NCBI GenBank assembly: GCA_964036195.1
Contig: OZ038453.1
Span: 3,921,469-3,985,468 of the forward strand
Direction of reading: 5' to 3'
Source: Sphaerolaimus hirsutus
Taxonomy: Eukaryota > Nematoda > Chromadorea > Monhysterida > Sphaerolaimidae
DNA: 64,000 bases
The notes below the pieces were generated by a model, which saw only the letters and a program-made list of their open reading frames with translations, had not been told where the DNA came from and searched no databases. Positions within the stretch are counted from its first letter, which is position 1; each line of letters opens with the position of its first letter. Of this stretch, positions 1 through 64,000 are shown piece after piece. The translations under genes were made by a program, and so were the position numbers.

Positions 1-3000
1 AATATTCTTCATTAGGGCGGTAAACTGGCTCAACAACGGGCACTACTTCCTCCACCACCGGCACAACTTCCTCCCGCGCGTCCGCGGAGGAGTCAGAGCC
101 CGAGGAGGCGGTTTCAATATCGGATAAAACTTCCGCCTGCAGTTCTTCTTCAAGGGCCGGGTATCTATCCAGTCCGACTAGTTCTTTCAAGTCAGCCCGC
201 GGGCGCCATTCCGGTGGCCAAAATCCCAGCACGTTTCCCCAGATTTGGCCCGATTCGTAAGAGTAAATTCGGTCGGCCTTGTGCTCGACCGTCAGAAACC
301 GGTGGAAAAAAGTTGACCACAACATGGTCTCGGCATTGGCCACCACGATGTGCACGCATTTGGCGCTGGAGGTGGCTACGTTTCCCCGGGGCAACTCTGC
401 TACAAATCCAACTCTACCGTACGCCTTCTTGGGATCGGCATCCAGCTGGGCGGAGTCGGTTGGCGGGCTGCCGCGCACACAGGAAATGATGACCACTTCC
501 GCTTCGCGGGCCTGTGCTTTGTCGGCGGTAATTACGCGGGTGGCCCAGTAGGCCGCGTCGTGTTCTGTATGGGCTACTAGTCGACTGATTAGGGCGCGCG
601 CCTGCGCCGCATAAAAGCACACAATTAGCAAACTAGCGGGATCTGTGAGATCTGCCCAGGGTAGGGTGGGATCTTCTTTCACCGTGGCCACGAGGTAGTC
701 GTACAGGTGCAGGATGATGCGTAGTTCCTTTTTGTTGATAATGGACATGCCTTCTTTCGATTCGCAGCCCTGGTGCACCAATGTCGATGACAGCATGACG
801 CCGTCCTCGAAGTCGCCAGGCAAGGGCAACATGGTGGCGCCGTGCACTGCTGTGTCGTTGTAGGCGCGTAGCAGTCCATTGTACGCCGCCACAGAGTTAG
901 CCTGAATGAGCTGGCGATGCCCGCGGAACACTGTTTCCAAGTGAACCACGGGACATAGTTGATATTGTGTTAGCCTATCAATGAGGGTGGGGTCGGGTTT
1001 CAGGACGGGCTCCACCCAGTCTTGCACGCGAATCATACGCGTCAATTGTTTACTGTCTCCAAATAGAAGTAGCATGCCGTTCACTGGGAGCTGAGCCGCC
1101 TGAACCACGCTAATTACTGCAGCGTCAGATGCCAAAGACGCTTCGTCAACAATTACCGCACACGCCGTCACACTTTTTATACGGGCGTCATGGGCGGAGT
1201 CTAAAGTGACATGGATTTGACCGGGCTGCACCACCTCCAAGAACACCTGGTGCAGCCTGACCGTAGCCCTGACATATTTAGACAGCGCCCTACGCAGCAC
1301 CTTACCCCAAAATCCCTGGTCAGCTAAACTAGCCTCTCCAGCCCGGGCGCCCGCCACGCCTGCCTCGAAGTCATCGAATGTCTGTTCGTCTCCATCTTCG
1401 GCAGTGAGAAATGGCACCTGTTCGGTCAGCTGCGCGCGTATAACGGCGTCGTCCGTGCAGTTGTTAATAATCTCGTCTACCAGCTCGTAGTCCTTCTTGG
1501 TGCCGTCGTACTTTTCCAGCGCTGCCGTCCATTCGGGGCTGAGGCGGACAATGTTGTGGCCGGTTCGCTGTGCTAGGGTGTGCAGGGTTGGTAATTGGGT
1601 CACAGGGGTGGTGCTATAAGAGGGATCACTTTCCCACATGGGGCTCAAAACACGCACCGGAAATGCCTCTCTTAATTTCAAAAATTCTTCGAAACCCTCC
1701 AGTTTTTTCATTTCAGAAAATGGCGTATCAGCCATATCGGTCCATTTCGCGCGTTCCTGCAACAAAACTTCCAAAGCCCCAAAAATATCCCGTTGCCCTA
1801 ATTTATTCAGGTTGGTAAGGGCCCTGCGCGCTCCTTCGTCGGCTGCCGAGTTGAGCGTGCACGTGATGAGCGTCGAATGGTATTTGGCGTTCGGCTGCTT
1901 GTCCGATGGCAAGTCGGAGCCCGCGCGCACCCTGGGTCTTGAGTTATAGTAATTATAGCCGCGTGAACACACATACGCCAGTTGATTTTGTGTGGTCGTC
2001 TTCCCGGACCCGAAAGGCGAGTCACACATGATCAAAAGGGGTTTGCGCATTCGCACGGCTGTGATCACAGCTTCTAGAACTTCTACCTGTCCTTGTTGCA
2101 GCAGAAACTCACCTAATTTGGCCTGAATCATTTGTTCATTTTTTCCCCTGAACAATGATTCGTACAGCTCATTAGCCTCGCGGCTAATTAGCGCCCAGTC
2201 AGTTTCATCATCCAGCAGACGCAAATTCAATATCACCGCTAATTGGATTTGCGCCTCCAGGGTGAGTACTTTTGACCCCTGAACCACTTTTGGCACCCAG
2301 CCAGCCGGCGCTTTGTTCAGGGCGGCCTGCAGTGACCGCATGGTTCGGTCATAATTGGGTGAGTCGTTTGAGCCGCGCACCATGTACCTTCCACTCTCCA
2401 AGGTACGGGGCAGTGCTGATTGCGACGCCGCCATGTCCAATTTTGCACGCAACATTGTAGTGGTTGGCTCTGATTCCACACTGGTAATTCTCACTGATAA
2501 GTTGGGGCTGCCCGCCGCTGGTTTGTCTTCGTCTTGTCGGGCCTGCACCAAACTCAACACTGACATGGGCGTCGCTTGGTTCAGCAGCTGTGTCTGCGTA
2601 TTAACCTGCTCCAGCAAACGAACGCGCTGCTCTTCTGGTCCCTCAAAAGTGTCAGCTTGTAATTCTTCTGGGTCCGGGCGGCGCACCATAATGTTGCATG
2701 CAGTGCCCTGCGGCGTGTGCTCCCAGAACACATGTGCGCACACATCCGTTGCGCGTTTCGCCCGAAACCGCAAAAATGACTCGTTGTAGCAGTGGGCCGC
2801 TGCTAAAATACTCAATTTGTACCTGAGAAATACGTCCATACTGTCTCGGTTCTCTGTGTCCGGCTGGACGCCCGTTGTGCTGATGTCCTCGGCCGTGGCG
2901 ACCTGCAACCTGTACGCATGGCCATAAAATTTGTCGCCAAACACGTCCAAATCGTTCAGATCGTGATATTCGACATGGGCCAGTCCCAACTGTCCAGCAC

Positions 3001-3794
3001 TCAAATTTTCCACTCTGCTGTCACTCACATACTCTCTGTGCAAAATGACCAACTTTTCCGGCCCGGCATCGCCCCGCTCCGCCGCGCCCAGCGGTTCCAA
3101 ATTCTTGTAATTTGACGGCGTGAAGGCCGCTCGCAGCCGCGCCGTTTTCCAGTCGCTCGTATAGGGCTGGTAGCCGGAAGTGTCGCCGCGCGTCAATGTA
3201 CGTGCCGCTTGAGTGACGCACCGCGTGCCCTGCATACTCACTACCACTGGGGCGGCAACATTTAAGGGGCATTTTGTCTGATTACCCCATATCGCGACGC
3301 CGGTGAACTCCCAGTACCTCGGGTTTTCTATTTTTTGTGCGATCGCGGTCGCCGAAAAACGCATTCCGTGGCGCACCAGGGGCAGAAACATCGAGGGGTG
3401 CTGTTTCTGAATTCTCGCGCACAAATCCACCAGCTGGGTGGTCCGTTTGTCTCTAGCCGCCTTGGCCCTCTTATTCGAGTAGTAAAAATACGGATACGCC
3501 TCATCCGCATTCACCCACTGCTCGTTTTCGCTGAGTATCGCCATCGTTTGCTCAGAAATTCTCACATGGCACTGATACTCAACATGCCCGTCGGCGCCCG
3601 TGTCAATATACACTCAATCTACCCAACCTTCAAATTTCCCTCTGCTGGGGTAGATTTCCGGTCCATTTTGCATCTGCTGCGCGCGGTAAAGTTGTCGCGG
3701 GGGAATGGTTCCACCGCCGCAGGCACCGTGTGTATTTGTCTCCTTGGATTTGATGGGCACCTTCAAATGGGCGTTTGCGAGAGGCCGAAGCCAT
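1..3794 (-). CDS. Second frame: unknown N-terminal region fused to UPF1-like SF1 helicase (partial)
   Basis: The minus-strand frame homologous to the three copy 2 frames below (21613-25582) shows no stop from about 3750 to base 1, over 1,200 codons, with the end outside the window. It differs from copy 2 in three telling ways. The codon just before the helicase ATG is CGA (2051-2053) where copy 2 has TGA. A two-base deletion seen in copy 2 is absent. The Walker A reads GSGKT (around 1995-2012) where copy 2 reads GSGKM. An 11-base deletion relative to copy 2 near 3757 throws the first ~12 codons out of frame, so translation from the ATG at 3794 would fail; an in-frame internal ATG lies near 3676. 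The helicase makes up roughly bases 1-2050. The N-terminal ~580 residues match no family I know. Confidence 0.8.
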
Positions 3795-4022
3795 TATAAA
3801 TGTGACAAAGTGATAAAATAATTAATTGCGAAGTTTTTTAATGAACGGGGAAAGTAATAAAGACTCGTGCGGTCCAGTTGCCCGTGGGCAAAAGGGGTGC
3901 ACGAGCTTCCTACGCACACACACACACTTTTACACACACATCACGCTTTTTCTACCTTGGGCTGGGTGATGTGGCGTGACGGCTGCTATTGTAACGGCTA
4001 ATTAGCACACAATTAATTAATT
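3795..4022 (-). other. Spacer between integrase and helicase frames, copy 1
   Basis: About 228 bases between the integrase stop and the ATG of the second frame, holding a short CA/TG microsatellite (about 3917-3945) and AT-rich sequence. The same spacer is at 21385-21612 in copy 2. No promoter could be assigned with confidence. A TATTTATA lies immediately before the second-frame ATG, too close to act as a TATA box for it. Confidence 0.7.
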
Positions 4023-6782
4023 CTAGTCGTCGCCGTATAATTCACTGTAAGAAGGGGGAATTAAATATTCACTGGTTGCTTTGCAACGATCTGCATGAAC
4101 TACATATATTTTCTTATTAATATTGTTGAACAAAGTCACTAATGGGTGGGCATAATCAATGCACTCATACGGACCGATAAAGCGAGGCGCAAATTTCTTA
4201 CTAGGGCCCGTCAACTGAGTAATGCGCGGCATGTACACGCGTACCGCTTGCCCGCGTTGCACATTCAATCGACGCGCATGGCGATTGGCGTAAAATTGTT
4301 CCTTTTGCTGCGCCTTTGCTAAAGCGGTGTGCGCCGCTTCGCGTGCTGTGGTCAGACGCGCGCCTAATTCATTTATAAGAGTGCGCTTATGCGGCAATGA
4401 GGGCAATGCCTCAGTGTCAGGGGGAGGCTCGATCATACGCTCCCACATGGACGCAGCAGGCTTGCCAAATAGCAACGCATAGGGGGTGGTTTGCAAAGAA
4501 GGGTGTTTTGATGTATTGTACGCATGTACAGCGGCGCCTAAATGTATGTCCCAATCGTCATGTGTACGATTTACGTAGTGGGAAACCTTTTCCATCAGAA
4601 CACCATTCCTACGTTCCACCATTCCATTACTCTTGGGGGTGTATGCAAAAGACGTGTGTTGGGTCGCGTTCAAATATTGTAAAAGCTTGGCAAACGTGCC
4701 CTCAGTAAAGCTAGGGGCGTTATCACTGAGTATAATGGCCGGCACACTAAATATAGGCAAAATGTGCAACAAAAATGCAAATGATACTGTGTCTTGTTTT
4801 ATGTCGGGAACGGGCACAGCAATTCCAAAACGTGTGCACTGATCAACAAATACTAACACATGTCGGTTTCTGCGTTTCGTGGTTAGTAAAGGTCCTATTG
4901 CGTCTACTGCTATCACATCACCTGGCCTTTTGGCTACCTGGCGGCACACCATTTGAGTTCGCACTGCCGCTCTGAGACCTTTCTTGGCGTTGCACGAAGG
5001 GCAAGTAGCAACCCAGCGCGCACTTTCTGGCCGCATTCCTGGAAACCACGCGAACTCTTGTAACCTTTCGAATGTTTTTATTATTCCTAAGTGGCCCGCC
5101 GTGGGGTGATTGTGAGCTAATTCTAACACGAATGGAACTAATTCCGACGGGATACACACTGGGTCGTATAACTGTATACCTAGTATCTGGGACGTTCCCG
5201 CTTGGCGACGTAATAAACCGTATTGATCAATAAAATACGGCGCGGCACTGTAAAAAGTATCTGCGCGGCACACTTCTATAGTTGTGGCTATGTACGGTTC
5301 TTCTGCTTGTAGTCGCTTCAACTTATCAACCAAAGTCATGGGAGGTAGCGCCATGATTGTACTGCGCTTGGTTACACTCGTTAAACCCGGAGCAACTTCT
5401 TTTCCGGCTCCTGAACCACCAGCCATTGTTCCAGTTCCAGGCGCTTCCGCATTCCGCTGCCGCTCTCGCAGCCCGGGTGACTCCGCCTCTTTTCGCCCCC
5501 GCGTCCGGTCGCTGATTGGTCGCAGTAACTCCGCCTCCTCGTTTACGCCGCTTCGTTCGCTGATTGGCTGGTACGCTGCCCTGCTCGCCGCAGCTACCGT
5601 AACCTGCTTGTCGTGCGGGATAGCGATTTCACGGCACGTAACTTGTGCGAACTGCTCAAAAGCCTCATCCAGGTCCTTTTTCTCGTCGAATACCACTGGC
5701 GCATCTTGTCTTCTAGATAATGCATCTGCTAATTCATTGCTTTTTCCCCTCAAATGCTTGAACGTGATTTGATATGGCGTAATTGTTAAAGCAAATTTGT
5801 GTAGCATGGCGTGCGGCGTAGTCTCTAAATTAGGGTTCTTTACCCACGAAATGCTCTTGGCGTCAGTCCAGACTTCAAAGGGCCGTCCTGCCAGATAACA
5901 GTGCCAATTACGTATACTTTCGTAAATTGCACATGCTTCCAGTGAAATTGCTGGCCATTTGCTTTGGGTTGCACCTAACTTCCGGCTGTAAAAGGCACAT
6001 GCATGTAATATTTTTTCATCCTCTGCTCGTTGTGCTAGCACTCCTGCAACGGCGATTTTAGAGGCGTCCGTGATAATTATAAACATACGTTTGGGATCAG
6101 GAAATTGCAAACATGGGCTTCCTAACAATGCTTCCTTGAGCTTATGAAAAGCTTCCAGTGCCTTGGGTTTCGCTGTCAGATCCACTGGGGTATCGCTGTT
6201 GTAATTTTCCCTCGGTCCCGTACGCGTGAGATTTGACAAAGGTACGGCTAATTCTGCGCATCTGTGAATCATGTGTCTGAAAAAACCTATAGCTCCTAGA
6301 AAACCCTTAACCTCTTTTACGGTAGTGTGTACCGGCCAGTCCTGAATTATGTGCCGTTTATCATCCGGTACGCACACGCCGTCACGGCCAATCATAAATC
6401 CCAGAAAACGTACAGCTGTGACGCGTGCGAAAAAACACTTTTTCGGACTAATTTTGAAATTATTTCTAATTAATCTTTCCAACACCTGCCCTATGTCGTA
6501 TAAATGTGTTTCCCAGGTTGCACTATAAATCAGTAAATTGTCGATGTATAATAGCACATTTCGATGTATTAAGCCGGCCATAGCTAATTCAAAACAGCGC
6601 TGCGCTAAACTAGGTGAGCATTTTAATCCCATTGGTAAACGTTTCAGTTGAAATTGTCCAAAAACATTTCTAAATGACGTAATGTGTCGATCATCTGGAT
6701 GCAAAGCAATGTTATAGAAAGCTTGATTTATGTCGGCACTGCTAAAAATACTTGCAGCTGCATAAAGATTCGACTGTTTCAT
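4023..6782 (-). CDS. Reverse transcriptase (C-terminal part), RNase H and integrase
   Basis: 919 codons. The first 41 nt overlap the upstream frame and the ATG is internal to RT. RT motif A is SSADINQAF with Asp17. The active site reads YIDN at 79-82 where YxDD is expected, so the second catalytic Asp is Asn. RNase H spans about 237-358 with Asp239 (TDAS), Glu282, Asp307 (WTDAK) and Asp353 (ELADALSRR). A linker (about 360-500) contains two 16-residue repeats. Integrase has His559/His564 with Cys594/Cys597 (HHCC zinc-binding type), a DD35E triad Asp627, Asp687, Glu723 with exactly 35 residues between the last two, and a GPY/F-like segment (APRFIGPYECI) near the C-terminus. The product would reverse-transcribe and integrate the element, but YIDN should abolish polymerisation. 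Confidence 0.93.
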   Translation of the reverse strand: MKQSNLYAAASIFSSADINQAFYNIALHPDDRHITSFRNVFGQFQLKRLPMGLKCSPSLAQRCFELAMAGLIHRNVLLYIDNLLIYSATWETHLYDIGQVLERLIRNNFKISPKKCFFARVTAVRFLGFMIGRDGVCVPDDKRHIIQDWPVHTTVKEVKGFLGAIGFFRHMIHRCAELAVPLSNLTRTGPRENYNSDTPVDLTAKPKALEAFHKLKEALLGSPCLQFPDPKRMFIIITDASKIAVAGVLAQRAEDEKILHACAFYSRKLGATQSKWPAISLEACAIYESIRNWHCYLAGRPFEVWTDAKSISWVKNPNLETTPHAMLHKFALTITPYQITFKHLRGKSNELADALSRRQDAPVVFDEKKDLDEAFEQFAQVTCREIAIPHDKQVTVAAASRAAYQPISERSGVNEEAELLRPISDRTRGRKEAESPGLRERQRNAEAPGTGTMAGGSGAGKEVAPGLTSVTKRSTIMALPPMTLVDKLKRLQAEEPYIATTIEVCRADTFYSAAPYFIDQYGLLRRQAGTSQILGIQLYDPVCIPSELVPFVLELAHNHPTAGHLGIIKTFERLQEFAWFPGMRPESARWVATCPSCNAKKGLRAAVRTQMVCRQVAKRPGDVIAVDAIGPLLTTKRRNRHVLVFVDQCTRFGIAVPVPDIKQDTVSFAFLLHILPIFSVPAIILSDNAPSFTEGTFAKLLQYLNATQHTSFAYTPKSNGMVERRNGVLMEKVSHYVNRTHDDWDIHLGAAVHAYNTSKHPSLQTTPYALLFGKPAASMWERMIEPPPDTEALPSLPHKRTLINELGARLTTAREAAHTALAKAQQKEQFYANRHARRLNVQRGQAVRVYMPRITQLTGPSKKFAPRFIGPYECIDYAHPLVTLFNNINKKIYVVHADRCKATSEYLIPPSYSELYGDD

Positions 6783-9021
6783 CTAAGCGGGGTAATGGGA
6801 ATTGGGGAGCGTGCAAAACAGCGTTCAGGCGTCTGTAATCAATTACCATCCGCTTTGATCCATCCGGTTTGGATACCACCAGCGTGGGGGCACAATACGG
6901 GCTCGTACTGGGTTCCACGATGTCGTGCTCAATGAGGCATCTCAAATGATTTTCTAAGTATTGCTGATCATCCAGGCTCAATCGGTACATTCTGCAGGCA
7001 ATTGGTTTTTTGTCCACTAATTGTAACCGGTAGTCCACTAATTCGCTGTAGCCAATGTCATACTTGTGTCGAGCAAAAGCTTCTTTATACTGCAAAATCA
7101 CCTTTTTCAGTTCCTCTCTGCGCTCGTCCGTTAAAGTTTCTGGCACTGTAAATTCCATGACGTGTCCGTCTGGGCATGCAACTTGCAGTGGGGGTCCTAA
7201 TTTGTCTTTGGCAACTTTGGGGGGAGGTTCAGTCGCTTGAACTTGCCGACACACATCTCTGTCATAACACTGCTTCACCCATTCAGCGGGGGGATCTCCA
7301 GGTTTCACCTTCAGCACGCAGTCCACTGGCTCGACCACTGCAATGTGCTGTCCTACCTGTAGCACTACTGGCTGATTTTGTACATTTGCACATCTCACCT
7401 GAAACACAGGGGCACTGGTTTCATAGGCCGCTGAAGCAGCCATAACTCCACAGTGTTCGCCTACCGTATCCAATCCCATGACCGTAAATAACTTTTCATC
7501 CATGGGGGCAGATAATTTCGCCGTCACTAGCGCTTCATGTCTAGCCAGAATTTCTATTTTTTCATTCACAATAGTGTAAATTCTGCGCTGCTGCACTTCT
7601 GGGTCTGGGCTATCGAATGGAATTATCGCGTTAGCCGTAGGGATCCGTAGTTCCCTTGCAGGTAGATCTACTACCATGTGCCGCAAGACATCTGCGCCAA
7701 TTAGAATTTCACCAGCTAATCCGTTCACCGCCTGAAACACAATCCTGAAAGTGTTGTTTCCCATCGTTACCGGTACTTCCATCTGTCCCAATACCAAAAG
7801 TTTCGAGTCCGCTGCACACCTGAGGGCTCCAATAGGCGAAACTTCATCATGCTTAGTAGCCTTTTCCTTGTGTCGCATCAGCACGTCTCTATTGCATAAT
7901 GAACGCATGGCGCCTGTGTCCAGTAGACATCTCCGATATTCTCTCCCATCGATGGTTATGGTAATGGACGGGCTGTAATACACATGCACAATTTCTTCAT
8001 GTCGATTGGCCACTTGATGTATGTTATCTCTTTCTTCCGTCGAAAAAGTGATCATGCATACCGATTCTTCTTCCAGGTCGCATTTTCTGTTGATACTGTA
8101 TTGTATAGCGGGAAAACGACGCGCGCCCGTGAGTGCGGGCATGCCACTTGGCATTCCCACGCACGGGTTAATTACCATTCTTACCTTTACCTGTTCGCTA
8201 GGGCGGTCCTCAGCCAGTTCGACGATGATATTGGACTTTTCTTCTGTCTTCGGTCGTTTTTTGATTTTTTCCTTTGCCCGGTTCACCAAAGTCACGGCCA
8301 TTTCCGGCGCTGCAGCCATGAGCGCGGCTAGTAAATATTGCATAGTGACTAGTGCACATATCAGGTAAATCCATATTTGTAGCCAGGTGCGCCAGGTGTC
8401 AAAATCCCACCATCCCAGCGCCAATACCGATTTTGCCAAGGTTCGATGTCTTTGCATGTGTGATTCCACCTTCAGCTCCGCCCCCTGCGTAATTTGCCGC
8501 ACAATTGAATATGCATGCCATACGTCATTTAGGGTGGTCGTCGGCAATAATTCTGACAAATTGTACATGGTCGTGGCGGCAAAAATCTGATGATGCACAT
8601 CCTTAACCTTTTCCTGTTGCCATTTCTGCGGGAAACTGTGTGTGTTATACATGGGTAAGTGTTCCAGGCCGCCTACCTCCGGCAGATATCTGTACCACTG
8701 TCCATTTAACATCACCACACAATTGTGCGCATTGGTGCATGTTCCCGGGATCGCTTGAAAGTGCAAAATGTTGGTTAACCTATTCATGTGTAGCGTCACA
8801 TTTTGCCCATGCACACTAACTAGCACAGGTACTGTTTCATAACACTCTGGAGACTTTTCCTCTTTCATTATCTCGTATGTTTTTACCGCGAAACATTTGT
8901 GAACCAAAAATCCGTCCGGAGCAGGTTTAGCAATTATTTCATTATCATTCATGTACCAGCGGGCTGTCGTAGTTGCGTGTTCACTCATAGCCAGGCGCAC
9001 AAATTCTTGGAAGTGTTGCAC
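6742..9021 (-). CDS. Glycoprotein C-terminal part with membrane anchor, aspartic protease and start of RT
   Basis: 759 codons with a GTG as first codon shown; this is a continuation of the previous frame, not a real start. Residues 1-210 look extracellular, with Cys43, 60, 95 and 101 and sequons NVT74 and NLS154. A hydrophobic anchor spans 213-238, followed by a Lys-rich cytoplasmic-like tail. A retropepsin follows: LLDTGAM with catalytic Asp368, and the second motif ILIGADVL near 439-446. The N-terminal RT follows (about 640-759), including KPDGSKRMVIDYRRLN and the FPLPRLDE segment typical of Ty3/gypsy fingers. The frame ends at a run of five T on the sense strand (plus 6744-6748), where RT continues in the next frame, consistent with a single-base length change. 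Confidence 0.8.
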   Translation of the reverse strand: MQHFQEFVRLAMSEHATTTARWYMNDNEIIAKPAPDGFLVHKCFAVKTYEIMKEEKSPECYETVPVLVSVHGQNVTLHMNRLTNILHFQAIPGTCTNAHNCVVMLNGQWYRYLPEVGGLEHLPMYNTHSFPQKWQQEKVKDVHHQIFAATTMYNLSELLPTTTLNDVWHAYSIVRQITQGAELKVESHMQRHRTLAKSVLALGWWDFDTWRTWLQIWIYLICALVTMQYLLAALMAAAPEMAVTLVNRAKEKIKKRPKTEEKSNIIVELAEDRPSEQVKVRMVINPCVGMPSGMPALTGARRFPAIQYSINRKCDLEEESVCMITFSTEERDNIHQVANRHEEIVHVYYSPSITITIDGREYRRCLLDTGAMRSLCNRDVLMRHKEKATKHDEVSPIGALRCAADSKLLVLGQMEVPVTMGNNTFRIVFQAVNGLAGEILIGADVLRHMVVDLPARELRIPTANAIIPFDSPDPEVQQRRIYTIVNEKIEILARHEALVTAKLSAPMDEKLFTVMGLDTVGEHCGVMAASAAYETSAPVFQVRCANVQNQPVVLQVGQHIAVVEPVDCVLKVKPGDPPAEWVKQCYDRDVCRQVQATEPPPKVAKDKLGPPLQVACPDGHVMEFTVPETLTDERREELKKVILQYKEAFARHKYDIGYSELVDYRLQLVDKKPIACRMYRLSLDDQQYLENHLRCLIEHDIVEPSTSPYCAPTLVVSKPDGSKRMVIDYRRLNAVLHAPQFPLPRLDETVESLCSCKYF

Positions 9022-9035
9022 ATTCTTGCAGGTGG

Positions 9036-9806
9036 CTACGGCTGTGCACGCATGGTTTGTTCTGCTGTTTCGTATACCGCCTGCATGCTGGCTGCTAATT
9101 GGCCTGCGCTCACTATCCCCAGCGTGGGTCGACCTTGCGCTCTTTTTTGTCTGACGCTTCGAATCACTGCCTTTTCAAATGGCGCCACTACGATATCCTG
9201 ATCTGATTTCCATAATTTGATGCCGCATGATTCAACCTCTTCATGTGCTCTGAAAGACAGTGATAGCGTATGATCATCGGCTAGCCAGATATCCTGTCTA
9301 ATGCGTCCATGCATTTCACGCCATTTTTCATATGGGCATTCTGCCTTCGGGTTCGGTTTCCATGTTAATTGGCTGCCATCTTCTAGCGTGCATGCACCCA
9401 TTTCATAATTGCACTTGCTGACCTCACCCAGCGTGCTTTGCATGGTGTTGGCTCCATATCTCATTCGTACTTCCCCGCGAAACAGACCACAGTGTGGCGT
9501 TGTTTCACTCACCCATTTGCAACAGTACAATCCATGTCCTGAGTAGCTAACATTGGTGGGATATTGAGTGTCCCATGCGTTGTCCAGATCACTCACAGGG
9601 GTCATGGGTCCATTATTGCATTTGTGATATTTAATCATGCCTTCGCACTCGGCGGCGCCCACAGATCGGGGGTTAGAATCAAACTTTTCCAGCGTGACGT
9701 CGCCCCAGAAGTTCTGATACGTCCTTGCCGTTCTGGTAGAGGCCACACACCTGTGCGCTGCCGCACGATATTCTACCATATTTCGCTTGTAGATTGTCAG
9801 TGTCAA
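9036..9806 (-). CDS. Glycoprotein-like (env-like) segment, N-terminal part, broken
   Basis: 256 codons, Cys-rich and with no pol motifs, placed between gag and protease. Visible features are many spaced cysteines, an NVS sequon, and near residues 219-222 a basic RQKR, furin-like, followed by a Gly/Ala-rich stretch that could be fusion-peptide-like. The open frame extends upstream of the first ATG to the C-run at about 9863-9872. It stops at 9036 and the reading continues in another frame at 9021 and below, so there is a one-base-class break between about 9036 and 9080. The signal-like segment at the end of gag and the membrane anchor in the next frame bracket this region as one ectodomain. 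An envelope-type role is inferred from architecture; I do not recognise the family. Confidence 0.6.
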   Translation of the reverse strand: MTLTIYKRNMVEYRAAAHRCVASTRTARTYQNFWGDVTLEKFDSNPRSVGAAECEGMIKYHKCNNGPMTPVSDLDNAWDTQYPTNVSYSGHGLYCCKWVSETTPHCGLFRGEVRMRYGANTMQSTLGEVSKCNYEMGACTLEDGSQLTWKPNPKAECPYEKWREMHGRIRQDIWLADDHTLSLSFRAHEEVESCGIKLWKSDQDIVVAPFEKAVIRSVRQKRAQGRPTLGIVSAGQLAASMQAVYETAEQTMRAQP

Positions 9807-9838
9807 TTTTTGTGGCCGTTCTAATGACGCCGTAGTGT

Positions 9839-12800
9839 CTACAATGGCCGTGCAATTTGGTAGGGGGGGGGGTACGTGTATAAATCGTAGTGATCCGTCA
9901 GATCACTGCATAGCAATGGAAACGAGGGCATGGTAGTCGCGCCCGCGCCCGGTAATAAAGCTAATCCCATTATAATTAACCCAACTGCCAATACAAAAAA
10001 CAGTGACTGTGCGACCTGGGGCATGTAGGGGGGTTCTGAGTACGCGCGCGGCGTGGGGCGCACCCCTTCCTCAGTAGACAAGAAGCCCATATACCTGTCT
10101 ATTTGGTTGCTGGATCCAGTACGCGGCGGCAGAGCGGCCGGCGTGGCGTACAAAAACGGGTCCAGACTGATGTTCATGAGCACGTCCAAGGGCACCTCAG
10201 TCAGCGTGTCCGAGTGGTCGTCTGCAGGGCAATTAGGCCACAGCGTACAGTCCGTGTCTCTCAAGTCATGCATTCCGATCCTGCGTAAAAAGGCCACATG
10301 CATTCCCGTAGTGCGCTGCGGCTCTTCGGGTGACTCTGAAACCAGTTCGTCGGGTTCCTCTGCTTCTAATTCCAAACCTTGCATCACAGGGATTAATTTA
10401 TTAACGGGACGTATCATCATGCAGCGGTCATCTTCGCGCACCCGCATGGTCATTCCAGTCGTACTGGTCACTCGAGTGGGGTTCAGCGACTCTACGTGGG
10501 GGTTACTTACCTGTACTGGTTGCATGCGCCCATCCGGTCCCATAGCCATCCAGTTGGCTGGCGGCGTTTGATATGCCATCATCTGCGGTTGCATGTTCAT
10601 ATCACCAGCCCTCTGTACCGTCTGCGCTGGCTGCACAGGCATCAACTGAGCTGGTTGCCACTGTGGATATGCATATTGCATAGGCACCATACCTGGCTGC
10701 ATCGCTTGGGCTTGGTCATTTCTCTGATAGCCACCACGTTGTCCTCCACCGCGCCCGCGTCCATTTCCTCTGGATGCTCCGCCGCCGCGGCTCCTTTTGA
10801 AGTATTGTTCCCTTTGTTCTGGGGTGAGTTTGGGACACTCATATCTGATGTGCTCTTCAGAGCCACATTCCCAACATCCTTTGTCAAATTTGCGTGGGGG
10901 CAATTTAGGGGGGTCCCTATTCAATCCCAAAAGTTTACCTTCCAACGCGCCCAGTTGCGCTAATTTCTTCGCTATCTCTTGGTGCACCGAGTCAAATTTA
11001 GCAACACTCTCAGTCATTTTCTGTTCCATTGTCTCTAACGTCTTGTCGGCCTGGGACGGCAGTCCAGCCATGGCGGGCATGTTTAGAGCCATCAACCTGT
11101 CCATTACCTTGTCGGTCGCGCTGGCAACCACATCCTGTTTGGATTTTTCTCCCTTATTCTGGCTCTGTTCTGCTTCCAAAAAACTCTCCTGCGCACGCGC
11201 GTTGTCAACCATTTCTTTCCATGTGATAGAAGCCGTGACGGGTACATTGCGCCGAATTTCATTCCTCAGTCCTCCATGGAATTTTATCATGCATGTGTCA
11301 CCTCGTTTTTCATGACCCATGCCTGGATAGGCGCATTTTATTAATTTTTCCAAACGTACCGCCCATTCCAGTACCGACTCATCTGCGCCCTGTCGCGTCT
11401 CAAAAATCTCCCTCTGCGCATGGTGCTTATCATTTGGATTTTCATAGAACTTCTCCAGTGCTTGCATCATGTCCTTGTAGTTCAGGTCGCGCAATTCTCT
11501 GTATCGAGTGTTGAAAATGGCTCTGGCACTGCCTTTCAAAAACAATTTTACCAGCGGCTTCCGCTCCTGTAATTTTATGCGCAGCGTGTCACATACCGTG
11601 TCCCAGCTCCTTCTCCACTCCCTGAAACCCTCATTTGGTTTGCCGCGAAAATATCCACATTGTTGTGCTAGGGCTGTAATGACTGCCACATTGCTTTGTT
11701 CCAATTGCCAGTTTTGTCCCGGATCCGTGGGCCTTGCCACTTCAGATGCAGCTGACGAGCTTCTTGAGGACGCCGGCGAGCGTGATTGAGCGCGCCGCTG
11801 CGTAACAGTTCTCACCTGATTTGTTCCAGCTGCCGACAGGGGCGCCGCTGGTGCCGTCGATGATTGCAAGGGCGCTGCTTGACCATTGGTCAGCACTATT
11901 GGCTGCTGACCACTGGCCGGCGAATTTCCTCCCAGCGTTGCATTCTGATTTTGTAGGGCTTGATTATACTGCTGGTACGCAGTCGCCAGATCAGCTACAT
12001 CGTCGCTATGTAAACTATGGTGCGCTTCAAATTCCCTCAAATAGTGTTCCACTCTAGGTACTTCGGCCACTGGGTCACTTCCCCATAAATTCATAGCGGT
12101 TTTAATCAGTGCCACCATGCGCAAGTCCCCCGCTTCACCATTCTGTGAAAATGCACCAACCGGTCTCGCCTGACTCATCATGTTTGCCCATTTCTTTGCA
12201 GCTTCACATGCCTTTTTAGGTGTCCATTGCGCACAGGACGGCGTTACTTGCACCGGGTCCAGGTCTATTATGGTAGCTTGGTAAATTAAGTCTGCATTAG
12301 TGACATTTGCGTATCTATCTTCCAACGCCGGGGCCGCCGTCTGGTTCGTTCCATTGTTTGTCATTCTGCTTGTGGGGCTGCTAATAATTATCACGGGGGG
12401 ATTACTTGAGGTTTTGGTCTTAATTAACTGGCGTCTAGCCTTTGCAGTTGCGCTCTGCGATCTTGACTGGTCACTCGATAAGTTCCGACTGCTGTTGCCT
12501 GACACGTCTCTCGGCGTCGAAGTGCTCTTCGGTGGGCTTAACTGCAGCGCCGGGGAAGTGTCTCCACTCTGCGCCGCTGTCTCCAATAGTTCCGCTACGG
12601 TATTTTCAATCACGGGAAATTGATCTGCAGTAGCTCCAAGCTCAGCTGCAATCAATGGATAATCACGTTGGATCGACGGCTGCCCTAGAGGCTCGCTGTC
12701 ACCAACGTATCCGTCTGAACCAACTTCAGAACCTGATCGCACTCCAGGCGATATGGATGAGCTGCCCGTGCTCCAACCCAAAGTCCTTCGAAGCTTAGAC

Positions 12801-13240
12801 CACTTACCTGTCTTTCCTGCTTCCTTTTCTGCAGCTTGTCTACTTGTCCCAGGCGCTTCTTCAGCTTCTGCGCTGGACGTTAGCTGCCGTGCCGCTGCCG
12901 GTTCAGCTGGCGTTTTCCACTGACTAAAACTGTCTGGCGCGGGCCCTGCGCCTTCAACCGTTGATAATCTGATTACCGGTGTATCCTCAGCTGTCTGTCC
13001 AGACCAGCATTGACTTTCACTCTCCTCTAGCGCTTCCGGCGCGTCTGTTTCAGGGTTAACCGAATCGTTCGACTCACTGTCTTCTGCTTGACTCTCAGCT
13101 GCAGCAAGTTGTGCGTCCACTTCTTGCCCAGCCTTTTGTTGTCGCGCGCGCCTTTGTGCTTGTTTTTGCTTCTCCAACGCAGCGTGCCAAACTTGTTCTA
13201 TGGTGTCCCCTTGTAAGCTTGCTGGCCCCCTCGATCTCAA
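9839..13240 (-). CDS. Gag-like polyprotein with CCHC zinc knuckle and C-terminal hydrophobic segment
   Basis: About 1133 codons. The N-terminal ~300 residues are acidic and Ser/Ala/Pro-rich. A retrotransposon gag/capsid-like region lies around residues 530-690. One CX2CX4HX4C knuckle (CWECGSEEHIRYEC) sits near residues 789-802, followed by an RGG-rich stretch and a Gln/Met/Pro-rich stretch. A strong hydrophobic segment (about 1076-1095) ends in a small-residue stretch that could act as an internal signal peptide for the glycoprotein-like part that follows. The frame stops just after a run of ten C on the sense strand (9863-9872); the downstream frame is open across this run, so gag and glycoprotein appear to be separated by a length change in the run. 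The first residue given is a TTG codon. No in-frame ATG occurs upstream after the PBS-proximal stop, and the first internal Met is near residue 297. Confidence 0.85.
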   Translation of the reverse strand: MRSRGPASLQGDTIEQVWHAALEKQKQAQRRARQQKAGQEVDAQLAAAESQAEDSESNDSVNPETDAPEALEESESQCWSGQTAEDTPVIRLSTVEGAGPAPDSFSQWKTPAEPAAARQLTSSAEAEEAPGTSRQAAEKEAGKTGKWSKLRRTLGWSTGSSSISPGVRSGSEVGSDGYVGDSEPLGQPSIQRDYPLIAAELGATADQFPVIENTVAELLETAAQSGDTSPALQLSPPKSTSTPRDVSGNSSRNLSSDQSRSQSATAKARRQLIKTKTSSNPPVIIISSPTSRMTNNGTNQTAAPALEDRYANVTNADLIYQATIIDLDPVQVTPSCAQWTPKKACEAAKKWANMMSQARPVGAFSQNGEAGDLRMVALIKTAMNLWGSDPVAEVPRVEHYLREFEAHHSLHSDDVADLATAYQQYNQALQNQNATLGGNSPASGQQPIVLTNGQAAPLQSSTAPAAPLSAAGTNQVRTVTQRRAQSRSPASSRSSSAASEVARPTDPGQNWQLEQSNVAVITALAQQCGYFRGKPNEGFREWRRSWDTVCDTLRIKLQERKPLVKLFLKGSARAIFNTRYRELRDLNYKDMMQALEKFYENPNDKHHAQREIFETRQGADESVLEWAVRLEKLIKCAYPGMGHEKRGDTCMIKFHGGLRNEIRRNVPVTASITWKEMVDNARAQESFLEAEQSQNKGEKSKQDVVASATDKVMDRLMALNMPAMAGLPSQADKTLETMEQKMTESVAKFDSVHQEIAKKLAQLGALEGKLLGLNRDPPKLPPRKFDKGCWECGSEEHIRYECPKLTPEQREQYFKRSRGGGASRGNGRGRGGGQRGGYQRNDQAQAMQPGMVPMQYAYPQWQPAQLMPVQPAQTVQRAGDMNMQPQMMAYQTPPANWMAMGPDGRMQPVQVSNPHVESLNPTRVTSTTGMTMRVREDDRCMMIRPVNKLIPVMQGLELEAEEPDELVSESPEEPQRTTGMHVAFLRRIGMHDLRDTDCTLWPNCPADDHSDTLTEVPLDVLMNISLDPFLYATPAALPPRTGSSNQIDRYMGFLSTEEGVRPTPRAYSEPPYMPQVAQSLFFVLAVGLIIMGLALLPGAGATTMPSFPLLCSDLTDHYDLYTYPPPYQIARPL

Positions 13241-13302
13241 TTCCCTTTGGGGTGATTCGTTATCCGTGAAGCCGTTTTTTGTAGAGGCGTTGATCAGATC
13301 GT

Positions 13303-13320
13303 TGACTCGCTACACATCCA
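13303..13320 (-). promoter_or_regulatory. Candidate primer binding site
   Basis: Two bases after the LTR end the sense strand reads TGGATGTGTAGCGAGTCA. The leading TGG fits pairing with a tRNA 3' CCA end. I could not match the rest to a specific tRNA from memory, so tRNA identity is open. Confidence 0.45.
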
Positions 13321-13710
13321 GTTGTCAGATATTTTACGTTTTTACTAATTTTACTAGTTTCCATTTTTACCACAAAAATACGCCACTCGTCGAATTTGCA
13401 GCGGCGGAGAATTGTAAATTCCGGTCCCTTTGCGCTTTTAATTGCGTGCGTAATTAAATAAATGTTTGTTTTTATGGTACGGGGATTTTACACGCAAATC
13501 AGGAACGGCGCCAGTACCCCTTGGGGTCCTGACAGTTCCTGAGGACGGACACAGCAACTTACCAATCCCTTTCGTAACTGCAGCCGGCGGTTTACTTCGA
13601 TTACTTGTTAATAAGCCGTGGATAAAAAAAAAGCTGTAATTAATAAAATTCAAATTAAAATTCAAGCAGTTAGTATTGCTTCAGGGGGACCAAGTTGGAT
13701 TCACGGGAAC

Positions 13711-13716
13711 TTTATT
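13711..13716 (-). promoter_or_regulatory. LTR polyadenylation signal
   Basis: AATAAA on the sense strand about 440 bases after the TATA box, conserved in the copy 2 LTR at 27901-27906. The spacing would give a long R region. Confidence 0.6.
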
Positions 13717-14156
13717 TAGCAATATAATCAGAGTCAATTTCACAATAGCTCAAGTGAGTCGTATAGCCTCTAGTGGGTGAAAAAATGTAAAATCAGCGCG
13801 TTTTATAATCACCAAAAATCTACCATAATAGAAATGAATACCAAATCTGAGACACAACAATTAACCGTAATGAGCGAATTATAAGGCGAATTCAATGATC
13901 ACTGGAAAACTGTTAACGTAGCGTACAAGGCACACGTAATTTAATTAAATGCGGGAAAATAACTAATTAAAGAAAAGGGTGCAAACGTAAATTAAACCAA
14001 ACGTGAAGTAATTGTAATTAACAATGACATAATTAAAATACAAATTATTTCATAGGTGAGTGTCATAAACTGGGTTTCTATTCAGAGGTTACGGTACATT
14101 CTAGAGCAGGTGGTGTGACACGTGTTATCAACCTGCGCCCCTTTTGGTGAAAAATA

Positions 14157-14163
14157 TTTTATA
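14157..14163 (-). promoter_or_regulatory. TATA box in 5' LTR
   Basis: Sense-strand TATAAAA preceded by a GC-rich CGCGC stretch, conserved at the equivalent place in the other LTR (27456-27462). It is the likely core promoter for the genomic transcript; the start site itself is not determined. Confidence 0.65.
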
Positions 14164-14999
14164 GCGCGCCCGACCAAGGCCACAGAAAGAACGCTCAGTT
14201 GTGGGGGTTGTTCAAGGTTATTGCATTGCCGGGTAAGGTTTGGAACTTTGGGCCTGAACACACGCTGCAAAGACACTAGCACTTATGAGTTCACCAATCA
14301 CGCTGGGTGATGGGAATAATTAATTGGCACCGCTGTGCTCTTCACTGTAAACTGTGCTCTGCATGTGTCTTGCAGTCGCATGTCGACAATAATTGCCGTT
14401 TGCCACTTTTCCACCCATTACCTAGTCCTAAATAAAAATGCACTTGGTCGGGGAAATTTCTGAATGTTATCTATCGGGGTGTCTAGGCGTTTAACAGAGT
14501 CAACACCTTTTAGCTTAACAAGAAACTTTAAAGCTTTTCTAACCCATTCCCAGACACTGCACCCTTTTGACCAAATATGTAAACTTGATAAAAACCTAAA
14601 AATTATAGCATTCGAAAGTACATATCGGAAAATGCATTTTTTTAAAAACGAAAGTAATCATTTAATTAACTTAAAAATGCGGGTAACCTAATTAGCTTAA
14701 TTAATAAAACATGAAATGAAAAATTAACATCACACAAGAAATAATTACGTAATTAACGGAAAAGAAAAATATTTAATAAAATCATGGCCGCAGTAATGTC
14801 CATTCGGGCGTACCGTCCTGGGGCTGCGGCTTCGTTGGCGGATTTGCAGTGCACAGCGAACCGCACGTTCACTGTGACTTCCCTGTGCACCGCGGGCCGT
14901 CATTCGGTCACGCATGGTCGTCCTCGAGTTGTCGGAGTGTCTGCACAAAATTGTCGTTACGTTTGTACGCATGATTGGCTAGCCATATTTCCACCTACA

Positions 15000-15385
15000 A
15001 AAACACTTACTGTGTTACGTTAGAACATCGTTTATACCATCCACATCCATATATAAGGCTGTAAAAACTTATAAATGGTGGTTATTGTTGCATTTTTCAC
15101 GTTTTTCTATCAAAATTTTCACTCTGAAAAAAACCCGGGGGGTAATTCGAGGAAATACGGTAATTATTTTAGCATAGGCACTGCTTCGATGTGAGTTGCA
15201 TACTGTAGCTTCAACGTCAAAGTATTGTACATATCTGATTGGATAAAATGAATTTGAAATTCAAATTAAGACAACAACACCTAAAGTCAACTATTCATAT
15301 ATTTAAAACCATTAATTTAACCATTTAACCTATATATATATTTTAACCATTAATATATTTACCTAACTGTTAATATATTCAACTA
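15000..15385. other. AT-rich intergenic sequence with half of a TA-type MITE
   Basis: No gene. 15050-15171 ends in GAGGAAATACGG followed by TA, the right terminus of the TA-flanked MITE family; its left half is missing at the copy 1 LTR boundary. This suggests that copy 1 inserted into, or removed, part of such a MITE. Confidence 0.55.
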
Positions 15386-15833
15386 CCGAATTACCTCGAA
15401 ATACCTCCATGGGGGCTTATTATTTCGCCAGCAAAATTTGACATTTCTGTCATTTCTAACATACTTACAGGGTTAATTAGAGGGGGGGCTTTTTTGAGGG
15501 GGGGTTTATTATTTCGTCAGAAATTTTTGTGAAATTCATAGTAAAGAATACGCTTTTTCATACACAAAAACGGTAATAAACATGAGAAAATCGGTCAGGT
15601 ATATTGAGCTATAGATGTACATCTGTACACAAATGAGCGTATAAGTGTAGCTGCAATGCAAATTAGTAATCTAGTAATAAATACATCATGTACATTGCAT
15701 ACATGATGTACATCATTCCGGAGGGGGTATTTCGAGGGGGGGTTTATCATTTCCCGAGCCCATTTTGAGGGGGGGGGGTTAATTCGAAACAGGGGGTTAA
15801 TTTAACAGGGGGGCATGATTCGAGGAAATACGG
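15386..15833. mobile_element. TA-flanked palindromic MITE (Tc1/mariner-like)
   Basis: Starts CCGAATTACCTCGAAATAC and ends in the reverse-complementary GAGGAAATACGG, flanked by TA on both sides. The interior has G-rich runs, a GTACATCATG-type palindrome and no ORF. The same family occurs at 34318, 44315, 46214, 50510 and 55465. Confidence 0.75.
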
Positions 15834-16539
15834 TATTCATATATTTAACCGTTCACGCGATCTCATTGTAAACTAGGTATGTTTCAACTTTCAAGTTGAT
15901 ATAAAAAATCTCCCGACAACACGACAGCATGGGTATATATTGTTACAGGTCCTGAAATTGACAAAAAGAAAATGTATGGAAACAGTTCAATTGAGGTAGA
16001 AAATTTTTGTGGGTTAGCCAGGCAGTTCAGCGAGAACACTTTGACATGGATTTTAGCATGCACATTGATGATTTTTTCCATTTCAGGTAATTTCAATTTA
16101 GAAGAAAACCGTATTCAATTTTGACAAAATGGTGCTGTGTATTGAAATTGATGAAACACGAGATGCACATTGTAACAACAATCAATTTTCACATGACTTG
16201 AAAACTTTTGTTCAAGTTCAAATGAATACACGGTGTTTGTTTAAAATTACACGGAAATAGAGTAGTTGAATGTTCAGCAAATTGAAAACGTAAAATACTT
16301 ACGCATTGAAAAAACCCCTCACTCTCAAGGTGGCGCCCTAAACACCCTTTTGCTGTGCGCCATGGCAGCCACAAAAGTGCTGTGTTCAGGTGTCAGTCCA
16401 AAACCGTGTAAAATACCCTGTGAAGTACAAAATACCCTGGAAAATTTCATGTATCATGTAAAGACCTTATAAATTATCAGATCTTATGTAAAAAGCAACG
16501 TAAAATGTCATGTGTCATGTAAAAGGCTTTCTTAAGTGT
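15834..16539. other. Intergenic sequence ending in a foldback arm
   Basis: No supported gene. From about 16385 the sequence is the left arm of the foldback family (CCTGTGAAGTACAAAATACC-like), whose right arm resumes after the LTR element at about 18565. Confidence 0.5.
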
Positions 16540-16967
16540 TGTTGTAGTTGGAGTCCACTACAGTCTATACACTTGCATTTCCACAGTTGTATAGGGTTTT
16601 GGGTGTTTGGTCTGAACCGGTAACTTTCATGTTTCAACCAATCTTGAGTAGTGACTACTTGGGTGTTCAGGTCAGTTGATGTCATTGACTCATTTCCCTC
16701 ATTATTCATGTCCCCTTTGGGGGGTGACCATCTATGAATATGAGATGCCAAGACTTTGAGACCCGTGTCGCCGAGCGACGTTCCACCCAAAACGCAACGA
16801 CACCACATCTCAAACGCAATGTCTCCATCCTTGGTTGTTGGCGCTGTGGACTTGGCTTTGCCTATTGTTCAAGGTCCACTTGCCAATCCATCATAAACTC
16901 AACTGAATCCCTGCCTGTGTGCCACGGACTCAGCACGCTGTGAGCTCTGTTTCCCGTGCACACAACA
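16540..16967 (+). repeat. Left LTR of the TRIM-like element
   Basis: 428 bp starting TGTTGTAGTTGG and ending CACACAACA; highly similar to 18130-18559, with a handful of substitutions and short indels. Old enough to have diverged, young enough to retain the target duplication. Confidence 0.9.
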
Positions 16968-16983
16968 TGGTGACCACACTGGC
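16968..16983 (+). promoter_or_regulatory. Primer binding site of the TRIM-like element
   Basis: TGGTGACCACACTGGC directly abuts the LTR end. The first eight bases would pair with a tRNA ending GGTCACCA, which is compatible with tRNA-Trp, but the following bases diverge from what I recall, so the tRNA is tentative. Confidence 0.55.
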
Positions 16984-17049
16984 TTGAAACATCTCAAGCC
17001 ATATGAACCCGCCACCGATCGTCCCCCGGTGATATCGGCAGCACCCTCC

Positions 17050-17330
17050 CGGCCTTCCGGCCCCGTGGTAGCGCCACTAGAAACAGCGGTCCCCACACCT
17101 TCCAGCCCGTGGTAGCGCCGCTTGCAACAGCGGTCCCCACGCCTTCCGGCCCGTGGTAGCGCCGCTAGCAGCAGCGGTCCCCACGCCTTCCGGGCCTGTG
17201 GTAGCGCCACCAGCAACAGCAGTCCCCACACCTTCCGGCCCGTGGTAGCGCCGCCAGCAACAGCGGTCCCCACACCTTCCGGCCCGTGGTAGCGCCGCTA
17301 GCAACAGCGGTCCCCACACCTTCTGCCGTC
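17050..17330 (+). repeat. 44-bp GC-rich tandem repeat, about six units
   Basis: Units of about 44 bp built on TTCCGGCCCGTGGTAGCGCC followed by a GCTAGCAACAGCGGT-type half and CCCCACACC. As 44 is not a multiple of three, the antisense open frames crossing it rotate frame each unit and give quasi-repeated peptides; I do not treat them as genes. Confidence 0.85.
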
Positions 17331-18113
17331 CAGAGCAAGCGACGAGCATATGACACCAATTGAGCATAAGCAGGGACACAATGATGTCCAACACTGCAAA
17401 CAGCAACCCAGCAGCGGTTGAAACCGCCGACAGCCCAAAAACCATGGTCAGCAAGCAGCGACACCGGCAACAGAGGCAAACAGGTCGGCGGCTGTCCAGC
17501 AGAGACACCGACAGCCTAAAACCCCCAGTTGTCAAACACCAGGAACTGAGGCACACAGGTCGGATGTCAAGCAGTGACACCGACAGCCTAACCATCCTAG
17601 TTGTCAAGCAGTGACACTGGAAACCCAAACCACCATGCCAGTTGTCAATCAGTGACATGGTAAATAAAAACACCACTATGGCCATCAATCAGCAATGCCG
17701 GGCACCCAAATATACCCTGGCTGACAATCTGCGACACCAGAAGAACCCACACACTCAACCATCAGACGACTCACCAACCAGTTCTGTCAATGCAAAGTGA
17801 TTCAATACACACCTCCGGAACAGTGAACACACATGTCCACAAGAAGGCAGCAGACACAGTTTTTATGCACAAGACACCACTATCCAGCCTGCCACTCCAA
17901 CCAAGCAGCAAACAACCAGTGCCCCAGATATGACAATCAATGGACAAGGGAACCACAAGATGAAATCCAAGAAACACTCCAAGGCTTGTGACAGTTATGT
18001 CATATGGGTAATATTTGGCAAAAAATTGTTTTTATAATTGGCATTGTTTGTTGTGATATTGGTATGACTTTGATCATTGTGTTTTCTGTCAGTTCCCCCT
18101 GTAGGGTGAACTT

Positions 18114-18129
18114 GGGGGGGGGGGGGGAC
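18114..18129 (+). promoter_or_regulatory. Polypurine tract of the TRIM-like element
   Basis: Fourteen consecutive G followed by AC immediately before the right LTR, the expected position and composition for plus-strand priming. Confidence 0.8.
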
Positions 18130-18559
18130 TGTTGTAGTTGGAGTCCACTACAGTCTATACACTTGCATTTCCACAGTTGTATAATGTTTTGGGTGTTTGG
18201 TCTGAACCGGTAACTTTCATGTTTCAACCAATCTTGAGTAGTGACTACTTGGGTGTTCAGGTCAGTTGATGTTCATTGACTCATTTCCCTCATTATTCAT
18301 GTCCCCTCCAGGGGGGTGACCATCTATGAATATGAGATGCCAAGACTTTGAGACCCTTTTCGCCAAGCAACGTTCCACCCAAAACGCAACGACACCACAT
18401 CTCAAACACAATGTCTCCATCCTTGGTTGTTGGCACTGTGGACTTGGCTTCGCCTATTGTTCAAGGTCCACTTGCCAATCCATCATAAACTCAACTGAAT
18501 CACTGCCTGTGTGCCACAGACTCAGCACGCTGTGAGCCCTGTTTCCCGCGCACACAACA
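18130..18559 (+). repeat. Right LTR of the TRIM-like element
   Basis: 430 bp, TG...CA, followed by the target duplication AGTGT. Confidence 0.9.
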
Positions 18560-18564
18560 AGTGT

Positions 18565-18926
18565 CATATGTATTCAAAGCATATTGTATCGTATCCAAGT
18601 CTAATGTTTTTGTATCCAATTCATATGTCCAAAACACTTGAATTTGAACATTTGAATACACATTAAACTTTTCAGGGCCTTATACACCATACAGGGTCTT
18701 TTACATGGTCTGGGAATGCCCCCATGTGTTAGACAATTATTGGTAAACATTTCACTCGTGGCAATCTTGGCCTCTGTTGCATGTGTAATCAAAGCTATGC
18801 TGGTTTTATTGCCAGCTCTGGGCATTTTGGATGGATGCCAAGTGACTGTTGGTTTGAAGTTCCAAGTTGAAACAAACAATTCCTCACAATAATTCCTCAC
18901 TGATGCCAATGAATATGTACTTTAGG
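18565..18926. other. Intergenic sequence with right arm of the split foldback element
   Basis: 18660-18720 carries the foldback right terminus (ACAGGGTCTTTTACATGGTC, then GGGAATGCCCCC). No gene is supported up to the abrupt start of retroelement copy 2. Confidence 0.5.
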
Positions 18927-19011
18927 GGAAAGATTAATTAGAAATAATTTCAAAATTAGTCCGAAAAAGTGTTTTTTCGCACGCGTCACAGCCGTACATT
19001 TTCTGGGATTT

Positions 19012-21384
19012 ATGATTGGCCGTGACGGCGTGTGCGTACCGGATGATAAACGGCACATAATTCAGGACTGGCCGGTACCCACTACCGTAAAAGAGGTTAA
19101 GGGTTTTCTAGGAGCTATAGGTTTTTTTAGACGCATGATTCACAGATGCGCAGAGTTAGCCGTACCTTTGTCAAATCTCACGCGTACGGGACCAAGAGAA
19201 AATTACAATAGCGACACCCCAGTGGATTTGACAGCGAAACCCAAGGCACTGGAAGCTTTTCATAAGCTCAAGGAAGCATTGTTAGGAAGCCCATGTTTGC
19301 AATTTCCCGATCCTAAACGTATGTTTATAATTATCACGGACGCCTCTAAAATCGCTGTTGCAGGCGTGCTAGCACAACGAGCAGAGGACGAAAAAATACT
19401 ACATGCATGTGCCTTTTACAGCCGGAAGTTAGGTGCAACCCAAAGCAAATGGCCAGCAATTTCACTGGAAGCATGTGCAATCTACGAAAGTATACGTAAT
19501 TGGCATTGTTATCTGGCGGGACGGCCCTTTGAAGTCTGGACTGACGCCAAGAGTATTTCGTGGGTAAAGAATCCTAATTTAGAGACTACCCCGCACGCCA
19601 TGCTACACAAGTTCGCTTTAGCAATTACGCCGTATCAAATCACGTTCAAGCATTTGAGGGGAAAAAGCAATGAATTAGCAGATGCATTATCTAGAAGACA
19701 AGACGCGCCAGTGGTATTCGGCGAGAAAAAGGACCTGGATGAGGCTTTTGAGCAGTTTGCACAAGTTACGTGCCGTGAAATCGCTATCCCGCACGATAAG
19801 CAGGTTACGGTAGCTGCGGCGAGCAGGGCAGCGTACCAGCCAATCAGCGAACGAAGCGGCGTAAACGAGGAGGCGGAGTTACTGCGACCAATCAGCGACC
19901 GGACGCGCGGGCGAAAAGAGGCGGAGTCACCCGGGCTGCGAGAGCGACAGCGGAATGCGGAGGCGCCTGGAACTGGAACAATGGCTGGTGGTTCAGGAGC
20001 CGGAAATGAAGTTGTTCTGGGTTTAACGAGTGTAACCAAGCGCAGTACAATCATGGCGCTACCTCCCATGACTTCGGTTGATAAGTTGAAGCAACTACAA
20101 GCAGAAGAACCGTACATAGCCACAACTATAGAAGTGTGTCGCGCAGATAATTTTTACAGTGCCGCGCCGTATTTTATTGATCAATACGGTCTATTACGTC
20201 GCCAAGCGGGAACGTCCCAGATACCAGGTATACAGTTATACGACCCAGTGTGTATCCCGTCGGAATTAGTTCCATTCGTGTTAGAATTAGCTCACAATCA
20301 CCCCACGGCGAGCCATTTAGGAATAATAAAAACATTTGAAAGGTTACAGGAGTTCGCGTGGTTTCCAGGAATGCGGCCAGAAAGTGCGCGCTGGGTTGCT
20401 ACTTGCCCTTCGTGCAACGCCAAGAAAGGTCTCAGAGCGGCAATGCGAACTCAAATGGTGTGCCACCAGGTAGCCAAAAGGCCAGGTGATGTGATAGCAG
20501 TAGACGCAATAGGACCTTTACTAACCACGAAACGCAGAAACCAACATGTGTTAGTATTTGTTGATCAGTGCACACGTTTTGGAATTGCTGTGCCCGTTCC
20601 CGACATAAAACAAGACACAGTATCATTTGCATTTTTGTTGCACATTTTGCCTATATTTAGTGTGCCGGCTATTATACTCAGTGATAACGCCCCTAGCTTT
20701 ACTGAGGGCACTTTTGCCAAGCTTTTACAATATTTGAATGCGACCCAACACACGTCTTTTGCGTACACCCCCAAGAGTAATGGAATGGTGGAACGTAGGA
20801 ATGGTGTTCTGATGGAAATAGTATCCCACTACGTAAATCGTACACATGACGATTGGGACATACATTTAGGCACCGCTGTACATGCGTACAATACATCGAA
20901 ACACCCTTCTTTGCAAACCACCCCCTATGCGTTGCTATTTGGCAAGCCTGCTGCGTCCATGTGGGAGCATATGATCGAGCCTCCCCCTGACAGTGAGGCA
21001 TTGCCCTCATTGCCGCATAAGCGCACTCTTATAAATGAATTAGGCGCGCGTCTGACCACAGCACGCGAAGCGGCGCACACCGCTTTAGCAAAGGCGCAGC
21101 AAAAGGAACAATTTTACGCCAATCGCCGTGCGCGTCGATTGAATGTGCAACGCGGGCAAGCGGTACGCGTGTACACGCCGCGTATTACTCAGTTGACGGG
21201 CCCTAGTAAGAAATTTGCGCCTCGCTTTATCGGTCCGTATGAGTGCATTGACTATGCCCACCCATTAGTGACCTTGTTCAACAATATTAATAAGAAAATA
21301 TATGTAGTTCATGCAGATCGTTGCAAAGCAACCAGTGAATATTTAATTCCCCCTTCTTACAATGAATTATACGGCGACGACTAG
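19012..21384 (+). CDS. RT C-terminus, RNase H and integrase, 5'-truncated
   Basis: 790 codons equivalent to residues 130-919 of the copy 1 frame; the ATG used is an internal Met and homology reaches back to 18927. RNase H catalytic residues are all present (Asp110, Glu153, Asp178, Asp224 in this numbering), as is the DD35E integrase triad. One change lies next to the integrase zinc-binding His: HPTAG in copy 1 reads HPTAS here. The RNase H-integrase linker again has the two 16-residue repeats. With no RT palm, gag or start region this is a dead remnant, though its frame is uninterrupted. Confidence 0.92.
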   Translation: MIGRDGVCVPDDKRHIIQDWPVPTTVKEVKGFLGAIGFFRRMIHRCAELAVPLSNLTRTGPRENYNSDTPVDLTAKPKALEAFHKLKEALLGSPCLQFPDPKRMFIIITDASKIAVAGVLAQRAEDEKILHACAFYSRKLGATQSKWPAISLEACAIYESIRNWHCYLAGRPFEVWTDAKSISWVKNPNLETTPHAMLHKFALAITPYQITFKHLRGKSNELADALSRRQDAPVVFGEKKDLDEAFEQFAQVTCREIAIPHDKQVTVAAASRAAYQPISERSGVNEEAELLRPISDRTRGRKEAESPGLRERQRNAEAPGTGTMAGGSGAGNEVVLGLTSVTKRSTIMALPPMTSVDKLKQLQAEEPYIATTIEVCRADNFYSAAPYFIDQYGLLRRQAGTSQIPGIQLYDPVCIPSELVPFVLELAHNHPTASHLGIIKTFERLQEFAWFPGMRPESARWVATCPSCNAKKGLRAAMRTQMVCHQVAKRPGDVIAVDAIGPLLTTKRRNQHVLVFVDQCTRFGIAVPVPDIKQDTVSFAFLLHILPIFSVPAIILSDNAPSFTEGTFAKLLQYLNATQHTSFAYTPKSNGMVERRNGVLMEIVSHYVNRTHDDWDIHLGTAVHAYNTSKHPSLQTTPYALLFGKPAASMWEHMIEPPPDSEALPSLPHKRTLINELGARLTTAREAAHTALAKAQQKEQFYANRRARRLNVQRGQAVRVYTPRITQLTGPSKKFAPRFIGPYECIDYAHPLVTLFNNINKKIYVVHADRCKATSEYLIPPSYNELYGDD
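19840..19932 (+). repeat. Two 48-bp in-frame repeats with CCAAT and GC-box motifs
   Basis: Each unit starts CCAATCAGCG (19840 and 19888) and contains AGGCGGAG (19871 and 19919). They encode PISERSGVNEEAELLR and the related PISDRTRGRKEAESPG. The repeat is conserved in copy 1 (about 5475-5567, opposite strand). The bases match NF-Y- and Sp1-like promoter motifs but could equally reflect coding repeats. Confidence 0.7.
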
Positions 21385-21612
21385 AATAAATTAATTGTGC
21401 GTTAATTAGCCGTTACGATAGCAGCCGTCACGCCACATCACCCAGACCAAGGTAGAAAAAGCGTGATGTGTGTGTAAAAGTGTGTGTGTGTGCGTAGGAA
21501 GCTCGTGCACCCCTTTTGCCCATGGGCAACTGGACCGCACGAGTCTTTATTACTTTCCCCGTTCATTAAAAAACTTCGCAATTAATTATTTTATCACATT
21601 GTTATATTTATA

Positions 21613-22764
21613 ATGGCTTCGGCCTCTTGCAAACGCCCATTTGAAGGTGCAGACGCCCCGCCCATCAAATCCAAGGAGACAAATACACATGGTGCCTGCG
21701 GCGGTGGAACCATTCCCCCGCGACAACTTTACCGCGCGCAGCAGATGCAAAATGGACTGGAAATCTACCCCAGCAGAGGGAATTTTGAAGGTTGGGTAGA
21801 TCAAGTGTATATTGACACGGGCGCCGACGGGCATGTTGAGTATCAGTGCCATGTGAGAATTTCTGAGCAAACGATGGTGATACTCAGTGAAAATGAGCAG
21901 TGGGTGAATGCGGATGAGGCATATCCGTATTTTTACTACTCAAATAAGCGGGCCAAGGCGGCTAGAGACAAACGGACCACCCAGCTGGTGGATCTGTGCG
22001 CAAGAATTCAGAAACAACACCCCTCGATGTTTTTGCCCCTGGTGCGCCACGGAATGCGTTTTTTGGCGACCGCGATCGCACAGAAAATAGAAAACCCAAG
22101 ATACTGGGAGTTTACTGGCGTCGCGATATGGAGTAATCAGACAAAATGCCCCTTAAATGTTGCCGCCCCAGTGGTAGTGAGTACGCAGGGCACACGGCGC
22201 GTCACTCAAGCGGCACGTACATTGACGCGCGGCGACACTTCCGGCTACCAGCCCTATACGAGCGACTGGAAAACAGCGCGGCTGCGGGCGGCCTTCACGC
22301 CGTCGAATTACAAGAATCTGGAACCACTGGGCGCGGCGGAGCGGGGCGATGCCGGGCCGGAAAAGTTGGTCATTTTGCACCGTGAATATGTAAGTGACAG
22401 CAGAGTGGAAAATTTGAGTGCTGGACAGTTGGGGCTGGCCCACGTCGAATATCACGACCTGAACGATTTGGACGTGTTTGGCGACAAATTTTACGGCCAT
22501 GCGTACGGGCTGCAGGTCGCCACAGCCGAGGACATCAGCACAACGGGCGTCCAGCCGGACACAGAACCGAGACAGCATGGACGTATTTCTCAGGTACAAA
22601 TTGAGTATTTTAGCAGCAGCCCACTGCTACAACGAGTCATTTCTGCGGTTTCGGGTGAAACGCGCAACAGATGTGTGTGCGCATGTGTTCTGGGAGCACA
22701 CGCCGCAGGGCACCGCATGCGACATTATGGTGTGCCGCCCGGACCCCGAGGAATTACAAGCTGA
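21613..22764 (+). CDS. Second frame, N-terminal portion (unknown function), truncated by frameshift
   Basis: 383 codons from an ATG preceded by TATTTATA. About 320 residues are homologous to copy 1; the remainder is out-of-frame read-through after a two-base deletion relative to copy 1 at about 22563-22567. No signal peptide, membrane segment or recognised motif is visible. The composition is soluble and mixed, with several Trp/Tyr-rich stretches and no coiled coil. It lies directly upstream of the helicase and is continuous with it in copy 1, so it is best seen as an N-terminal domain of the helicase protein. Confidence 0.75.
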   Translation: MASASCKRPFEGADAPPIKSKETNTHGACGGGTIPPRQLYRAQQMQNGLEIYPSRGNFEGWVDQVYIDTGADGHVEYQCHVRISEQTMVILSENEQWVNADEAYPYFYYSNKRAKAARDKRTTQLVDLCARIQKQHPSMFLPLVRHGMRFLATAIAQKIENPRYWEFTGVAIWSNQTKCPLNVAAPVVVSTQGTRRVTQAARTLTRGDTSGYQPYTSDWKTARLRAAFTPSNYKNLEPLGAAERGDAGPEKLVILHREYVSDSRVENLSAGQLGLAHVEYHDLNDLDVFGDKFYGHAYGLQVATAEDISTTGVQPDTEPRQHGRISQVQIEYFSSSPLLQRVISAVSGETRNRCVCACVLGAHAAGHRMRHYGVPPGPRGITS

Positions 22765-23365
22765 CACTTTTGAGGGACCAGAAGAGCAGCGCGTTCGTTT
22801 ACTGGAGCAGGTGAATACGCAGACACAGCTGCTGAACCAGGCGACGCCCATGTCAGTGTTGAGTTTGGTGCAGGCCCGACAAGACGAAGACAAACCAGCG
22901 GCGGGCAGCCCCAACTTATCAGTGAGAATTACCAGTGTGGAATCAGAGCCAACCACTACAATGCTGCGTGCAAAATTGGACATGGCGGCGTCGCAATCAG
23001 CACTGCCCCGTACCTTGGAGAGTGGAAGGTACATGGTGCGCGGCTCAAACAACTCGCCCAATTATGACCGAACCATGCGGTCACTGCAGGCCGCCCTGAA
23101 CAAAGCGCCGGTCGGCTGGGTGCCAAAAGTGGTTCAGGGGTCAAAAGTACTCACCCTGGAGGCGCAAATCCAATTAGCGGTGATATTGAATTTGCGTCTG
23201 CTGGATGACGAAACTGACTGGGCGCTAATTAGCCGCAAGGCTAATGAGCTGTACGAATCATTGTTCAGGGGAAAAAATGAACAAATGATTCAGGCCAAAT
23301 TAGGTGAGTTTCTGCCGCAACAAGGACAGGTAGAAGTTTTAGGAGCTGTGATCACAGCCGTGTGA
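22478..23365 (+). CDS. Second frame, middle portion (unknown function), ends at nonsense codon
   Basis: 295-codon open stretch; the true continuation of the upstream frame begins around 22568. A helical segment with heptad-like leucines (EEQRVRLLEQVNTQTQLL) may form a short coiled coil. It ends in TGA at 23363-23365, immediately followed by the helicase ATG. Copy 1 has CGA at this position (2051-2053), so the stop is a C-to-T change at a CpG and the two parts were once one protein. Confidence 0.75.
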   Translation: MATNFTAMRTGCRSPQPRTSAQRASSRTQNRDSMDVFLRYKLSILAAAHCYNESFLRFRVKRATDVCAHVFWEHTPQGTACDIMVCRPDPEELQADTFEGPEEQRVRLLEQVNTQTQLLNQATPMSVLSLVQARQDEDKPAAGSPNLSVRITSVESEPTTTMLRAKLDMAASQSALPRTLESGRYMVRGSNNSPNYDRTMRSLQAALNKAPVGWVPKVVQGSKVLTLEAQIQLAVILNLRLLDDETDWALISRKANELYESLFRGKNEQMIQAKLGEFLPQQGQVEVLGAVITAV

Positions 23366-25582
23366 ATGCGCAAACCCCTTTTGATTATGTGTGACTCGCC
23401 TTTCGGGTCCGGGAAGATGACCACACAAAATCAACTGGCGTATGTGTGTTCACGCGGCTATAATTACTACAACGCGAGACCCAGGGTGCGCGCGGGCTCC
23501 GACTTGCCATCGGACAAGCAGCCGAACGCCAAATACCATTCGACGCTCATCACGTGCACGGTCAACTCGGCGGCCGACGAAGGAGCGCGCAGGGCCCTGA
23601 CCAACCTGAATAAATTAGGGCAGCGGGATATTTTTGGGGCTTTGGAAGTTTTGTTGCGGGAACGCGCGAAATGGACCGCTATGGCTGATACGCCATTTTC
23701 TGAAATGAAAAAACTGGAGGGTTTCGAAGAATTTTTGAAATTAAGAGCGGCATTTCCGGTGCGTGTTTTGAGCCCCATGTGGGAAAGTGATCCCTCTTAT
23801 AGCACCACCCCTGCGACCCAATTACCAACCCTGCACACCCTAGCACAGCGAACCGGCCACAACATTGTCCGCCTCAGCCCTGAATGGACGACAGCGCTGG
23901 AAAAGTACGACGGCGCCAAGAAGGACTACGAGCTGGTAGACGAGATTATTAACAACTGCACGGACGACGCCGTTATACGCGCGCAGCTGACCGAACAGGT
24001 GCCATTTCTCACTGCCGAAGATGGAGACGAACAGCCATTCGATGACTTCGAGGCAGGTGTGGCGGGCGCCCGGGCTGGAGAGGCTAGTTTAGCTGACCAG
24101 GGATTTTGGGGTAAGGTGCTGCGTAGGGCGCTGTCTAAATATGTCAGGGCTACGGTCAGGCTGCACTGGGTGTTCTTGGAAGTGGTGCAGCCCGGTCAAA
24201 TCCATGTCACTTTAGACTCCGCCCACGACGCCCGTATAAAAAGTGTGACGGCGTGTGCGGTAATTGTTGACGAAGCGTCTTTGGCATCTGACGCTGCCGT
24301 AATTAGTGTGGTTCAGGCGGCTCAGCTCCCAGTGAACGGCATGCTACTTCTATTTGGAGACAGTAAACAACTGACGCATATGATTCGCGTGCAAGACTGG
24401 GTGGAGCCTGTCCTGAAACCCGACCCCACCCTCATTGATAGGCTCACACAATATCAACTATGTCCCGTGGTTCACTTGGAAACAGTGTTCCGCGGGCATC
24501 GCCAGCTCATTCAGGCTAACTCTGTGGCGGCGTACAATGGACTGCTACGCGCCTACAACGACACAGCAGTGCACGGCGCCACCATGTTGCCCTCGCCTGG
24601 CGACTTCGAGGACGGCGTCATGCTGTCATCGACATTGGTGCACCAGGGCTGCGAATCGAAAGAAGGCATGTCCATTATCAACAAGAAGGAACTGCGCATC
24701 ATCCTGCATCTGTACGATTACCTCGTGGCCACGGTGAAAGAAGATCCCACCCTACCCTGGGCAGATCTCACAGATCCCGCTAGTTTGCTAATTGTGTGCT
24801 TTTATGCGGCGCAGGCGCGCGCCCTAATCAGTCAACTAGTAGCCCATACAGAACACGACGCGGCCTACTGGGCCACCCGCGTAATTACCGCCGACAAAGC
24901 ACAGGCCCGTGAAGCGGAAGTGGTCATCATTTCCTGCGTGCGCGGCAGCCCGCCAACCGACTCCGCCCAGCTGGATGCCGATCCCAAGAAGGCGTACGGT
25001 AGAGTTGGATTTGTAGCAGAGTTGCCCCGGGGAAACGTAGCCACCTCCCGCGCCAAATGTGTACGCATCGTGGTGGCCAATGCCGAGACCATGTTGTGGT
25101 CAACTTTTTTCCACCGGTTTCTGACGGTCGAGCACAGGGCCGACCGACATTATTCTTATGAATCGGGCCAAATCTGGGGAAACGTGCTGGGATTCTGGCC
25201 ACCGGAATGGCGCCCGCGGGCCGACTTGAAAGAACTAGTCGGACCGGATAGATACCCGGCCCTTGAAGAAGAACTGCAGGCGGAAGTTTTATCCGATATT
25301 GAAACCGCCTCCTCGGGCTCTGACTCCTCCGCGGACGCGCGGGAGGAAGTTGTGCCGGTGGTGGAGGAAGTAGTGCCTGTTGTTGAGCCAGTTTACCGCC
25401 CTAATGAAGAATATTCCTCCATTAGCAACGACATGGCGGCCATGGCACTGCAGAACGTAGCCGAGCCCCCCTCGCCGCCGCCCGAGCACCACGACGCGGT
25501 CGAGGCCATCCCACTGCCACCGGAGGATGCTCCAGCGCAACAGGTAGAACACCACATGGAAAATGGTAATTGTGAAAATTGA
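23366..25582 (+). CDS. UPF1-like superfamily 1 helicase
   Basis: 738 codons. Motif I is DSPFGSGKM at residues 10-18; copy 1 has the canonical Thr after Lys, so Met18 (ATG from ACG) should impair ATP/Mg binding. Motif II is VIVDEAS (about 300-306), motif III LLLFGDSKQL (about 328-337), motif IV-like ETVFRGHRQL, motif V ITADKAQAREAEVVIIS (about 508-524) and motif VI NVATSRAK (about 557-564). The V and VI pattern fits the AAA_11/AAA_12 UPF1-like group of SF1B rather than Pif1 or UvrD. The C-terminal ~110 residues are acidic, Pro/Val-rich and disordered. In an LTR element it could unwind RNA or RNA-DNA hybrids during reverse transcription or protect the transcript from decay; both are inferences. 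Confidence 0.85.
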   Translation: MRKPLLIMCDSPFGSGKMTTQNQLAYVCSRGYNYYNARPRVRAGSDLPSDKQPNAKYHSTLITCTVNSAADEGARRALTNLNKLGQRDIFGALEVLLRERAKWTAMADTPFSEMKKLEGFEEFLKLRAAFPVRVLSPMWESDPSYSTTPATQLPTLHTLAQRTGHNIVRLSPEWTTALEKYDGAKKDYELVDEIINNCTDDAVIRAQLTEQVPFLTAEDGDEQPFDDFEAGVAGARAGEASLADQGFWGKVLRRALSKYVRATVRLHWVFLEVVQPGQIHVTLDSAHDARIKSVTACAVIVDEASLASDAAVISVVQAAQLPVNGMLLLFGDSKQLTHMIRVQDWVEPVLKPDPTLIDRLTQYQLCPVVHLETVFRGHRQLIQANSVAAYNGLLRAYNDTAVHGATMLPSPGDFEDGVMLSSTLVHQGCESKEGMSIINKKELRIILHLYDYLVATVKEDPTLPWADLTDPASLLIVCFYAAQARALISQLVAHTEHDAAYWATRVITADKAQAREAEVVIISCVRGSPPTDSAQLDADPKKAYGRVGFVAELPRGNVATSRAKCVRIVVANAETMLWSTFFHRFLTVEHRADRHYSYESGQIWGNVLGFWPPEWRPRADLKELVGPDRYPALEEELQAEVLSDIETASSGSDSSADAREEVVPVVEEVVPVVEPVYRPNEEYSSISNDMAAMALQNVAEPPSPPPEHHDAVEAIPLPPEDAPAQQVEHHMENGNCEN

Positions 25583-26157
25583 TACGAGACAATTTTTGGT
25601 CAAAACCAATTATAAAAGTTTTAAGGTGTAATAATTTATGCACAACTTTTGTCATCAGGAGAAACAGACAACTTTGTAACAAAAAATCAGTAATTGAAAA
25701 CATACTTGTTAATATTCCATTAAAACAATTAGAAAGTCTTGTTGACGATCAATTTTCACACGCACGGACTGCGACATGACGGTCGAGCAGGTGATTTGAA
25801 TGTTGACCCCAAACTGCCCGTCCAACAGTGGCATGATGCTGTGAAGTAATACAAATTAGTAATCTACTTAATTAGTTCTTGAAAAATCAAAAAGAAAAAC
25901 TTTTTCTCACATCGAGCCCTGTGCGGGAACCAAAATTTTGAAGTTTCGGGCACAAAAAGCTGGCACGGCAGAAAGCTGATGCCATAATTCGAATGAAGAC
26001 GAGCCATATTTGCACCCCCAGGGCATGTGACTGCCACGGCCATCCACCGAAAAATGCAGAGAAGGCATGATTTTTGAATAACCAAAAAACGGTGCAAGAC
26101 ACTTTTTCTGAACATGTCGTTTTTAGCCCGGAGGTAAAAATTAATGGCTGGTGGGAT
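25583..26157 (+). other. 3' untranslated region of copy 2
   Basis: 575 bases between helicase stop and LTR, with no convincing sense gene. The expected polypurine tract is weak: GGCTGGTGGGAT directly precedes the LTR. Confidence 0.6.
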
Positions 26158-26732
26158 TGTAGGTGGAAATATGGCTAGCCAATCATGCATAAAAACGTAA
26201 CAACAATTTTGTGCAGACACTCCGACGACTCGAGGACAACCATGTGTGACCGAATGACGGCCCGCGGTGCACAGGGAAGTCACAGTGAACGTGTGGTTCG
26301 CTGTGCACTGCAAATCCGCCAACGAAGCCACAGCCCCAGGACGGTACGCCCGAATGGACACTACTGCGGCCATGATTTTATTAAATAATTTTCTTTTCCG
26401 TTAATTACGTAATTACTTATGTGTGATGTTAATTTTTCATTTCATGTTTTATTAATTAAGCTAATTAGGTTACCCGCATTTTAAGTTAATTAAGTGATTA
26501 CTTTCGTTTTTTTAAATGCATTTTCCGATATGTACTTTCGAATGTTATAATTTTTAGGTTTTTATCAAGTTTACATATTTGGTCAAAAGGGTGCAGTGTC
26601 TGGGAATGGGTTAGAAAAGCTTTAAGGTTACTTGTTAAGCTAAAAGGTGTTGACTCTGTTAAATGCCTAGACGCCCCGATAGATAACATTCAGAAAATTC
26701 CCCGACCAAGTGCATTTTTATTTAGGACTAGG

Positions 26733-26746
26733 CAAGGACGTACGCA

Positions 26747-26777
<31 letters not shown>

Positions 26778-27191
26778 CGGCCGCCCCCCCCCCCCCGGGT
26801 CGGACAGAAAAATTTGCCAGAAATGGCACTTTTCTGAGAAGAACTTGTGGGCACTGAAAAATTTTTTTGCGCGCAAGCGCGCAAATCCCCACCCCATTCT
26901 TTAATATCTATTTTCAGGTGTCAAATTGCATTAGAAAAGTGTCCAATAGTGCCAAAAGCGGACCGAGTACCATATATAGGCATAAATAGATAACTAAATG
27001 GTAGACGTTGGCGCCACCGGCAACACCAATACTGCCATGGCGCTGGCGCCTACAAATGGCGCCAGCGCCATGGCTCCATTCCTTTACTATAGGGCCAAAT
27101 TTTAGGGGGGGGCGCCGCCCCCCCCCCCCCCGTTCGTCGGGCTCCGTATACAATCCACCCCCCCCGCTCAAAAATCCTGCGTACGTCCCTG
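26733..27191. mobile_element. hAT-type MITE inserted in copy 2 LTR
   Basis: Termini CAAGGACGTACGCAGG and, inverted, CAGGGACGTACGCAGG, flanked by a perfect 8-bp duplication GGACTAGG (26725-26732, 27192-27199). The empty site is in the copy 1 LTR. The interior holds long G/C homopolymer palindromes and an internal GGCGCCAGCGCCATGGC-rich stretch but no ORF. Relatives are at 45040 and 53883. Confidence 0.92.
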
Positions 27192-27455
27192 GGACTAGGT
27201 AATGGGTGGAAAAGTGGCAAACGGCAATTATTGTTGACATGCGACTGCAAGACACATGCAGAGCACAGTTTACAGTGAAGAGCACAGCAGTGCCAATTAG
27301 TTATTCCCATCACCCAGGGTGATTGGTGAACTCGCAAGTGTTAGTGTCTTGTGGCGTGTGTTCATGCCCGAAGTTCCAACCCTTACCCGGCAATGCAATA
27401 ACCTTGAACAACCCCCGCAAATGAGCGTTCTTTCTGTGGCCTTGGTCGGGCGCGC

Positions 27456-27462
27456 TATAAAA
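27456..27462 (+). promoter_or_regulatory. TATA box in 3' LTR
   Basis: TATAAAA in the same CGCGC context as the copy 1 LTR. Confidence 0.65.
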
Positions 27463-27900
27463 TATTTTTCACCTAAAGGGGCGCAGGTTGATAACACGTG
27501 TCACACCACCTGCTCTAGAATGTACCGTAACCTCTGAATAGAAACCCAGTTTATGACACTCACCTATGAGATAATTTGTATTTTAATTATGTCATTGTTA
27601 ATTACAGTTACTTCACGTTTGGTTTAATTCACGTTTGCACCCTTTTATTTAATTATTTATTTTCCCGCATTTAATTAAATTACTTGTGCCTTGTACGCTA
27701 CGTTTACAGTTTTCCAGTGATCATTGAATTCGCCTTATAATTCGCTCATTACGGTTAATTGTTGTGTCTCAGATTTAGTATTCATTTCTATTATGGTAAA
27801 TTTTGGTGATTATAAAACGCGCTGATTTTCATTTTTTCACCCACTAGAGGCTATACGACTCACTTGAGCTATTGTGAAATTGACTCTGATTATATTGCTA

Positions 27901-27906
27901 AATAAA
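27901..27906 (+). promoter_or_regulatory. LTR polyadenylation signal
   Basis: AATAAA at the position equivalent to 13711-13716; here in the 3' LTR it would end the transcript. Confidence 0.6.
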
Positions 27907-28294
27907 GTTCCCGTGAATCCAACTTGGTCCCCCTGAAGCATACTAACTGCTTGAATTTTAATTCGAATTTTTATTAATTACGGCTTTATTTTTATTTACG
28001 GCTTATTAACAAGTAATCGAAGTAAACCGCTGGCTGCAGTTACGAAAGGGATTGGTAAGTTGCCATGTCCGTCCTCAGGAACTGTCAGGACCCCAAGGGG
28101 TACTGGCGCCGTTCCTGATTTGCGTGTAAAATCCCCGTACCATAAAAACAAACATTTATTTAATTACGCACACAATTAAAAGTGCAAAGGGACCGGAAGT
28201 TACAATTCTCCGCCGCGGCAAATTCGACGAGTGGCGTATTTTTGTGGTAAAAACGGAAACTAGTAAAATTAGTAAAAACGTAAAATATCTGACA

Positions 28295-28759
28295 AAATAT
28301 CCCCAGGGGGTAAATTTTTTTATTGAAAAATTTTGAAGTGGGTTTATTCATGCAGGGGGGGGGGGCTTATTCAATGGGGGTCTATTATTTTCCCAGAACT
28401 GTCTTGTAATTATATTATACATTCATTGCTTGTAACATACTCAGACAATGAGATATAGAAAAATCCAACAAAAACAGAGATCCATAAATTTGTTGACCTC
28501 ATATGCTCATATGGCAAAGTGTCAAATTTGACATTTTTTGGGAAAAATGTAAACAAATTGGGCAAGAAGTCGACTAGTCCACTTAGTTATGGGCTAAAAG
28601 TTAACAAGTCCACCTTCCGAAATGTTTTTTTGTTGGGAAAAACACAATAAATGTGATAAGTCCATCATGGACACAAATTTGTAACAGTCGATAAGTCCAT
28701 AAATTTCCTATAAGGCAGCTGTTAGCATGAAGTTGTTGATTTTGCTGCTTTATTCGGAT
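28295..28759. other. Intergenic sequence with MITE-like G-rich remnants
   Basis: 28300-28395 resembles the interior of the TA-flanked MITE family (runs of G next to TTATTC). No gene is seen up to the segmental duplication. Confidence 0.4.
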
Positions 28760-28889
28760 TGTCACATCGTGGGATTTACATGCATAAAGGCACTTTATAT
28801 AGATCACAAAAAGGAACATATTTCACTTCAAGAAGAATCACTCATCAGGGATCTAACACATTCACCCCTTTAAACTCAACACAAGACCT

Positions 28890-31562
28890 TTATTCCAGTT
28901 TCACAGCACTTTTGATGCCAGCCTTAGTCACTTCAGCAGTGGGTCCCTGGACGCCCTGGACATTTTCCTTTGGAGGGTTGTCTGCAGAGTTGTTAAAAGG
29001 TACGTACGTTTACTCGAAAAATACGCGTACGCGCGTACGCGGTAAATACGTTTACATATACTTTTTTTTTTAAATACCGTACGCACTCGTACGCGTACAT
29101 TTTCAAAGCATACGCGTACATAAAATGTATTTCAGAAAATTCAATGTGGGGGATATTTATAAAGTGACTACAGTGCTATGTATTTACAGACGTGGTTCCG
29201 TTGAATATAAAAGATACGCGGGGGTAGCACGCTTTAAAAATAAAAAAACGCAACCAAATCGAAATGGCTGCGGAGACAATCGAAGTGGAAACATGGAAAC
29301 AATGGAGTGGATGATTCATCCGGTACCGCTGCAATCCCAGCTGGGGATGAACTGGGCTGGATGAAGCTGGGCACTGGTTTGTGTTGGGAAAAGGTTGCAC
29401 CTCGCTCCCGAAACATTACAGAAGGAGCTTTTCATTCGCTTCAATTATAAGAAATGTTTCTAGTGATTTACCAGATTTGGATGAGTTAGGTTATATTTTT
29501 GTTGCCGCTATTCTTGCTATTTTTATCTCCTACAATAAAGAGACCCTGAAAACTATGTTTTCTATCATTTTCTTAAACAAAAACATATGTTATGCGGTAC
29601 ACGCATGAAAAAGTGCCCACTTTACACCCACTTGAAATAATATTGACGCCTCACGAAAGGTGTAGCGTCAGGAATGACGAAAAGTGGTCGTTTCTACACT
29701 CGCAAGAAAAGTACCCAAATTTACGCGTACATACGAGTAAAAAAAAAGTATTTTACGTTTTCGATACTTTGTGGTGAGTAAAAAAAAAATACTTACGTTT
29801 ACATATACTTTTGAAAAAAGTTCAGTAATTCTAACAACTCTGGTTGTCTGGAGCCGAGGCCATTGTTGAATGTAGAAAAAAAATGGGGAAAGTGATTAAG
29901 TTAATAAAAGAATATATGTTACTACGATTTTAGTATGATTCCTATAATCAGTAAAGATTTCAATAATCGGTACTTTTTTCATTTTGGGGATTGAAGTATA
30001 TATGTAATGATTTAGATACTTTTTTAAAAACAAATATAATACCAAATAATTTCATGATTACAGTTTGGGTTTGTTGTAGAACATTTTCCCCCAAGTTTTT
30101 ATTGAACCCTGGAAAATTTAAAAGTTATGCTAACTGCCTAGAGGAGACATTGGTGCCTCTGATGTCAAGTTCAAGAAGCTGGTCAAGTGTTTCATTGTGT
30201 CATCCCCAGCATTTTCCAAATCAGGTGTTTCTGGAAGATATTGTTCAATGATTTTATTAGTTTCACCACTGGTCCCTGGTAAAGTGAAAACACCTTTGTC
30301 CCCATTCCCTGAATTCAGGTTATCCCGGGTTTGAGTTACATCTCATTCATTTTCTGAGCTACTGATGCTCCAGTGGTATTTGCCATTGAGGTTTGCATCT
30401 TTCCTCGATTCTACGGGTAGCTTCTTTCACAGCCTCCTCAAACCGATCAGGGGCCCTGGAGCCGTTCCCATCATTGGTAATGTTGGATGGGGACGGAGTA
30501 CAGGAGGCTAGCACAGCAAATAATGTGCTGGTGATCTGCCGTGATATGCGGTGAAGTGCCTTCTTGCACACGCTTGCAGGCACTTCAATGCACTTCACAA
30601 ATTTCAGATTTTTTATTTCTGTAAACAATTTAGTAATGAGATTCGTGAAGCGTCGGTGAAGTGTATTCCAATGGTTATCAGGCTTGATCAGGGTTGGAAG
30701 TGTGATCACAAGCGGTGAAGTGCCCGCTGATCAGGCTTGATCAGGCTCTGAAGTGTGATCACAAGAGCCACTTCCAACCGCTTCAGTGCACTTCACTAGC
30801 ATTTTATTTGCAGTGTGCAGCACCAGTCCATTGTTGTAGCCTTGTAGCTGTGTGCATTTGAATGGACATATATGTAAATAGATGGGCATTTATTTCACCT
30901 TAGTATGATGTCCACAGATTGGTATCCACATGTTACTAACTTGGTCTTATAATGCAGAATTTAAAATTTTCTTGAAACATTCTAGAAATTTCTAGTCTAG
31001 ATGGTTCTAGCCTATTATGACAACTCACATTGTTGACATTTTCTGCCCTAAATTTTCATGGTATGGGCTCTGTCTATTGTCATTGAAATACAGCCCACTA
31101 GCCGATTTGAAATGCTGGGTATTTGGCTGATTATTTGCCAGGCCACTCATGATGGGTTTTTTTTCAGTTGGTCCATTTGTTTGAGATAATCCATGACTCC
31201 CACCTGTCAATTTGAGAATTTTGAATCAATCAGTTATTTTTAGTTATTGTAATATGCTATTAGTTCCAAATAACAGTTTATAACTTTTTATAACTTTGAT
31301 TATTTACCTGTGTATCTGGTAGTGGCTCAGTGACGCCACAATCACGCAATTGCTGCAGCACTTTGCAATGTTGCACCTGGAGTTCAGTATATTTTTGTGT
31401 CAACTCTCTGTAGTCTTGCTCCGTTTTGGTGATGGCATTTGCGAGCCCTTCAAGATGTGCAGTGCAGATGGTGCAGTGACGCAAGAAGTTTGCGTGGAAG
31501 CCGCAGAAGCCTTGAAACAGTTTTTTCAGCAAGTCAGCTGCGGCTCGCGATGCGGCGAACAT
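28890..31562 (-). pseudogene. Unknown minus-strand gene, unit 1 copy (disrupted)
   Basis: Same exons as the unit 2 gene (34059-37623): N-terminal exon 31308-31562 with ATG in a CACCATG context, then an exon around 31025-31206, an exon around 30349-30535, and the last exon at 28890-29880. The last exon is split by a hAT element at 28985-29842. A one-base loss relative to unit 2 in the A-run near 30404 shifts the third exon. With a transposon in the final coding exon this copy is unlikely to give the full product. Confidence 0.55.
28985..29842. mobile_element. hAT-type element in a coding exon
   Basis: Inverted ends CAGAGTTGTTA, 8-bp duplication GTTGTCTG (28977-28984, 29843-29850), and an empty site in unit 2 (34147-34154). 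Subterminal TACGCGTACG/TACGTTTAC repeats face each other. A 79-codon frame at 29125-29364 has no recognised transposase motif. A related element is at 47878-48389. Confidence 0.92.
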
Positions 31563-32051
31563 GGTGTACAGTTGTTTTGTGGCTTTCTTTTAATTTTTTT
31601 ATGGTATTTAGTACATATTAAGGAAATTGTTAGGAAATGATTATCATGTTATGTTATGTGGACTGTGCGGAAGTATCCAAATCTAATTTTGGTGAAATAA
31701 AAAGGTGACATTTTGAAAAAAGCGTGAACTTTCGTTCTGTGCTATTTGTGGCCTGTTTTTAGCAGCATTATTTGATTTTTTGCTATTTGGACTAAACAAA
31801 GTGTTTTTGATAACCTTTGGGATGGAATACACACTGTAGTTCGCTATTCATATTTGATTTATTTATTTTCTTTTTCAGCATGTTGTCGGCTGCTGAGCAA
31901 ATCAATCTGCCCATGCCTTTTCATTCTCAAATCAATCGCAGGCCGATTGTGATGCGCTCTTTTTCTACCGAGACCATGAGCCCAATCAGGATTGTTTAAA
32001 TGTTTGATGGCTATGTGCCAACTTTAGTGCTCCATTTTTGTATTTTGTTGG

Positions 32052-32118
32052 ATTCAGGGTGGTCACACCTGCTTTGCATGCGAGAAGTCCAGGGTTCGAT
32101 CCACTGCTCATCCACCAC
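32052..32118 (+). tRNA. tRNA(Ala)-like sequence, degenerate (unit 1)
   Basis: Contains CTTTGCATGCGAG (TGC anticodon arm as in tRNA-Ala), a GGTTCGATCC B box and a downstream CCACCA. The T arm is damaged relative to the unit 2 copy (CCACTG for CCCCTG) and the 5' half does not fold well. Probably a tRNA-derived pseudogene or SINE head. Confidence 0.45.
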
Positions 32119-32168
32119 TTGTTAGGATGAAGTTGTTGATTTTGCTGCTTTATTTGGGTTGTCACATC

Positions 32169-33094
32169 TAGTGATGTTAAAGGCACCGGGAAAAATGGCA
32201 CCGCACTGCACCGGCACCTTTGCCAACGCATGAAAAGGGCACCTGGCACCCTGGGGCACCGGCCACAAAATGGCACCGCACCGCACCGGCACCGGTGCCT
32301 TTTGGAAAAAATGGCACCGGCACCGAAGGGCACCGGCGGGTTGCCGGTGCTAGCACCGAAAGGCACCGCACCGGGCTGGAATTTCTGTAGTAAATATCGG
32401 GCAGTTTCTCAGTGGTCTCACCGTTGGAAGTGCATATTTCCATGAATTTTCAACCGATTTTGATGGTTGAGCACTTAAAATGATCAGAATGATGTGGCAC
32501 TCACTTTTATGAAGCAATTACAATGATTACAAATGAAAGATAAAATATCTAATTCATTACATGGTCCATAGCCACTATTGTCTACTGATTGGAGTCGTTG
32601 CTGTACAGAGAATGGAACAATCTCTGTTGTAAAACTGACAACAAATTTTGAACAAAAAAGTAAGATACATAAATATAAAAATGATTTAAAATTCAAAAAA
32701 ATTTTAGATTCGCTCATCAGATCACGCATCGGGTATAATGGATTTCACGGTAGGTATATTTATTTGATGGGAGGTTTACAAAATAGGCAAAAATGGTTGG
32801 GTAAATATATCGCTGTTTTTTGAAATATGAATAAGCACATACTATGGACAAAATTGCACAGCAAATGAAGCCTTGGCCGGTGCCTTTCCCGGTGCCTTTT
32901 ACTTTGCCCTGGTGCTAGCACCTTTGGCACCGGCAAAAAAATGGCACCGCACCGCACCGGCACCGGTGCTATTCTGAAAAAAATGGCACAGGCACCGGCA
33001 TGGCACCCCTGAAGATTGCAATGGCACCGCACCAGCACCGGTGCTGGTGCCCTTCGGTGCCCAGCACCGGGGCACCGGTGCCTTTACATCACTA
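32169..33094. mobile_element. hAT-type element with GGCACC-repeat interior
   Basis: Ends TAGTGATGTTAAAGGCACCGG and, inverted, TAGTGATGTAAAGGCACCGG; 8-bp duplication GTCACATC (32161-32168, 33095-33102); empty site at about 38231 in unit 2. Both arms are made of GGCACC/GGTGCC permutations (32190-32375 and 32870-33085) around a unique AT-rich core. Confidence 0.92.
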
Positions 33095-33734
33095 GTCACA
33101 TCGTGGCGTTTACGTGCATAGAGGCACTTTATATAGATCACAAAAAGGAACATATTTCACCTCAAGAAGAATCACTCATCAGGGATCTAACAGCAGCCTC
33201 TTCTTCCCCCGGAACAAATATTTTCTCGAGTGCAAGTCGACAAGTCCATTTCTCTCCTCAAAAACAGTTTTGCTCTGACTGAATGGAAATTTATGGACTC
33301 CCTTTTTCACATAGAGGTTTAGAGCAGGGGCTGAAAGTTCGACACTTTATTGTCAACATATGGAACTTAAGGGAAAGCATGAGAGAGCCAAATTGGACAC
33401 GCATCACGGGCCTGGAATTGGAAAGGGCCACAGGCCTGGAATTGGGTCTGAAACTTAAAATGCGATTTACTCAAAATCGCATTTTGTGGACTTGTCGACT
33501 TTTAGAATTAGACGCCTCAACTACAGTGTTGAGCCCCCTCTAAAGACACCCAGGTCCGAGTGAGCTGGGGAAATAATAAAACTCTTGAGGCTATTTTCGG
33601 GAAAAAACGGTACATTATTAATAGAAATGATATTAATATCAATGATGTAGGGCTGGGAAAAAAATATTTTAGATTGACATTTTTCCAATGTGGGGCTTAG
33701 TTGAAAATTTACAGTTTACTCGATCGTAAATTCT

Positions 33735-33934
33735 NNNNNNNNNNNNNNNNNNNNNNNNNNNNNNNNNNNNNNNNNNNNNNNNNNNNNNNNNNNNNNNNNN
33801 NNNNNNNNNNNNNNNNNNNNNNNNNNNNNNNNNNNNNNNNNNNNNNNNNNNNNNNNNNNNNNNNNNNNNNNNNNNNNNNNNNNNNNNNNNNNNNNNNNNN
33901 NNNNNNNNNNNNNNNNNNNNNNNNNNNNNNNNNN
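33735..33934. other. Assembly gap
   Basis: Exactly 200 N. The sequences on its two sides belong to consecutive units of a near-identical duplication, so the true gap length and order are uncertain. Confidence 0.99.
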
Positions 33935-34058
33935 ATCGTGGGATTTACATGCATAAAGGCACTTTATATAGATCACAAAAAGGAACATATTTCACTTCAA
34001 GAAGAATCACTCATCAGGGATCTAACACATTCACCCCTTTAAACTCAACACAAGACCT

Positions 34059-37000
34059 TTATTCCAGTTTCACAGCACTTTTGATGCCAGCCTTAGTCAC
34101 TTCAGCAGTGGGTCCCTGGACGCCCTGGACATTTTCCTTTGGAGGGTTGTCTGGAGCCGAGGCCATTGTTGAATCTAGAAAAGAAATGGGGAAAGTGATT
34201 AAGTTAATAAAAGAATATATGTTACTAAAATGATCTTGACGATTTTAGTATGATTCCTATAATCAGTAAAGATTTCAATAATCAGTACTTTTTTCATTTT
34301 GGGGATTGAAGTATATACCGTATTTCCTCGAAATACCCCCCCTCGAAATACCCCCCCTCAAAATGGACACTATGAACTTATAACCCCCCCCTCGAAATAC
34401 CCCCCCCCAAATTTAGTGTAAAGAGAACGTAAATGACAAAGGCTGCGGTTTGTCATCCGGGCAATGCAGAACACACGTTAAAAACGATGACTCTGTTATG
34501 TGAGAACAGTGTTTGTATGTCTACACACTTATAAATGTCTTTAGAGTCTTATAAATGGCGATTTTTGTTGCATTTTTCGACGTCTGCGTACGTTTCAGAC
34601 GACATTTCAGTACTGGGATTTCAAAAAATTTCTGGCGAAATACACTACCGTGCAGAATAGTTGAGACTTTTTGCGCTGCGTAATTAAAGTTGCCAGAATT
34701 TCGAAATGGTCGATATGCAAAACATTTGGATACTATACATGGGTACCCTGGGGGGTTGACTACACATGCCCGGGATGACCGCCCCTCGAGTTCAAATCTG
34801 TGTATATTCCTAGCGTACAAACATATTAACTCAGTTTGTTCATGTTTCAGAATAGTTGAGACTTTTCTTGTTTTGGGCAGTAGCCACCCAGTATCTCACT
34901 TTAAAGTCTATATCCAATTCCTATGTTCATTTTTTAACAAAATTTTCACCATGGCAACTGCTTGCCTGCATCGCTGAGCTCTGTGTGTAGCAAGAAACAT
35001 TCTAAGCATGAACAGCATATGGCAATGCATATATGGAAATGTGGCATTCATTTATTTTTGCTGCAGTTTTGCATCCATTGCCAGCAACTCAGAAATGGGG
35101 GTAGGCATACTATTGAGTGGAGCTATTTGGTGTGTAAATTTGAGGTTTTTGCTTTGCTCTATTAGGGAGAAAAGTTGGCCCAACTGTGAATGAGTAATGT
35201 GTAATTATTTTGGATGGAATGAAGATGGAAGTTTGTAAGTGCTATAACTTTTGATTGGAAAGAGATATTGAAAAAACGTTTTTGTCATATTAATTCTCTC
35301 TGTCTAAAGTATGTTGTAGACAAAATTTTCATAACCCCAGTAAAATAAGCATAAAATTTTTAGACACCATTGAAAATTTTGAAGTGCCATAACTTTTGAT
35401 TGGAAAGAGATATTGCACTCATTTTTGTTTTAAATGAATCCACGTTGTCTAAAGTATATGATAACATGTTTGAAAAAATTATTTTTACATGTTCAAAAAC
35501 TGGGTCAAATTGACATACGGAATTTAGACATCACTAAACTGACCACAAAAATAGAATCTGCAGGTTGTCCCGATCATTTTAAGTGTTGAATGATTCAAAT
35601 CAGCCCAGAAATGGTTGAGTTATTAAGCTTCAAAGACACTCATCCAGATTGCAAATTTTTTGTATATTTATTGACCATCTTTTTATAGACCCCCCTTATC
35701 TCGGGCCTGGGGGACTATTTGAGCAAACAAAAAATTTTCGTAGTAGCCCCAGCATCAAACCCCAACATACTCAAACGGCATCAAAATTGGGCAAGGGACA
35801 AGAAATTGGGAAGCGAAAAAGTGCAGTGGACCCACAGCCTACTGTTTCTCTATGTGTGAAAAGTCTCAACTATTCTGCACGGTAGTGTAATAAACCCCCC
35901 CCCCCCTCGAAATACCCCCCCCCCTCGTTTAACCCCCCCTCAAAATTCTCACTCTGAAACAATAAACCCCCCGGGGGTATTTTGAGGAAATACGGTATGT
36001 AATGATTTAGATACTTTTTTAAAAACGAATATAATACCAAATAATTTCATGATTACAGTTTGGGTTTGTTGTAGAACATTTTCCCCCAAGTTTTTTATGG
36101 CAAATTTCCTGGCAAAGAACCCTGGCAAATTTCAAAGTTATGCTAACTGCCTAGAGGAGACATTGGTGCCTCTGATGTGAAGTTCAAGAAGCTGGTCAAG
36201 TGTTTCATTGTGTCATCCCCAGCATTTTCCAAATCAGGTGTTTCTGGAAGATATTGTTCAATGATTTTATTAGTTTCATCACTGGTCCCTGGTAAAGTGA
36301 AAACACCTTTGTCCCCATTCCCTGAATTCAGCTTATCCCGGGTTTGAGTTACATCTCATTCATTTTCTGAGCTACTGATGCTCCAGTGGTATTTGCCATT
36401 GAGGTTTGCATCTTTTCCTCGATTCTACGGGTAGCTTCTTTCACAGCCTCCTCGAACTGATCAGGGGCCCAGGAGCCATTCCCATCATTGGTAATGTTGG
36501 ATGGGGACGGAGTACAGGAGGCTAGCACAGCAAATAATGTGCTGGTGATCTGCCGTGATATGTGGTGAAGTGCCTTTATGCACACGCTTGCAGGCACTTC
36601 AACGCACTTCACAAATTTCAGATTTTTTATTTCTGTAAACAATTTAGTAATGAGATTCGTGAAGCGTCGGTGAAGTGCATTCCAACGGTGATCAGGCTTG
36701 ATCAGGGTTGGAAGTGTGATCACGAGCGGTGAAGTGCCTGGTGATCAGGCTTGATCAAGCTCTGAAGTGTGATCACAAGAGGCACTTCCAACCACTTCAG
36801 TGCACTTCACCAGCGTTTTATTTGCAGTGAGCGGCACCAGTCCATTCTTGTAGCTGTGTGCATTTGAATGGACATATATGTAAATAGATGGGCATTTATT
36901 TCACCTTAGTATGATGTCCACAGATTGGTATCCACATGTTACTAACTTGGTCTTATAATGCAGAATTTAAAATTTTCTTGAACCATTCTAGAAATTTCTA

Positions 37001-37623
37001 GTCTAGATTGTTCTAGCCTATTATGACAACTCACATTGTTGACATTTTCCACCCAAAATTTTCCTCTTGGGTATCCCTTGGGGCCAGTGCAACCCGGACC
37101 TCTGGTCCCTGATGTTGGTGGTATGGGCGCTGTCTATTGTCATTGAAATACCGCCCACTAGCTGATTTGAAATGCTGGGTATTTGACTGATTATTTGCCA
37201 GGCCACTCATGATGGGTGTGTTTTTCAGCTGGTCCATTTGTTTGAGATAATCCATGACTCCTACCTGTCAATGTGAGAATTTTGAATCAATCAGTTATTT
37301 TTAGTTATTGTAACCTGCTATTAGTTCCAAATAACAGTTTATAACTTTTTATAACTTTGATTATTTACCTGTGTATCTGGTAGTGGCTCAGTGACGCCAA
37401 AATCGCGCAATTGCTGCAGCACTTTGCAATGTTGCACCTGGAGTTCAGTATATTTTTGTGTCAACTCTTTGTAGTCTTGCTCCGTTTTGGTGATGGCATT
37501 TGCAAGCCCTTCAAGATGTGCAGTGCAGATGGTGCAGTTACGCAAGAAGTTTGCGTGGAAGCCGCAGAAGCCTTGAAACAGTTTTTTCAGCAAGTCGGCT
37601 GCGGCTGGCGATGCGGCGAACAT
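34059..37623 (-). CDS. Unknown spliced gene, unit 2 copy
   Basis: Exon 1 is 37369-37623, from an ATG in a CACCATG context: 85 residues with a helical, Cys-containing start and a coiled-coil second half, ending at a GTAAATA donor in phase 0. Exon 2 is 37035-37264 (acceptor TTGACAG, donor GTGAGT, phase 2), Asn/Gln/His-rich. Exon 3 starts at 36541 in matching phase and contains FEEAVKEATRRIEE. A Thr/Asp-rich segment to 36148 has a GTTAGC donor whose phase matches the last exon 34059-34174, where the stop codon overlaps AATAAA. Between the exon 3 frame and the next segment (about 36350) the frame changes without a clean intron, so a frameshift or missed exon is likely. A TA-MITE (34318-35995) sits in the last intron. 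I do not recognise the family. Confidence 0.5.
34318..35995. mobile_element. TA-flanked MITE containing a second nested element
   Basis: Starts CCGTATTTCCTCGAAATACC and ends GAGGAAATACGG, flanked by TA. Unit 1 holds the empty site (GAAGTATATATGTAATG near 29995), proving a 2-bp TA duplication. It contains another inserted element at 34648-35882. Confidence 0.92.
34648..35882. mobile_element. Nested TA-flanked element (mariner-like, no ORF)
   Basis: Perfect inverted ends CCGTGCAGAATAGTTGAGAC, flanked by TA on both sides. 1235 bp with no transposase. Two copies of a ~60-base direct repeat (GCCATAACTTTTGATTGGAA-type, about 35240 and 35387) lie in the middle. Confidence 0.85.
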
Positions 37624-38118
37624 GGTGTACAGTTGTTTTGTGGCTTTCTTTTAACTTTTTGATGGTATTTAGTACATATTAAGGAAATTATTAGGAAATG
37701 ATTATCATGTTATGTTATGTGGACTGTGCAGAAGTATCCAAATCTAATTTCGGTGAAATAAAAAAGGTGACATTTTGAAAAAACGTGAACTTTTGTTCTG
37801 TGCTATTTGTGGCCTGTTTTTAGCAGTGTTATTTGATTTTTTGCTATTTGGACTAAACAAAGTTAGTAAAGGTGTTTTTGATAACCTTTGGGATGGAATA
37901 CACACTGTAGTTCGCTTTTCATATTTGATTTATATATTTTCTTTTTCAGCATGTTGTTGGCTGCCGAGCAAATTGATCTGCCCATGCCTTTTCATTCTCA
38001 AATCGATCGCAGGCCAATTGTGATGCGCTCTTGTTCTACCGAGACCATGAGCCCAATCAGGATTGTTTAAATGTTTTATGGCTATGTGCCAACTTTAGTG
38101 CTCCATTTTTGTATTTTG

Positions 38119-38188
38119 TTGGATTCAGGGTGGTCACACCTGCTTTGCATGCGAGAAGTCCAGGGTTCGATCCCCTGCTCATTCACCA
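38119..38188 (+). tRNA. tRNA(Ala)-like sequence (unit 2)
   Basis: CTTTGCATGCGAG anticodon arm (TGC), a perfect T arm CAGGG-TTCGATC-CCCTG, then seven bases and ACCA. The D arm and 5' acceptor strand do not pair, so a functional tRNA is unlikely; a tRNA-derived pseudogene or SINE head fits better. Confidence 0.5.
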
Positions 38189-38832
38189 CTTGTTAGCATG
38201 AAGTTGTTGATTTTGCTGCTTTATTTGGGTTGTCGCATCGTGGCGTTTACGTGCATAAAGGCACTTTATATAGATCACAAAAAGGAACATATTTCACCTC
38301 AAGAAGAATCACTCATCAGGGATCTAACAGCAGCCTCTTCTTCCCCCGGAACAAATATTTTCTCGAGTGCAAGTCGACAAGTCCATTTCTCTCCTCAAAA
38401 ACAGTTTTGCTCTGACTGAATGGAAATTTATGGACTCCCTTTTTCACATAGAGGTTTAGAGCAGGGGCTGAAAGTTTGACACTTTATTGTCAACATATGC
38501 AAATTAAGGGAAAGCATGAGAGAGCCAAATTGGACACGCAGCACGGGCCTGGAATTGGATCGGAAACTTAAAATGCGATTTACTCAAAATCGCATTTTGT
38601 GGACTTGTCGACTTTTAGAATTAGACGCCTCAACTACAGTGTTGAGCCCCCTCAAAAGACACCCAGGTCCGAGTGAGCTGGGGAAATAATAAAACTCTTG
38701 GGGCTATTTTCGGGAAAAACGGTACATTATTAATAGAAATGATATTAATATCAATGATGTAGGGCTGGGAAAAAAATATTTTAGATTGACATTTTTCCAA
38801 TGTGGGGCTTAGTTGAAAATTTACAGTTTATG

Positions 38833-39955
38833 TGGTAAAAACAAACCAAATGAACCTAAACTTGTAATCCTAGCAGAAAATAAGTAAGATAAATGTGGTA
38901 AACACCACCTAAATGAATCTTTCAGAAAATAAGGCAGTTGAATATAGAAAAAATATAGCCGTTTATTGTGGCATTTTGGTGCCATTTCTGGCGCCAGCCA
39001 AAAATGGCGCCAGACGCCAAGGGCGCCATGGCTAGGGTGTCAAAAATTTTTTTTTACGGAAAACGGAAACGGAAACGGAAAAAAAATTTCAGCGGCCGGA
39101 AAACGGAACGGAAAACGGAAAAAAAATTGCACTTGGCGGAAAACGGAAACGGAAACGGAAAAAAAATTTCAGTGGCCGGAAAACAGAAAAAGCGACCGGA
39201 AAAACGGAAACGGAAAAATGGAATTTGCATGGAAATGGAAAAATTTGCTGAAATTTTGCCTAAAAAACGATAAAATTCGCTGAAATTTTGCTGGAAACAG
39301 AATTTGTTTTACATAATTGACAATCTGCATGACTGTTTACCAGTTTGGCTGCAACAGAAAACAGAAAGTTGAGCTAGAAAAGGGTAAAATGAGGCGGAAA
39401 GCATGAAATTGAGGCGGAAAACGGAAAAAAAGCGGAAAAACTGGAAATTGAGCCGGAAAACGGAAAAAAGGCGGAAAAACTGAAAATTTCACCGGAAAAC
39501 GGAAAATGAGCCGGAAAAACGGAAACGGAAAAAAAGGTGGCCGGAAAACGGAACGGAAAACGGAAAAAAAATCTCAGCGGCCGGAAAACGGAACGGAAAA
39601 CGGAAAAAATTCGCCTGCGGAAAACGGAAACAAAAAACGGAAAACGGAAATTTGACACCCTAGCCATGGCGCCATTTGAAATAATGGCGCCGAGCGCCAA
39701 TGGCGCCCTTTGGCGCCATTATAGGGCGCCAGCGCCATGGCGCCATACCATCACTAGTTGCTACACAGAAGCATGGCCATGACGCACATCTGTAGAAATT
39801 GCAAACATTTATTGAGGAAATGAAACTTCAAAAGAATATGTGCACCGATCTGTGTTGAATGTAGCATGGAATGTGGCCCAACTATTTCAAAACATAAAGA
39901 ATGTTTGAAAAGAGGATATTACACTACAGGAAGCAGTATTCGAATTGGCAATAAG
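38833..39955. other. Repeat-rich stretch with GGCGCC-type element remains
   Basis: Apart from the element at 39033-39662, 38975-39032 and 39663-39755 consist of GGCGCCATGGCGCC-type palindromic sequence. The right end ACCATCACTA resembles the terminus of the TAGTGATG hAT family; the matching left end is not found. No gene. Confidence 0.5.
39033..39662. mobile_element. hAT-type element with ACGGAAA-repeat interior
   Basis: Inverted ends TAGGGTGTCAAA, 8-bp duplication GCCATGGC (39025-39032, 39663-39670). The interior is almost entirely purine repeats of GGAAAACGGAAA, with GCGGCCGG spacers. Purine-only open frames crossing it are low-complexity artefacts. Confidence 0.88.
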
Positions 39956-41188
39956 TAACGATGGCAAACCCTCCAAAAAAAAGTATTTAAATTTTTAAGT
40001 GTTTTTTCCTAAATGAATTTTCGAATTTTTCCTGAAATTAATTTTCAAATTTCAAATTGAATTTTCTAATTTTCGAATCTTTTTGGGCAATTTTCGAATT
40101 TTTTTTGGCTATTTTTCGAATTTTTTCAAATAATTTTCGAATTTTTTTGGAAAAATATTGAATCTGAAGCTTTAAACACGGAATTTGGACTGTTTTGGAA
40201 GTGGCTATACTTGGCAGACGTGATAATCTACAAATAGATATGATTAATATCTTTGGCTGGCAGACAGCCAACTGAAAACTTGTGAACTGATTCACCACTC
40301 CACTCCATTTCATCCTGACTCCGAACCAGTTCAGTCAGCCGTAAGTTCACTGCTGACTGCAGTTATGACATCATGATGGAGTGTTACCTCCAGAAAAATG
40401 TAGGCTGTAATGTCGCCCCAGTATAGCGCACTGAGCGTACTCAGTGCATACAGTGCTAACTTCATAAAATACGGGTACTTCTCAAACCAATACTCAAAAC
40501 CACTATTATACTCCAGCCACATTACACCTACAATGAAATATACCATAACCCATCTGAATCAAAGAACAAACATAAAAAAATTTCATCATATTTATCAAAG
40601 CAATTCAATTAATATGATGAAAAAAAATTTATGTTTGTTCTTTTATTCAGATGGGATATGGTAGATATCATTGTAAAGTGTAATGTCGCTGGAGTATATC
40701 TTTGACCACATCTATTTTACTTATAAACATGTGCAGTTCCTATGTGCAGTTCCTGTAAAATGCCCTGTGAAATGTCAAATGTTATGCAAAGTGTCTAAAG
40801 TCGTGGAAATGCTGTGGAACATTGCAAATATGTTAGCCATTTTTCCAGGGCATTTTCATAACTTTTGACACTTTGCATGACATTTCACATTTTACAGGGC
40901 AGTTTACATTTCAATGTTTTTGGACGTTTTTTTCTGTTTTGTTTCGCTTTTTCATAAGCACCGCGTATCAATTGTCATTGTATTTAGTACGTTGAACTTA
41001 AAAGTGCGTTTTGTTGCCTTGAATTGCCTGAAAAATTCGAAAAGTATTTTCGAATTTTCAAATTTTTTGAAAAATAAATCGATTTTTAAGTGTTTTTTCT
41101 AGGGGTGAAATAATAATTCGAAAATTCCGGAAAAATTCGAAAATTCGAAAACATTTTCGAATTTTCAAATCTTTTTTTGCCATCGTTA
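39956..41188. mobile_element. hAT-type element with CGAATTTTT subterminal repeats
   Basis: Ends TAACGATGGCAAA and, inverted, TAACGATGGCAAAAA; 8-bp duplication GCAATAAG (39948-39955, 41189-41196). Both subterminal regions are arrays of TTTTCGAATTTT. The middle carries a diverged foldback element (40740-40915) and a repeat shared in inverted orientation with 41335-41540. No transposase. Confidence 0.88.
40740..40915. repeat. Foldback element, diverged copy
   Basis: Two inverted ~80-base arms built on CCTGTAAAATGCCCTG and ATGCAAAGTGTC. Less symmetrical than the other copies. Confidence 0.7.
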
Positions 41189-42152
41189 GCAATAAGTGAA
41201 ACCAACTCAATGTGGCTACCCACGCAAGCTAGTTTCCATGATTCCAATTTGAAAACTCGTTCAAAAACTGAATGGTGACACGAACGCTGATAGACGCTTC
41301 CACCATTACGCAGTTGACCACTTGAACTCAGCGCACTAGTATACTCGGGTGACATCACAGCCTACATTTTCCCGGGGGAAACACTCCATCGTGATGTCAT
41401 GACCGCACTGCGGCCCTTCCATGACGCATGACGCCCTGTCTCTGGCCCATGTTTCATAAGTTTTCGGCTGGCCGTCTGCCAGCCGAAGACATAACTCCCA
41501 TCTGTTTGTAGAGTATCGTGTCTGCCGAGTATATTAGGATGCAGTTTTTAGTTTACAGAAATGGTCAGTCCATGAACCACTGTTTAAGGAGATACACAAG
41601 ATTTATGTCGAGTTTTCAAATTGGAACCATGAAAACTAGCTTGTGTGGTGCCAATGGCACATGACATAAGGAAGTTGACCACAACTAGAGACAAAAGTTC
41701 CATACAACGAGTGTTATGATCACAAAATACAAATGTTAAATGACACGACTTGGTTGCCATTTTGCAGGGCATTTCACATGACTTTTGACACTTTGCATGA
41801 CCTTTGACATTTTACAGGGCCTGGGAGGGCCCCCAGTTTTGATTTTTTTTGCATTGAAATACCGTTTTGTTTATCTGTCGCTTGAAAATGGCGAGTCTCT
41901 GCTCCATGACAATGCATACGAAATTAGTCATGGTGTTTTTACCATCACTTATCAACACTTACAATCACAAAAATTTTAATTACAGTATTTTACTAGAGGA
42001 AATTAAATAGCAGGGGATATTTATAAAATGATCAGCTGATCAATGATGACTAGGGGGCACTACCAGACCCTGTAAAAGCCCTGTAAAATGTCAAATGTCA
42101 TGCAAAGTGTCAAAAGCCATGGGAAATGCCCTGCAAACTGGCAACTCCAGGG
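41189..42152. other. Intergenic sequence with half foldback elements
   Basis: 41335-41540 is an inverted copy of 40200-40440 (shared GGCAGACAC/TGATGTCA blocks). 41752-41842 is a right-half foldback and 42062-42152 a left-half foldback whose partner is at 43755-43843. No gene. Confidence 0.55.
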
Positions 42153-43754
42153 CAGGCTGTCCGCGAGTTATAGCTTTTTTCGTTATAGCACGTAACACGC
42201 TAAAAATTGAAACTGTAACGCGCGTGCAACACGATTGTTTTTTATTTACCTTACAAGAGGTCAGCCAGAATTGGTAACTGACCCGTCTAACCCGCAAGTG
42301 AGCGCGCGCAAAAAAAGCGATTATTCAATAACACGCAACAGGCGCGTTTTATGTAATATGTACGTGTTATTATATTAGCCATAAAATGGATGCTGGTGCA
42401 ACAAAAACTTATACCACGGACCAAAATCGTGTGCAACTGAGATTATAACACGAACTTGGCTTTTTAATTGAGCAATTGTATTGGCCCTAAAATCGTTATT
42501 GTTGCTGAATATTTTTCACGACTTTTGACAATTTGCAACTGTTATTTAACATCTTACAAGGCATTTTACAAGCTGCAGAATCCTACCATAATTTTATGAA
42601 TAAAATCTTGTGATGAATTTTGAAATTAACTTTTCCAGAGTGAATAAGAATATTATGATGAAAAACTGTATAATTGTTGGTTCATCTAATAAACAGACAT
42701 CACTACCTTTAAATTGTATAATTTTTGGTTCATCATTCAGATGGGTAATGGTAGGTTTCCATACTAAGTGTGATGTCCGCCGAATATAGGCATTGCGACA
42801 AATCATGTAAATTGCCCTGTAAAATGTCACATTTAACTTTTTGACAATTTGCAGCACATTTACCATTTCACTGGGCATTTTATATGACTTTCGATGATCA
42901 TTTCAAAGTCTATGTTTTGAATAAATTGGAATCCAATCCTCTAATTGATTGCACAACTAACCAATTAAATTAATTGTGCAGGCAATTGAATTGAGCAATT
43001 GTGTTGGCACCAAAGGTTCCACAAACATTTTAGTAATTGGAACTTAGCAGTTTAGAGCAATTAGCATTTCAGCGAATAAAATTGCTCACTAAAATTGCCT
43101 GCATTTTAGTGATTACAATTTGCTCAATAATTACATGATTGAATCTGTTATTTACTCAATTAAATCACCTGCACTGTGGTGCAATTTATTATTTGCAATA
43201 CAATTGGGAATACAATCTGCAATATACTTCATTAAATTGCACTGTGGATGATGCAATTAATTAGAGTAAGTACAATAAGTACAAATACAATGTTGCGGTG
43301 ATCAAAATTGCAGTCATCAAAAATCAATATTATCAATAAAAGTCGCAGCGCGTATGCAGCGCATTTCTATGCTGTATAAAGGGTCAAAAAATATAAATAT
43401 CTGTGGCTTCTGGTTGTTTCACCCAGTATTTTCCCAGGTATACACAGTAAAGTTTGTAAAATAAAAATAAGCATCAATTATAACACGTAAAACACAACAA
43501 AATGGCTTCAGTGCGGGTACCAGTATTTTAATAGCACGCTTTCTATATGTCATTTGGGTACCAAAACATGCCTAACACGCAAAAACAATTGACCCCTAAC
43601 CCGTCTGCCCGCGTTAACCCGCATTTTGTCGCGCAGTCTACACAAATGTAAACAATGACGCGCTAATGGATATTAGTGCGGGTTTTGCAAAAACAACTGC
43701 CCACCGCTTATAACACGCTTGTAAAACACGGGTTATATTCTCGCGGCCAGCCTG
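42153..43754. mobile_element. hAT-type element, 1.6 kb, inserted in a foldback
   Basis: Ends CAGGCTGTCCGCGAG and, inverted, CAGGCTGGCCGCGAG; perfect 8-bp duplication CTCCAGGG (42145-42152, 43755-43762). Subterminal AACACGC and TAACCCGC motifs recur at both ends, as in hAT transposase binding regions. The AT-rich centre has no ORF. Confidence 0.92.
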
Positions 43755-44314
43755 CTCCAGGGCATTTACCATGACTTTTGACACTTTGCATGACATTTGA
43801 CATTTTACAGGGCTTGTTACAGAGTCTGGGATTGGCACCAGATGAAAGTGAATAACATAATAACTCCGTTGAAAGTCAAACCGCGATCACTTCACTCTTG
43901 AAATGAAACAGCAGAAAAGTCATATTACAGGGTGATTAATTTTTTCAAGTCCACAGAAAATGATCAAAATTAACCTATTATCCCTTTTCATTTACAGTGT
44001 ATATTCCGCTGTCGGTGAGTTTTCTAATGTTCACAACAGATTTTACATTTTCACAACAGATTTTCTAGCATGTTTCAAAAGGTGATGGACATAAAATATC
44101 GTATGAGTATTATTTCAGTTGAGCATTTGTTCTAAATTCACAGTTTTCACTACCTTTTATGTCAACTATTATTACAACAATTTTAAAACAAAATCCAAAA
44201 AAATCATTATTGTAGTGTGTACAGTTCTAATATTTTTCCCACACTATGTACTCATGTCCAGGGTTGGCGAAATCTCAGAATAAAATAAAATGCAAGAAAA
44301 TGAAACATGAATTA
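43755..44314. other. Foldback right arm and AT-rich intergenic sequence
   Basis: 43755-43843 completes the foldback split by the previous element. The rest has no recognisable gene or repeat. Confidence 0.5.
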
Positions 44315-44758
44315 CCGTATTACCTCTAATATAAGGTATACCTTATATTGTTTTCATCAGATTTTTAGAGCCAAAAGTTATACCTTGTATTAGAGGGTAC
44401 CTTATATTAGAGGGTACCTTCAATTTTTTTCACCAGATTTTCGTCTGGCCAACAATTCAAAGTTCCTTTTCGAGTGAATAGTGCCGCCGCAAACTGACAC
44501 ACTTTTCAGTGGCGGAAGTCGACGAAGAGTCATCGCAGTGCCCTTCGGCACCATTTTCATCATTTTCCGCCATGTTTAGCAACCATTTTTATTATTTTGT
44601 GTGTTTTGGCACGTAGCCAGCTGTGCCTCATTAGAGGTATGCCTTATATTAGAGGGTACCTTATATTTATTTCGTCGCGTTCAAAATAGCCAAAAGTTGT
44701 ACCTTTTATTAGAGGGTACCTTATATTAGAGGGATGCCTTATATTGGAGGTAATACGG
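44315..44758. mobile_element. TA-flanked MITE with CCTTATATTAGAGGGTA internal repeats
   Basis: Starts CCGTATTACCTCTAATATAAGG and ends TTGGAGGTAATACGG, flanked by TA. Several copies of ACCTTATATTAGAGGG occur in both orientations. A sequence variant of the 15386 and 34318 family. Confidence 0.78.
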
Positions 44759-44989
44759 TATAAAAAATGAAATATATTTTTTGTACAATTTTAGTAAAAA
44801 GAATTTAACTAAAACCAATCCCGGTCAGACTAAAAAATAAAAAAATAAAAAAATAATGGAAAAGTGAAGAATAAAAAATAAATAAAATGGAAAATAGAAG
44901 GATAAAATAAAAATACAATTTTTATACAATTTGTCAAAGAAATTATAATTTTTTTTACTAAAAACAACCATGCTCATGTCACAACAAAC

Positions 44990-45757
44990 GGGTATGTGCC
45001 AGTGCGCATGTAAACCCGGTGCACATGTAGGCTCCCGCACAGGCCCGTATCCAGGGGGGGGGGCTGCAGCCCCCCCCCCCTCCCGGGCAAGAGATGAAAA
45101 TGTGCAGGCAAATGCAATTTTCAGTATCAATTTTTTAGGTATTTGCAAAGCGCGCATTTTCTTACTTCGCATGAGCTATTGTCCGCACATCGGTCCCTGC
45201 ACCCCAAATCCCCATTACATGAACACAAATATATGTTCCTACAAATACAAATATATATGAACCAACGCCAATGGCGCCAACGCGTGAAGCCTATGAATGG
45301 CGCCAGCACCATGACGACATTCAATCACCATCAAGGTAAAATTTTAGGGGGGGGGGGGGCTCAGCCCCCCCCCCTTGTCGGGTTCCGTAAACAAGCAGCC
45401 CCCCCAGCTCAAAAATCCTGGATATGTCCCTGCTCCGCATTTTTCCATCACACTGATAAGTAAATCAGTCATTATACTGTCAATTCTCTACAAAATACAC
45501 CAAATGGTGTGCCCGTCGCTCTACACGAATGCATGTAATTTATTCACACATATCAGCGATTTTAGCACCAATGACAATGGAGGAAGCACTATGACACCAT
45601 TCGGTCACCATCTTGGTAAAGTTTTAGGGGGGGGCGACAGGGCTCAGTGAACAAACAGCAACCCAAAAAATCCTTAAAATGTCCCTGCCGCCCCCCCCCC
45701 CCCCGCCAGAGCACGGGGTCTACATGTGCACCGGGTTTACATGCACACTGGGTTTCA
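44990..45757. mobile_element. Composite inverted-repeat element
   Basis: GTAAACCCGGTGCACATGTAG (45010-45030) is repeated in exact inverse at 45720-45740, with imperfect symmetry continuing outward. It encloses a hAT-type MITE (45040-45432) and a degenerate partial relative ending near 45689. No transposase. Confidence 0.6.
45040..45432. mobile_element. hAT-type MITE of the GGACGTATCCAGG family
   Basis: Ends CAGGCCCGTATCCAGG and, inverted, CAGGGACATATCCAGG. Flanks CTCCCGCA and CTCCGCAT form only an imperfect duplication. G-run/C-run palindromes lie inside both ends. Confidence 0.7.
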
Positions 45758-45854
45758 GCCATAACGGACATGGCAAGCATCATAGAAACAGAAAACCCCA
45801 TAACCCACATTCAAAAAATAAAAACAGCTGGAAAAATCACACAGGTCTGTGTGG

Positions 45855-48800
45855 CCAATGTTTAGTTGGTTTCACAATTTTCAAGGGCTGGGCAGCCTTC
45901 AAAGACAAGCCATTTTATTATCTTGTTCTTTTTATGGCCATTGGAGATGGTATATATCTGGCTTCATATACAGCAAGCTGTAGTTTGGAATTTTTCAAAA
46001 ATACTATGATTGTGGAATTAAATGGGAAAAATGCAACTACTGAGGGAGGACTATTTGGTGGTTAGTATTTGGTGAATAGAAAGAGAAGTATAAGTGACCA
46101 GACAAAATAGCAGGGGCCAGTTCCAACTTCCAAGTGGCAGCAAAAAAAATTCTATCACCCAGAAAACAGGGTGGATTTTTTCAAGGGGGAGGGTTATTCC
46201 AGACCTTCTGATACCGTATTACCTCGATATAACCCCAGGGGGTTTATTTTTTCGCCAGCAAAATTTGAGGGGGGGGGATAATTCGAGGGGGGTTTATTCG
46301 AGGGGGGGTCTATTATTTCGCCAGAAATTTTCGGAGATTACCCATACTCAGACGTAGAAAAATCAAACAATTACATAGATGTATTTGTGTTCAACGATGG
46401 AAAAAACACAGAAATTGAACACAGAAACTCATTGAGTTTCTGTGTTTTTGTTTTACACAGAAACACAGAAACTCATAAATTTTGAAAAACTCAAAACTCA
46501 AATGAGTTTTATTTGGAGAACACAGAAACACAGAAACACGGAAACACAGAAAAGTTTTTTGAGTTTTTGTGTGTTTTTTCAGCGAAGTGGTTGAATGCAC
46601 ATTAATTCAGTTAAACTAAACAAGATAAGATAAGCATCTACAGTATGTAAATATGTACATAATGTATTCATATTTTATTCTGGTACAAAAAAAAAATTAA
46701 AGATGGCATGCACATCTCATGGTGGATTTGACAATTTAAGTTTCGACATTTAAGTATACCTTATTAGCTAGAATAAATCCCCCCTTGAATGAACTCCCCT
46801 CAAAATGGACTGGTGGAATAATAAGCTCCGCCCCCCCTCGAAATACCTCCCTCCGGGATGATGTACATCATGTATCCAATGTACATGATGTATTAATTAC
46901 TGCTAATTTGCATCGCAGCTACACATAGACTGTACTAGGTTGTGTAGCTGACTACATGTTTATTTCAAATATATCCTGTTTGTACGCATTTATAACCTGT
47001 TTTGGGTATGTAAATGCCTACTATTTTATATGATCCTTACAAAACTTTCTGACAAAATAATAATGCCCATGGGGGTATTTTGAGGTAATATGGTAGTTGT
47101 AGTTTAAATCAATTCCATACTCTTCCATACAGTGCACATCCATTGAAGAATTTTGGAGTACTGCGTAAATTGTCGTTTCTGGGCATTTTGTTGCTGATGT
47201 TGTGATGTTGATATCCTCACTGTGGACATTTTCAAGGACTTTTTTGACACTTCAATGAATACACAAATGTTATGTGGGGTTAAAACATGTGGAAAACCAA
47301 TATTTTATAAGAAAACCACTGCTTCCAGATTGAAATGCTGTAAATCAAAATTTTTGGGGGGAAAACTCGAATTTTTTGGAAAAAACTCAAGTTTTTTTAG
47401 AAAAAACTCAAAAAACTCGAGTTTTTACAAAAAACACAGAAATAAAAACAGAGTTACTCAAGTTTTTTTCAAGAAAAAAACTCAAAACACAGGTATTCAT
47501 TTTTGAAAAACTCAAAACACAGAAAGTGGTTTTTTTTGGAGAACTTACCCATCGTTGTTTGTGTTTATAGGTATACATAACTGTATATACACATAAACCC
47601 TGCCCCTCACGTCACTCAATCATCAGTTTTGACGTGTGTTCTGCATTGTACAGATGACAAACTGCGGTATTTGTCATGTACGTTCTCTTTACACTCAATT
47701 TTAGGGAGGGTATTTCGAGGGGGGGCTTATTATTTCGTCAGCCGAAGTTTAGGGTGGGGGGGTATTTCGAGGAGGGGGGGGGGGTTAATTCAAGGGGGGG
47801 GGGTAATTCGAGGTAATACGGTAAGTTGTTCATGATGATAATATATTCTAGTCATGTCGGGGGGTGGGTCACTCACCCAGAGTTGTTCAAAGTACCAAAC
47901 TTTTTTCAAAGTATACGTAAATGTGAAGTATTTATTTTTGACTCACCCCCTGAGTACAGAAAACCTAAAGTATTTATTTTATACTTTTACTCATGAGTAA
48001 ACATGAGTAAAAAACTTTTACCACGAGAAAACGTAAAAGTAGTATTTTTGAGTAATTTGGCTCCGAATTTCACTAAAAATCTCTAATTTACTGTAATTTT
48101 TTGACCATTTCAGCCTTCAAATTCACTAGTTCATGTGTTATTTGTCTATTTTCAGCTATTCTTGACATTTTTCCTCCATTTTTCACTTTTTTCTACATTT
48201 TTTCCCATCTATGCCTGGAAAAAGCCTATCTGAATAGAATATCTGAAAAAGTATATCGCCTTGAATATCTGACAAAGTATACGTAAATGTGAGTACAGCA
48301 ACTTTTTTCAAAGTATACGTAAACGTATTTACTCAGTACTCGAAAATACGTACTTTTTGAGTAAACGTAAACACGTTTTAACAACTATGCGCTCACCTAT
48401 TTACCTAAAATACTTTGAATAAAACTACATGCAGTATGTCAATCGTGAAAATTTGTGACCTTTTTTCTCAGGATTGTCATATACAATGGTGACCCTCAGT
48501 ATTATGAAAAACACTGGGTTTTACATTAACTTTGTTTTCACTGTCTTGATCGGATTGAACAGAGCATTCACATTTATGTGGCCAAAGGGAAATGCCATTT
48601 TCTTCAGCATTCCAACATCTGTGAAAATTACCACAGGTATAAATGTTTTTAATCCGAATTTCTTCACATTAAAATTATTCTATTTTGTTAAAAACATGCA
48701 GGATTTACAGCCCTGACACTTTTGACAATAAGCATACTGGCTATTTGGCCAGTTGGTTGTATACAAGTATACAATGTAAACCCATATTTCTGGTTCTACA

Positions 48801-49837
48801 ACACTGAAATCTCAAAGAGGAATTATGACACAGAAAAAATTTGCTCTATTGGCTTGCAAATTCAAGCTTACATAGCCCGTTTTACCCCATTTGCAGTTCT
48901 AATTTTATATGTTATTGTATTTCTCTTTTTGAGAATGAAACCTACAGCTGGGTGTGCTAGTGGGAACAGGTGCCACTCCCAGACCCTGTAAAATGCCCTG
49001 CAAAATGACAAATGTCATGCAAAGTGTCAAAAGTCATGGAAAATGCCCTGTAAAATGGCATTCGAGTTGCAGGGCATTTTCCATGACTTTTGACACTTTG
49101 CACGATATTTGACATCTTACAAGGCATTTTACAGGGTTTGGGAGTGCCCCAGGAAAAAAACGGAAATGGTACTTTTGGTCCAGGGTTGTACAGTTTCAGT
49201 GTTTTTGGCAATGAATACCTCCACTTTTTGGATTGTGCAGGATCTGATCAGGGGCCAGTTCCGCAAGTGGAAAAGTTACGCGTTAAAGAGTTGAGTAAAA
49301 TGACAAATGACAAGTTAAGAGTAAAGTTAAATGAAAAATAATGAGTTAAGAGACAAGAGTAAATTTAAGAGTAAATTTAAATGACAAATGATTAGTTAAG
49401 AGATACTTTACTCTTAACTTGCCATTTGTCATTTTACTCAACTCTTATGTTTTAACTCTTAACTTGTCCACTTGCGGAACCGGCACCAGGTAACATTTTT
49501 ATTAATCTTGACCCATTAAGATTTTTGTGATAAATCACTGTGATAATATAGTTGAGTAGTCTATTTGGTCAATTCATCAAACAAAAACCAACGAAAAAAT
49601 ATGTACAATAAAAAAAAAAATTAGCTCAATATTGTTCCAATACTCTTCCCTCAGATCATTTTATTTCAAAAATGTATAAAAAAAACTTAAAGGTGGTTTG
49701 GTGTGTATGGTGTGATGGCAGGGCAGCTCATGGCTATTTCAAACAGCAGTGTGAACCCAGTGATTTACTTCACCAGGTGCAAATTCCACATGTTGACAAG
49801 TGAGGAAAAATGGTACATAGTACATGTAAAATTTTAA
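45855..49837 (+). CDS. Rhodopsin-like seven-transmembrane receptor (partial, spliced)
   Basis: Exon a ends at 46060 (donor GTTAGT, phase 1) and covers TM2 (FYYLVLFMAIGDGIYLASY). Exon b 48472-48636 (acceptor TTTTTTCTCAG, donor GTATAA) covers TM3, with LNRAF where many family members have DRY. Exon c 48702-48951 (acceptor ACATGCAG) covers TM4, an extracellular loop and TM5 (FTPFAVLILYVIVFLFL). The last exon 49693-49837 holds TM7 with NSSVNPVIYF, the NPxxY motif, a short tail and stop. Splice phases match for exons a-b-c. TM1 and TM6 were not found; TM6 should lie between 48951 and 49693, where a foldback element and a small hairpin element occur. The ligand is unknown; the look is that of nematode-style serpentine receptors. 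Confidence 0.62.
46214..47821. mobile_element. TA-flanked MITE interrupted by a hAT element
   Basis: Left end CCGTATTACCTCGATATAACC after TA; right end CGAGGTAATACGG before TA. Its interior is split by the element at 46392-47557. Lies in the first visible intron of the receptor gene. Confidence 0.82.
46392..47557. mobile_element. hAT-type element, copy R1 of an inverted pair
   Basis: Ends CAACGATGG, 8-bp duplication TTTGTGTT (46384-46391, 47558-47565). Subterminal arrays of AACACAGAAA and AACTCAAAA. A TA-type MITE remnant lies in the middle (about 46755-47095). The reverse complement of 57283-58425. Confidence 0.9.
47878..48389. mobile_element. hAT-type MITE, relative of 28985-29842
   Basis: Starts CAGAGTTGTTC and ends TTAACAACTATG, with 8-bp flanks CACTCACC and CGCTCACC differing by one CpG-type change. 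Interior TACGTAAA/TTTACG repeats; no ORF. Confidence 0.82.
48970..49153. repeat. Foldback (near-perfect palindrome) element
   Basis: Arms from CACTCCCAGACCCTG to its inverse, each with ATGTCATGCAAAGTGTC. In the receptor gene directly after exon c. Confidence 0.85.
49250..49490. repeat. Small inverted-repeat element
   Basis: GGCCAGTTCCGCAAGTGG at the left is mirrored by CCACTTGCGGAACCGGC at the right; the arms are made of AGTTAAGAGTAAA-type repeats. A lone related start occurs at about 46115. Confidence 0.7.
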
Positions 49838-50509
49838 GTAACAGGTATTTTGGTAACACATTTAGTTGTTACCTGTCAGTTCACTTGCCACTTGACTTGA
49901 TTAAGACTTGGCTTTTACCATTTACAACTTTTCCAATTACTTGTCTGCTAGTGAAATTTGCCCCAGGAACAAACTGATGCAAGATCAGCTGAAAAAAGCA
50001 CTCAAATTCAAAGGAGCCATTCCTGGTGCCAGTTTAAGACCCTGTAAAATGCCCTGTAAAGTGCCAAATGTCATGCAAAGTGTTAAAAGTCATGGAAAAT
50101 GCCTTCCAAAATGGAAACTCGGTTGCCAGTTTGCAGGGCATTTTACATGACTTTTGACACGTTGCATGACATTTGACACTTTACAGGGCTTTTTACAGGG
50201 TCTGGGACTGCCCCCTGGTACATCTGTGCACCCAGTGACAACACATAGGGACCAGTCGATGAGAACGAGCAGGATATAAAAAGAGTACCTACCTACAAAT
50301 GATTAGAGCATATTTTGAGGGAAAAATTACTATGATCTGCTGTCCGCGCCTTTCCATGACTACTTATTCACCACTTTTCACTTTGTTGTCACTTTGCCAC
50401 ATGTAAATATGTGTACTGTATTTACATAAAATATTCCCCCTCAACATGGCCACTATAAATAAATAGACCCCCGTCTGGTATGTTGTACATCATGTATGCA
50501 ATGTAAATA
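49838..50509. other. Intergenic sequence with foldback element
   Basis: 50034-50220 is a foldback family member (GACCCTGTAAAATGCCCTG with inverse arm). The remainder shows remnants of the TA-MITE family and no gene. Confidence 0.6.
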
Positions 50510-50850
50510 CCGTATTTGCTTGAATAATCCCCCTGGGGGATTATTATTTCATCAGACATTTTCGAGGGGGGAACTATTCGAGGGGAGGAATTTTTCAAGG
50601 GGGGGGGGGGGAATTATTATTTCATCAAAATTTTCAAGCATGTTCCCATCAAATCATTTCACGAAATATGCCTTATATACACAATCACATGCCATTTTTG
50701 TTAAAATTAGGTATAACAAATTAATCAAATTTTTTAAGGGGGGATTATTCGAGGGGGAATTATTATTTCCTCACTCGTCTTACAGGGGGGGGGGGGATTA
50801 TTCGAGGGAAGGAATTATTCAAGGGGGGGGAACTATTCAAGCAAATACGG
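50510..50850. mobile_element. TA-flanked MITE, CTTGAATAAT variant
   Basis: Starts CCGTATTTGCTTGAATAATC and ends CAAGCAAATACGG, flanked by TA. G-rich runs alternate with GGGATTATTCGAGGG. Confidence 0.82.
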
Positions 50851-51051
50851 TACATGATGAATTTATTGCTGCCAGTTTGCATCGCAGCTAAACCCCCCCC
50901 CCCCACAATAGATAGGGACCCCCACTATAGATGGCAGCCAAATTGGGCTGCAAGGTCTAATGTGCATTTATTGTGAAAAATGATGTAAATACTTCATTTC
51001 TCATTTATATGTTCCACCGGTTGTGGTTGATACATACATATGTCAAAACAC

Positions 51052-53056
51052 TAGGGGTTGGCACCAGCGTTGCAGCTGAATTCACACATTATCACATTTA
51101 CAATTCACACACATAAAAACTACCGACAATTACAGCAAGATTTCGGTCGCTCACCATTTGTTTATTTTACCTTAGAGGTCAAATCGCGCCCGAAAATTAA
51201 CACGCTAATATTTTTTCGGTAATAAAAGTCGATTCTCGCTAACACACAACAGGCGTGCCGAAAAAAAATATTGTGTGAATATTATTCACAGTTGCGCGAC
51301 CGTCATTTGTCGGTGAAAAAATTCACACACTGGGCGAATATGACATTTTCGGTAAAATGCGATTTTCACACCATAAGATAGAGAAATGAAAACGTGTGAA
51401 TTTTATATTTTTCGGCACAAACTTCTATATTTAGCGATAAAGATGAACGGAAACCGACTCACCGAGCGCAAATATGCACTTTAATGAGTTTTAATTTAAT
51501 GCATGAGTGAATAGCCTTTTATACCGTGCACTTTTTGTATTTTTCAAACGTGATGGCATGCATGGATTGGCTGCGAGCGGCTGGTACATGCGCCAGGCCG
51601 GATTAGCGTTGTTGTCACTGACGACGTAAAGTGGGGATCATATCATCATGCTAAGGGTCTACAATTATCTAAGGATAATATATGAATCAATACCTTAATC
51701 GTGTCCAATACTGAGTGTTATCAGCCACAACTAGAGCGAATTAAATCACGTAGCATCCTTAGAAATTTGTAGACCCGTAGCATGATCCACATTCGTGTAA
51801 TTAATTTCACGACGTCATTTTACGTCGTCATTTCACGTCAAATCGACGCTTAGGCGCTCCACACGGTGGTTGACGCTACTTTTTAGAAGTCGATTGAGTC
51901 AACTCAGAGTCAACTGTTTTAAGTATAAATATTTTTAATTTTTTACCTGTGTTGATTAAGAAATATTGAGAAGTTGATTGATGTAGAATGAAAGAAGGGG
52001 ATTTTTTGGATACATATTGTAAATGGCTCATAGGTAAAAAGTCATTGTGTTTCCGCAATGCCAAAAATTGCAAAAAATTTTTTTTATTAATGTGGTCATA
52101 TCAAAATAAAAAAATTCGTCACACATACATAATGAATTAAAAAAATATCTGAAATTCACACATTCACACAGTAAAAAGGACTTAAAGTGATTGGGCAATT
52201 CACACACGATTTTTTCACACGCGGTCCAAGCACCCGACATTCACACATAAACAAATTGGACGCGTATGCGTCTGTGCATTTATTTGACCCCTACGTGAAC
52301 CTAGTTTTTTTCACACGTGCAATAATTACCGACATTTATTAGTGTGTGAATTTCCGACGCATATAAACAAATGCAAGGAACAGTGCCCGACAAAAGTAGA
52401 TTTTTCACACTCTCCCAAATTCACACAATAATTCACACACCGACATTGGGAGATGCAAGCCTGGTTGGCACAAAACTTTTTTTAACGACCGTTTTAAAAA
52501 ATAAAAAAAACGTTAAAAAACGTTGTTTTTTATAAAACGGGTTTTTTAAAAAGCTCCCAGGTATGGTTATGGGTCAACAATAGGTATATCAGTACGTTGT
52601 GATGTCAAATATAGTAATATAATAACTGTGGAGCCATGGGAGAGCATTATAAGTGGTAATTTCTGTCAAAAAGACCCATTTTTTGTCGACTTGTTACGGA
52701 TATCGCCTATTGTCGAACGTTCAGCATGGAATAGTCTTAAATAAGGTTGTAAGGCTGGCACACTGGCTGGATATTATATACTACACTAACATATCACGGC
52801 TTATTATCACACAATAGCATGAACAAATGAAAGCTTTCACACTAAAACTGCCTGAAAATAAATGAAAACAACCACAAATGGTAATGTGTATGTGAAATTG
52901 CGCGCTTGCGCGCGAAAAAATCGCAAAATACCTAGTGCTTAGTACAAAAATTCTCGCTGCTGTTTTTTTAAAAAACAACGGTTTCAATGCCTGTTTTTTC
53001 AACAAAAAACGGGGTTTTTTTAATAAAAAACGGTTTAAAAAAACGTGCCTTCCCTA
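51052..53056. mobile_element. hAT-type element interrupted by another hAT element
   Basis: Ends TAGGGGTTGGCAC and, inverted, TAGGGAAGGCAC; perfect 8-bp duplication CAAAACAC (51044-51051, 53057-53064). TTTTTTTAA-rich subterminal repeats with ACGTT and AACGG blocks. The inner element 51065-52463 entered 13 bases from its left end. Confidence 0.88.
51065..52463. mobile_element. Nested hAT-type element with TTCACACA subterminal repeats
   Basis: Ends CAGCGTTGCA and, inverted, CAGGCTTGCA; perfect 8-bp duplication GTTGGCAC (51057-51064, 52464-52471). Over a dozen TTCACACA/TGTGTGAA motifs at both ends. A smaller inverted-repeat insert around 51648-51798 has ends ATCATGCTAAGGGTCTAC. No transposase found. 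Confidence 0.92.
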
Positions 53057-53882
53057 CAAAACACATCATATTTTGAGACATTTATTACAGTTTTGTGGTA
53101 CATTCAAGATTCAACTATAATGTTTACTATGAATTATTAGACCCTCTTCGAAAAACCCTCTCAAAATTTCGACTATGAAACAAAAACCCAAGGGGTACTT
53201 CGAGGAAATATGGTATTCACTATTTAATACTCTGTTGTATCTTTTATATTGTTTTTTTTTTATTGCTTATAAATAGAAACCAGCAAACACAATGTAATTT
53301 TTGTAAATAATGTACATTTTACTTGTTTCTATTCGAAGAAAACTACATACCTAGTAATTCTTCAAGTAAATATTTGAGTGCAAAGTAATTAGGTAAGTGA
53401 AAAAATATTTACACAATGAAATAAAAAGTATTCATGAAAACGAACCCATTACCCGAGTAAAAGAAATGATATTTCGGTAAATCACAGTAGTGTTATTATG
53501 GTGAAATATGCTAAATAGTTATATCAATTGATGAATTGTACAGTAAATACAGTACAGGAGACACTCCCAGACCCTGCAAAAGCCGTGTCAAATTTCAAAT
53601 GCCATGGTAAGTGTCAAAATTAATGGAAAATGTCCGGCAAAATGGCACCTCGGTTGCCATTTTGCTGGGCATTTTATGACTTTAGACACTTTGCATGACA
53701 TTTGACATTTTTCAGGGCATTTTACAGGATCTGGGATTGGCACAAAAAGAGAAGGGCTTCATCCCGCACCCTGTCAAATGTCACGTAAAACGTAAAATTC
53801 CCGGAAATTTTCCTTTTACATTATATTTACCAGGAACTTACTATGGCATTTGACAAATTCCATCTCAAATTTACCACTTATG
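53057..53882. other. Intergenic sequence with MITE remnant and foldback element
   Basis: 53145-53212 is a right-half TA-MITE (GAGGAAATATGG). 53562-53748 is a foldback family member. No gene. Confidence 0.6.
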
Positions 53883-54288
53883 CAAGGACGTATCCAGGGA
53901 GGGGGGGGGGGCGGGGGGGGCTGCAACTTCTGGTACCACTTTTGAAGGTTTAATGTAAAACATTTCGCGCGCAAGCGCGCATTTGCCATTTCTGCCGATG
54001 TATTGTTGGTAAATTGGTCCCCCTACTCTCACTTCATCATTTTATACACTAATTGGCGTGTTTTTTGCTCTATACGTATGTATATTTACATACATATAAG
54101 CGATTTCTGGCGCCAACGCCAACGCCAATGACGCCACGGTGTTGCGCCTAGGAATGGCGCCAGCGCCATGACGTCATTCCGCTACCACGTAGGTAAAATT
54201 TTAGGGGGGGGGGCTGAGCCCCCCCCCCGTTCGCCGGGCTCCGTAAACAAGCAGCCCCCCCCGCTCAAAAATCCTGGATACGTCCCTG
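53883..54288. mobile_element. hAT-type MITE of the GGACGTATCCAGG family
   Basis: Ends CAAGGACGTATCCAGG and, inverted, CAGGGACGTATCCAGG; perfect 8-bp duplication CACTTATG (53875-53882, 54289-54296). Poly-G/poly-C palindromes inside both ends and a GGCGCCAGCGCC stretch, as in the copy in the LTR at 26733. Confidence 0.92.
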
Positions 54289-55464
54289 CACTTATGTGAT
54301 TTTTGCAGAGTACGGTACCCCCGGAAGCCAATCCACCATAGAAATATACCATAGACCGTCTGAATAAAGGACCACAAATTTGTATTTTTCCACAACAATG
54401 CGTAGATTTCACTGACAGTACCTAAATTTGGAGTTAAAATAATTAGATCACTTGACCTATTCATCAAAATATGGTAATATTCTCTGTAAAGCGTGCTATT
54501 TGATTTCTCTATATTTTGGAGGAGACGGTTTCGATATTCACTACATCAACCGAAAAAAATGTAATTAAATATGGCTGCATAAGGTATTTATAGCTAATCT
54601 CAAAGTTTGGTGCCCATTTGGTCGTGTAGATGTGACGGAAAATAATAAAATGGACACAAAAAATAAGCGACCAGGGAATAGGTGCTACTTGTTACTCGAA
54701 AATGGCACCAGGTGCCAATCCCAGACCCTGTAAAGTGCCCTGTAAGATGTAAAATGTCATGCAAAGTGTCAAAGGTCGTGGAAAATGCCCGCCAAAATGG
54801 CAACACGGTTGCCATTTTGCAGGGAATTTTACACGACTTTTGACACTTTGCATGACATTTTACAGGGCACTTTACAGGGTCTGAGACTGCCCCCAGGTTC
54901 CACTTCCAGACCCTGTAAAATGGCAGTAAAATGCCAGACCCTGTAAAGTATCAAATGTCACTAAAACTGTCAAATGGCACGTAAAAACAATAAGAGAAGA
55001 TTTGGCATCCAAAATATGTATCTATAGACACTTTACATGACATTTTACATTTTACAGGGCATTTTACATTTCACAGTAGTCAAAACGTGATACAATGCGA
55101 TGATAAAGAATAAATAAGGCTGGGAAATAAAGGAAAGAACCTGTAGAATAATGAAACCACGTATAGTCAGAAAAGGCATACTTTGCACAGAAATCTACCA
55201 TATTCCATCTGAATAATGCACAAATTTAGATACCTACTTGCACTATTTATGTTTCCACTTAACGAACATTTAGCGATGCATTCGCGACACGACTCTATTT
55301 GACAAATTATGGTAGTAATCTATGCAAAGCGTGCCCACTCAAAGTACAGAATATTGTATTATACTCGGCGGACCGCAAAGTATGCGCAGAATCCAACCAT
55401 ACGTTAGTGAATAAAATCATGTGATAAATTTCGAAATTAAATATTCCACAGTAAAAACGGTTCA
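54289..55464. other. Intergenic sequence with two adjacent foldback elements
   Basis: 54707-54896 and 54897-55078 are tandem foldback family members separated by CCAGGTTCCA. A repeat shared with 42570-42800 (GTGTGATGTCCGCCGA-type) flanks the next MITE. No gene. Confidence 0.6.
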
Positions 55465-55892
55465 CCGTATTTCCTCGAATTACCCCCGGGGGGTTTATTT
55501 TTTCAGAGTGGAAATTTTGAGGGGGGGTTAAACGATACGGGGGTATTTCGAGGGGGGTTATTATTTCGCCAGGAATTTTTCGAAATCCCAGTACGAAATT
55601 GTCGCTTGTCATGTACACAGACGTCGAAGAATGCAACAAAAACCGTCATTTTTAAGGCTCTATTGACTTGTATATCATGTAAGTAGACCCTATAAACCCT
55701 GTTCTAACAGAACACAGTCATTGTTTTTAACGTGTGTTCTGCGCTTCCCGGATCACAAACAGCATTACGTTCTCTATACAGTAAATTGGGGGGGGGTATT
55801 TAGAGGGGGGGGCTTTATAAATTCATAGTGTCCATTTTGAGGGGGAGGGTATTTCGAGAGGGGGGGGGGGGGGGTATTTCGAGGAAATACGG
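55465..55892. mobile_element. TA-type MITE
   Basis: Starts CCGTATTTCCTCGAATTACC and ends GAGGAAATACGG followed by TA; the left flank is CA instead of TA, probably mutated. Inserted in a repeat whose other copy is at 42570-42800. Confidence 0.8.
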
Positions 55893-56134
55893 TATTATGA
55901 GGAAAAAACCGTACAATTTTAGGTTCTTCATTCAGATGGATTATGGTAGGTTTCCAGACTAAGTGTGATGTCCGCCGAGCCGAATATATTAAGAAAAAAT
56001 TATAGGGGTCAGCTACGGGCAAGCCGAGTTTAAATTGTAGAAAGTCAAGTAAAGTGAAATAAAATCTCGTTGCAAAATAGTCCTCCATGAAGTTTCCCCG
56101 TGCTACAACAATTACAAATTTCGAAAAAGTAATT

Positions 56135-59100
56135 TTACACCTGGTTGAAATGTCTCAACTTGTCAGCCAAATGTTTACTCATTTCCGCTAATTGCTCCTC
56201 GTAACTGCGTCGCGTGCATTCGAGTTCTTCCTGAAATTGTTGAATTCTTTCAGCGAAAAATTGCATGTTGTTTTTGCATTTTAATTTGCATTTGTAAAAC
56301 AAAAACACTGCAATGGCGGCCCACACACTAGTTGACACACGTGTGTCAACTGAAGGGTGTGCTTCTAAAAGTACCGATCTACAAAAAATCGATTTTGAGA
56401 TAATCGCAATTGAAAGTTTGGAGTATGCAATACCCATACATGGGTATTGGGTATGGGAATTTTGGGTATGGGTATTGCGGCCATATTGTTGGGTATCCAC
56501 ATGCATGGTTATAATCATGGATTATACACATAACACTAGCTATATAAAATTTAGTGAATTGTATTTTTGTAGTACAGTACATTTTAAAGGAACAAATTGG
56601 TAATATCATGTAGATCAGTATTTTTAAAGCACAAAATCAGAAAGCTGTAGATCGGTACTTTTACCCATAATAAAAAAGCACAAAATGAGTTTTTGCTCAA
56701 TTGGACGCCGATCTGACATCGGTACTTTTAGAAGCACAAAAAATAATGTGCAGATCGGTACATTTAAAAGAACAATTTTGAAAAAAGTGTGTAGATCGGT
56801 ACTTTTAAAGACACAAAAGCTGAAAAAGCTTGTAGATCGGTACTTTTAAAATTTCAAAAACTGTATTTTGCGATTTTTTTGCTTTTTTCGACCCCTCATA
56901 TCTCAAAATTGAATTTCGCACCCCCCACATATTATATATTTTTTTGAAGCGCATTTTTATGGGGACCCCAAAAATGGTCCTAACTCAAATTTGAAAAATT
57001 TGTAGATCGGTACTTTTAGAAGCACACCCTTCAACTGGTCTGTGTCAACTCAAACTGTCAGATTTTGACTTCACGTATCGCACAGCGACCTTCCAATGCA
57101 CTTAAGTAATATAATAGTTTGAACATTGCCGCATGTGCATTTGGAGATCGCTCTGCGACACGTGCAGCTGAAATCTGAGTTGACACAGATCAGTTGACAC
57201 ACGTGTGTCAACTGGTGTGTCAACTGGTGTGTGGACCGCCAATGCGTTGCATATCTAGAGTTTTCAAAATCGTAGCCATAGCCAACGATGGCTAAGTTCT
57301 CCAAAAAAAAACACTTTCTGTGTTTTGAGTTTTTCAAAAATGAATACCTGTGTTTTGAGTTTTTTCTTGAAAAAAACTTGAGTAACTCTGTTTTTATTTC
57401 TGTGTTTTTTGTAAAAACTCGAGTTTTTTGAGTTTTTTTCTAAAAAACTCAAGTTTTTTTTCCAAAAAATTCGAGTTTTCCCACAAAAAATTTCGATTTA
57501 CAGCATTTCGATCTGGAAACAGTGGTTTTCTTTTAAAATATTGGTTTTACACATGTTTTAACCCCACATAACATTTGTGTATTCATTCAAGTGTCAAAAA
57601 AGTCCATAATAATGTCCACAATGAGGACATCAACATCACAACACAAGCAACAAAATGCCCAGAAACGACAATTTATGCAGTACTCCAAAATTCTTCAATG
57701 GATGTGCACTGTATGGAAGACTACAGAATTGATTTGAACTACAACTATCATATTACCTCGAAATACCCCCATGGGCATTATTATTTTGTCAGAAAGTTTT
57801 GTAAGGATCATAGAAAATAGTAGGCATTTATGTACCCAAAACAGGTTATGAATGCGTACAAACAGGATATATTTGAAATAAACCTCAGTAGTCAGCTACA
57901 CAACCTAGTACAGTCTATGTGTAGCTGCCATGCAAATTAGCAGTAAAAAATACATCATGTACATCATCCCAGAGGGGGGTATTTCGAGGGGGGCGGGGCT
58001 TATTATTTCACCAGTCCATTTTGAGGGGAGGTAATTCAAGGGGGGTTTATTCAAGGTAATAAGGTATACTTAAATGTCGAAACTTAAATTGTCAAATCCA
58101 CCATGAGATGTGCATGCCATCTTTAATTTCTTTTTTTGTACCATTATAAAATATGAATACATTATATATTTACATACTATAGATGCTTATCTTTTCTTGT
58201 TTAGTTAATCTGAATTAATGTGCATTCAACCGCTTCGCTGAAAAAAACACAAAAACCAAAAACTTTTATGTGTTTCCGTGTTTCTGTGTTTCTGTGTTCT
58301 CCAAAAAAAACTCATTTGAGTTTTGAGTTTTTCAAAATTTATGAGTTTCCGTGTTTCTGTGTAAAACAAAAACACAGAAACTCAATGAGTTTCTGTGTTC
58401 AATTTCTGTGTTCTTTCCATCGTTGGTCATAGCGCAGTGTCGCAGACACTCGATTCAGCAAATTATGGTAGAATTCCACGCAAAGCGTGCTGTATAATAT
58501 TTATACATATCACTCACCTGTAAAGCAGCATACTGTTCATTGGTTTCATTAACTTTTCTCTCTATTTCACTTTTCTCGTAGTTGGCACTCTCGTTCAAGG
58601 ACAGTAGGGATTCACACTGGAAAGTGTGTTTTTTCATTTCTATTTATTTTTTAAACGTTTCTAGCAAAAAAATAATGTTTGATGAGTTGTCATCAAGAAA
58701 CAACATAAATATTTACACTCAGGATGCGAAAAACATTTTTTTCAACGACCCGGTTTTTTATACAAAAACAGTATTTTATTCAAAGAGTGGGTTTTAAAAA
58801 CGACAACGTTCCAGCACGCAGTCACCCAAAAATTGGCATCATCCCAAATTCCAACAACACTCACCTCACCCCTCCACAATTCCGCTTGTCTCATGCAAAA
58901 CTGAACCTCATTTCTCCCCTGTGCCATTTTATCCAGAAAATACTGCTGCCCCAAATTGGAACACGGCCCTGGGGAGATAGTGTCCCCGCTCCCTTCGCTG
59001 TTCACAGTTGGCACTTGTCCAACTTTGTTCAATTTCGCCCGCAAAATGTCCGCTTCCAGTTGGGACTGGTCCCGTTCCGTTTCCAATGCGATTATGGCCC

Positions 59101-62100
59101 GATCTTTTTGGGACAACTGGATATTCGGGATTGGGTGAATATTGGTACAAATGGACTCCCTGGTGCCACTCCCAGACCCTGTAAACAGCCCTGTAAAATG
59201 TCAAATGTCATGCAAAGTGTCAAAAGTCATGGAAAAATCCCTGCAAAATGGCAACCGAGTTGCCATTTTGCAGGGCATTTTCCATGACTTTTGATACTTT
59301 TCATGACATTTGACATTTTCAGGGCTTTTTACGGGGTCTGGGAGTGCCCCCGGGCCATAATAATTTTTAAAAAAATAGGTAAACATGGGATTTGAATTTT
59401 TTTGATTGGGACGGCGATTTTGAAAATTCGGGACCGCAAACGGTCCTAATTTGTGGAATTTCACCAAAAAGGAACTTTCCAACTACAAATTGTAAAACTG
59501 CGAGAAACGCAGGTACGGTAAAGTACCGTAAAATTTTACGGTACGGTGAGGTGAATCTATCTCATCAAACAAAAAAAAACTAAAAAGAAACCTGTTCTTT
59601 CAGTGTATCCAACTCTGAATTAAGCTTCTGAACAAAAGCATCAATTTCCGTAGAATTCTGCTCTATGTGCTCTACATTTTCACTTTGCGTATCATTTTCA
59701 TTTTCAACACAATTTTCATTTTCAGGAAAACTCTTTCCGATCGAGTCGTTTTCCAAATTTTGAATTTCGCTCAAAAATTGAGCAAAAATCGCGCGATTTT
59801 TTGCAAAAACGTTCGAAAAATCCCTGAATTGTTTGGCCAGGCCGCAAAAGCACGCCAGAAGACATTCGTTGAGCATTTTCAATTTTTTGGTCGCTGTCGG
59901 GAGGCGATTTTCGATTGTAATCTTGTCGGAAAATTGATCGCTCAGATCTGAAAAAGGGGAAAGTCACATTTTCCCGATACTTGGGGGAATTCCACACTTT
60001 ACTAATAAAATACGCATACTCGACTACCGAGTAAATACGCATACGCATACTTAAAAACGTATCTGTACTCGCCTGTATGCTTACGTTTCGAGAGTACTTG
60101 AGTGCAGTAGAGTAATTTTTGTGAGTACAGAAAGAGTATTTTTGCCATTCGAGACCCCTGCTTTTTCATGACGAATACTTATTAATAGAATGCTAACCAC
60201 TTTTTCACAACTTTCATGAAATTGAGACATCATTCACTGCACAGTGTCTCAGTGTCTTATTGAATAACATCTTGCCTTTCAAACAAACAAACACAAACAA
60301 ACTTTATTGAACAAGGATGACAAAAAAATTCCCACAACTTCCGAAACAATTTTATTTTGAACAACATTTTGAGAAAAAAAATCATAACCAACCAAAAAGC
60401 GTCTGAGCCACAGAATCCAATCCACCGGACAAAATTTCCGCGTCGAAATTTTGCGCAAAATTTCGAATCAAATTCGGCACCGAATCGCGTAAAAAACGCG
60501 TAAAATGAGCACAAAAATGGCCGTTTTGTTCGCGTAAATTCGAAGAGCACCAAGAGGAATCGCACTCTTCTTGTATGCTGAAAAAAGTGCAAAAAATAAA
60601 TTAAAATTAAAATGCACACTAATTTTCAACCGGTATTTTCAAAATCTTAGAACAATCATAAAAAAACCTGTTTTCAGGTTCAGTTCACAGGAATGAATCA
60701 TTTTCGATCTCCGTCAACAGTAGTTAACGGACACCTCATTCCGGGAAATCAAATGCGTCTAAAACAGATTAGAGTTTTCCGAATTTCCGAAAATTCGAGA
60801 AAAAAATTCCGAAATTTCGGTCGAAAACTAGTGGGTTTCTGGACCATTAGGGGTATAAAGTAATTTTCCAAAAAAATCAACTCACACAGTATTTAATCTG
60901 TCACAAAAATCTGTGTCCACAAACTGAGCATAATTTTCCAAGGCACCCAACATAATTTTTCCGCTTCCGGAAATCTGAAAGTAACAACGAATTTGTGTGT
61001 TTGCACACATTTGAATACGGATTTTCCCATTAAAATGCCAACAATTAATTTAAAATTCAAGTTAAAGGTAAAATTAAAATTGAAATATCGTTGCAACCAA
61101 ACCCCAGTAATGTTCAGCGATCACAAAAAAATGCAAAATTTGATGAATTCTTACAAAAACGCATAAAACACGAAAACAAACCTCTGTATAAAATCTCACA
61201 TCGATACTAGCCAAAACGGAAATGCCCTCAGAATCCACACTGTGTTCCATAGAGTTCAATATTTTCACACTGGATATACAAATTTCGAGAAGTGCCGACA
61301 TAAGCAATGAAAGGTTGGATAATGACTGACAGTACTGCAAAAGAATTGAAATTTTTTTAATAAATTTTGTAAAATCGCTCCTCAAACGGGATCGACTTTT
61401 CGTGATCGGTAATGGTGTTTTGAATTTTCGCGATCGGGATTAGGGTCACGGGATCGGGGTAGTTTTTTTTGTGTTTTTGTGATCGGATTCGGGTCTCTGA
61501 ATCGGGATGGAAATTTTGACCAAAGTTATGGAATTGCGGATTTTTATGAGTTTTCACCAAAAGGTTTAAAAACACACAGCAAAACGCAGAATAGAACAAG
61601 ACAATCATCTGAAAAGTTGAAATAAACACCGAAGTGAATAGCGCTTTTTCGATTTATTTTGTTTTTAGACTTGCAAAAAAAAATCCACAATTTTATCTTC
61701 CCAAAACTCACCTTCTCACAATTCTCAGAGATATTTTCCATAGAACAATCTTTCGGATAAACATTGCCCCTTAGTTTCAAATAATTGCATAAATTTGTGA
61801 AGCTTTTCTGAATTAAAACCAAATTTCTATCCATTTCAGTACACGTTTCAGTCCAAATTTGCACAACAATTTTGTGAGGTTTTTCAGTTTTTGACGATTT
61901 ACGGTCATAATTTGCAGGGGAATGTGAACTAGTCGAGGTGTTTCTGCATTTTTGGGGGACATTCTGATAATATAAATACCGTATATGCTCGAATAAGCCC
62001 CCCCCCCCCTCCCGAAAAACTGTACATGTTCACCCAGTATGAAAAAAATAACTTCCCCCTCGAATACCCCCCTCCATTCTGACACGGGAGTTTGATACAA

Positions 62101-63764
62101 GACGTCGTTTGTATGAAATATATTATATTCTGCAAAATTTCAGTAAATATTCTGCATTCGGTGCTCACTAGTACCGATTTTATTACTCCAATTGTGGAAT
62201 TTGTATCCCAACTTATTTAACTTATAAAGTAAATTTTTCACGCGTTTTACACGCAATTCTGATGGAAAATTAACGTTTTAAAAAACAGGGTCATAAAAAC
62301 GATTTTCCACACCACTTTAACCAACCCTTTGCACAACCACAAAAACAAAACAAGAAAACCAACTCCTCAAATGGATTCTGAGAAATTTCATTCACATTTT
62401 GGCCACTTGCCAACTTTAGTTCCGACTGCTTCGTTTCATCAATCTCATGGGAAAGTGTCGAAATTGTTTTCCTCAATATAGCCATTTCTCTTTCGTAGTA
62501 ACTTTCCATTTCGTAAAGCTGTGTGTGATATATTCAAATGATGAGATGAAAACAGGAACACTAGGTATTTAAATTTAGTAAACCCATAAATCAGACATGA
62601 ACGTATTTGAGTTTACTGGAAGAAAAAAATTGTTTTTACTATTTGTCAACTTGATGCAGGGGTCTCGAATGGGGGGTTGGGGGGGGGGGTGACCCCCCCC
62701 CCCCAAACCGCCCAGCTATCTATCTATCCCGGAGGCCGCTCAGCTATTTATCTATCAATCCCGGAGGCAAAATTTTGGGCTACTACCCACTAAACCCCCC
62801 CCCCCCCAAATCGCTCAGCTATCTACCTATCTGGAGCGCTTTTTGAGAAACTATAGCCCAATTTTCGCTCAAAATCGCATTTTTCATAGCTTTTTATACA
62901 TTTTCACCTCCAAAATACTAGTTGTTGTTCCTATTTACCTATTTTCAGTTATTTGAGTACTATATGCTTTTATATACCCATTTTGAGCTATTTTACACCC
63001 ACTTTTAGCGATTTTTATCCCTATTCTTCCTTCTACACCCTGAAATAGCCTATATATCGAACCACCACAACCCCCCAACCCCCCCCCCCCCAATTTTTCC
63101 TAGCTATCTATCTCTCCCGAAGGCCGCTCAGCTATCTATCCAACCACTCGGAGGGTCAAAATTCAAAATACACCTGAGTTGATGACCGACCACCTACTTC
63201 CAGTAAACTCCAATTAAAAAAGTTTTTTTTAGGTGTTTTCAAGTTTAATTTTACTGGCAGTCAACTAGTGGGCGCTGCACCAATGGAATCAATGCCACCA
63301 CATTTTGATGAAAAACTTCACAAATTTCAGACAGAAATTGACAGGGTTTCAAATTACCGATGAAGTATTGTGCAAATTTATGTTGCAAAGTTGTACTCAC
63401 TGTTAAAGTGTCAAGAGCAAACTGAAAAATGTATTCCAACTGGGAATTTACCGTAATGCAATGAGAATTTACCGTACCGTGTCAAAAAACCTTTACCGTA
63501 CCGTTTACTGCAATTACGAAACTTGACGAGGCAAACGGTACAGTTTTTCAGTAAACCGTATGTCGAATCATCCATTTTGCGGTAAACTCTTACCTTTGAA
63601 TGCAATTTCTCGTTCTCTGAAATCTTGACATCTAAATCATCTCTCAATGCAGCGATTTGCGTATTTCCATCACTATAAACTGCTAAATCATTATTGTTGT
63701 GATTTGCACCATTTTGAACACTTTCATGCATGGATGCACTTTTTAACATCCGCACGCCAAAACG
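56135..63764 (-). CDS. PPP1R21: PPP1R21 (KLRAQ/TTKRSYEDQ-domain protein) homologue, N-terminus outside window
   Basis: Exons on the minus strand in 5'-3' order: 63594-63764, 63401-63421 (21 nt), 62396-62518, 61712-61807, 61182-61334, 60886-60974, 60393-60577, 59592-59947, 58865-59116, 58518-58616, 56135-56230 (ends in TAA unless spliced at the overlapping GTGTAA). Splice phases agree at every junction checked and most donors are GTGAGT. Identity comes from collinear matches to the vertebrate protein: LRDDLDVKISENEKLH in the first exon, EECDSSWCSS, NRLPTATKKL after the 60393 junction, a LEADILRAKL coil, and RRSYEEQLAEMSKHL, the signature of the C-terminal TTKRSYEDQ domain. The family protein is coiled-coil and works with early endosomes in the FERRY complex. 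All N-terminal KLRAQ exons lie beyond the right edge. Introns are full of MITEs. Confidence 0.8.
56315..57240. mobile_element. Inverted-repeat element with TAGATCGGTACTTTTA repeats
   Basis: Ends GGCGGCCCACACACTAG and, inverted, GGCGGTCCACACACCAG, each followed by the self-complementary TTGACACACGTGTGTCAA. A 3-bp direct flank AAT (56312-56314, 57241-57243) suggests a PIF/Harbinger-like group. At least six direct GTAGATCGGTACTTTTA units fill the centre. Lies in the last PPP1R21 intron. Confidence 0.72.
57283..58425. mobile_element. hAT-type element, copy R2 of an inverted pair
   Basis: Reverse complement of 46392-47557, ends CAACGATGG, 8-bp flanks GCCATAGC and GTCATAGC with one mismatch. Contains the same internal TA-MITE remnant (about 57751-58067). 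In the last PPP1R21 intron. Confidence 0.88.
59160..59353. repeat. Foldback element in a PPP1R21 intron
   Basis: Near-perfect palindrome starting CACTCCCAGACCCTG, with arms of about 90 bases, 40 bases 5' of the exon at 58865-59116. Confidence 0.85.
59960..60160. mobile_element. Probable hAT-type MITE with TACGCATAC repeats
   Basis: The right end (inverted) reads CAGGGGTCTCGAATGGC, the same as the left end at 62657. TACGCATACG and GAGTACAG repeats inside. The left terminus could not be fixed. Confidence 0.5.
61979..62095. mobile_element. Partial TA-type MITE
   Basis: TACCGTATATGCTCGAATAAGC at the left with C-rich runs; the right terminus is missing or diverged. Confidence 0.5.
62657..63176. 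mobile_element. hAT-type MITE with CTATCTATC/CCGGAGG repeats
   Basis: Starts CAGGGGTCTCGAATGG and ends ATTCAAAATACACCTG; flanks ACTTGATG and AGTTGATG differ at one base. The interior has repeated GCTCAGCTATCTATC and CCCGGAGG units and C-runs. Sits in a PPP1R21 intron. Confidence 0.7.
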
Positions 63765-64000
63765 CTGCGACGGGAATTTGTGTACTTTTATGCAATATAA
63801 TGAGAAAAACAATTGATGCCTTAACATGAGATTGTTTTTAAACATGTTTAAAAAACTTGTTGAAAAACAGAATTTGAACACGTTGCCCAATCCCTGCCGA
63901 TAAAAATAAGACTTTAAATAAAAAATAAAAATAAGAACTTTTTTCTAAATTGGATATGCTTTTGTAGAAGTATAACAGAAAACTTTTTGTATCTCAGTCG
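63765..64000 (-). other. Intron 5' of the first visible PPP1R21 exon
   Basis: No coding stretch supported; the missing N-terminal exons should lie beyond the right edge on the minus strand. Confidence 0.6.

Follow-up and report, generated by a model that had tools for sequence, protein, structure and literature searches.

A Ty3/Gypsy-type LTR retroelement of the nematode Sphaerolaimus hirsutus with its own UPF1-type helicase gene downstream of integrase

Two copies of a Ty3/Gypsy-type LTR retroelement are found in inverted orientation in a window of 64,000 nucleotides from Sphaerolaimus hirsutus (the whole stretch of DNA analyzed), copy 1 on the minus strand and copy 2 on the plus strand (Table 1). 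They are 95-97% identical across their shared parts. Copy 1 is 17.4 kb long, extends from window position 15000 past the left window edge to C4:3919047, and is flanked on either side by TTTT, a target duplication. In copy 2, the 3' UTR and 3' LTR occupy positions 25583-28295, past position 25582 where the initial annotation had ended. Between integrase and the 3' LTR lies a separate third gene of about 1,332 codons, ORF3; the spacer before it, first put at about 230 bases, measures 228 bases in both copies. Both window copies of ORF3 are broken, each by a frame break and a stop; these fall near the start in copy 1 and within the N-terminal part in copy 2. In addition, copy 1 has Ser in place of the motif VI Arg, and copy 2 has Met in place of the Walker A Thr.

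The order protease, reverse transcriptase (RT), RNase H, and integrase is that of Ty3/Gypsy elements (Metaviridae), the protease match being weak and under its cut-off. An RFIGPY motif near the C-terminal end of the integrase corresponds to the GPY/F motif of Ty3/Gypsy. Of 7,998 candidates scored for RT similarity, 22 matches carry Gypsy-type Pfam domains (22-30% identity), and both the TG..CA ends of the LTRs and the target duplications of 4-5 bp (in copy 1 and seven of the eight other usable copies) agree with this assignment. Identity with Troyka, which has CG..CG ends and 3-bp duplications according to the accessible part of its description (PMC12440569), was rejected on these same features. 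A CCHC knuckle match in the gag frame of copy 1 was under its cut-off.

Table 1. Features of the two retroelement copies (window positions unless preceded by C4)
Feature	Position	Strand	Remarks
Copy 1 5' LTR	13323..15000	(-)	1,678 bp, TGTAGG...CTGACA; TG..CA ends
Copy 1 gag frame	9839..13309	(-)	Pfam PF03732 E 1.6e-5, exceeds cut-off; hydrophobic segment at end
Copy 1 putative envelope-like glycoprotein, first part	9036..9902	(-)	in other copies this region shares an open frame with the gag tail and the protease region
Copy 1 putative envelope-like glycoprotein, second part	8674..9006	(-)	PF24664 E 9.8e-5, 20.9 bits, under cut-off (broken copy)
Copy 1 aspartic protease region	7678..7965	(-)	PF13975 E 0.009, weak match, under cut-off
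Copy 1 predicted +1 frameshift site, UUU UAG C	6741..6747	(-)	within RT, directly before motif A
Copy 1 RT (from motif A)-RNase H-integrase frame, 919 aa	4023..6782	(-)	RVT_1, RT_RNaseH, Integrase_H2C2, rve exceed cut-off
Copy 1 conserved hairpin in integrase-ORF3 spacer	3863..3907	(-)	
Copy 1 ORF3 (N-terminal domain and UPF1-type helicase)	1..3794	(-)	broken near start; open part 2-3613; runs off window
Copy 1 AAA_12 helicase domain	332..988	(-)	E 7.8e-23
Copy 1 3' LTR	C4:3919047-3920724		left of window; partner of 5' LTR, 99.05% identical
Copy 2 RT (part)-RNase H-integrase	18913..21384	(+)	copy 2 truncated at 5' side here
Copy 2 spacer hairpin	21500..21544	(+)	-24.5 kcal/mol for 21497-21552, z -4.36
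Copy 2 ORF3	21613..25582	(+)	frame break and stop in N-terminal part; helicase part open 23366-25582
Copy 2 AAA_12 helicase domain	24428..25084 = C4:3945896-3946552	(+)	E 3e-25
Copy 2 3' LTR	26157..28295	(+)	95.7-96.2% identical to copy 1 LTR; extra stretch 26733-27191

A predicted Monjiviricetes-type fusion glycoprotein is encoded within the Gag-Pol frame, before the protease. The corresponding profile (PF24664, cut-off 27) was matched at 29.8-30.2 bits in all three intact frames scanned, over profile positions 188-448 of 653 only. The usual gene plan being gag-pol-env, the resulting gag-env-pro-pol order departs from it.

Further downstream, a programmed +1 frameshift inside the RT is predicted from a conserved slippery codon before a stop and from selection on both frames. 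The heptamer is the same in 19/19 other copies covering the site (a 20th region, L038, missed it), and pN/pS is 0.030 before the site (n=19) and 0.0053 after it (n=17, two of the 19 having no open 150-codon frame from the site and being omitted there). All 19 copies had been chosen by the length of their upstream frames (2,217-2,228 codons), which thereby end at the site. A copy lacking the stop would have a longer frame, and 0/135 do; the longest frame is 2,233 codons among 135 glycoprotein frames and 919 among 92 integrase frames. It would be unusual for an element to balance structural protein against enzyme by a frameshift that falls within the RT domain. As regards the spacer between integrase and ORF3, its hairpin varies in 2 of 45 columns as against 66 of 189 outside, and an Rfam search gave no match.

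The last ~720 residues of ORF3 constitute an SF1 helicase of the UPF1/SEN1/IGHMBP2 type, recognized by Pfam AAA_12 at 81.5 bits in copy 1 and 89.4 bits in copy 2 (cut-off 27), while AAA_11, the other profile proposed initially, stayed under its cut-off of 27 (19.3 and 15.4 bits) with motifs I, Ia, and II visible by eye. Motifs I, II, III, V, and VI, all listed in the initial annotation, can be read in L040, an intact copy (motif I, GSGKT, at residue 608), motifs I and II being separated by 285 residues. Relative to the consensus, Ser replaces the usual Gly or Ala of Walker A in motif I, and Val replaces Gln in motif IV; because of these deviations helicase activity is not certain. The nearest PDB chain is 8ftm, a "5'-3' RNA helicase-like protein" which we take to be SEN1 (E 4.4e-6), followed by UPF1 (0.06); with ORF3 of copy 1 the values are 1.1e-5 and 0.03. 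The IGHMBP2 family TIGR00376 gives E 1e-13 with 49.0 and 50.5 bits, far under its cut-off of 348.9, and identity to the UPF1/SEN1/IGHMBP2 relatives compared is 24-30%. ORF3 shares with these cellular helicases the helicase core and the order of motifs but, unlike them, has no recognized CH-type zinc region and starts with a part of ~600 residues matching no Pfam family, much as first described (~580 residues of no known family). Its status as a UPF1 orthologue is not supported, residues 1-520 in copy 1 containing 7 Cys and matching no Pfam family. Two AlphaFold predictions reached pLDDT values of only 28.5 and 30.6, too low for a fold to be read from them. As to the origins suggested at the outset, recent capture of host UPF1 is rejected at 24% identity across 95 residues of the host UPF1 exon, and an RNA-virus source is not supported by Viral_helicase1, whose 13.1 and 18.0 bits (cut-off 21) compare poorly with those of AAA_12.

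Throughout the genome, 148/150 scored AAA_12 matches show the match coordinates of the retroelement family; as only 150 of 454 candidates were scored, the family counts at least 148 matches. AAA_12 lies downstream on the same strand in 85/92 scored integrase matches, at 2,984-3,058 bases in 82 of the 85 pairs, and the helicase matches are spread over 31 contigs. The refuting case named in the initial annotation, that no other genome copies link the frame to the pol genes, therefore fails. That rearrangement or misassembly brought a host gene together with retroelement fragments is extremely improbable given this linkage at near constant distance and the enclosure of the unit by LTRs and target duplications; nothing was found in its favour. 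ORF3 sits within a mobile unit so bounded and is open in dozens of copies; the initial annotation of an LTR element with a UPF1-like helicase downstream of integrase is thereby supported. Of the same genome, the mitochondrial COX1 reads well by eye with TGA as Trp and AGA as Ser, from which the host is taken to be an invertebrate. LTR pairs are 99.76-100% identical in eight other copies (10 pairs were tried; one failed and one was partial owing to N runs), seven of which are flanked by target duplications.

ORF3 is under strong purifying selection, with pN/pS of 0.059 at pS 0.068 in 15 open copies (0.061 in the N-terminal part, 0.052 in the core, and 0.113 in the tail). Three of 18 ORF3 loci were set aside: L039, whose region had been cut too short, L055, which is interrupted, and L056, which lacks integrase within the stretch. 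The choice of copies with open frames biases the value downward. For integrase, pN/pS is 0.055 over the last 180 codons (16 copies) and, lower still, 0.029 over the last 400 codons (4 copies). One could regard ORF3 as a captured passenger copied along without function, considering that both window copies are broken and that 57/148 family matches have shorter frames; the low pN/pS and the near full-length frames of 91/148 matches, none under 1,327 codons, make this very improbable. Linkage, open frames, pN/pS, and near-identical LTRs together indicate an element that has moved recently and in which selection maintains ORF3.

Host RNA helicases, UPF1 among them, are put to use or opposed by retroviruses. 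It can be hypothesized, at an even balance of belief and doubt, that ORF3 is an element-encoded UPF1/SEN1-type SF1 RNA helicase needed for the spread of the retroelement itself, which would also shield its RNA from decay. ORF3 would have a dedicated mRNA, probably a spliced one, with the conserved hairpin in the leader and with the intron perhaps ending at a T-rich TAG in front of that hairpin; the protein would bind the long RNA of the element, replacing or blocking host UPF1 there. The mRNA would carry roughly 7-9 kb of RNA after its main stop, the UAG inside RT, and would be protected by ORF3, perhaps from UPF1-dependent decay; the same activity could also unwind element RNA in export or reverse transcription. 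Parallel cases, taken from the accessible parts of the papers, are the RNA of RSV with its 7-kb 3' UTR and stability element (PMC5580461; PMC2925335), HTLV-1 Tax and UPF1 (PMC5789848), and the export of HIV-1 RNA, where UPF1 is recruited and UPF2 excluded (PMC4693258).

Two other roles deserve consideration, both unlikely. Being UPF1-like helicases too, MOV10 and Armitage bring to mind small-RNA silencing, which ORF3 might counter as a decoy or by unwinding double-stranded element RNA. Silencing suppression is proposed for LINE-encoded SF1 helicases in the part of the source available (PMC5563155), but these are virus-type and that of ORF3 is not; no MOV10 chain occurs among the PDB matches listed (12 and 26). 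Strong selection on ORF3 is compatible with silencing, as with many roles, yet a protein facing host defence might show relaxed or positive selection, neither of which is seen over the whole of ORF3. Alternatively, ORF3 could be packaged and unwind the 17-kb RNA inside the particle during reverse transcription or assembly, a role that would suit the long genome and the strong selection on ORF3, as on integrase. Against it, packaging is not favoured for a gene that stands apart from Gag-Pol, as ORF3 does, and other long LTR elements are not known to need a helicase. An LTR element encoding its own UPF1-type helicase, under strong selection in many young copies, would allow what such elements need from the UPF1 pathway to be tested. 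It also suggests that machinery for handling RNA can travel with a mobile element.

Among other LTR elements, the ORF3 of bdelloid rotifer retrotransposons reportedly encodes env, a GDSL esterase, or a DEDDy exonuclease. As described in the accessible text (PMC5408684), these LTR retrotransposons resemble the present one in having a captured enzyme as ORF3; there, the word "helicase" occurs once only, in the reference list. SF1 helicases in retroelements are already known from insects, where they are carried by the LINEs TRAS (ORF2) and Jockey (ORF1) and by SF1H-Copia fusions in Aedes and Leptopilina, two cases joined to Copia RNase H or integrase (PMC5563155, in part). Those helicases are virus-type, mostly in non-LTR elements, and none forms a separate ORF downstream of integrase in the portion available, whereas here an AAA_12 helicase of the UPF1 type is found in a multi-copy Gypsy-type element. 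Searches found no close relative in other species and no LTR element like this in print. No relative of the ORF3 helicase was found in a protein database at E 0.001 among ~8,000 word-sharing candidates scored, an absence that is weak evidence, and residues 500-1140 at E up to 10 retrieved two UPF1-like proteins of trypanosomes (E 0.099 and 0.29). Scans of IMG/VR with helicase, RT-integrase, and glycoprotein gave nothing among the candidates sharing exact words, and PHROGs gave one weak match of unknown function.

The glycoprotein and the RT frameshift, like the LTR ends and the broken state of both ORF3 copies, had been passed over in the initial annotation. A wider reading, rather less likely than not, would place the element in a virus-like lineage of gag-env-pro-pol order, in which one Gypsy-type family would combine an RT split by a +1 frameshift with a UPF1-type helicase substituting for or disarming host UPF1; in it, the fusion glycoprotein would resemble a membrane-spanning insert placed after the capsid and before the protease. 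The Pao element Anakin carries a chuvirus glycoprotein, from the same broad virus group as that predicted here, but has a BEL/Pao pol, whereas the present element has a Gypsy-type pol and the glycoprotein before the protease; the accessible part of that paper mentions no helicase for Anakin and places env after the polyprotein in Roo, Tas, and Cer-7 (PMC7642597). The gag-env-pro-pol order itself was seen in detail in one family, with pieces of support in two distant families.

One LTR retroelement is present twice, in inverted orientation, in the left 28 kb of the window (C4:3921469-3985468 of the 348.5-Mb assembly, which has 762 contigs), and its two copies are 95-97% identical across their shared parts. 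The LTRs of copy 1 are 1,678 bp long, start with TG, end with CA and share 99.05% identity, and TTTT flanks this copy at both sides. A further partial copy, found in the piece immediately left of the window, has an LTR 92-93% similar to those of copies 1 and 2. Adjoining the truncated start of copy 2 are direct repeats of about 430 bp (window 16540-16967 and 18130-18559; 96% identity, 1.59 kb apart), together with 44-bp tandem units at 17053-17323; the repeat pair resembles an LTR element of a small, non-autonomous kind.

Positions of the element copies, their features and the giant-frame families
Feature	Position	Remarks
Copy 1, entire (17.4 kb)	window 15000 through base 1, ending at C4:3919047	minus strand
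Copy 2, start inside RT	window 18913	
Copy 2, 3' LTR	window 26157-28295	
+1 frameshift site UUU UAG C	window 6741-6747	inside RT domain, just before motif A Asp
Monjiviricetes-type fusion glycoprotein	window 8674-9902	between gag and protease; also in fetched loci L013-L018, L037
Conserved hairpin (45 bases)	window 21500-21544 (copy 2), 3863-3907 (copy 1)	integrase-ORF3 spacer
~6,800-codon family	C1:17083501, C1:28191791	giant single frame; 6,806 and 6,725 codons
~5,800-codon family	C9:26956070, C13:4036642, C1:20665178	giant single frame; 5,824-5,844 codons

The initial annotation had assigned a UPF1-like helicase to this element from the two window copies, in both of which ORF3, the third gene, begins 228 bases downstream of the integrase stop and is broken; elsewhere in the genome it is open, with about 1,332 codons in many copies. 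In a genome-wide AAA_12 profile search (150 matches scored out of 454 candidates), 148 of the scored matches, a lower bound for the genome, belong by their coordinates to the element family, and the remaining two are UPF1-type exons of the host; for 91 of these 148 the surrounding frame reaches 1,327 codons or more. An AAA_12 match follows within 12 kb on the same strand for 85 of the 92 integrase matches scored out of 1,863 candidates, at a distance of 2,984-3,058 bases in 82 and of 4,111-7,696 in the other three, while the seven without a scored AAA_12 downstream include copy 1, whose helicase lies outside the scored set. An integrase end lies immediately upstream in 16 of the 18 ORF3 loci fetched. 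Regarding the LTRs, ten pairs were tried and eight were fully usable; these are 99.76-100% identical, three without any difference, and target duplications of 4-5 bp are found in seven of the eight copies. With helicase linkage, near-identical LTR pairs and target duplications combined, ORF3 is therefore part of a mobile unit that has moved recently. One locus, L056 (C271:30000-37000), has a 1,400-codon ORF3 frame with no integrase directly upstream and an integrase match 7.1 kb away, and may carry an insertion between the two genes.

All ratios of polymorphism were obtained from copies chosen for open frames and are biased downward: pN/pS is 0.059 for ORF3 at a pS of 0.068 (15 copies; 0.061, 0.052 and 0.113 for the N-terminal part, core and tail, respectively), 0.055 for the last 180 integrase codons (16 copies), 0.029 for the last 400 (4 copies) and 0.044 for the glycoprotein region (600 codons, 7 copies). 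In our judgement such selection of copies cannot account for values so low; ORF3 is under selection.

AAA_12 scores above its Pfam cut-off in ORF3 (E 7.8e-23 in copy 1, 3e-25 in copy 2); AAA_11 and Viral_helicase1 stay below theirs in both window copies, and no Pfam family matches the first ~600 residues. The IGHMBP2 family of NCBIfam is matched with E 3e-13 and 1e-13, yet far under its cut-off. Motifs I, II, III, V and VI lie at residues 608, 893, 924, 1106 and 1151 of an open ORF3 (L040). At the first Gly/Ala of the Walker A consensus ORF3 has Ser, and at the Gln of motif IV it has Val. The closest PDB chain is 8ftm ('5'-3' RNA helicase-like protein', E 4.4e-6), which we take to be SEN1, followed by UPF1 (E 0.06), with similar results for the copy 1 query.

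Both a host UPF1-like gene and an RNA virus had been put forward as sources. ORF3 shares 24% identity with a host UPF1 exon over 95 residues, its best weak matches are trypanosome UPF1-like proteins, and no relative was found at E 0.001 among 5.8 billion proteins or in IMG/VR. As a yardstick, the RT-integrase search yields only 22 proteins among the matches scored (22-30% identical), and the reach of such searches is therefore limited. We consider it likeliest that ORF3 was captured long ago from a cellular gene of the UPF1/SEN1 type. The host UPF1 gene pieces L001 and L002, on C65 and C14, are near-identical, possibly haplotypes or a duplicate.

The UAG within RT is the main stop codon and has about 7-9 kb of RNA behind it. 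Long RNA after a stop is described for RSV as a trigger of UPF1-dependent decay (PMC5580461, PMC2925335), and inhibition or recruitment of UPF1 is reported for retroviruses (PMC5789848, PMC4693258). A self-encoded UPF1-type helicase that would bind this RNA fits best, with low confidence in that exact role; help in reverse transcription, also suggested initially, and suppression of small-RNA silencing are other possible roles. The available text of the open-licence literature, including PMC5563155, PMC5408684, PMC7642597, PMC12440569 and PMC5009743, describes no UPF1-type helicase as a separate LTR-element gene.

At the frameshift site, UAG closes the upstream frame and RT resumes in the +1 frame at K-Y-F / S-S-A-D, immediately before motif A. 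The site is unchanged in 19 of 19 other copies covering it (20 regions fetched), all picked because their upstream frames are long. Over the 95 codons preceding the site (19 copies) pN/pS is 0.030, and over the 170 codons that follow it (17 copies) 0.0053. The longest integrase frame has 919 codons (75 of 92 scored matches at 914-919) and the longest glycoprotein frame 2,233 (135 scored matches), which means that none of the scored copies is open across the site in a single frame. A fungal antizyme shifts frame at UUU according to one review, which also records frameshifting between gag and pol for many animal LTR elements (PMC5009743); no title in our literature search reports a shift inside RT.

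Within the spacer, 2 of the 45 hairpin columns vary versus 66 of 189 outside (18 copies; Fisher p 1.4e-5), and the copy 2 hairpin has a folding z of -4.36. A T-rich stretch ending in TAG precedes it in 16 of the 18 copies, the two exceptions being the window copies; its resemblance to a 3' splice site suggests splicing.

Of 1,148 candidates for glycoprotein pieces in the genome, 135 were scored, and 64 of these lie in a frame of 2,216-2,233 codons. The pieces read give the order gag tail, hydrophobic segment, PF24664 (Monjiviricetes_fusion), second hydrophobic segment, protease and RT start, with gag tail to RT start sharing one open frame in many copies. PF24664 reaches 29.8-30.2 bits (cut-off 27) in three of three pieces of the long frame, both flanking hydrophobic segments are seen in L013, and a weak protease match, then an RT start recognised by eye, follow the second. 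Ten of the 135 matches are in frames of 1,048-1,054 codons, a type to which some nearest matches of copy 1 belong; in two such loci, L017 and L018, gag tail and glycoprotein-protease occupy different, overlapping frames, perhaps indicating a second frameshift in this subfamily.

PF24664 can also be found in other families (68 matches scored out of 1,557 candidates; pieces of three families inspected), in frames of 481-6,806 codons. In the two distant giant-frame families, the glycoprotein precedes an aspartic protease that scores above cut-off. RT follows the protease in the ~6,800-codon family (by eye; BLAST match E 4e-5), and no gag model is hit by the upstream pieces of this family (L082, L087). 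The ~5,800-codon family has an open frame with gag and a zinc knuckle upstream of the glycoprotein (L088). No element-strand frame of 120 codons occurs 7.5-11.5 kb downstream in one copy of each (L078, L079), and thus no ORF3 helicase is seen there. The third family, of ~2,900 codons, is BEL/Pao and has its glycoprotein after pol.
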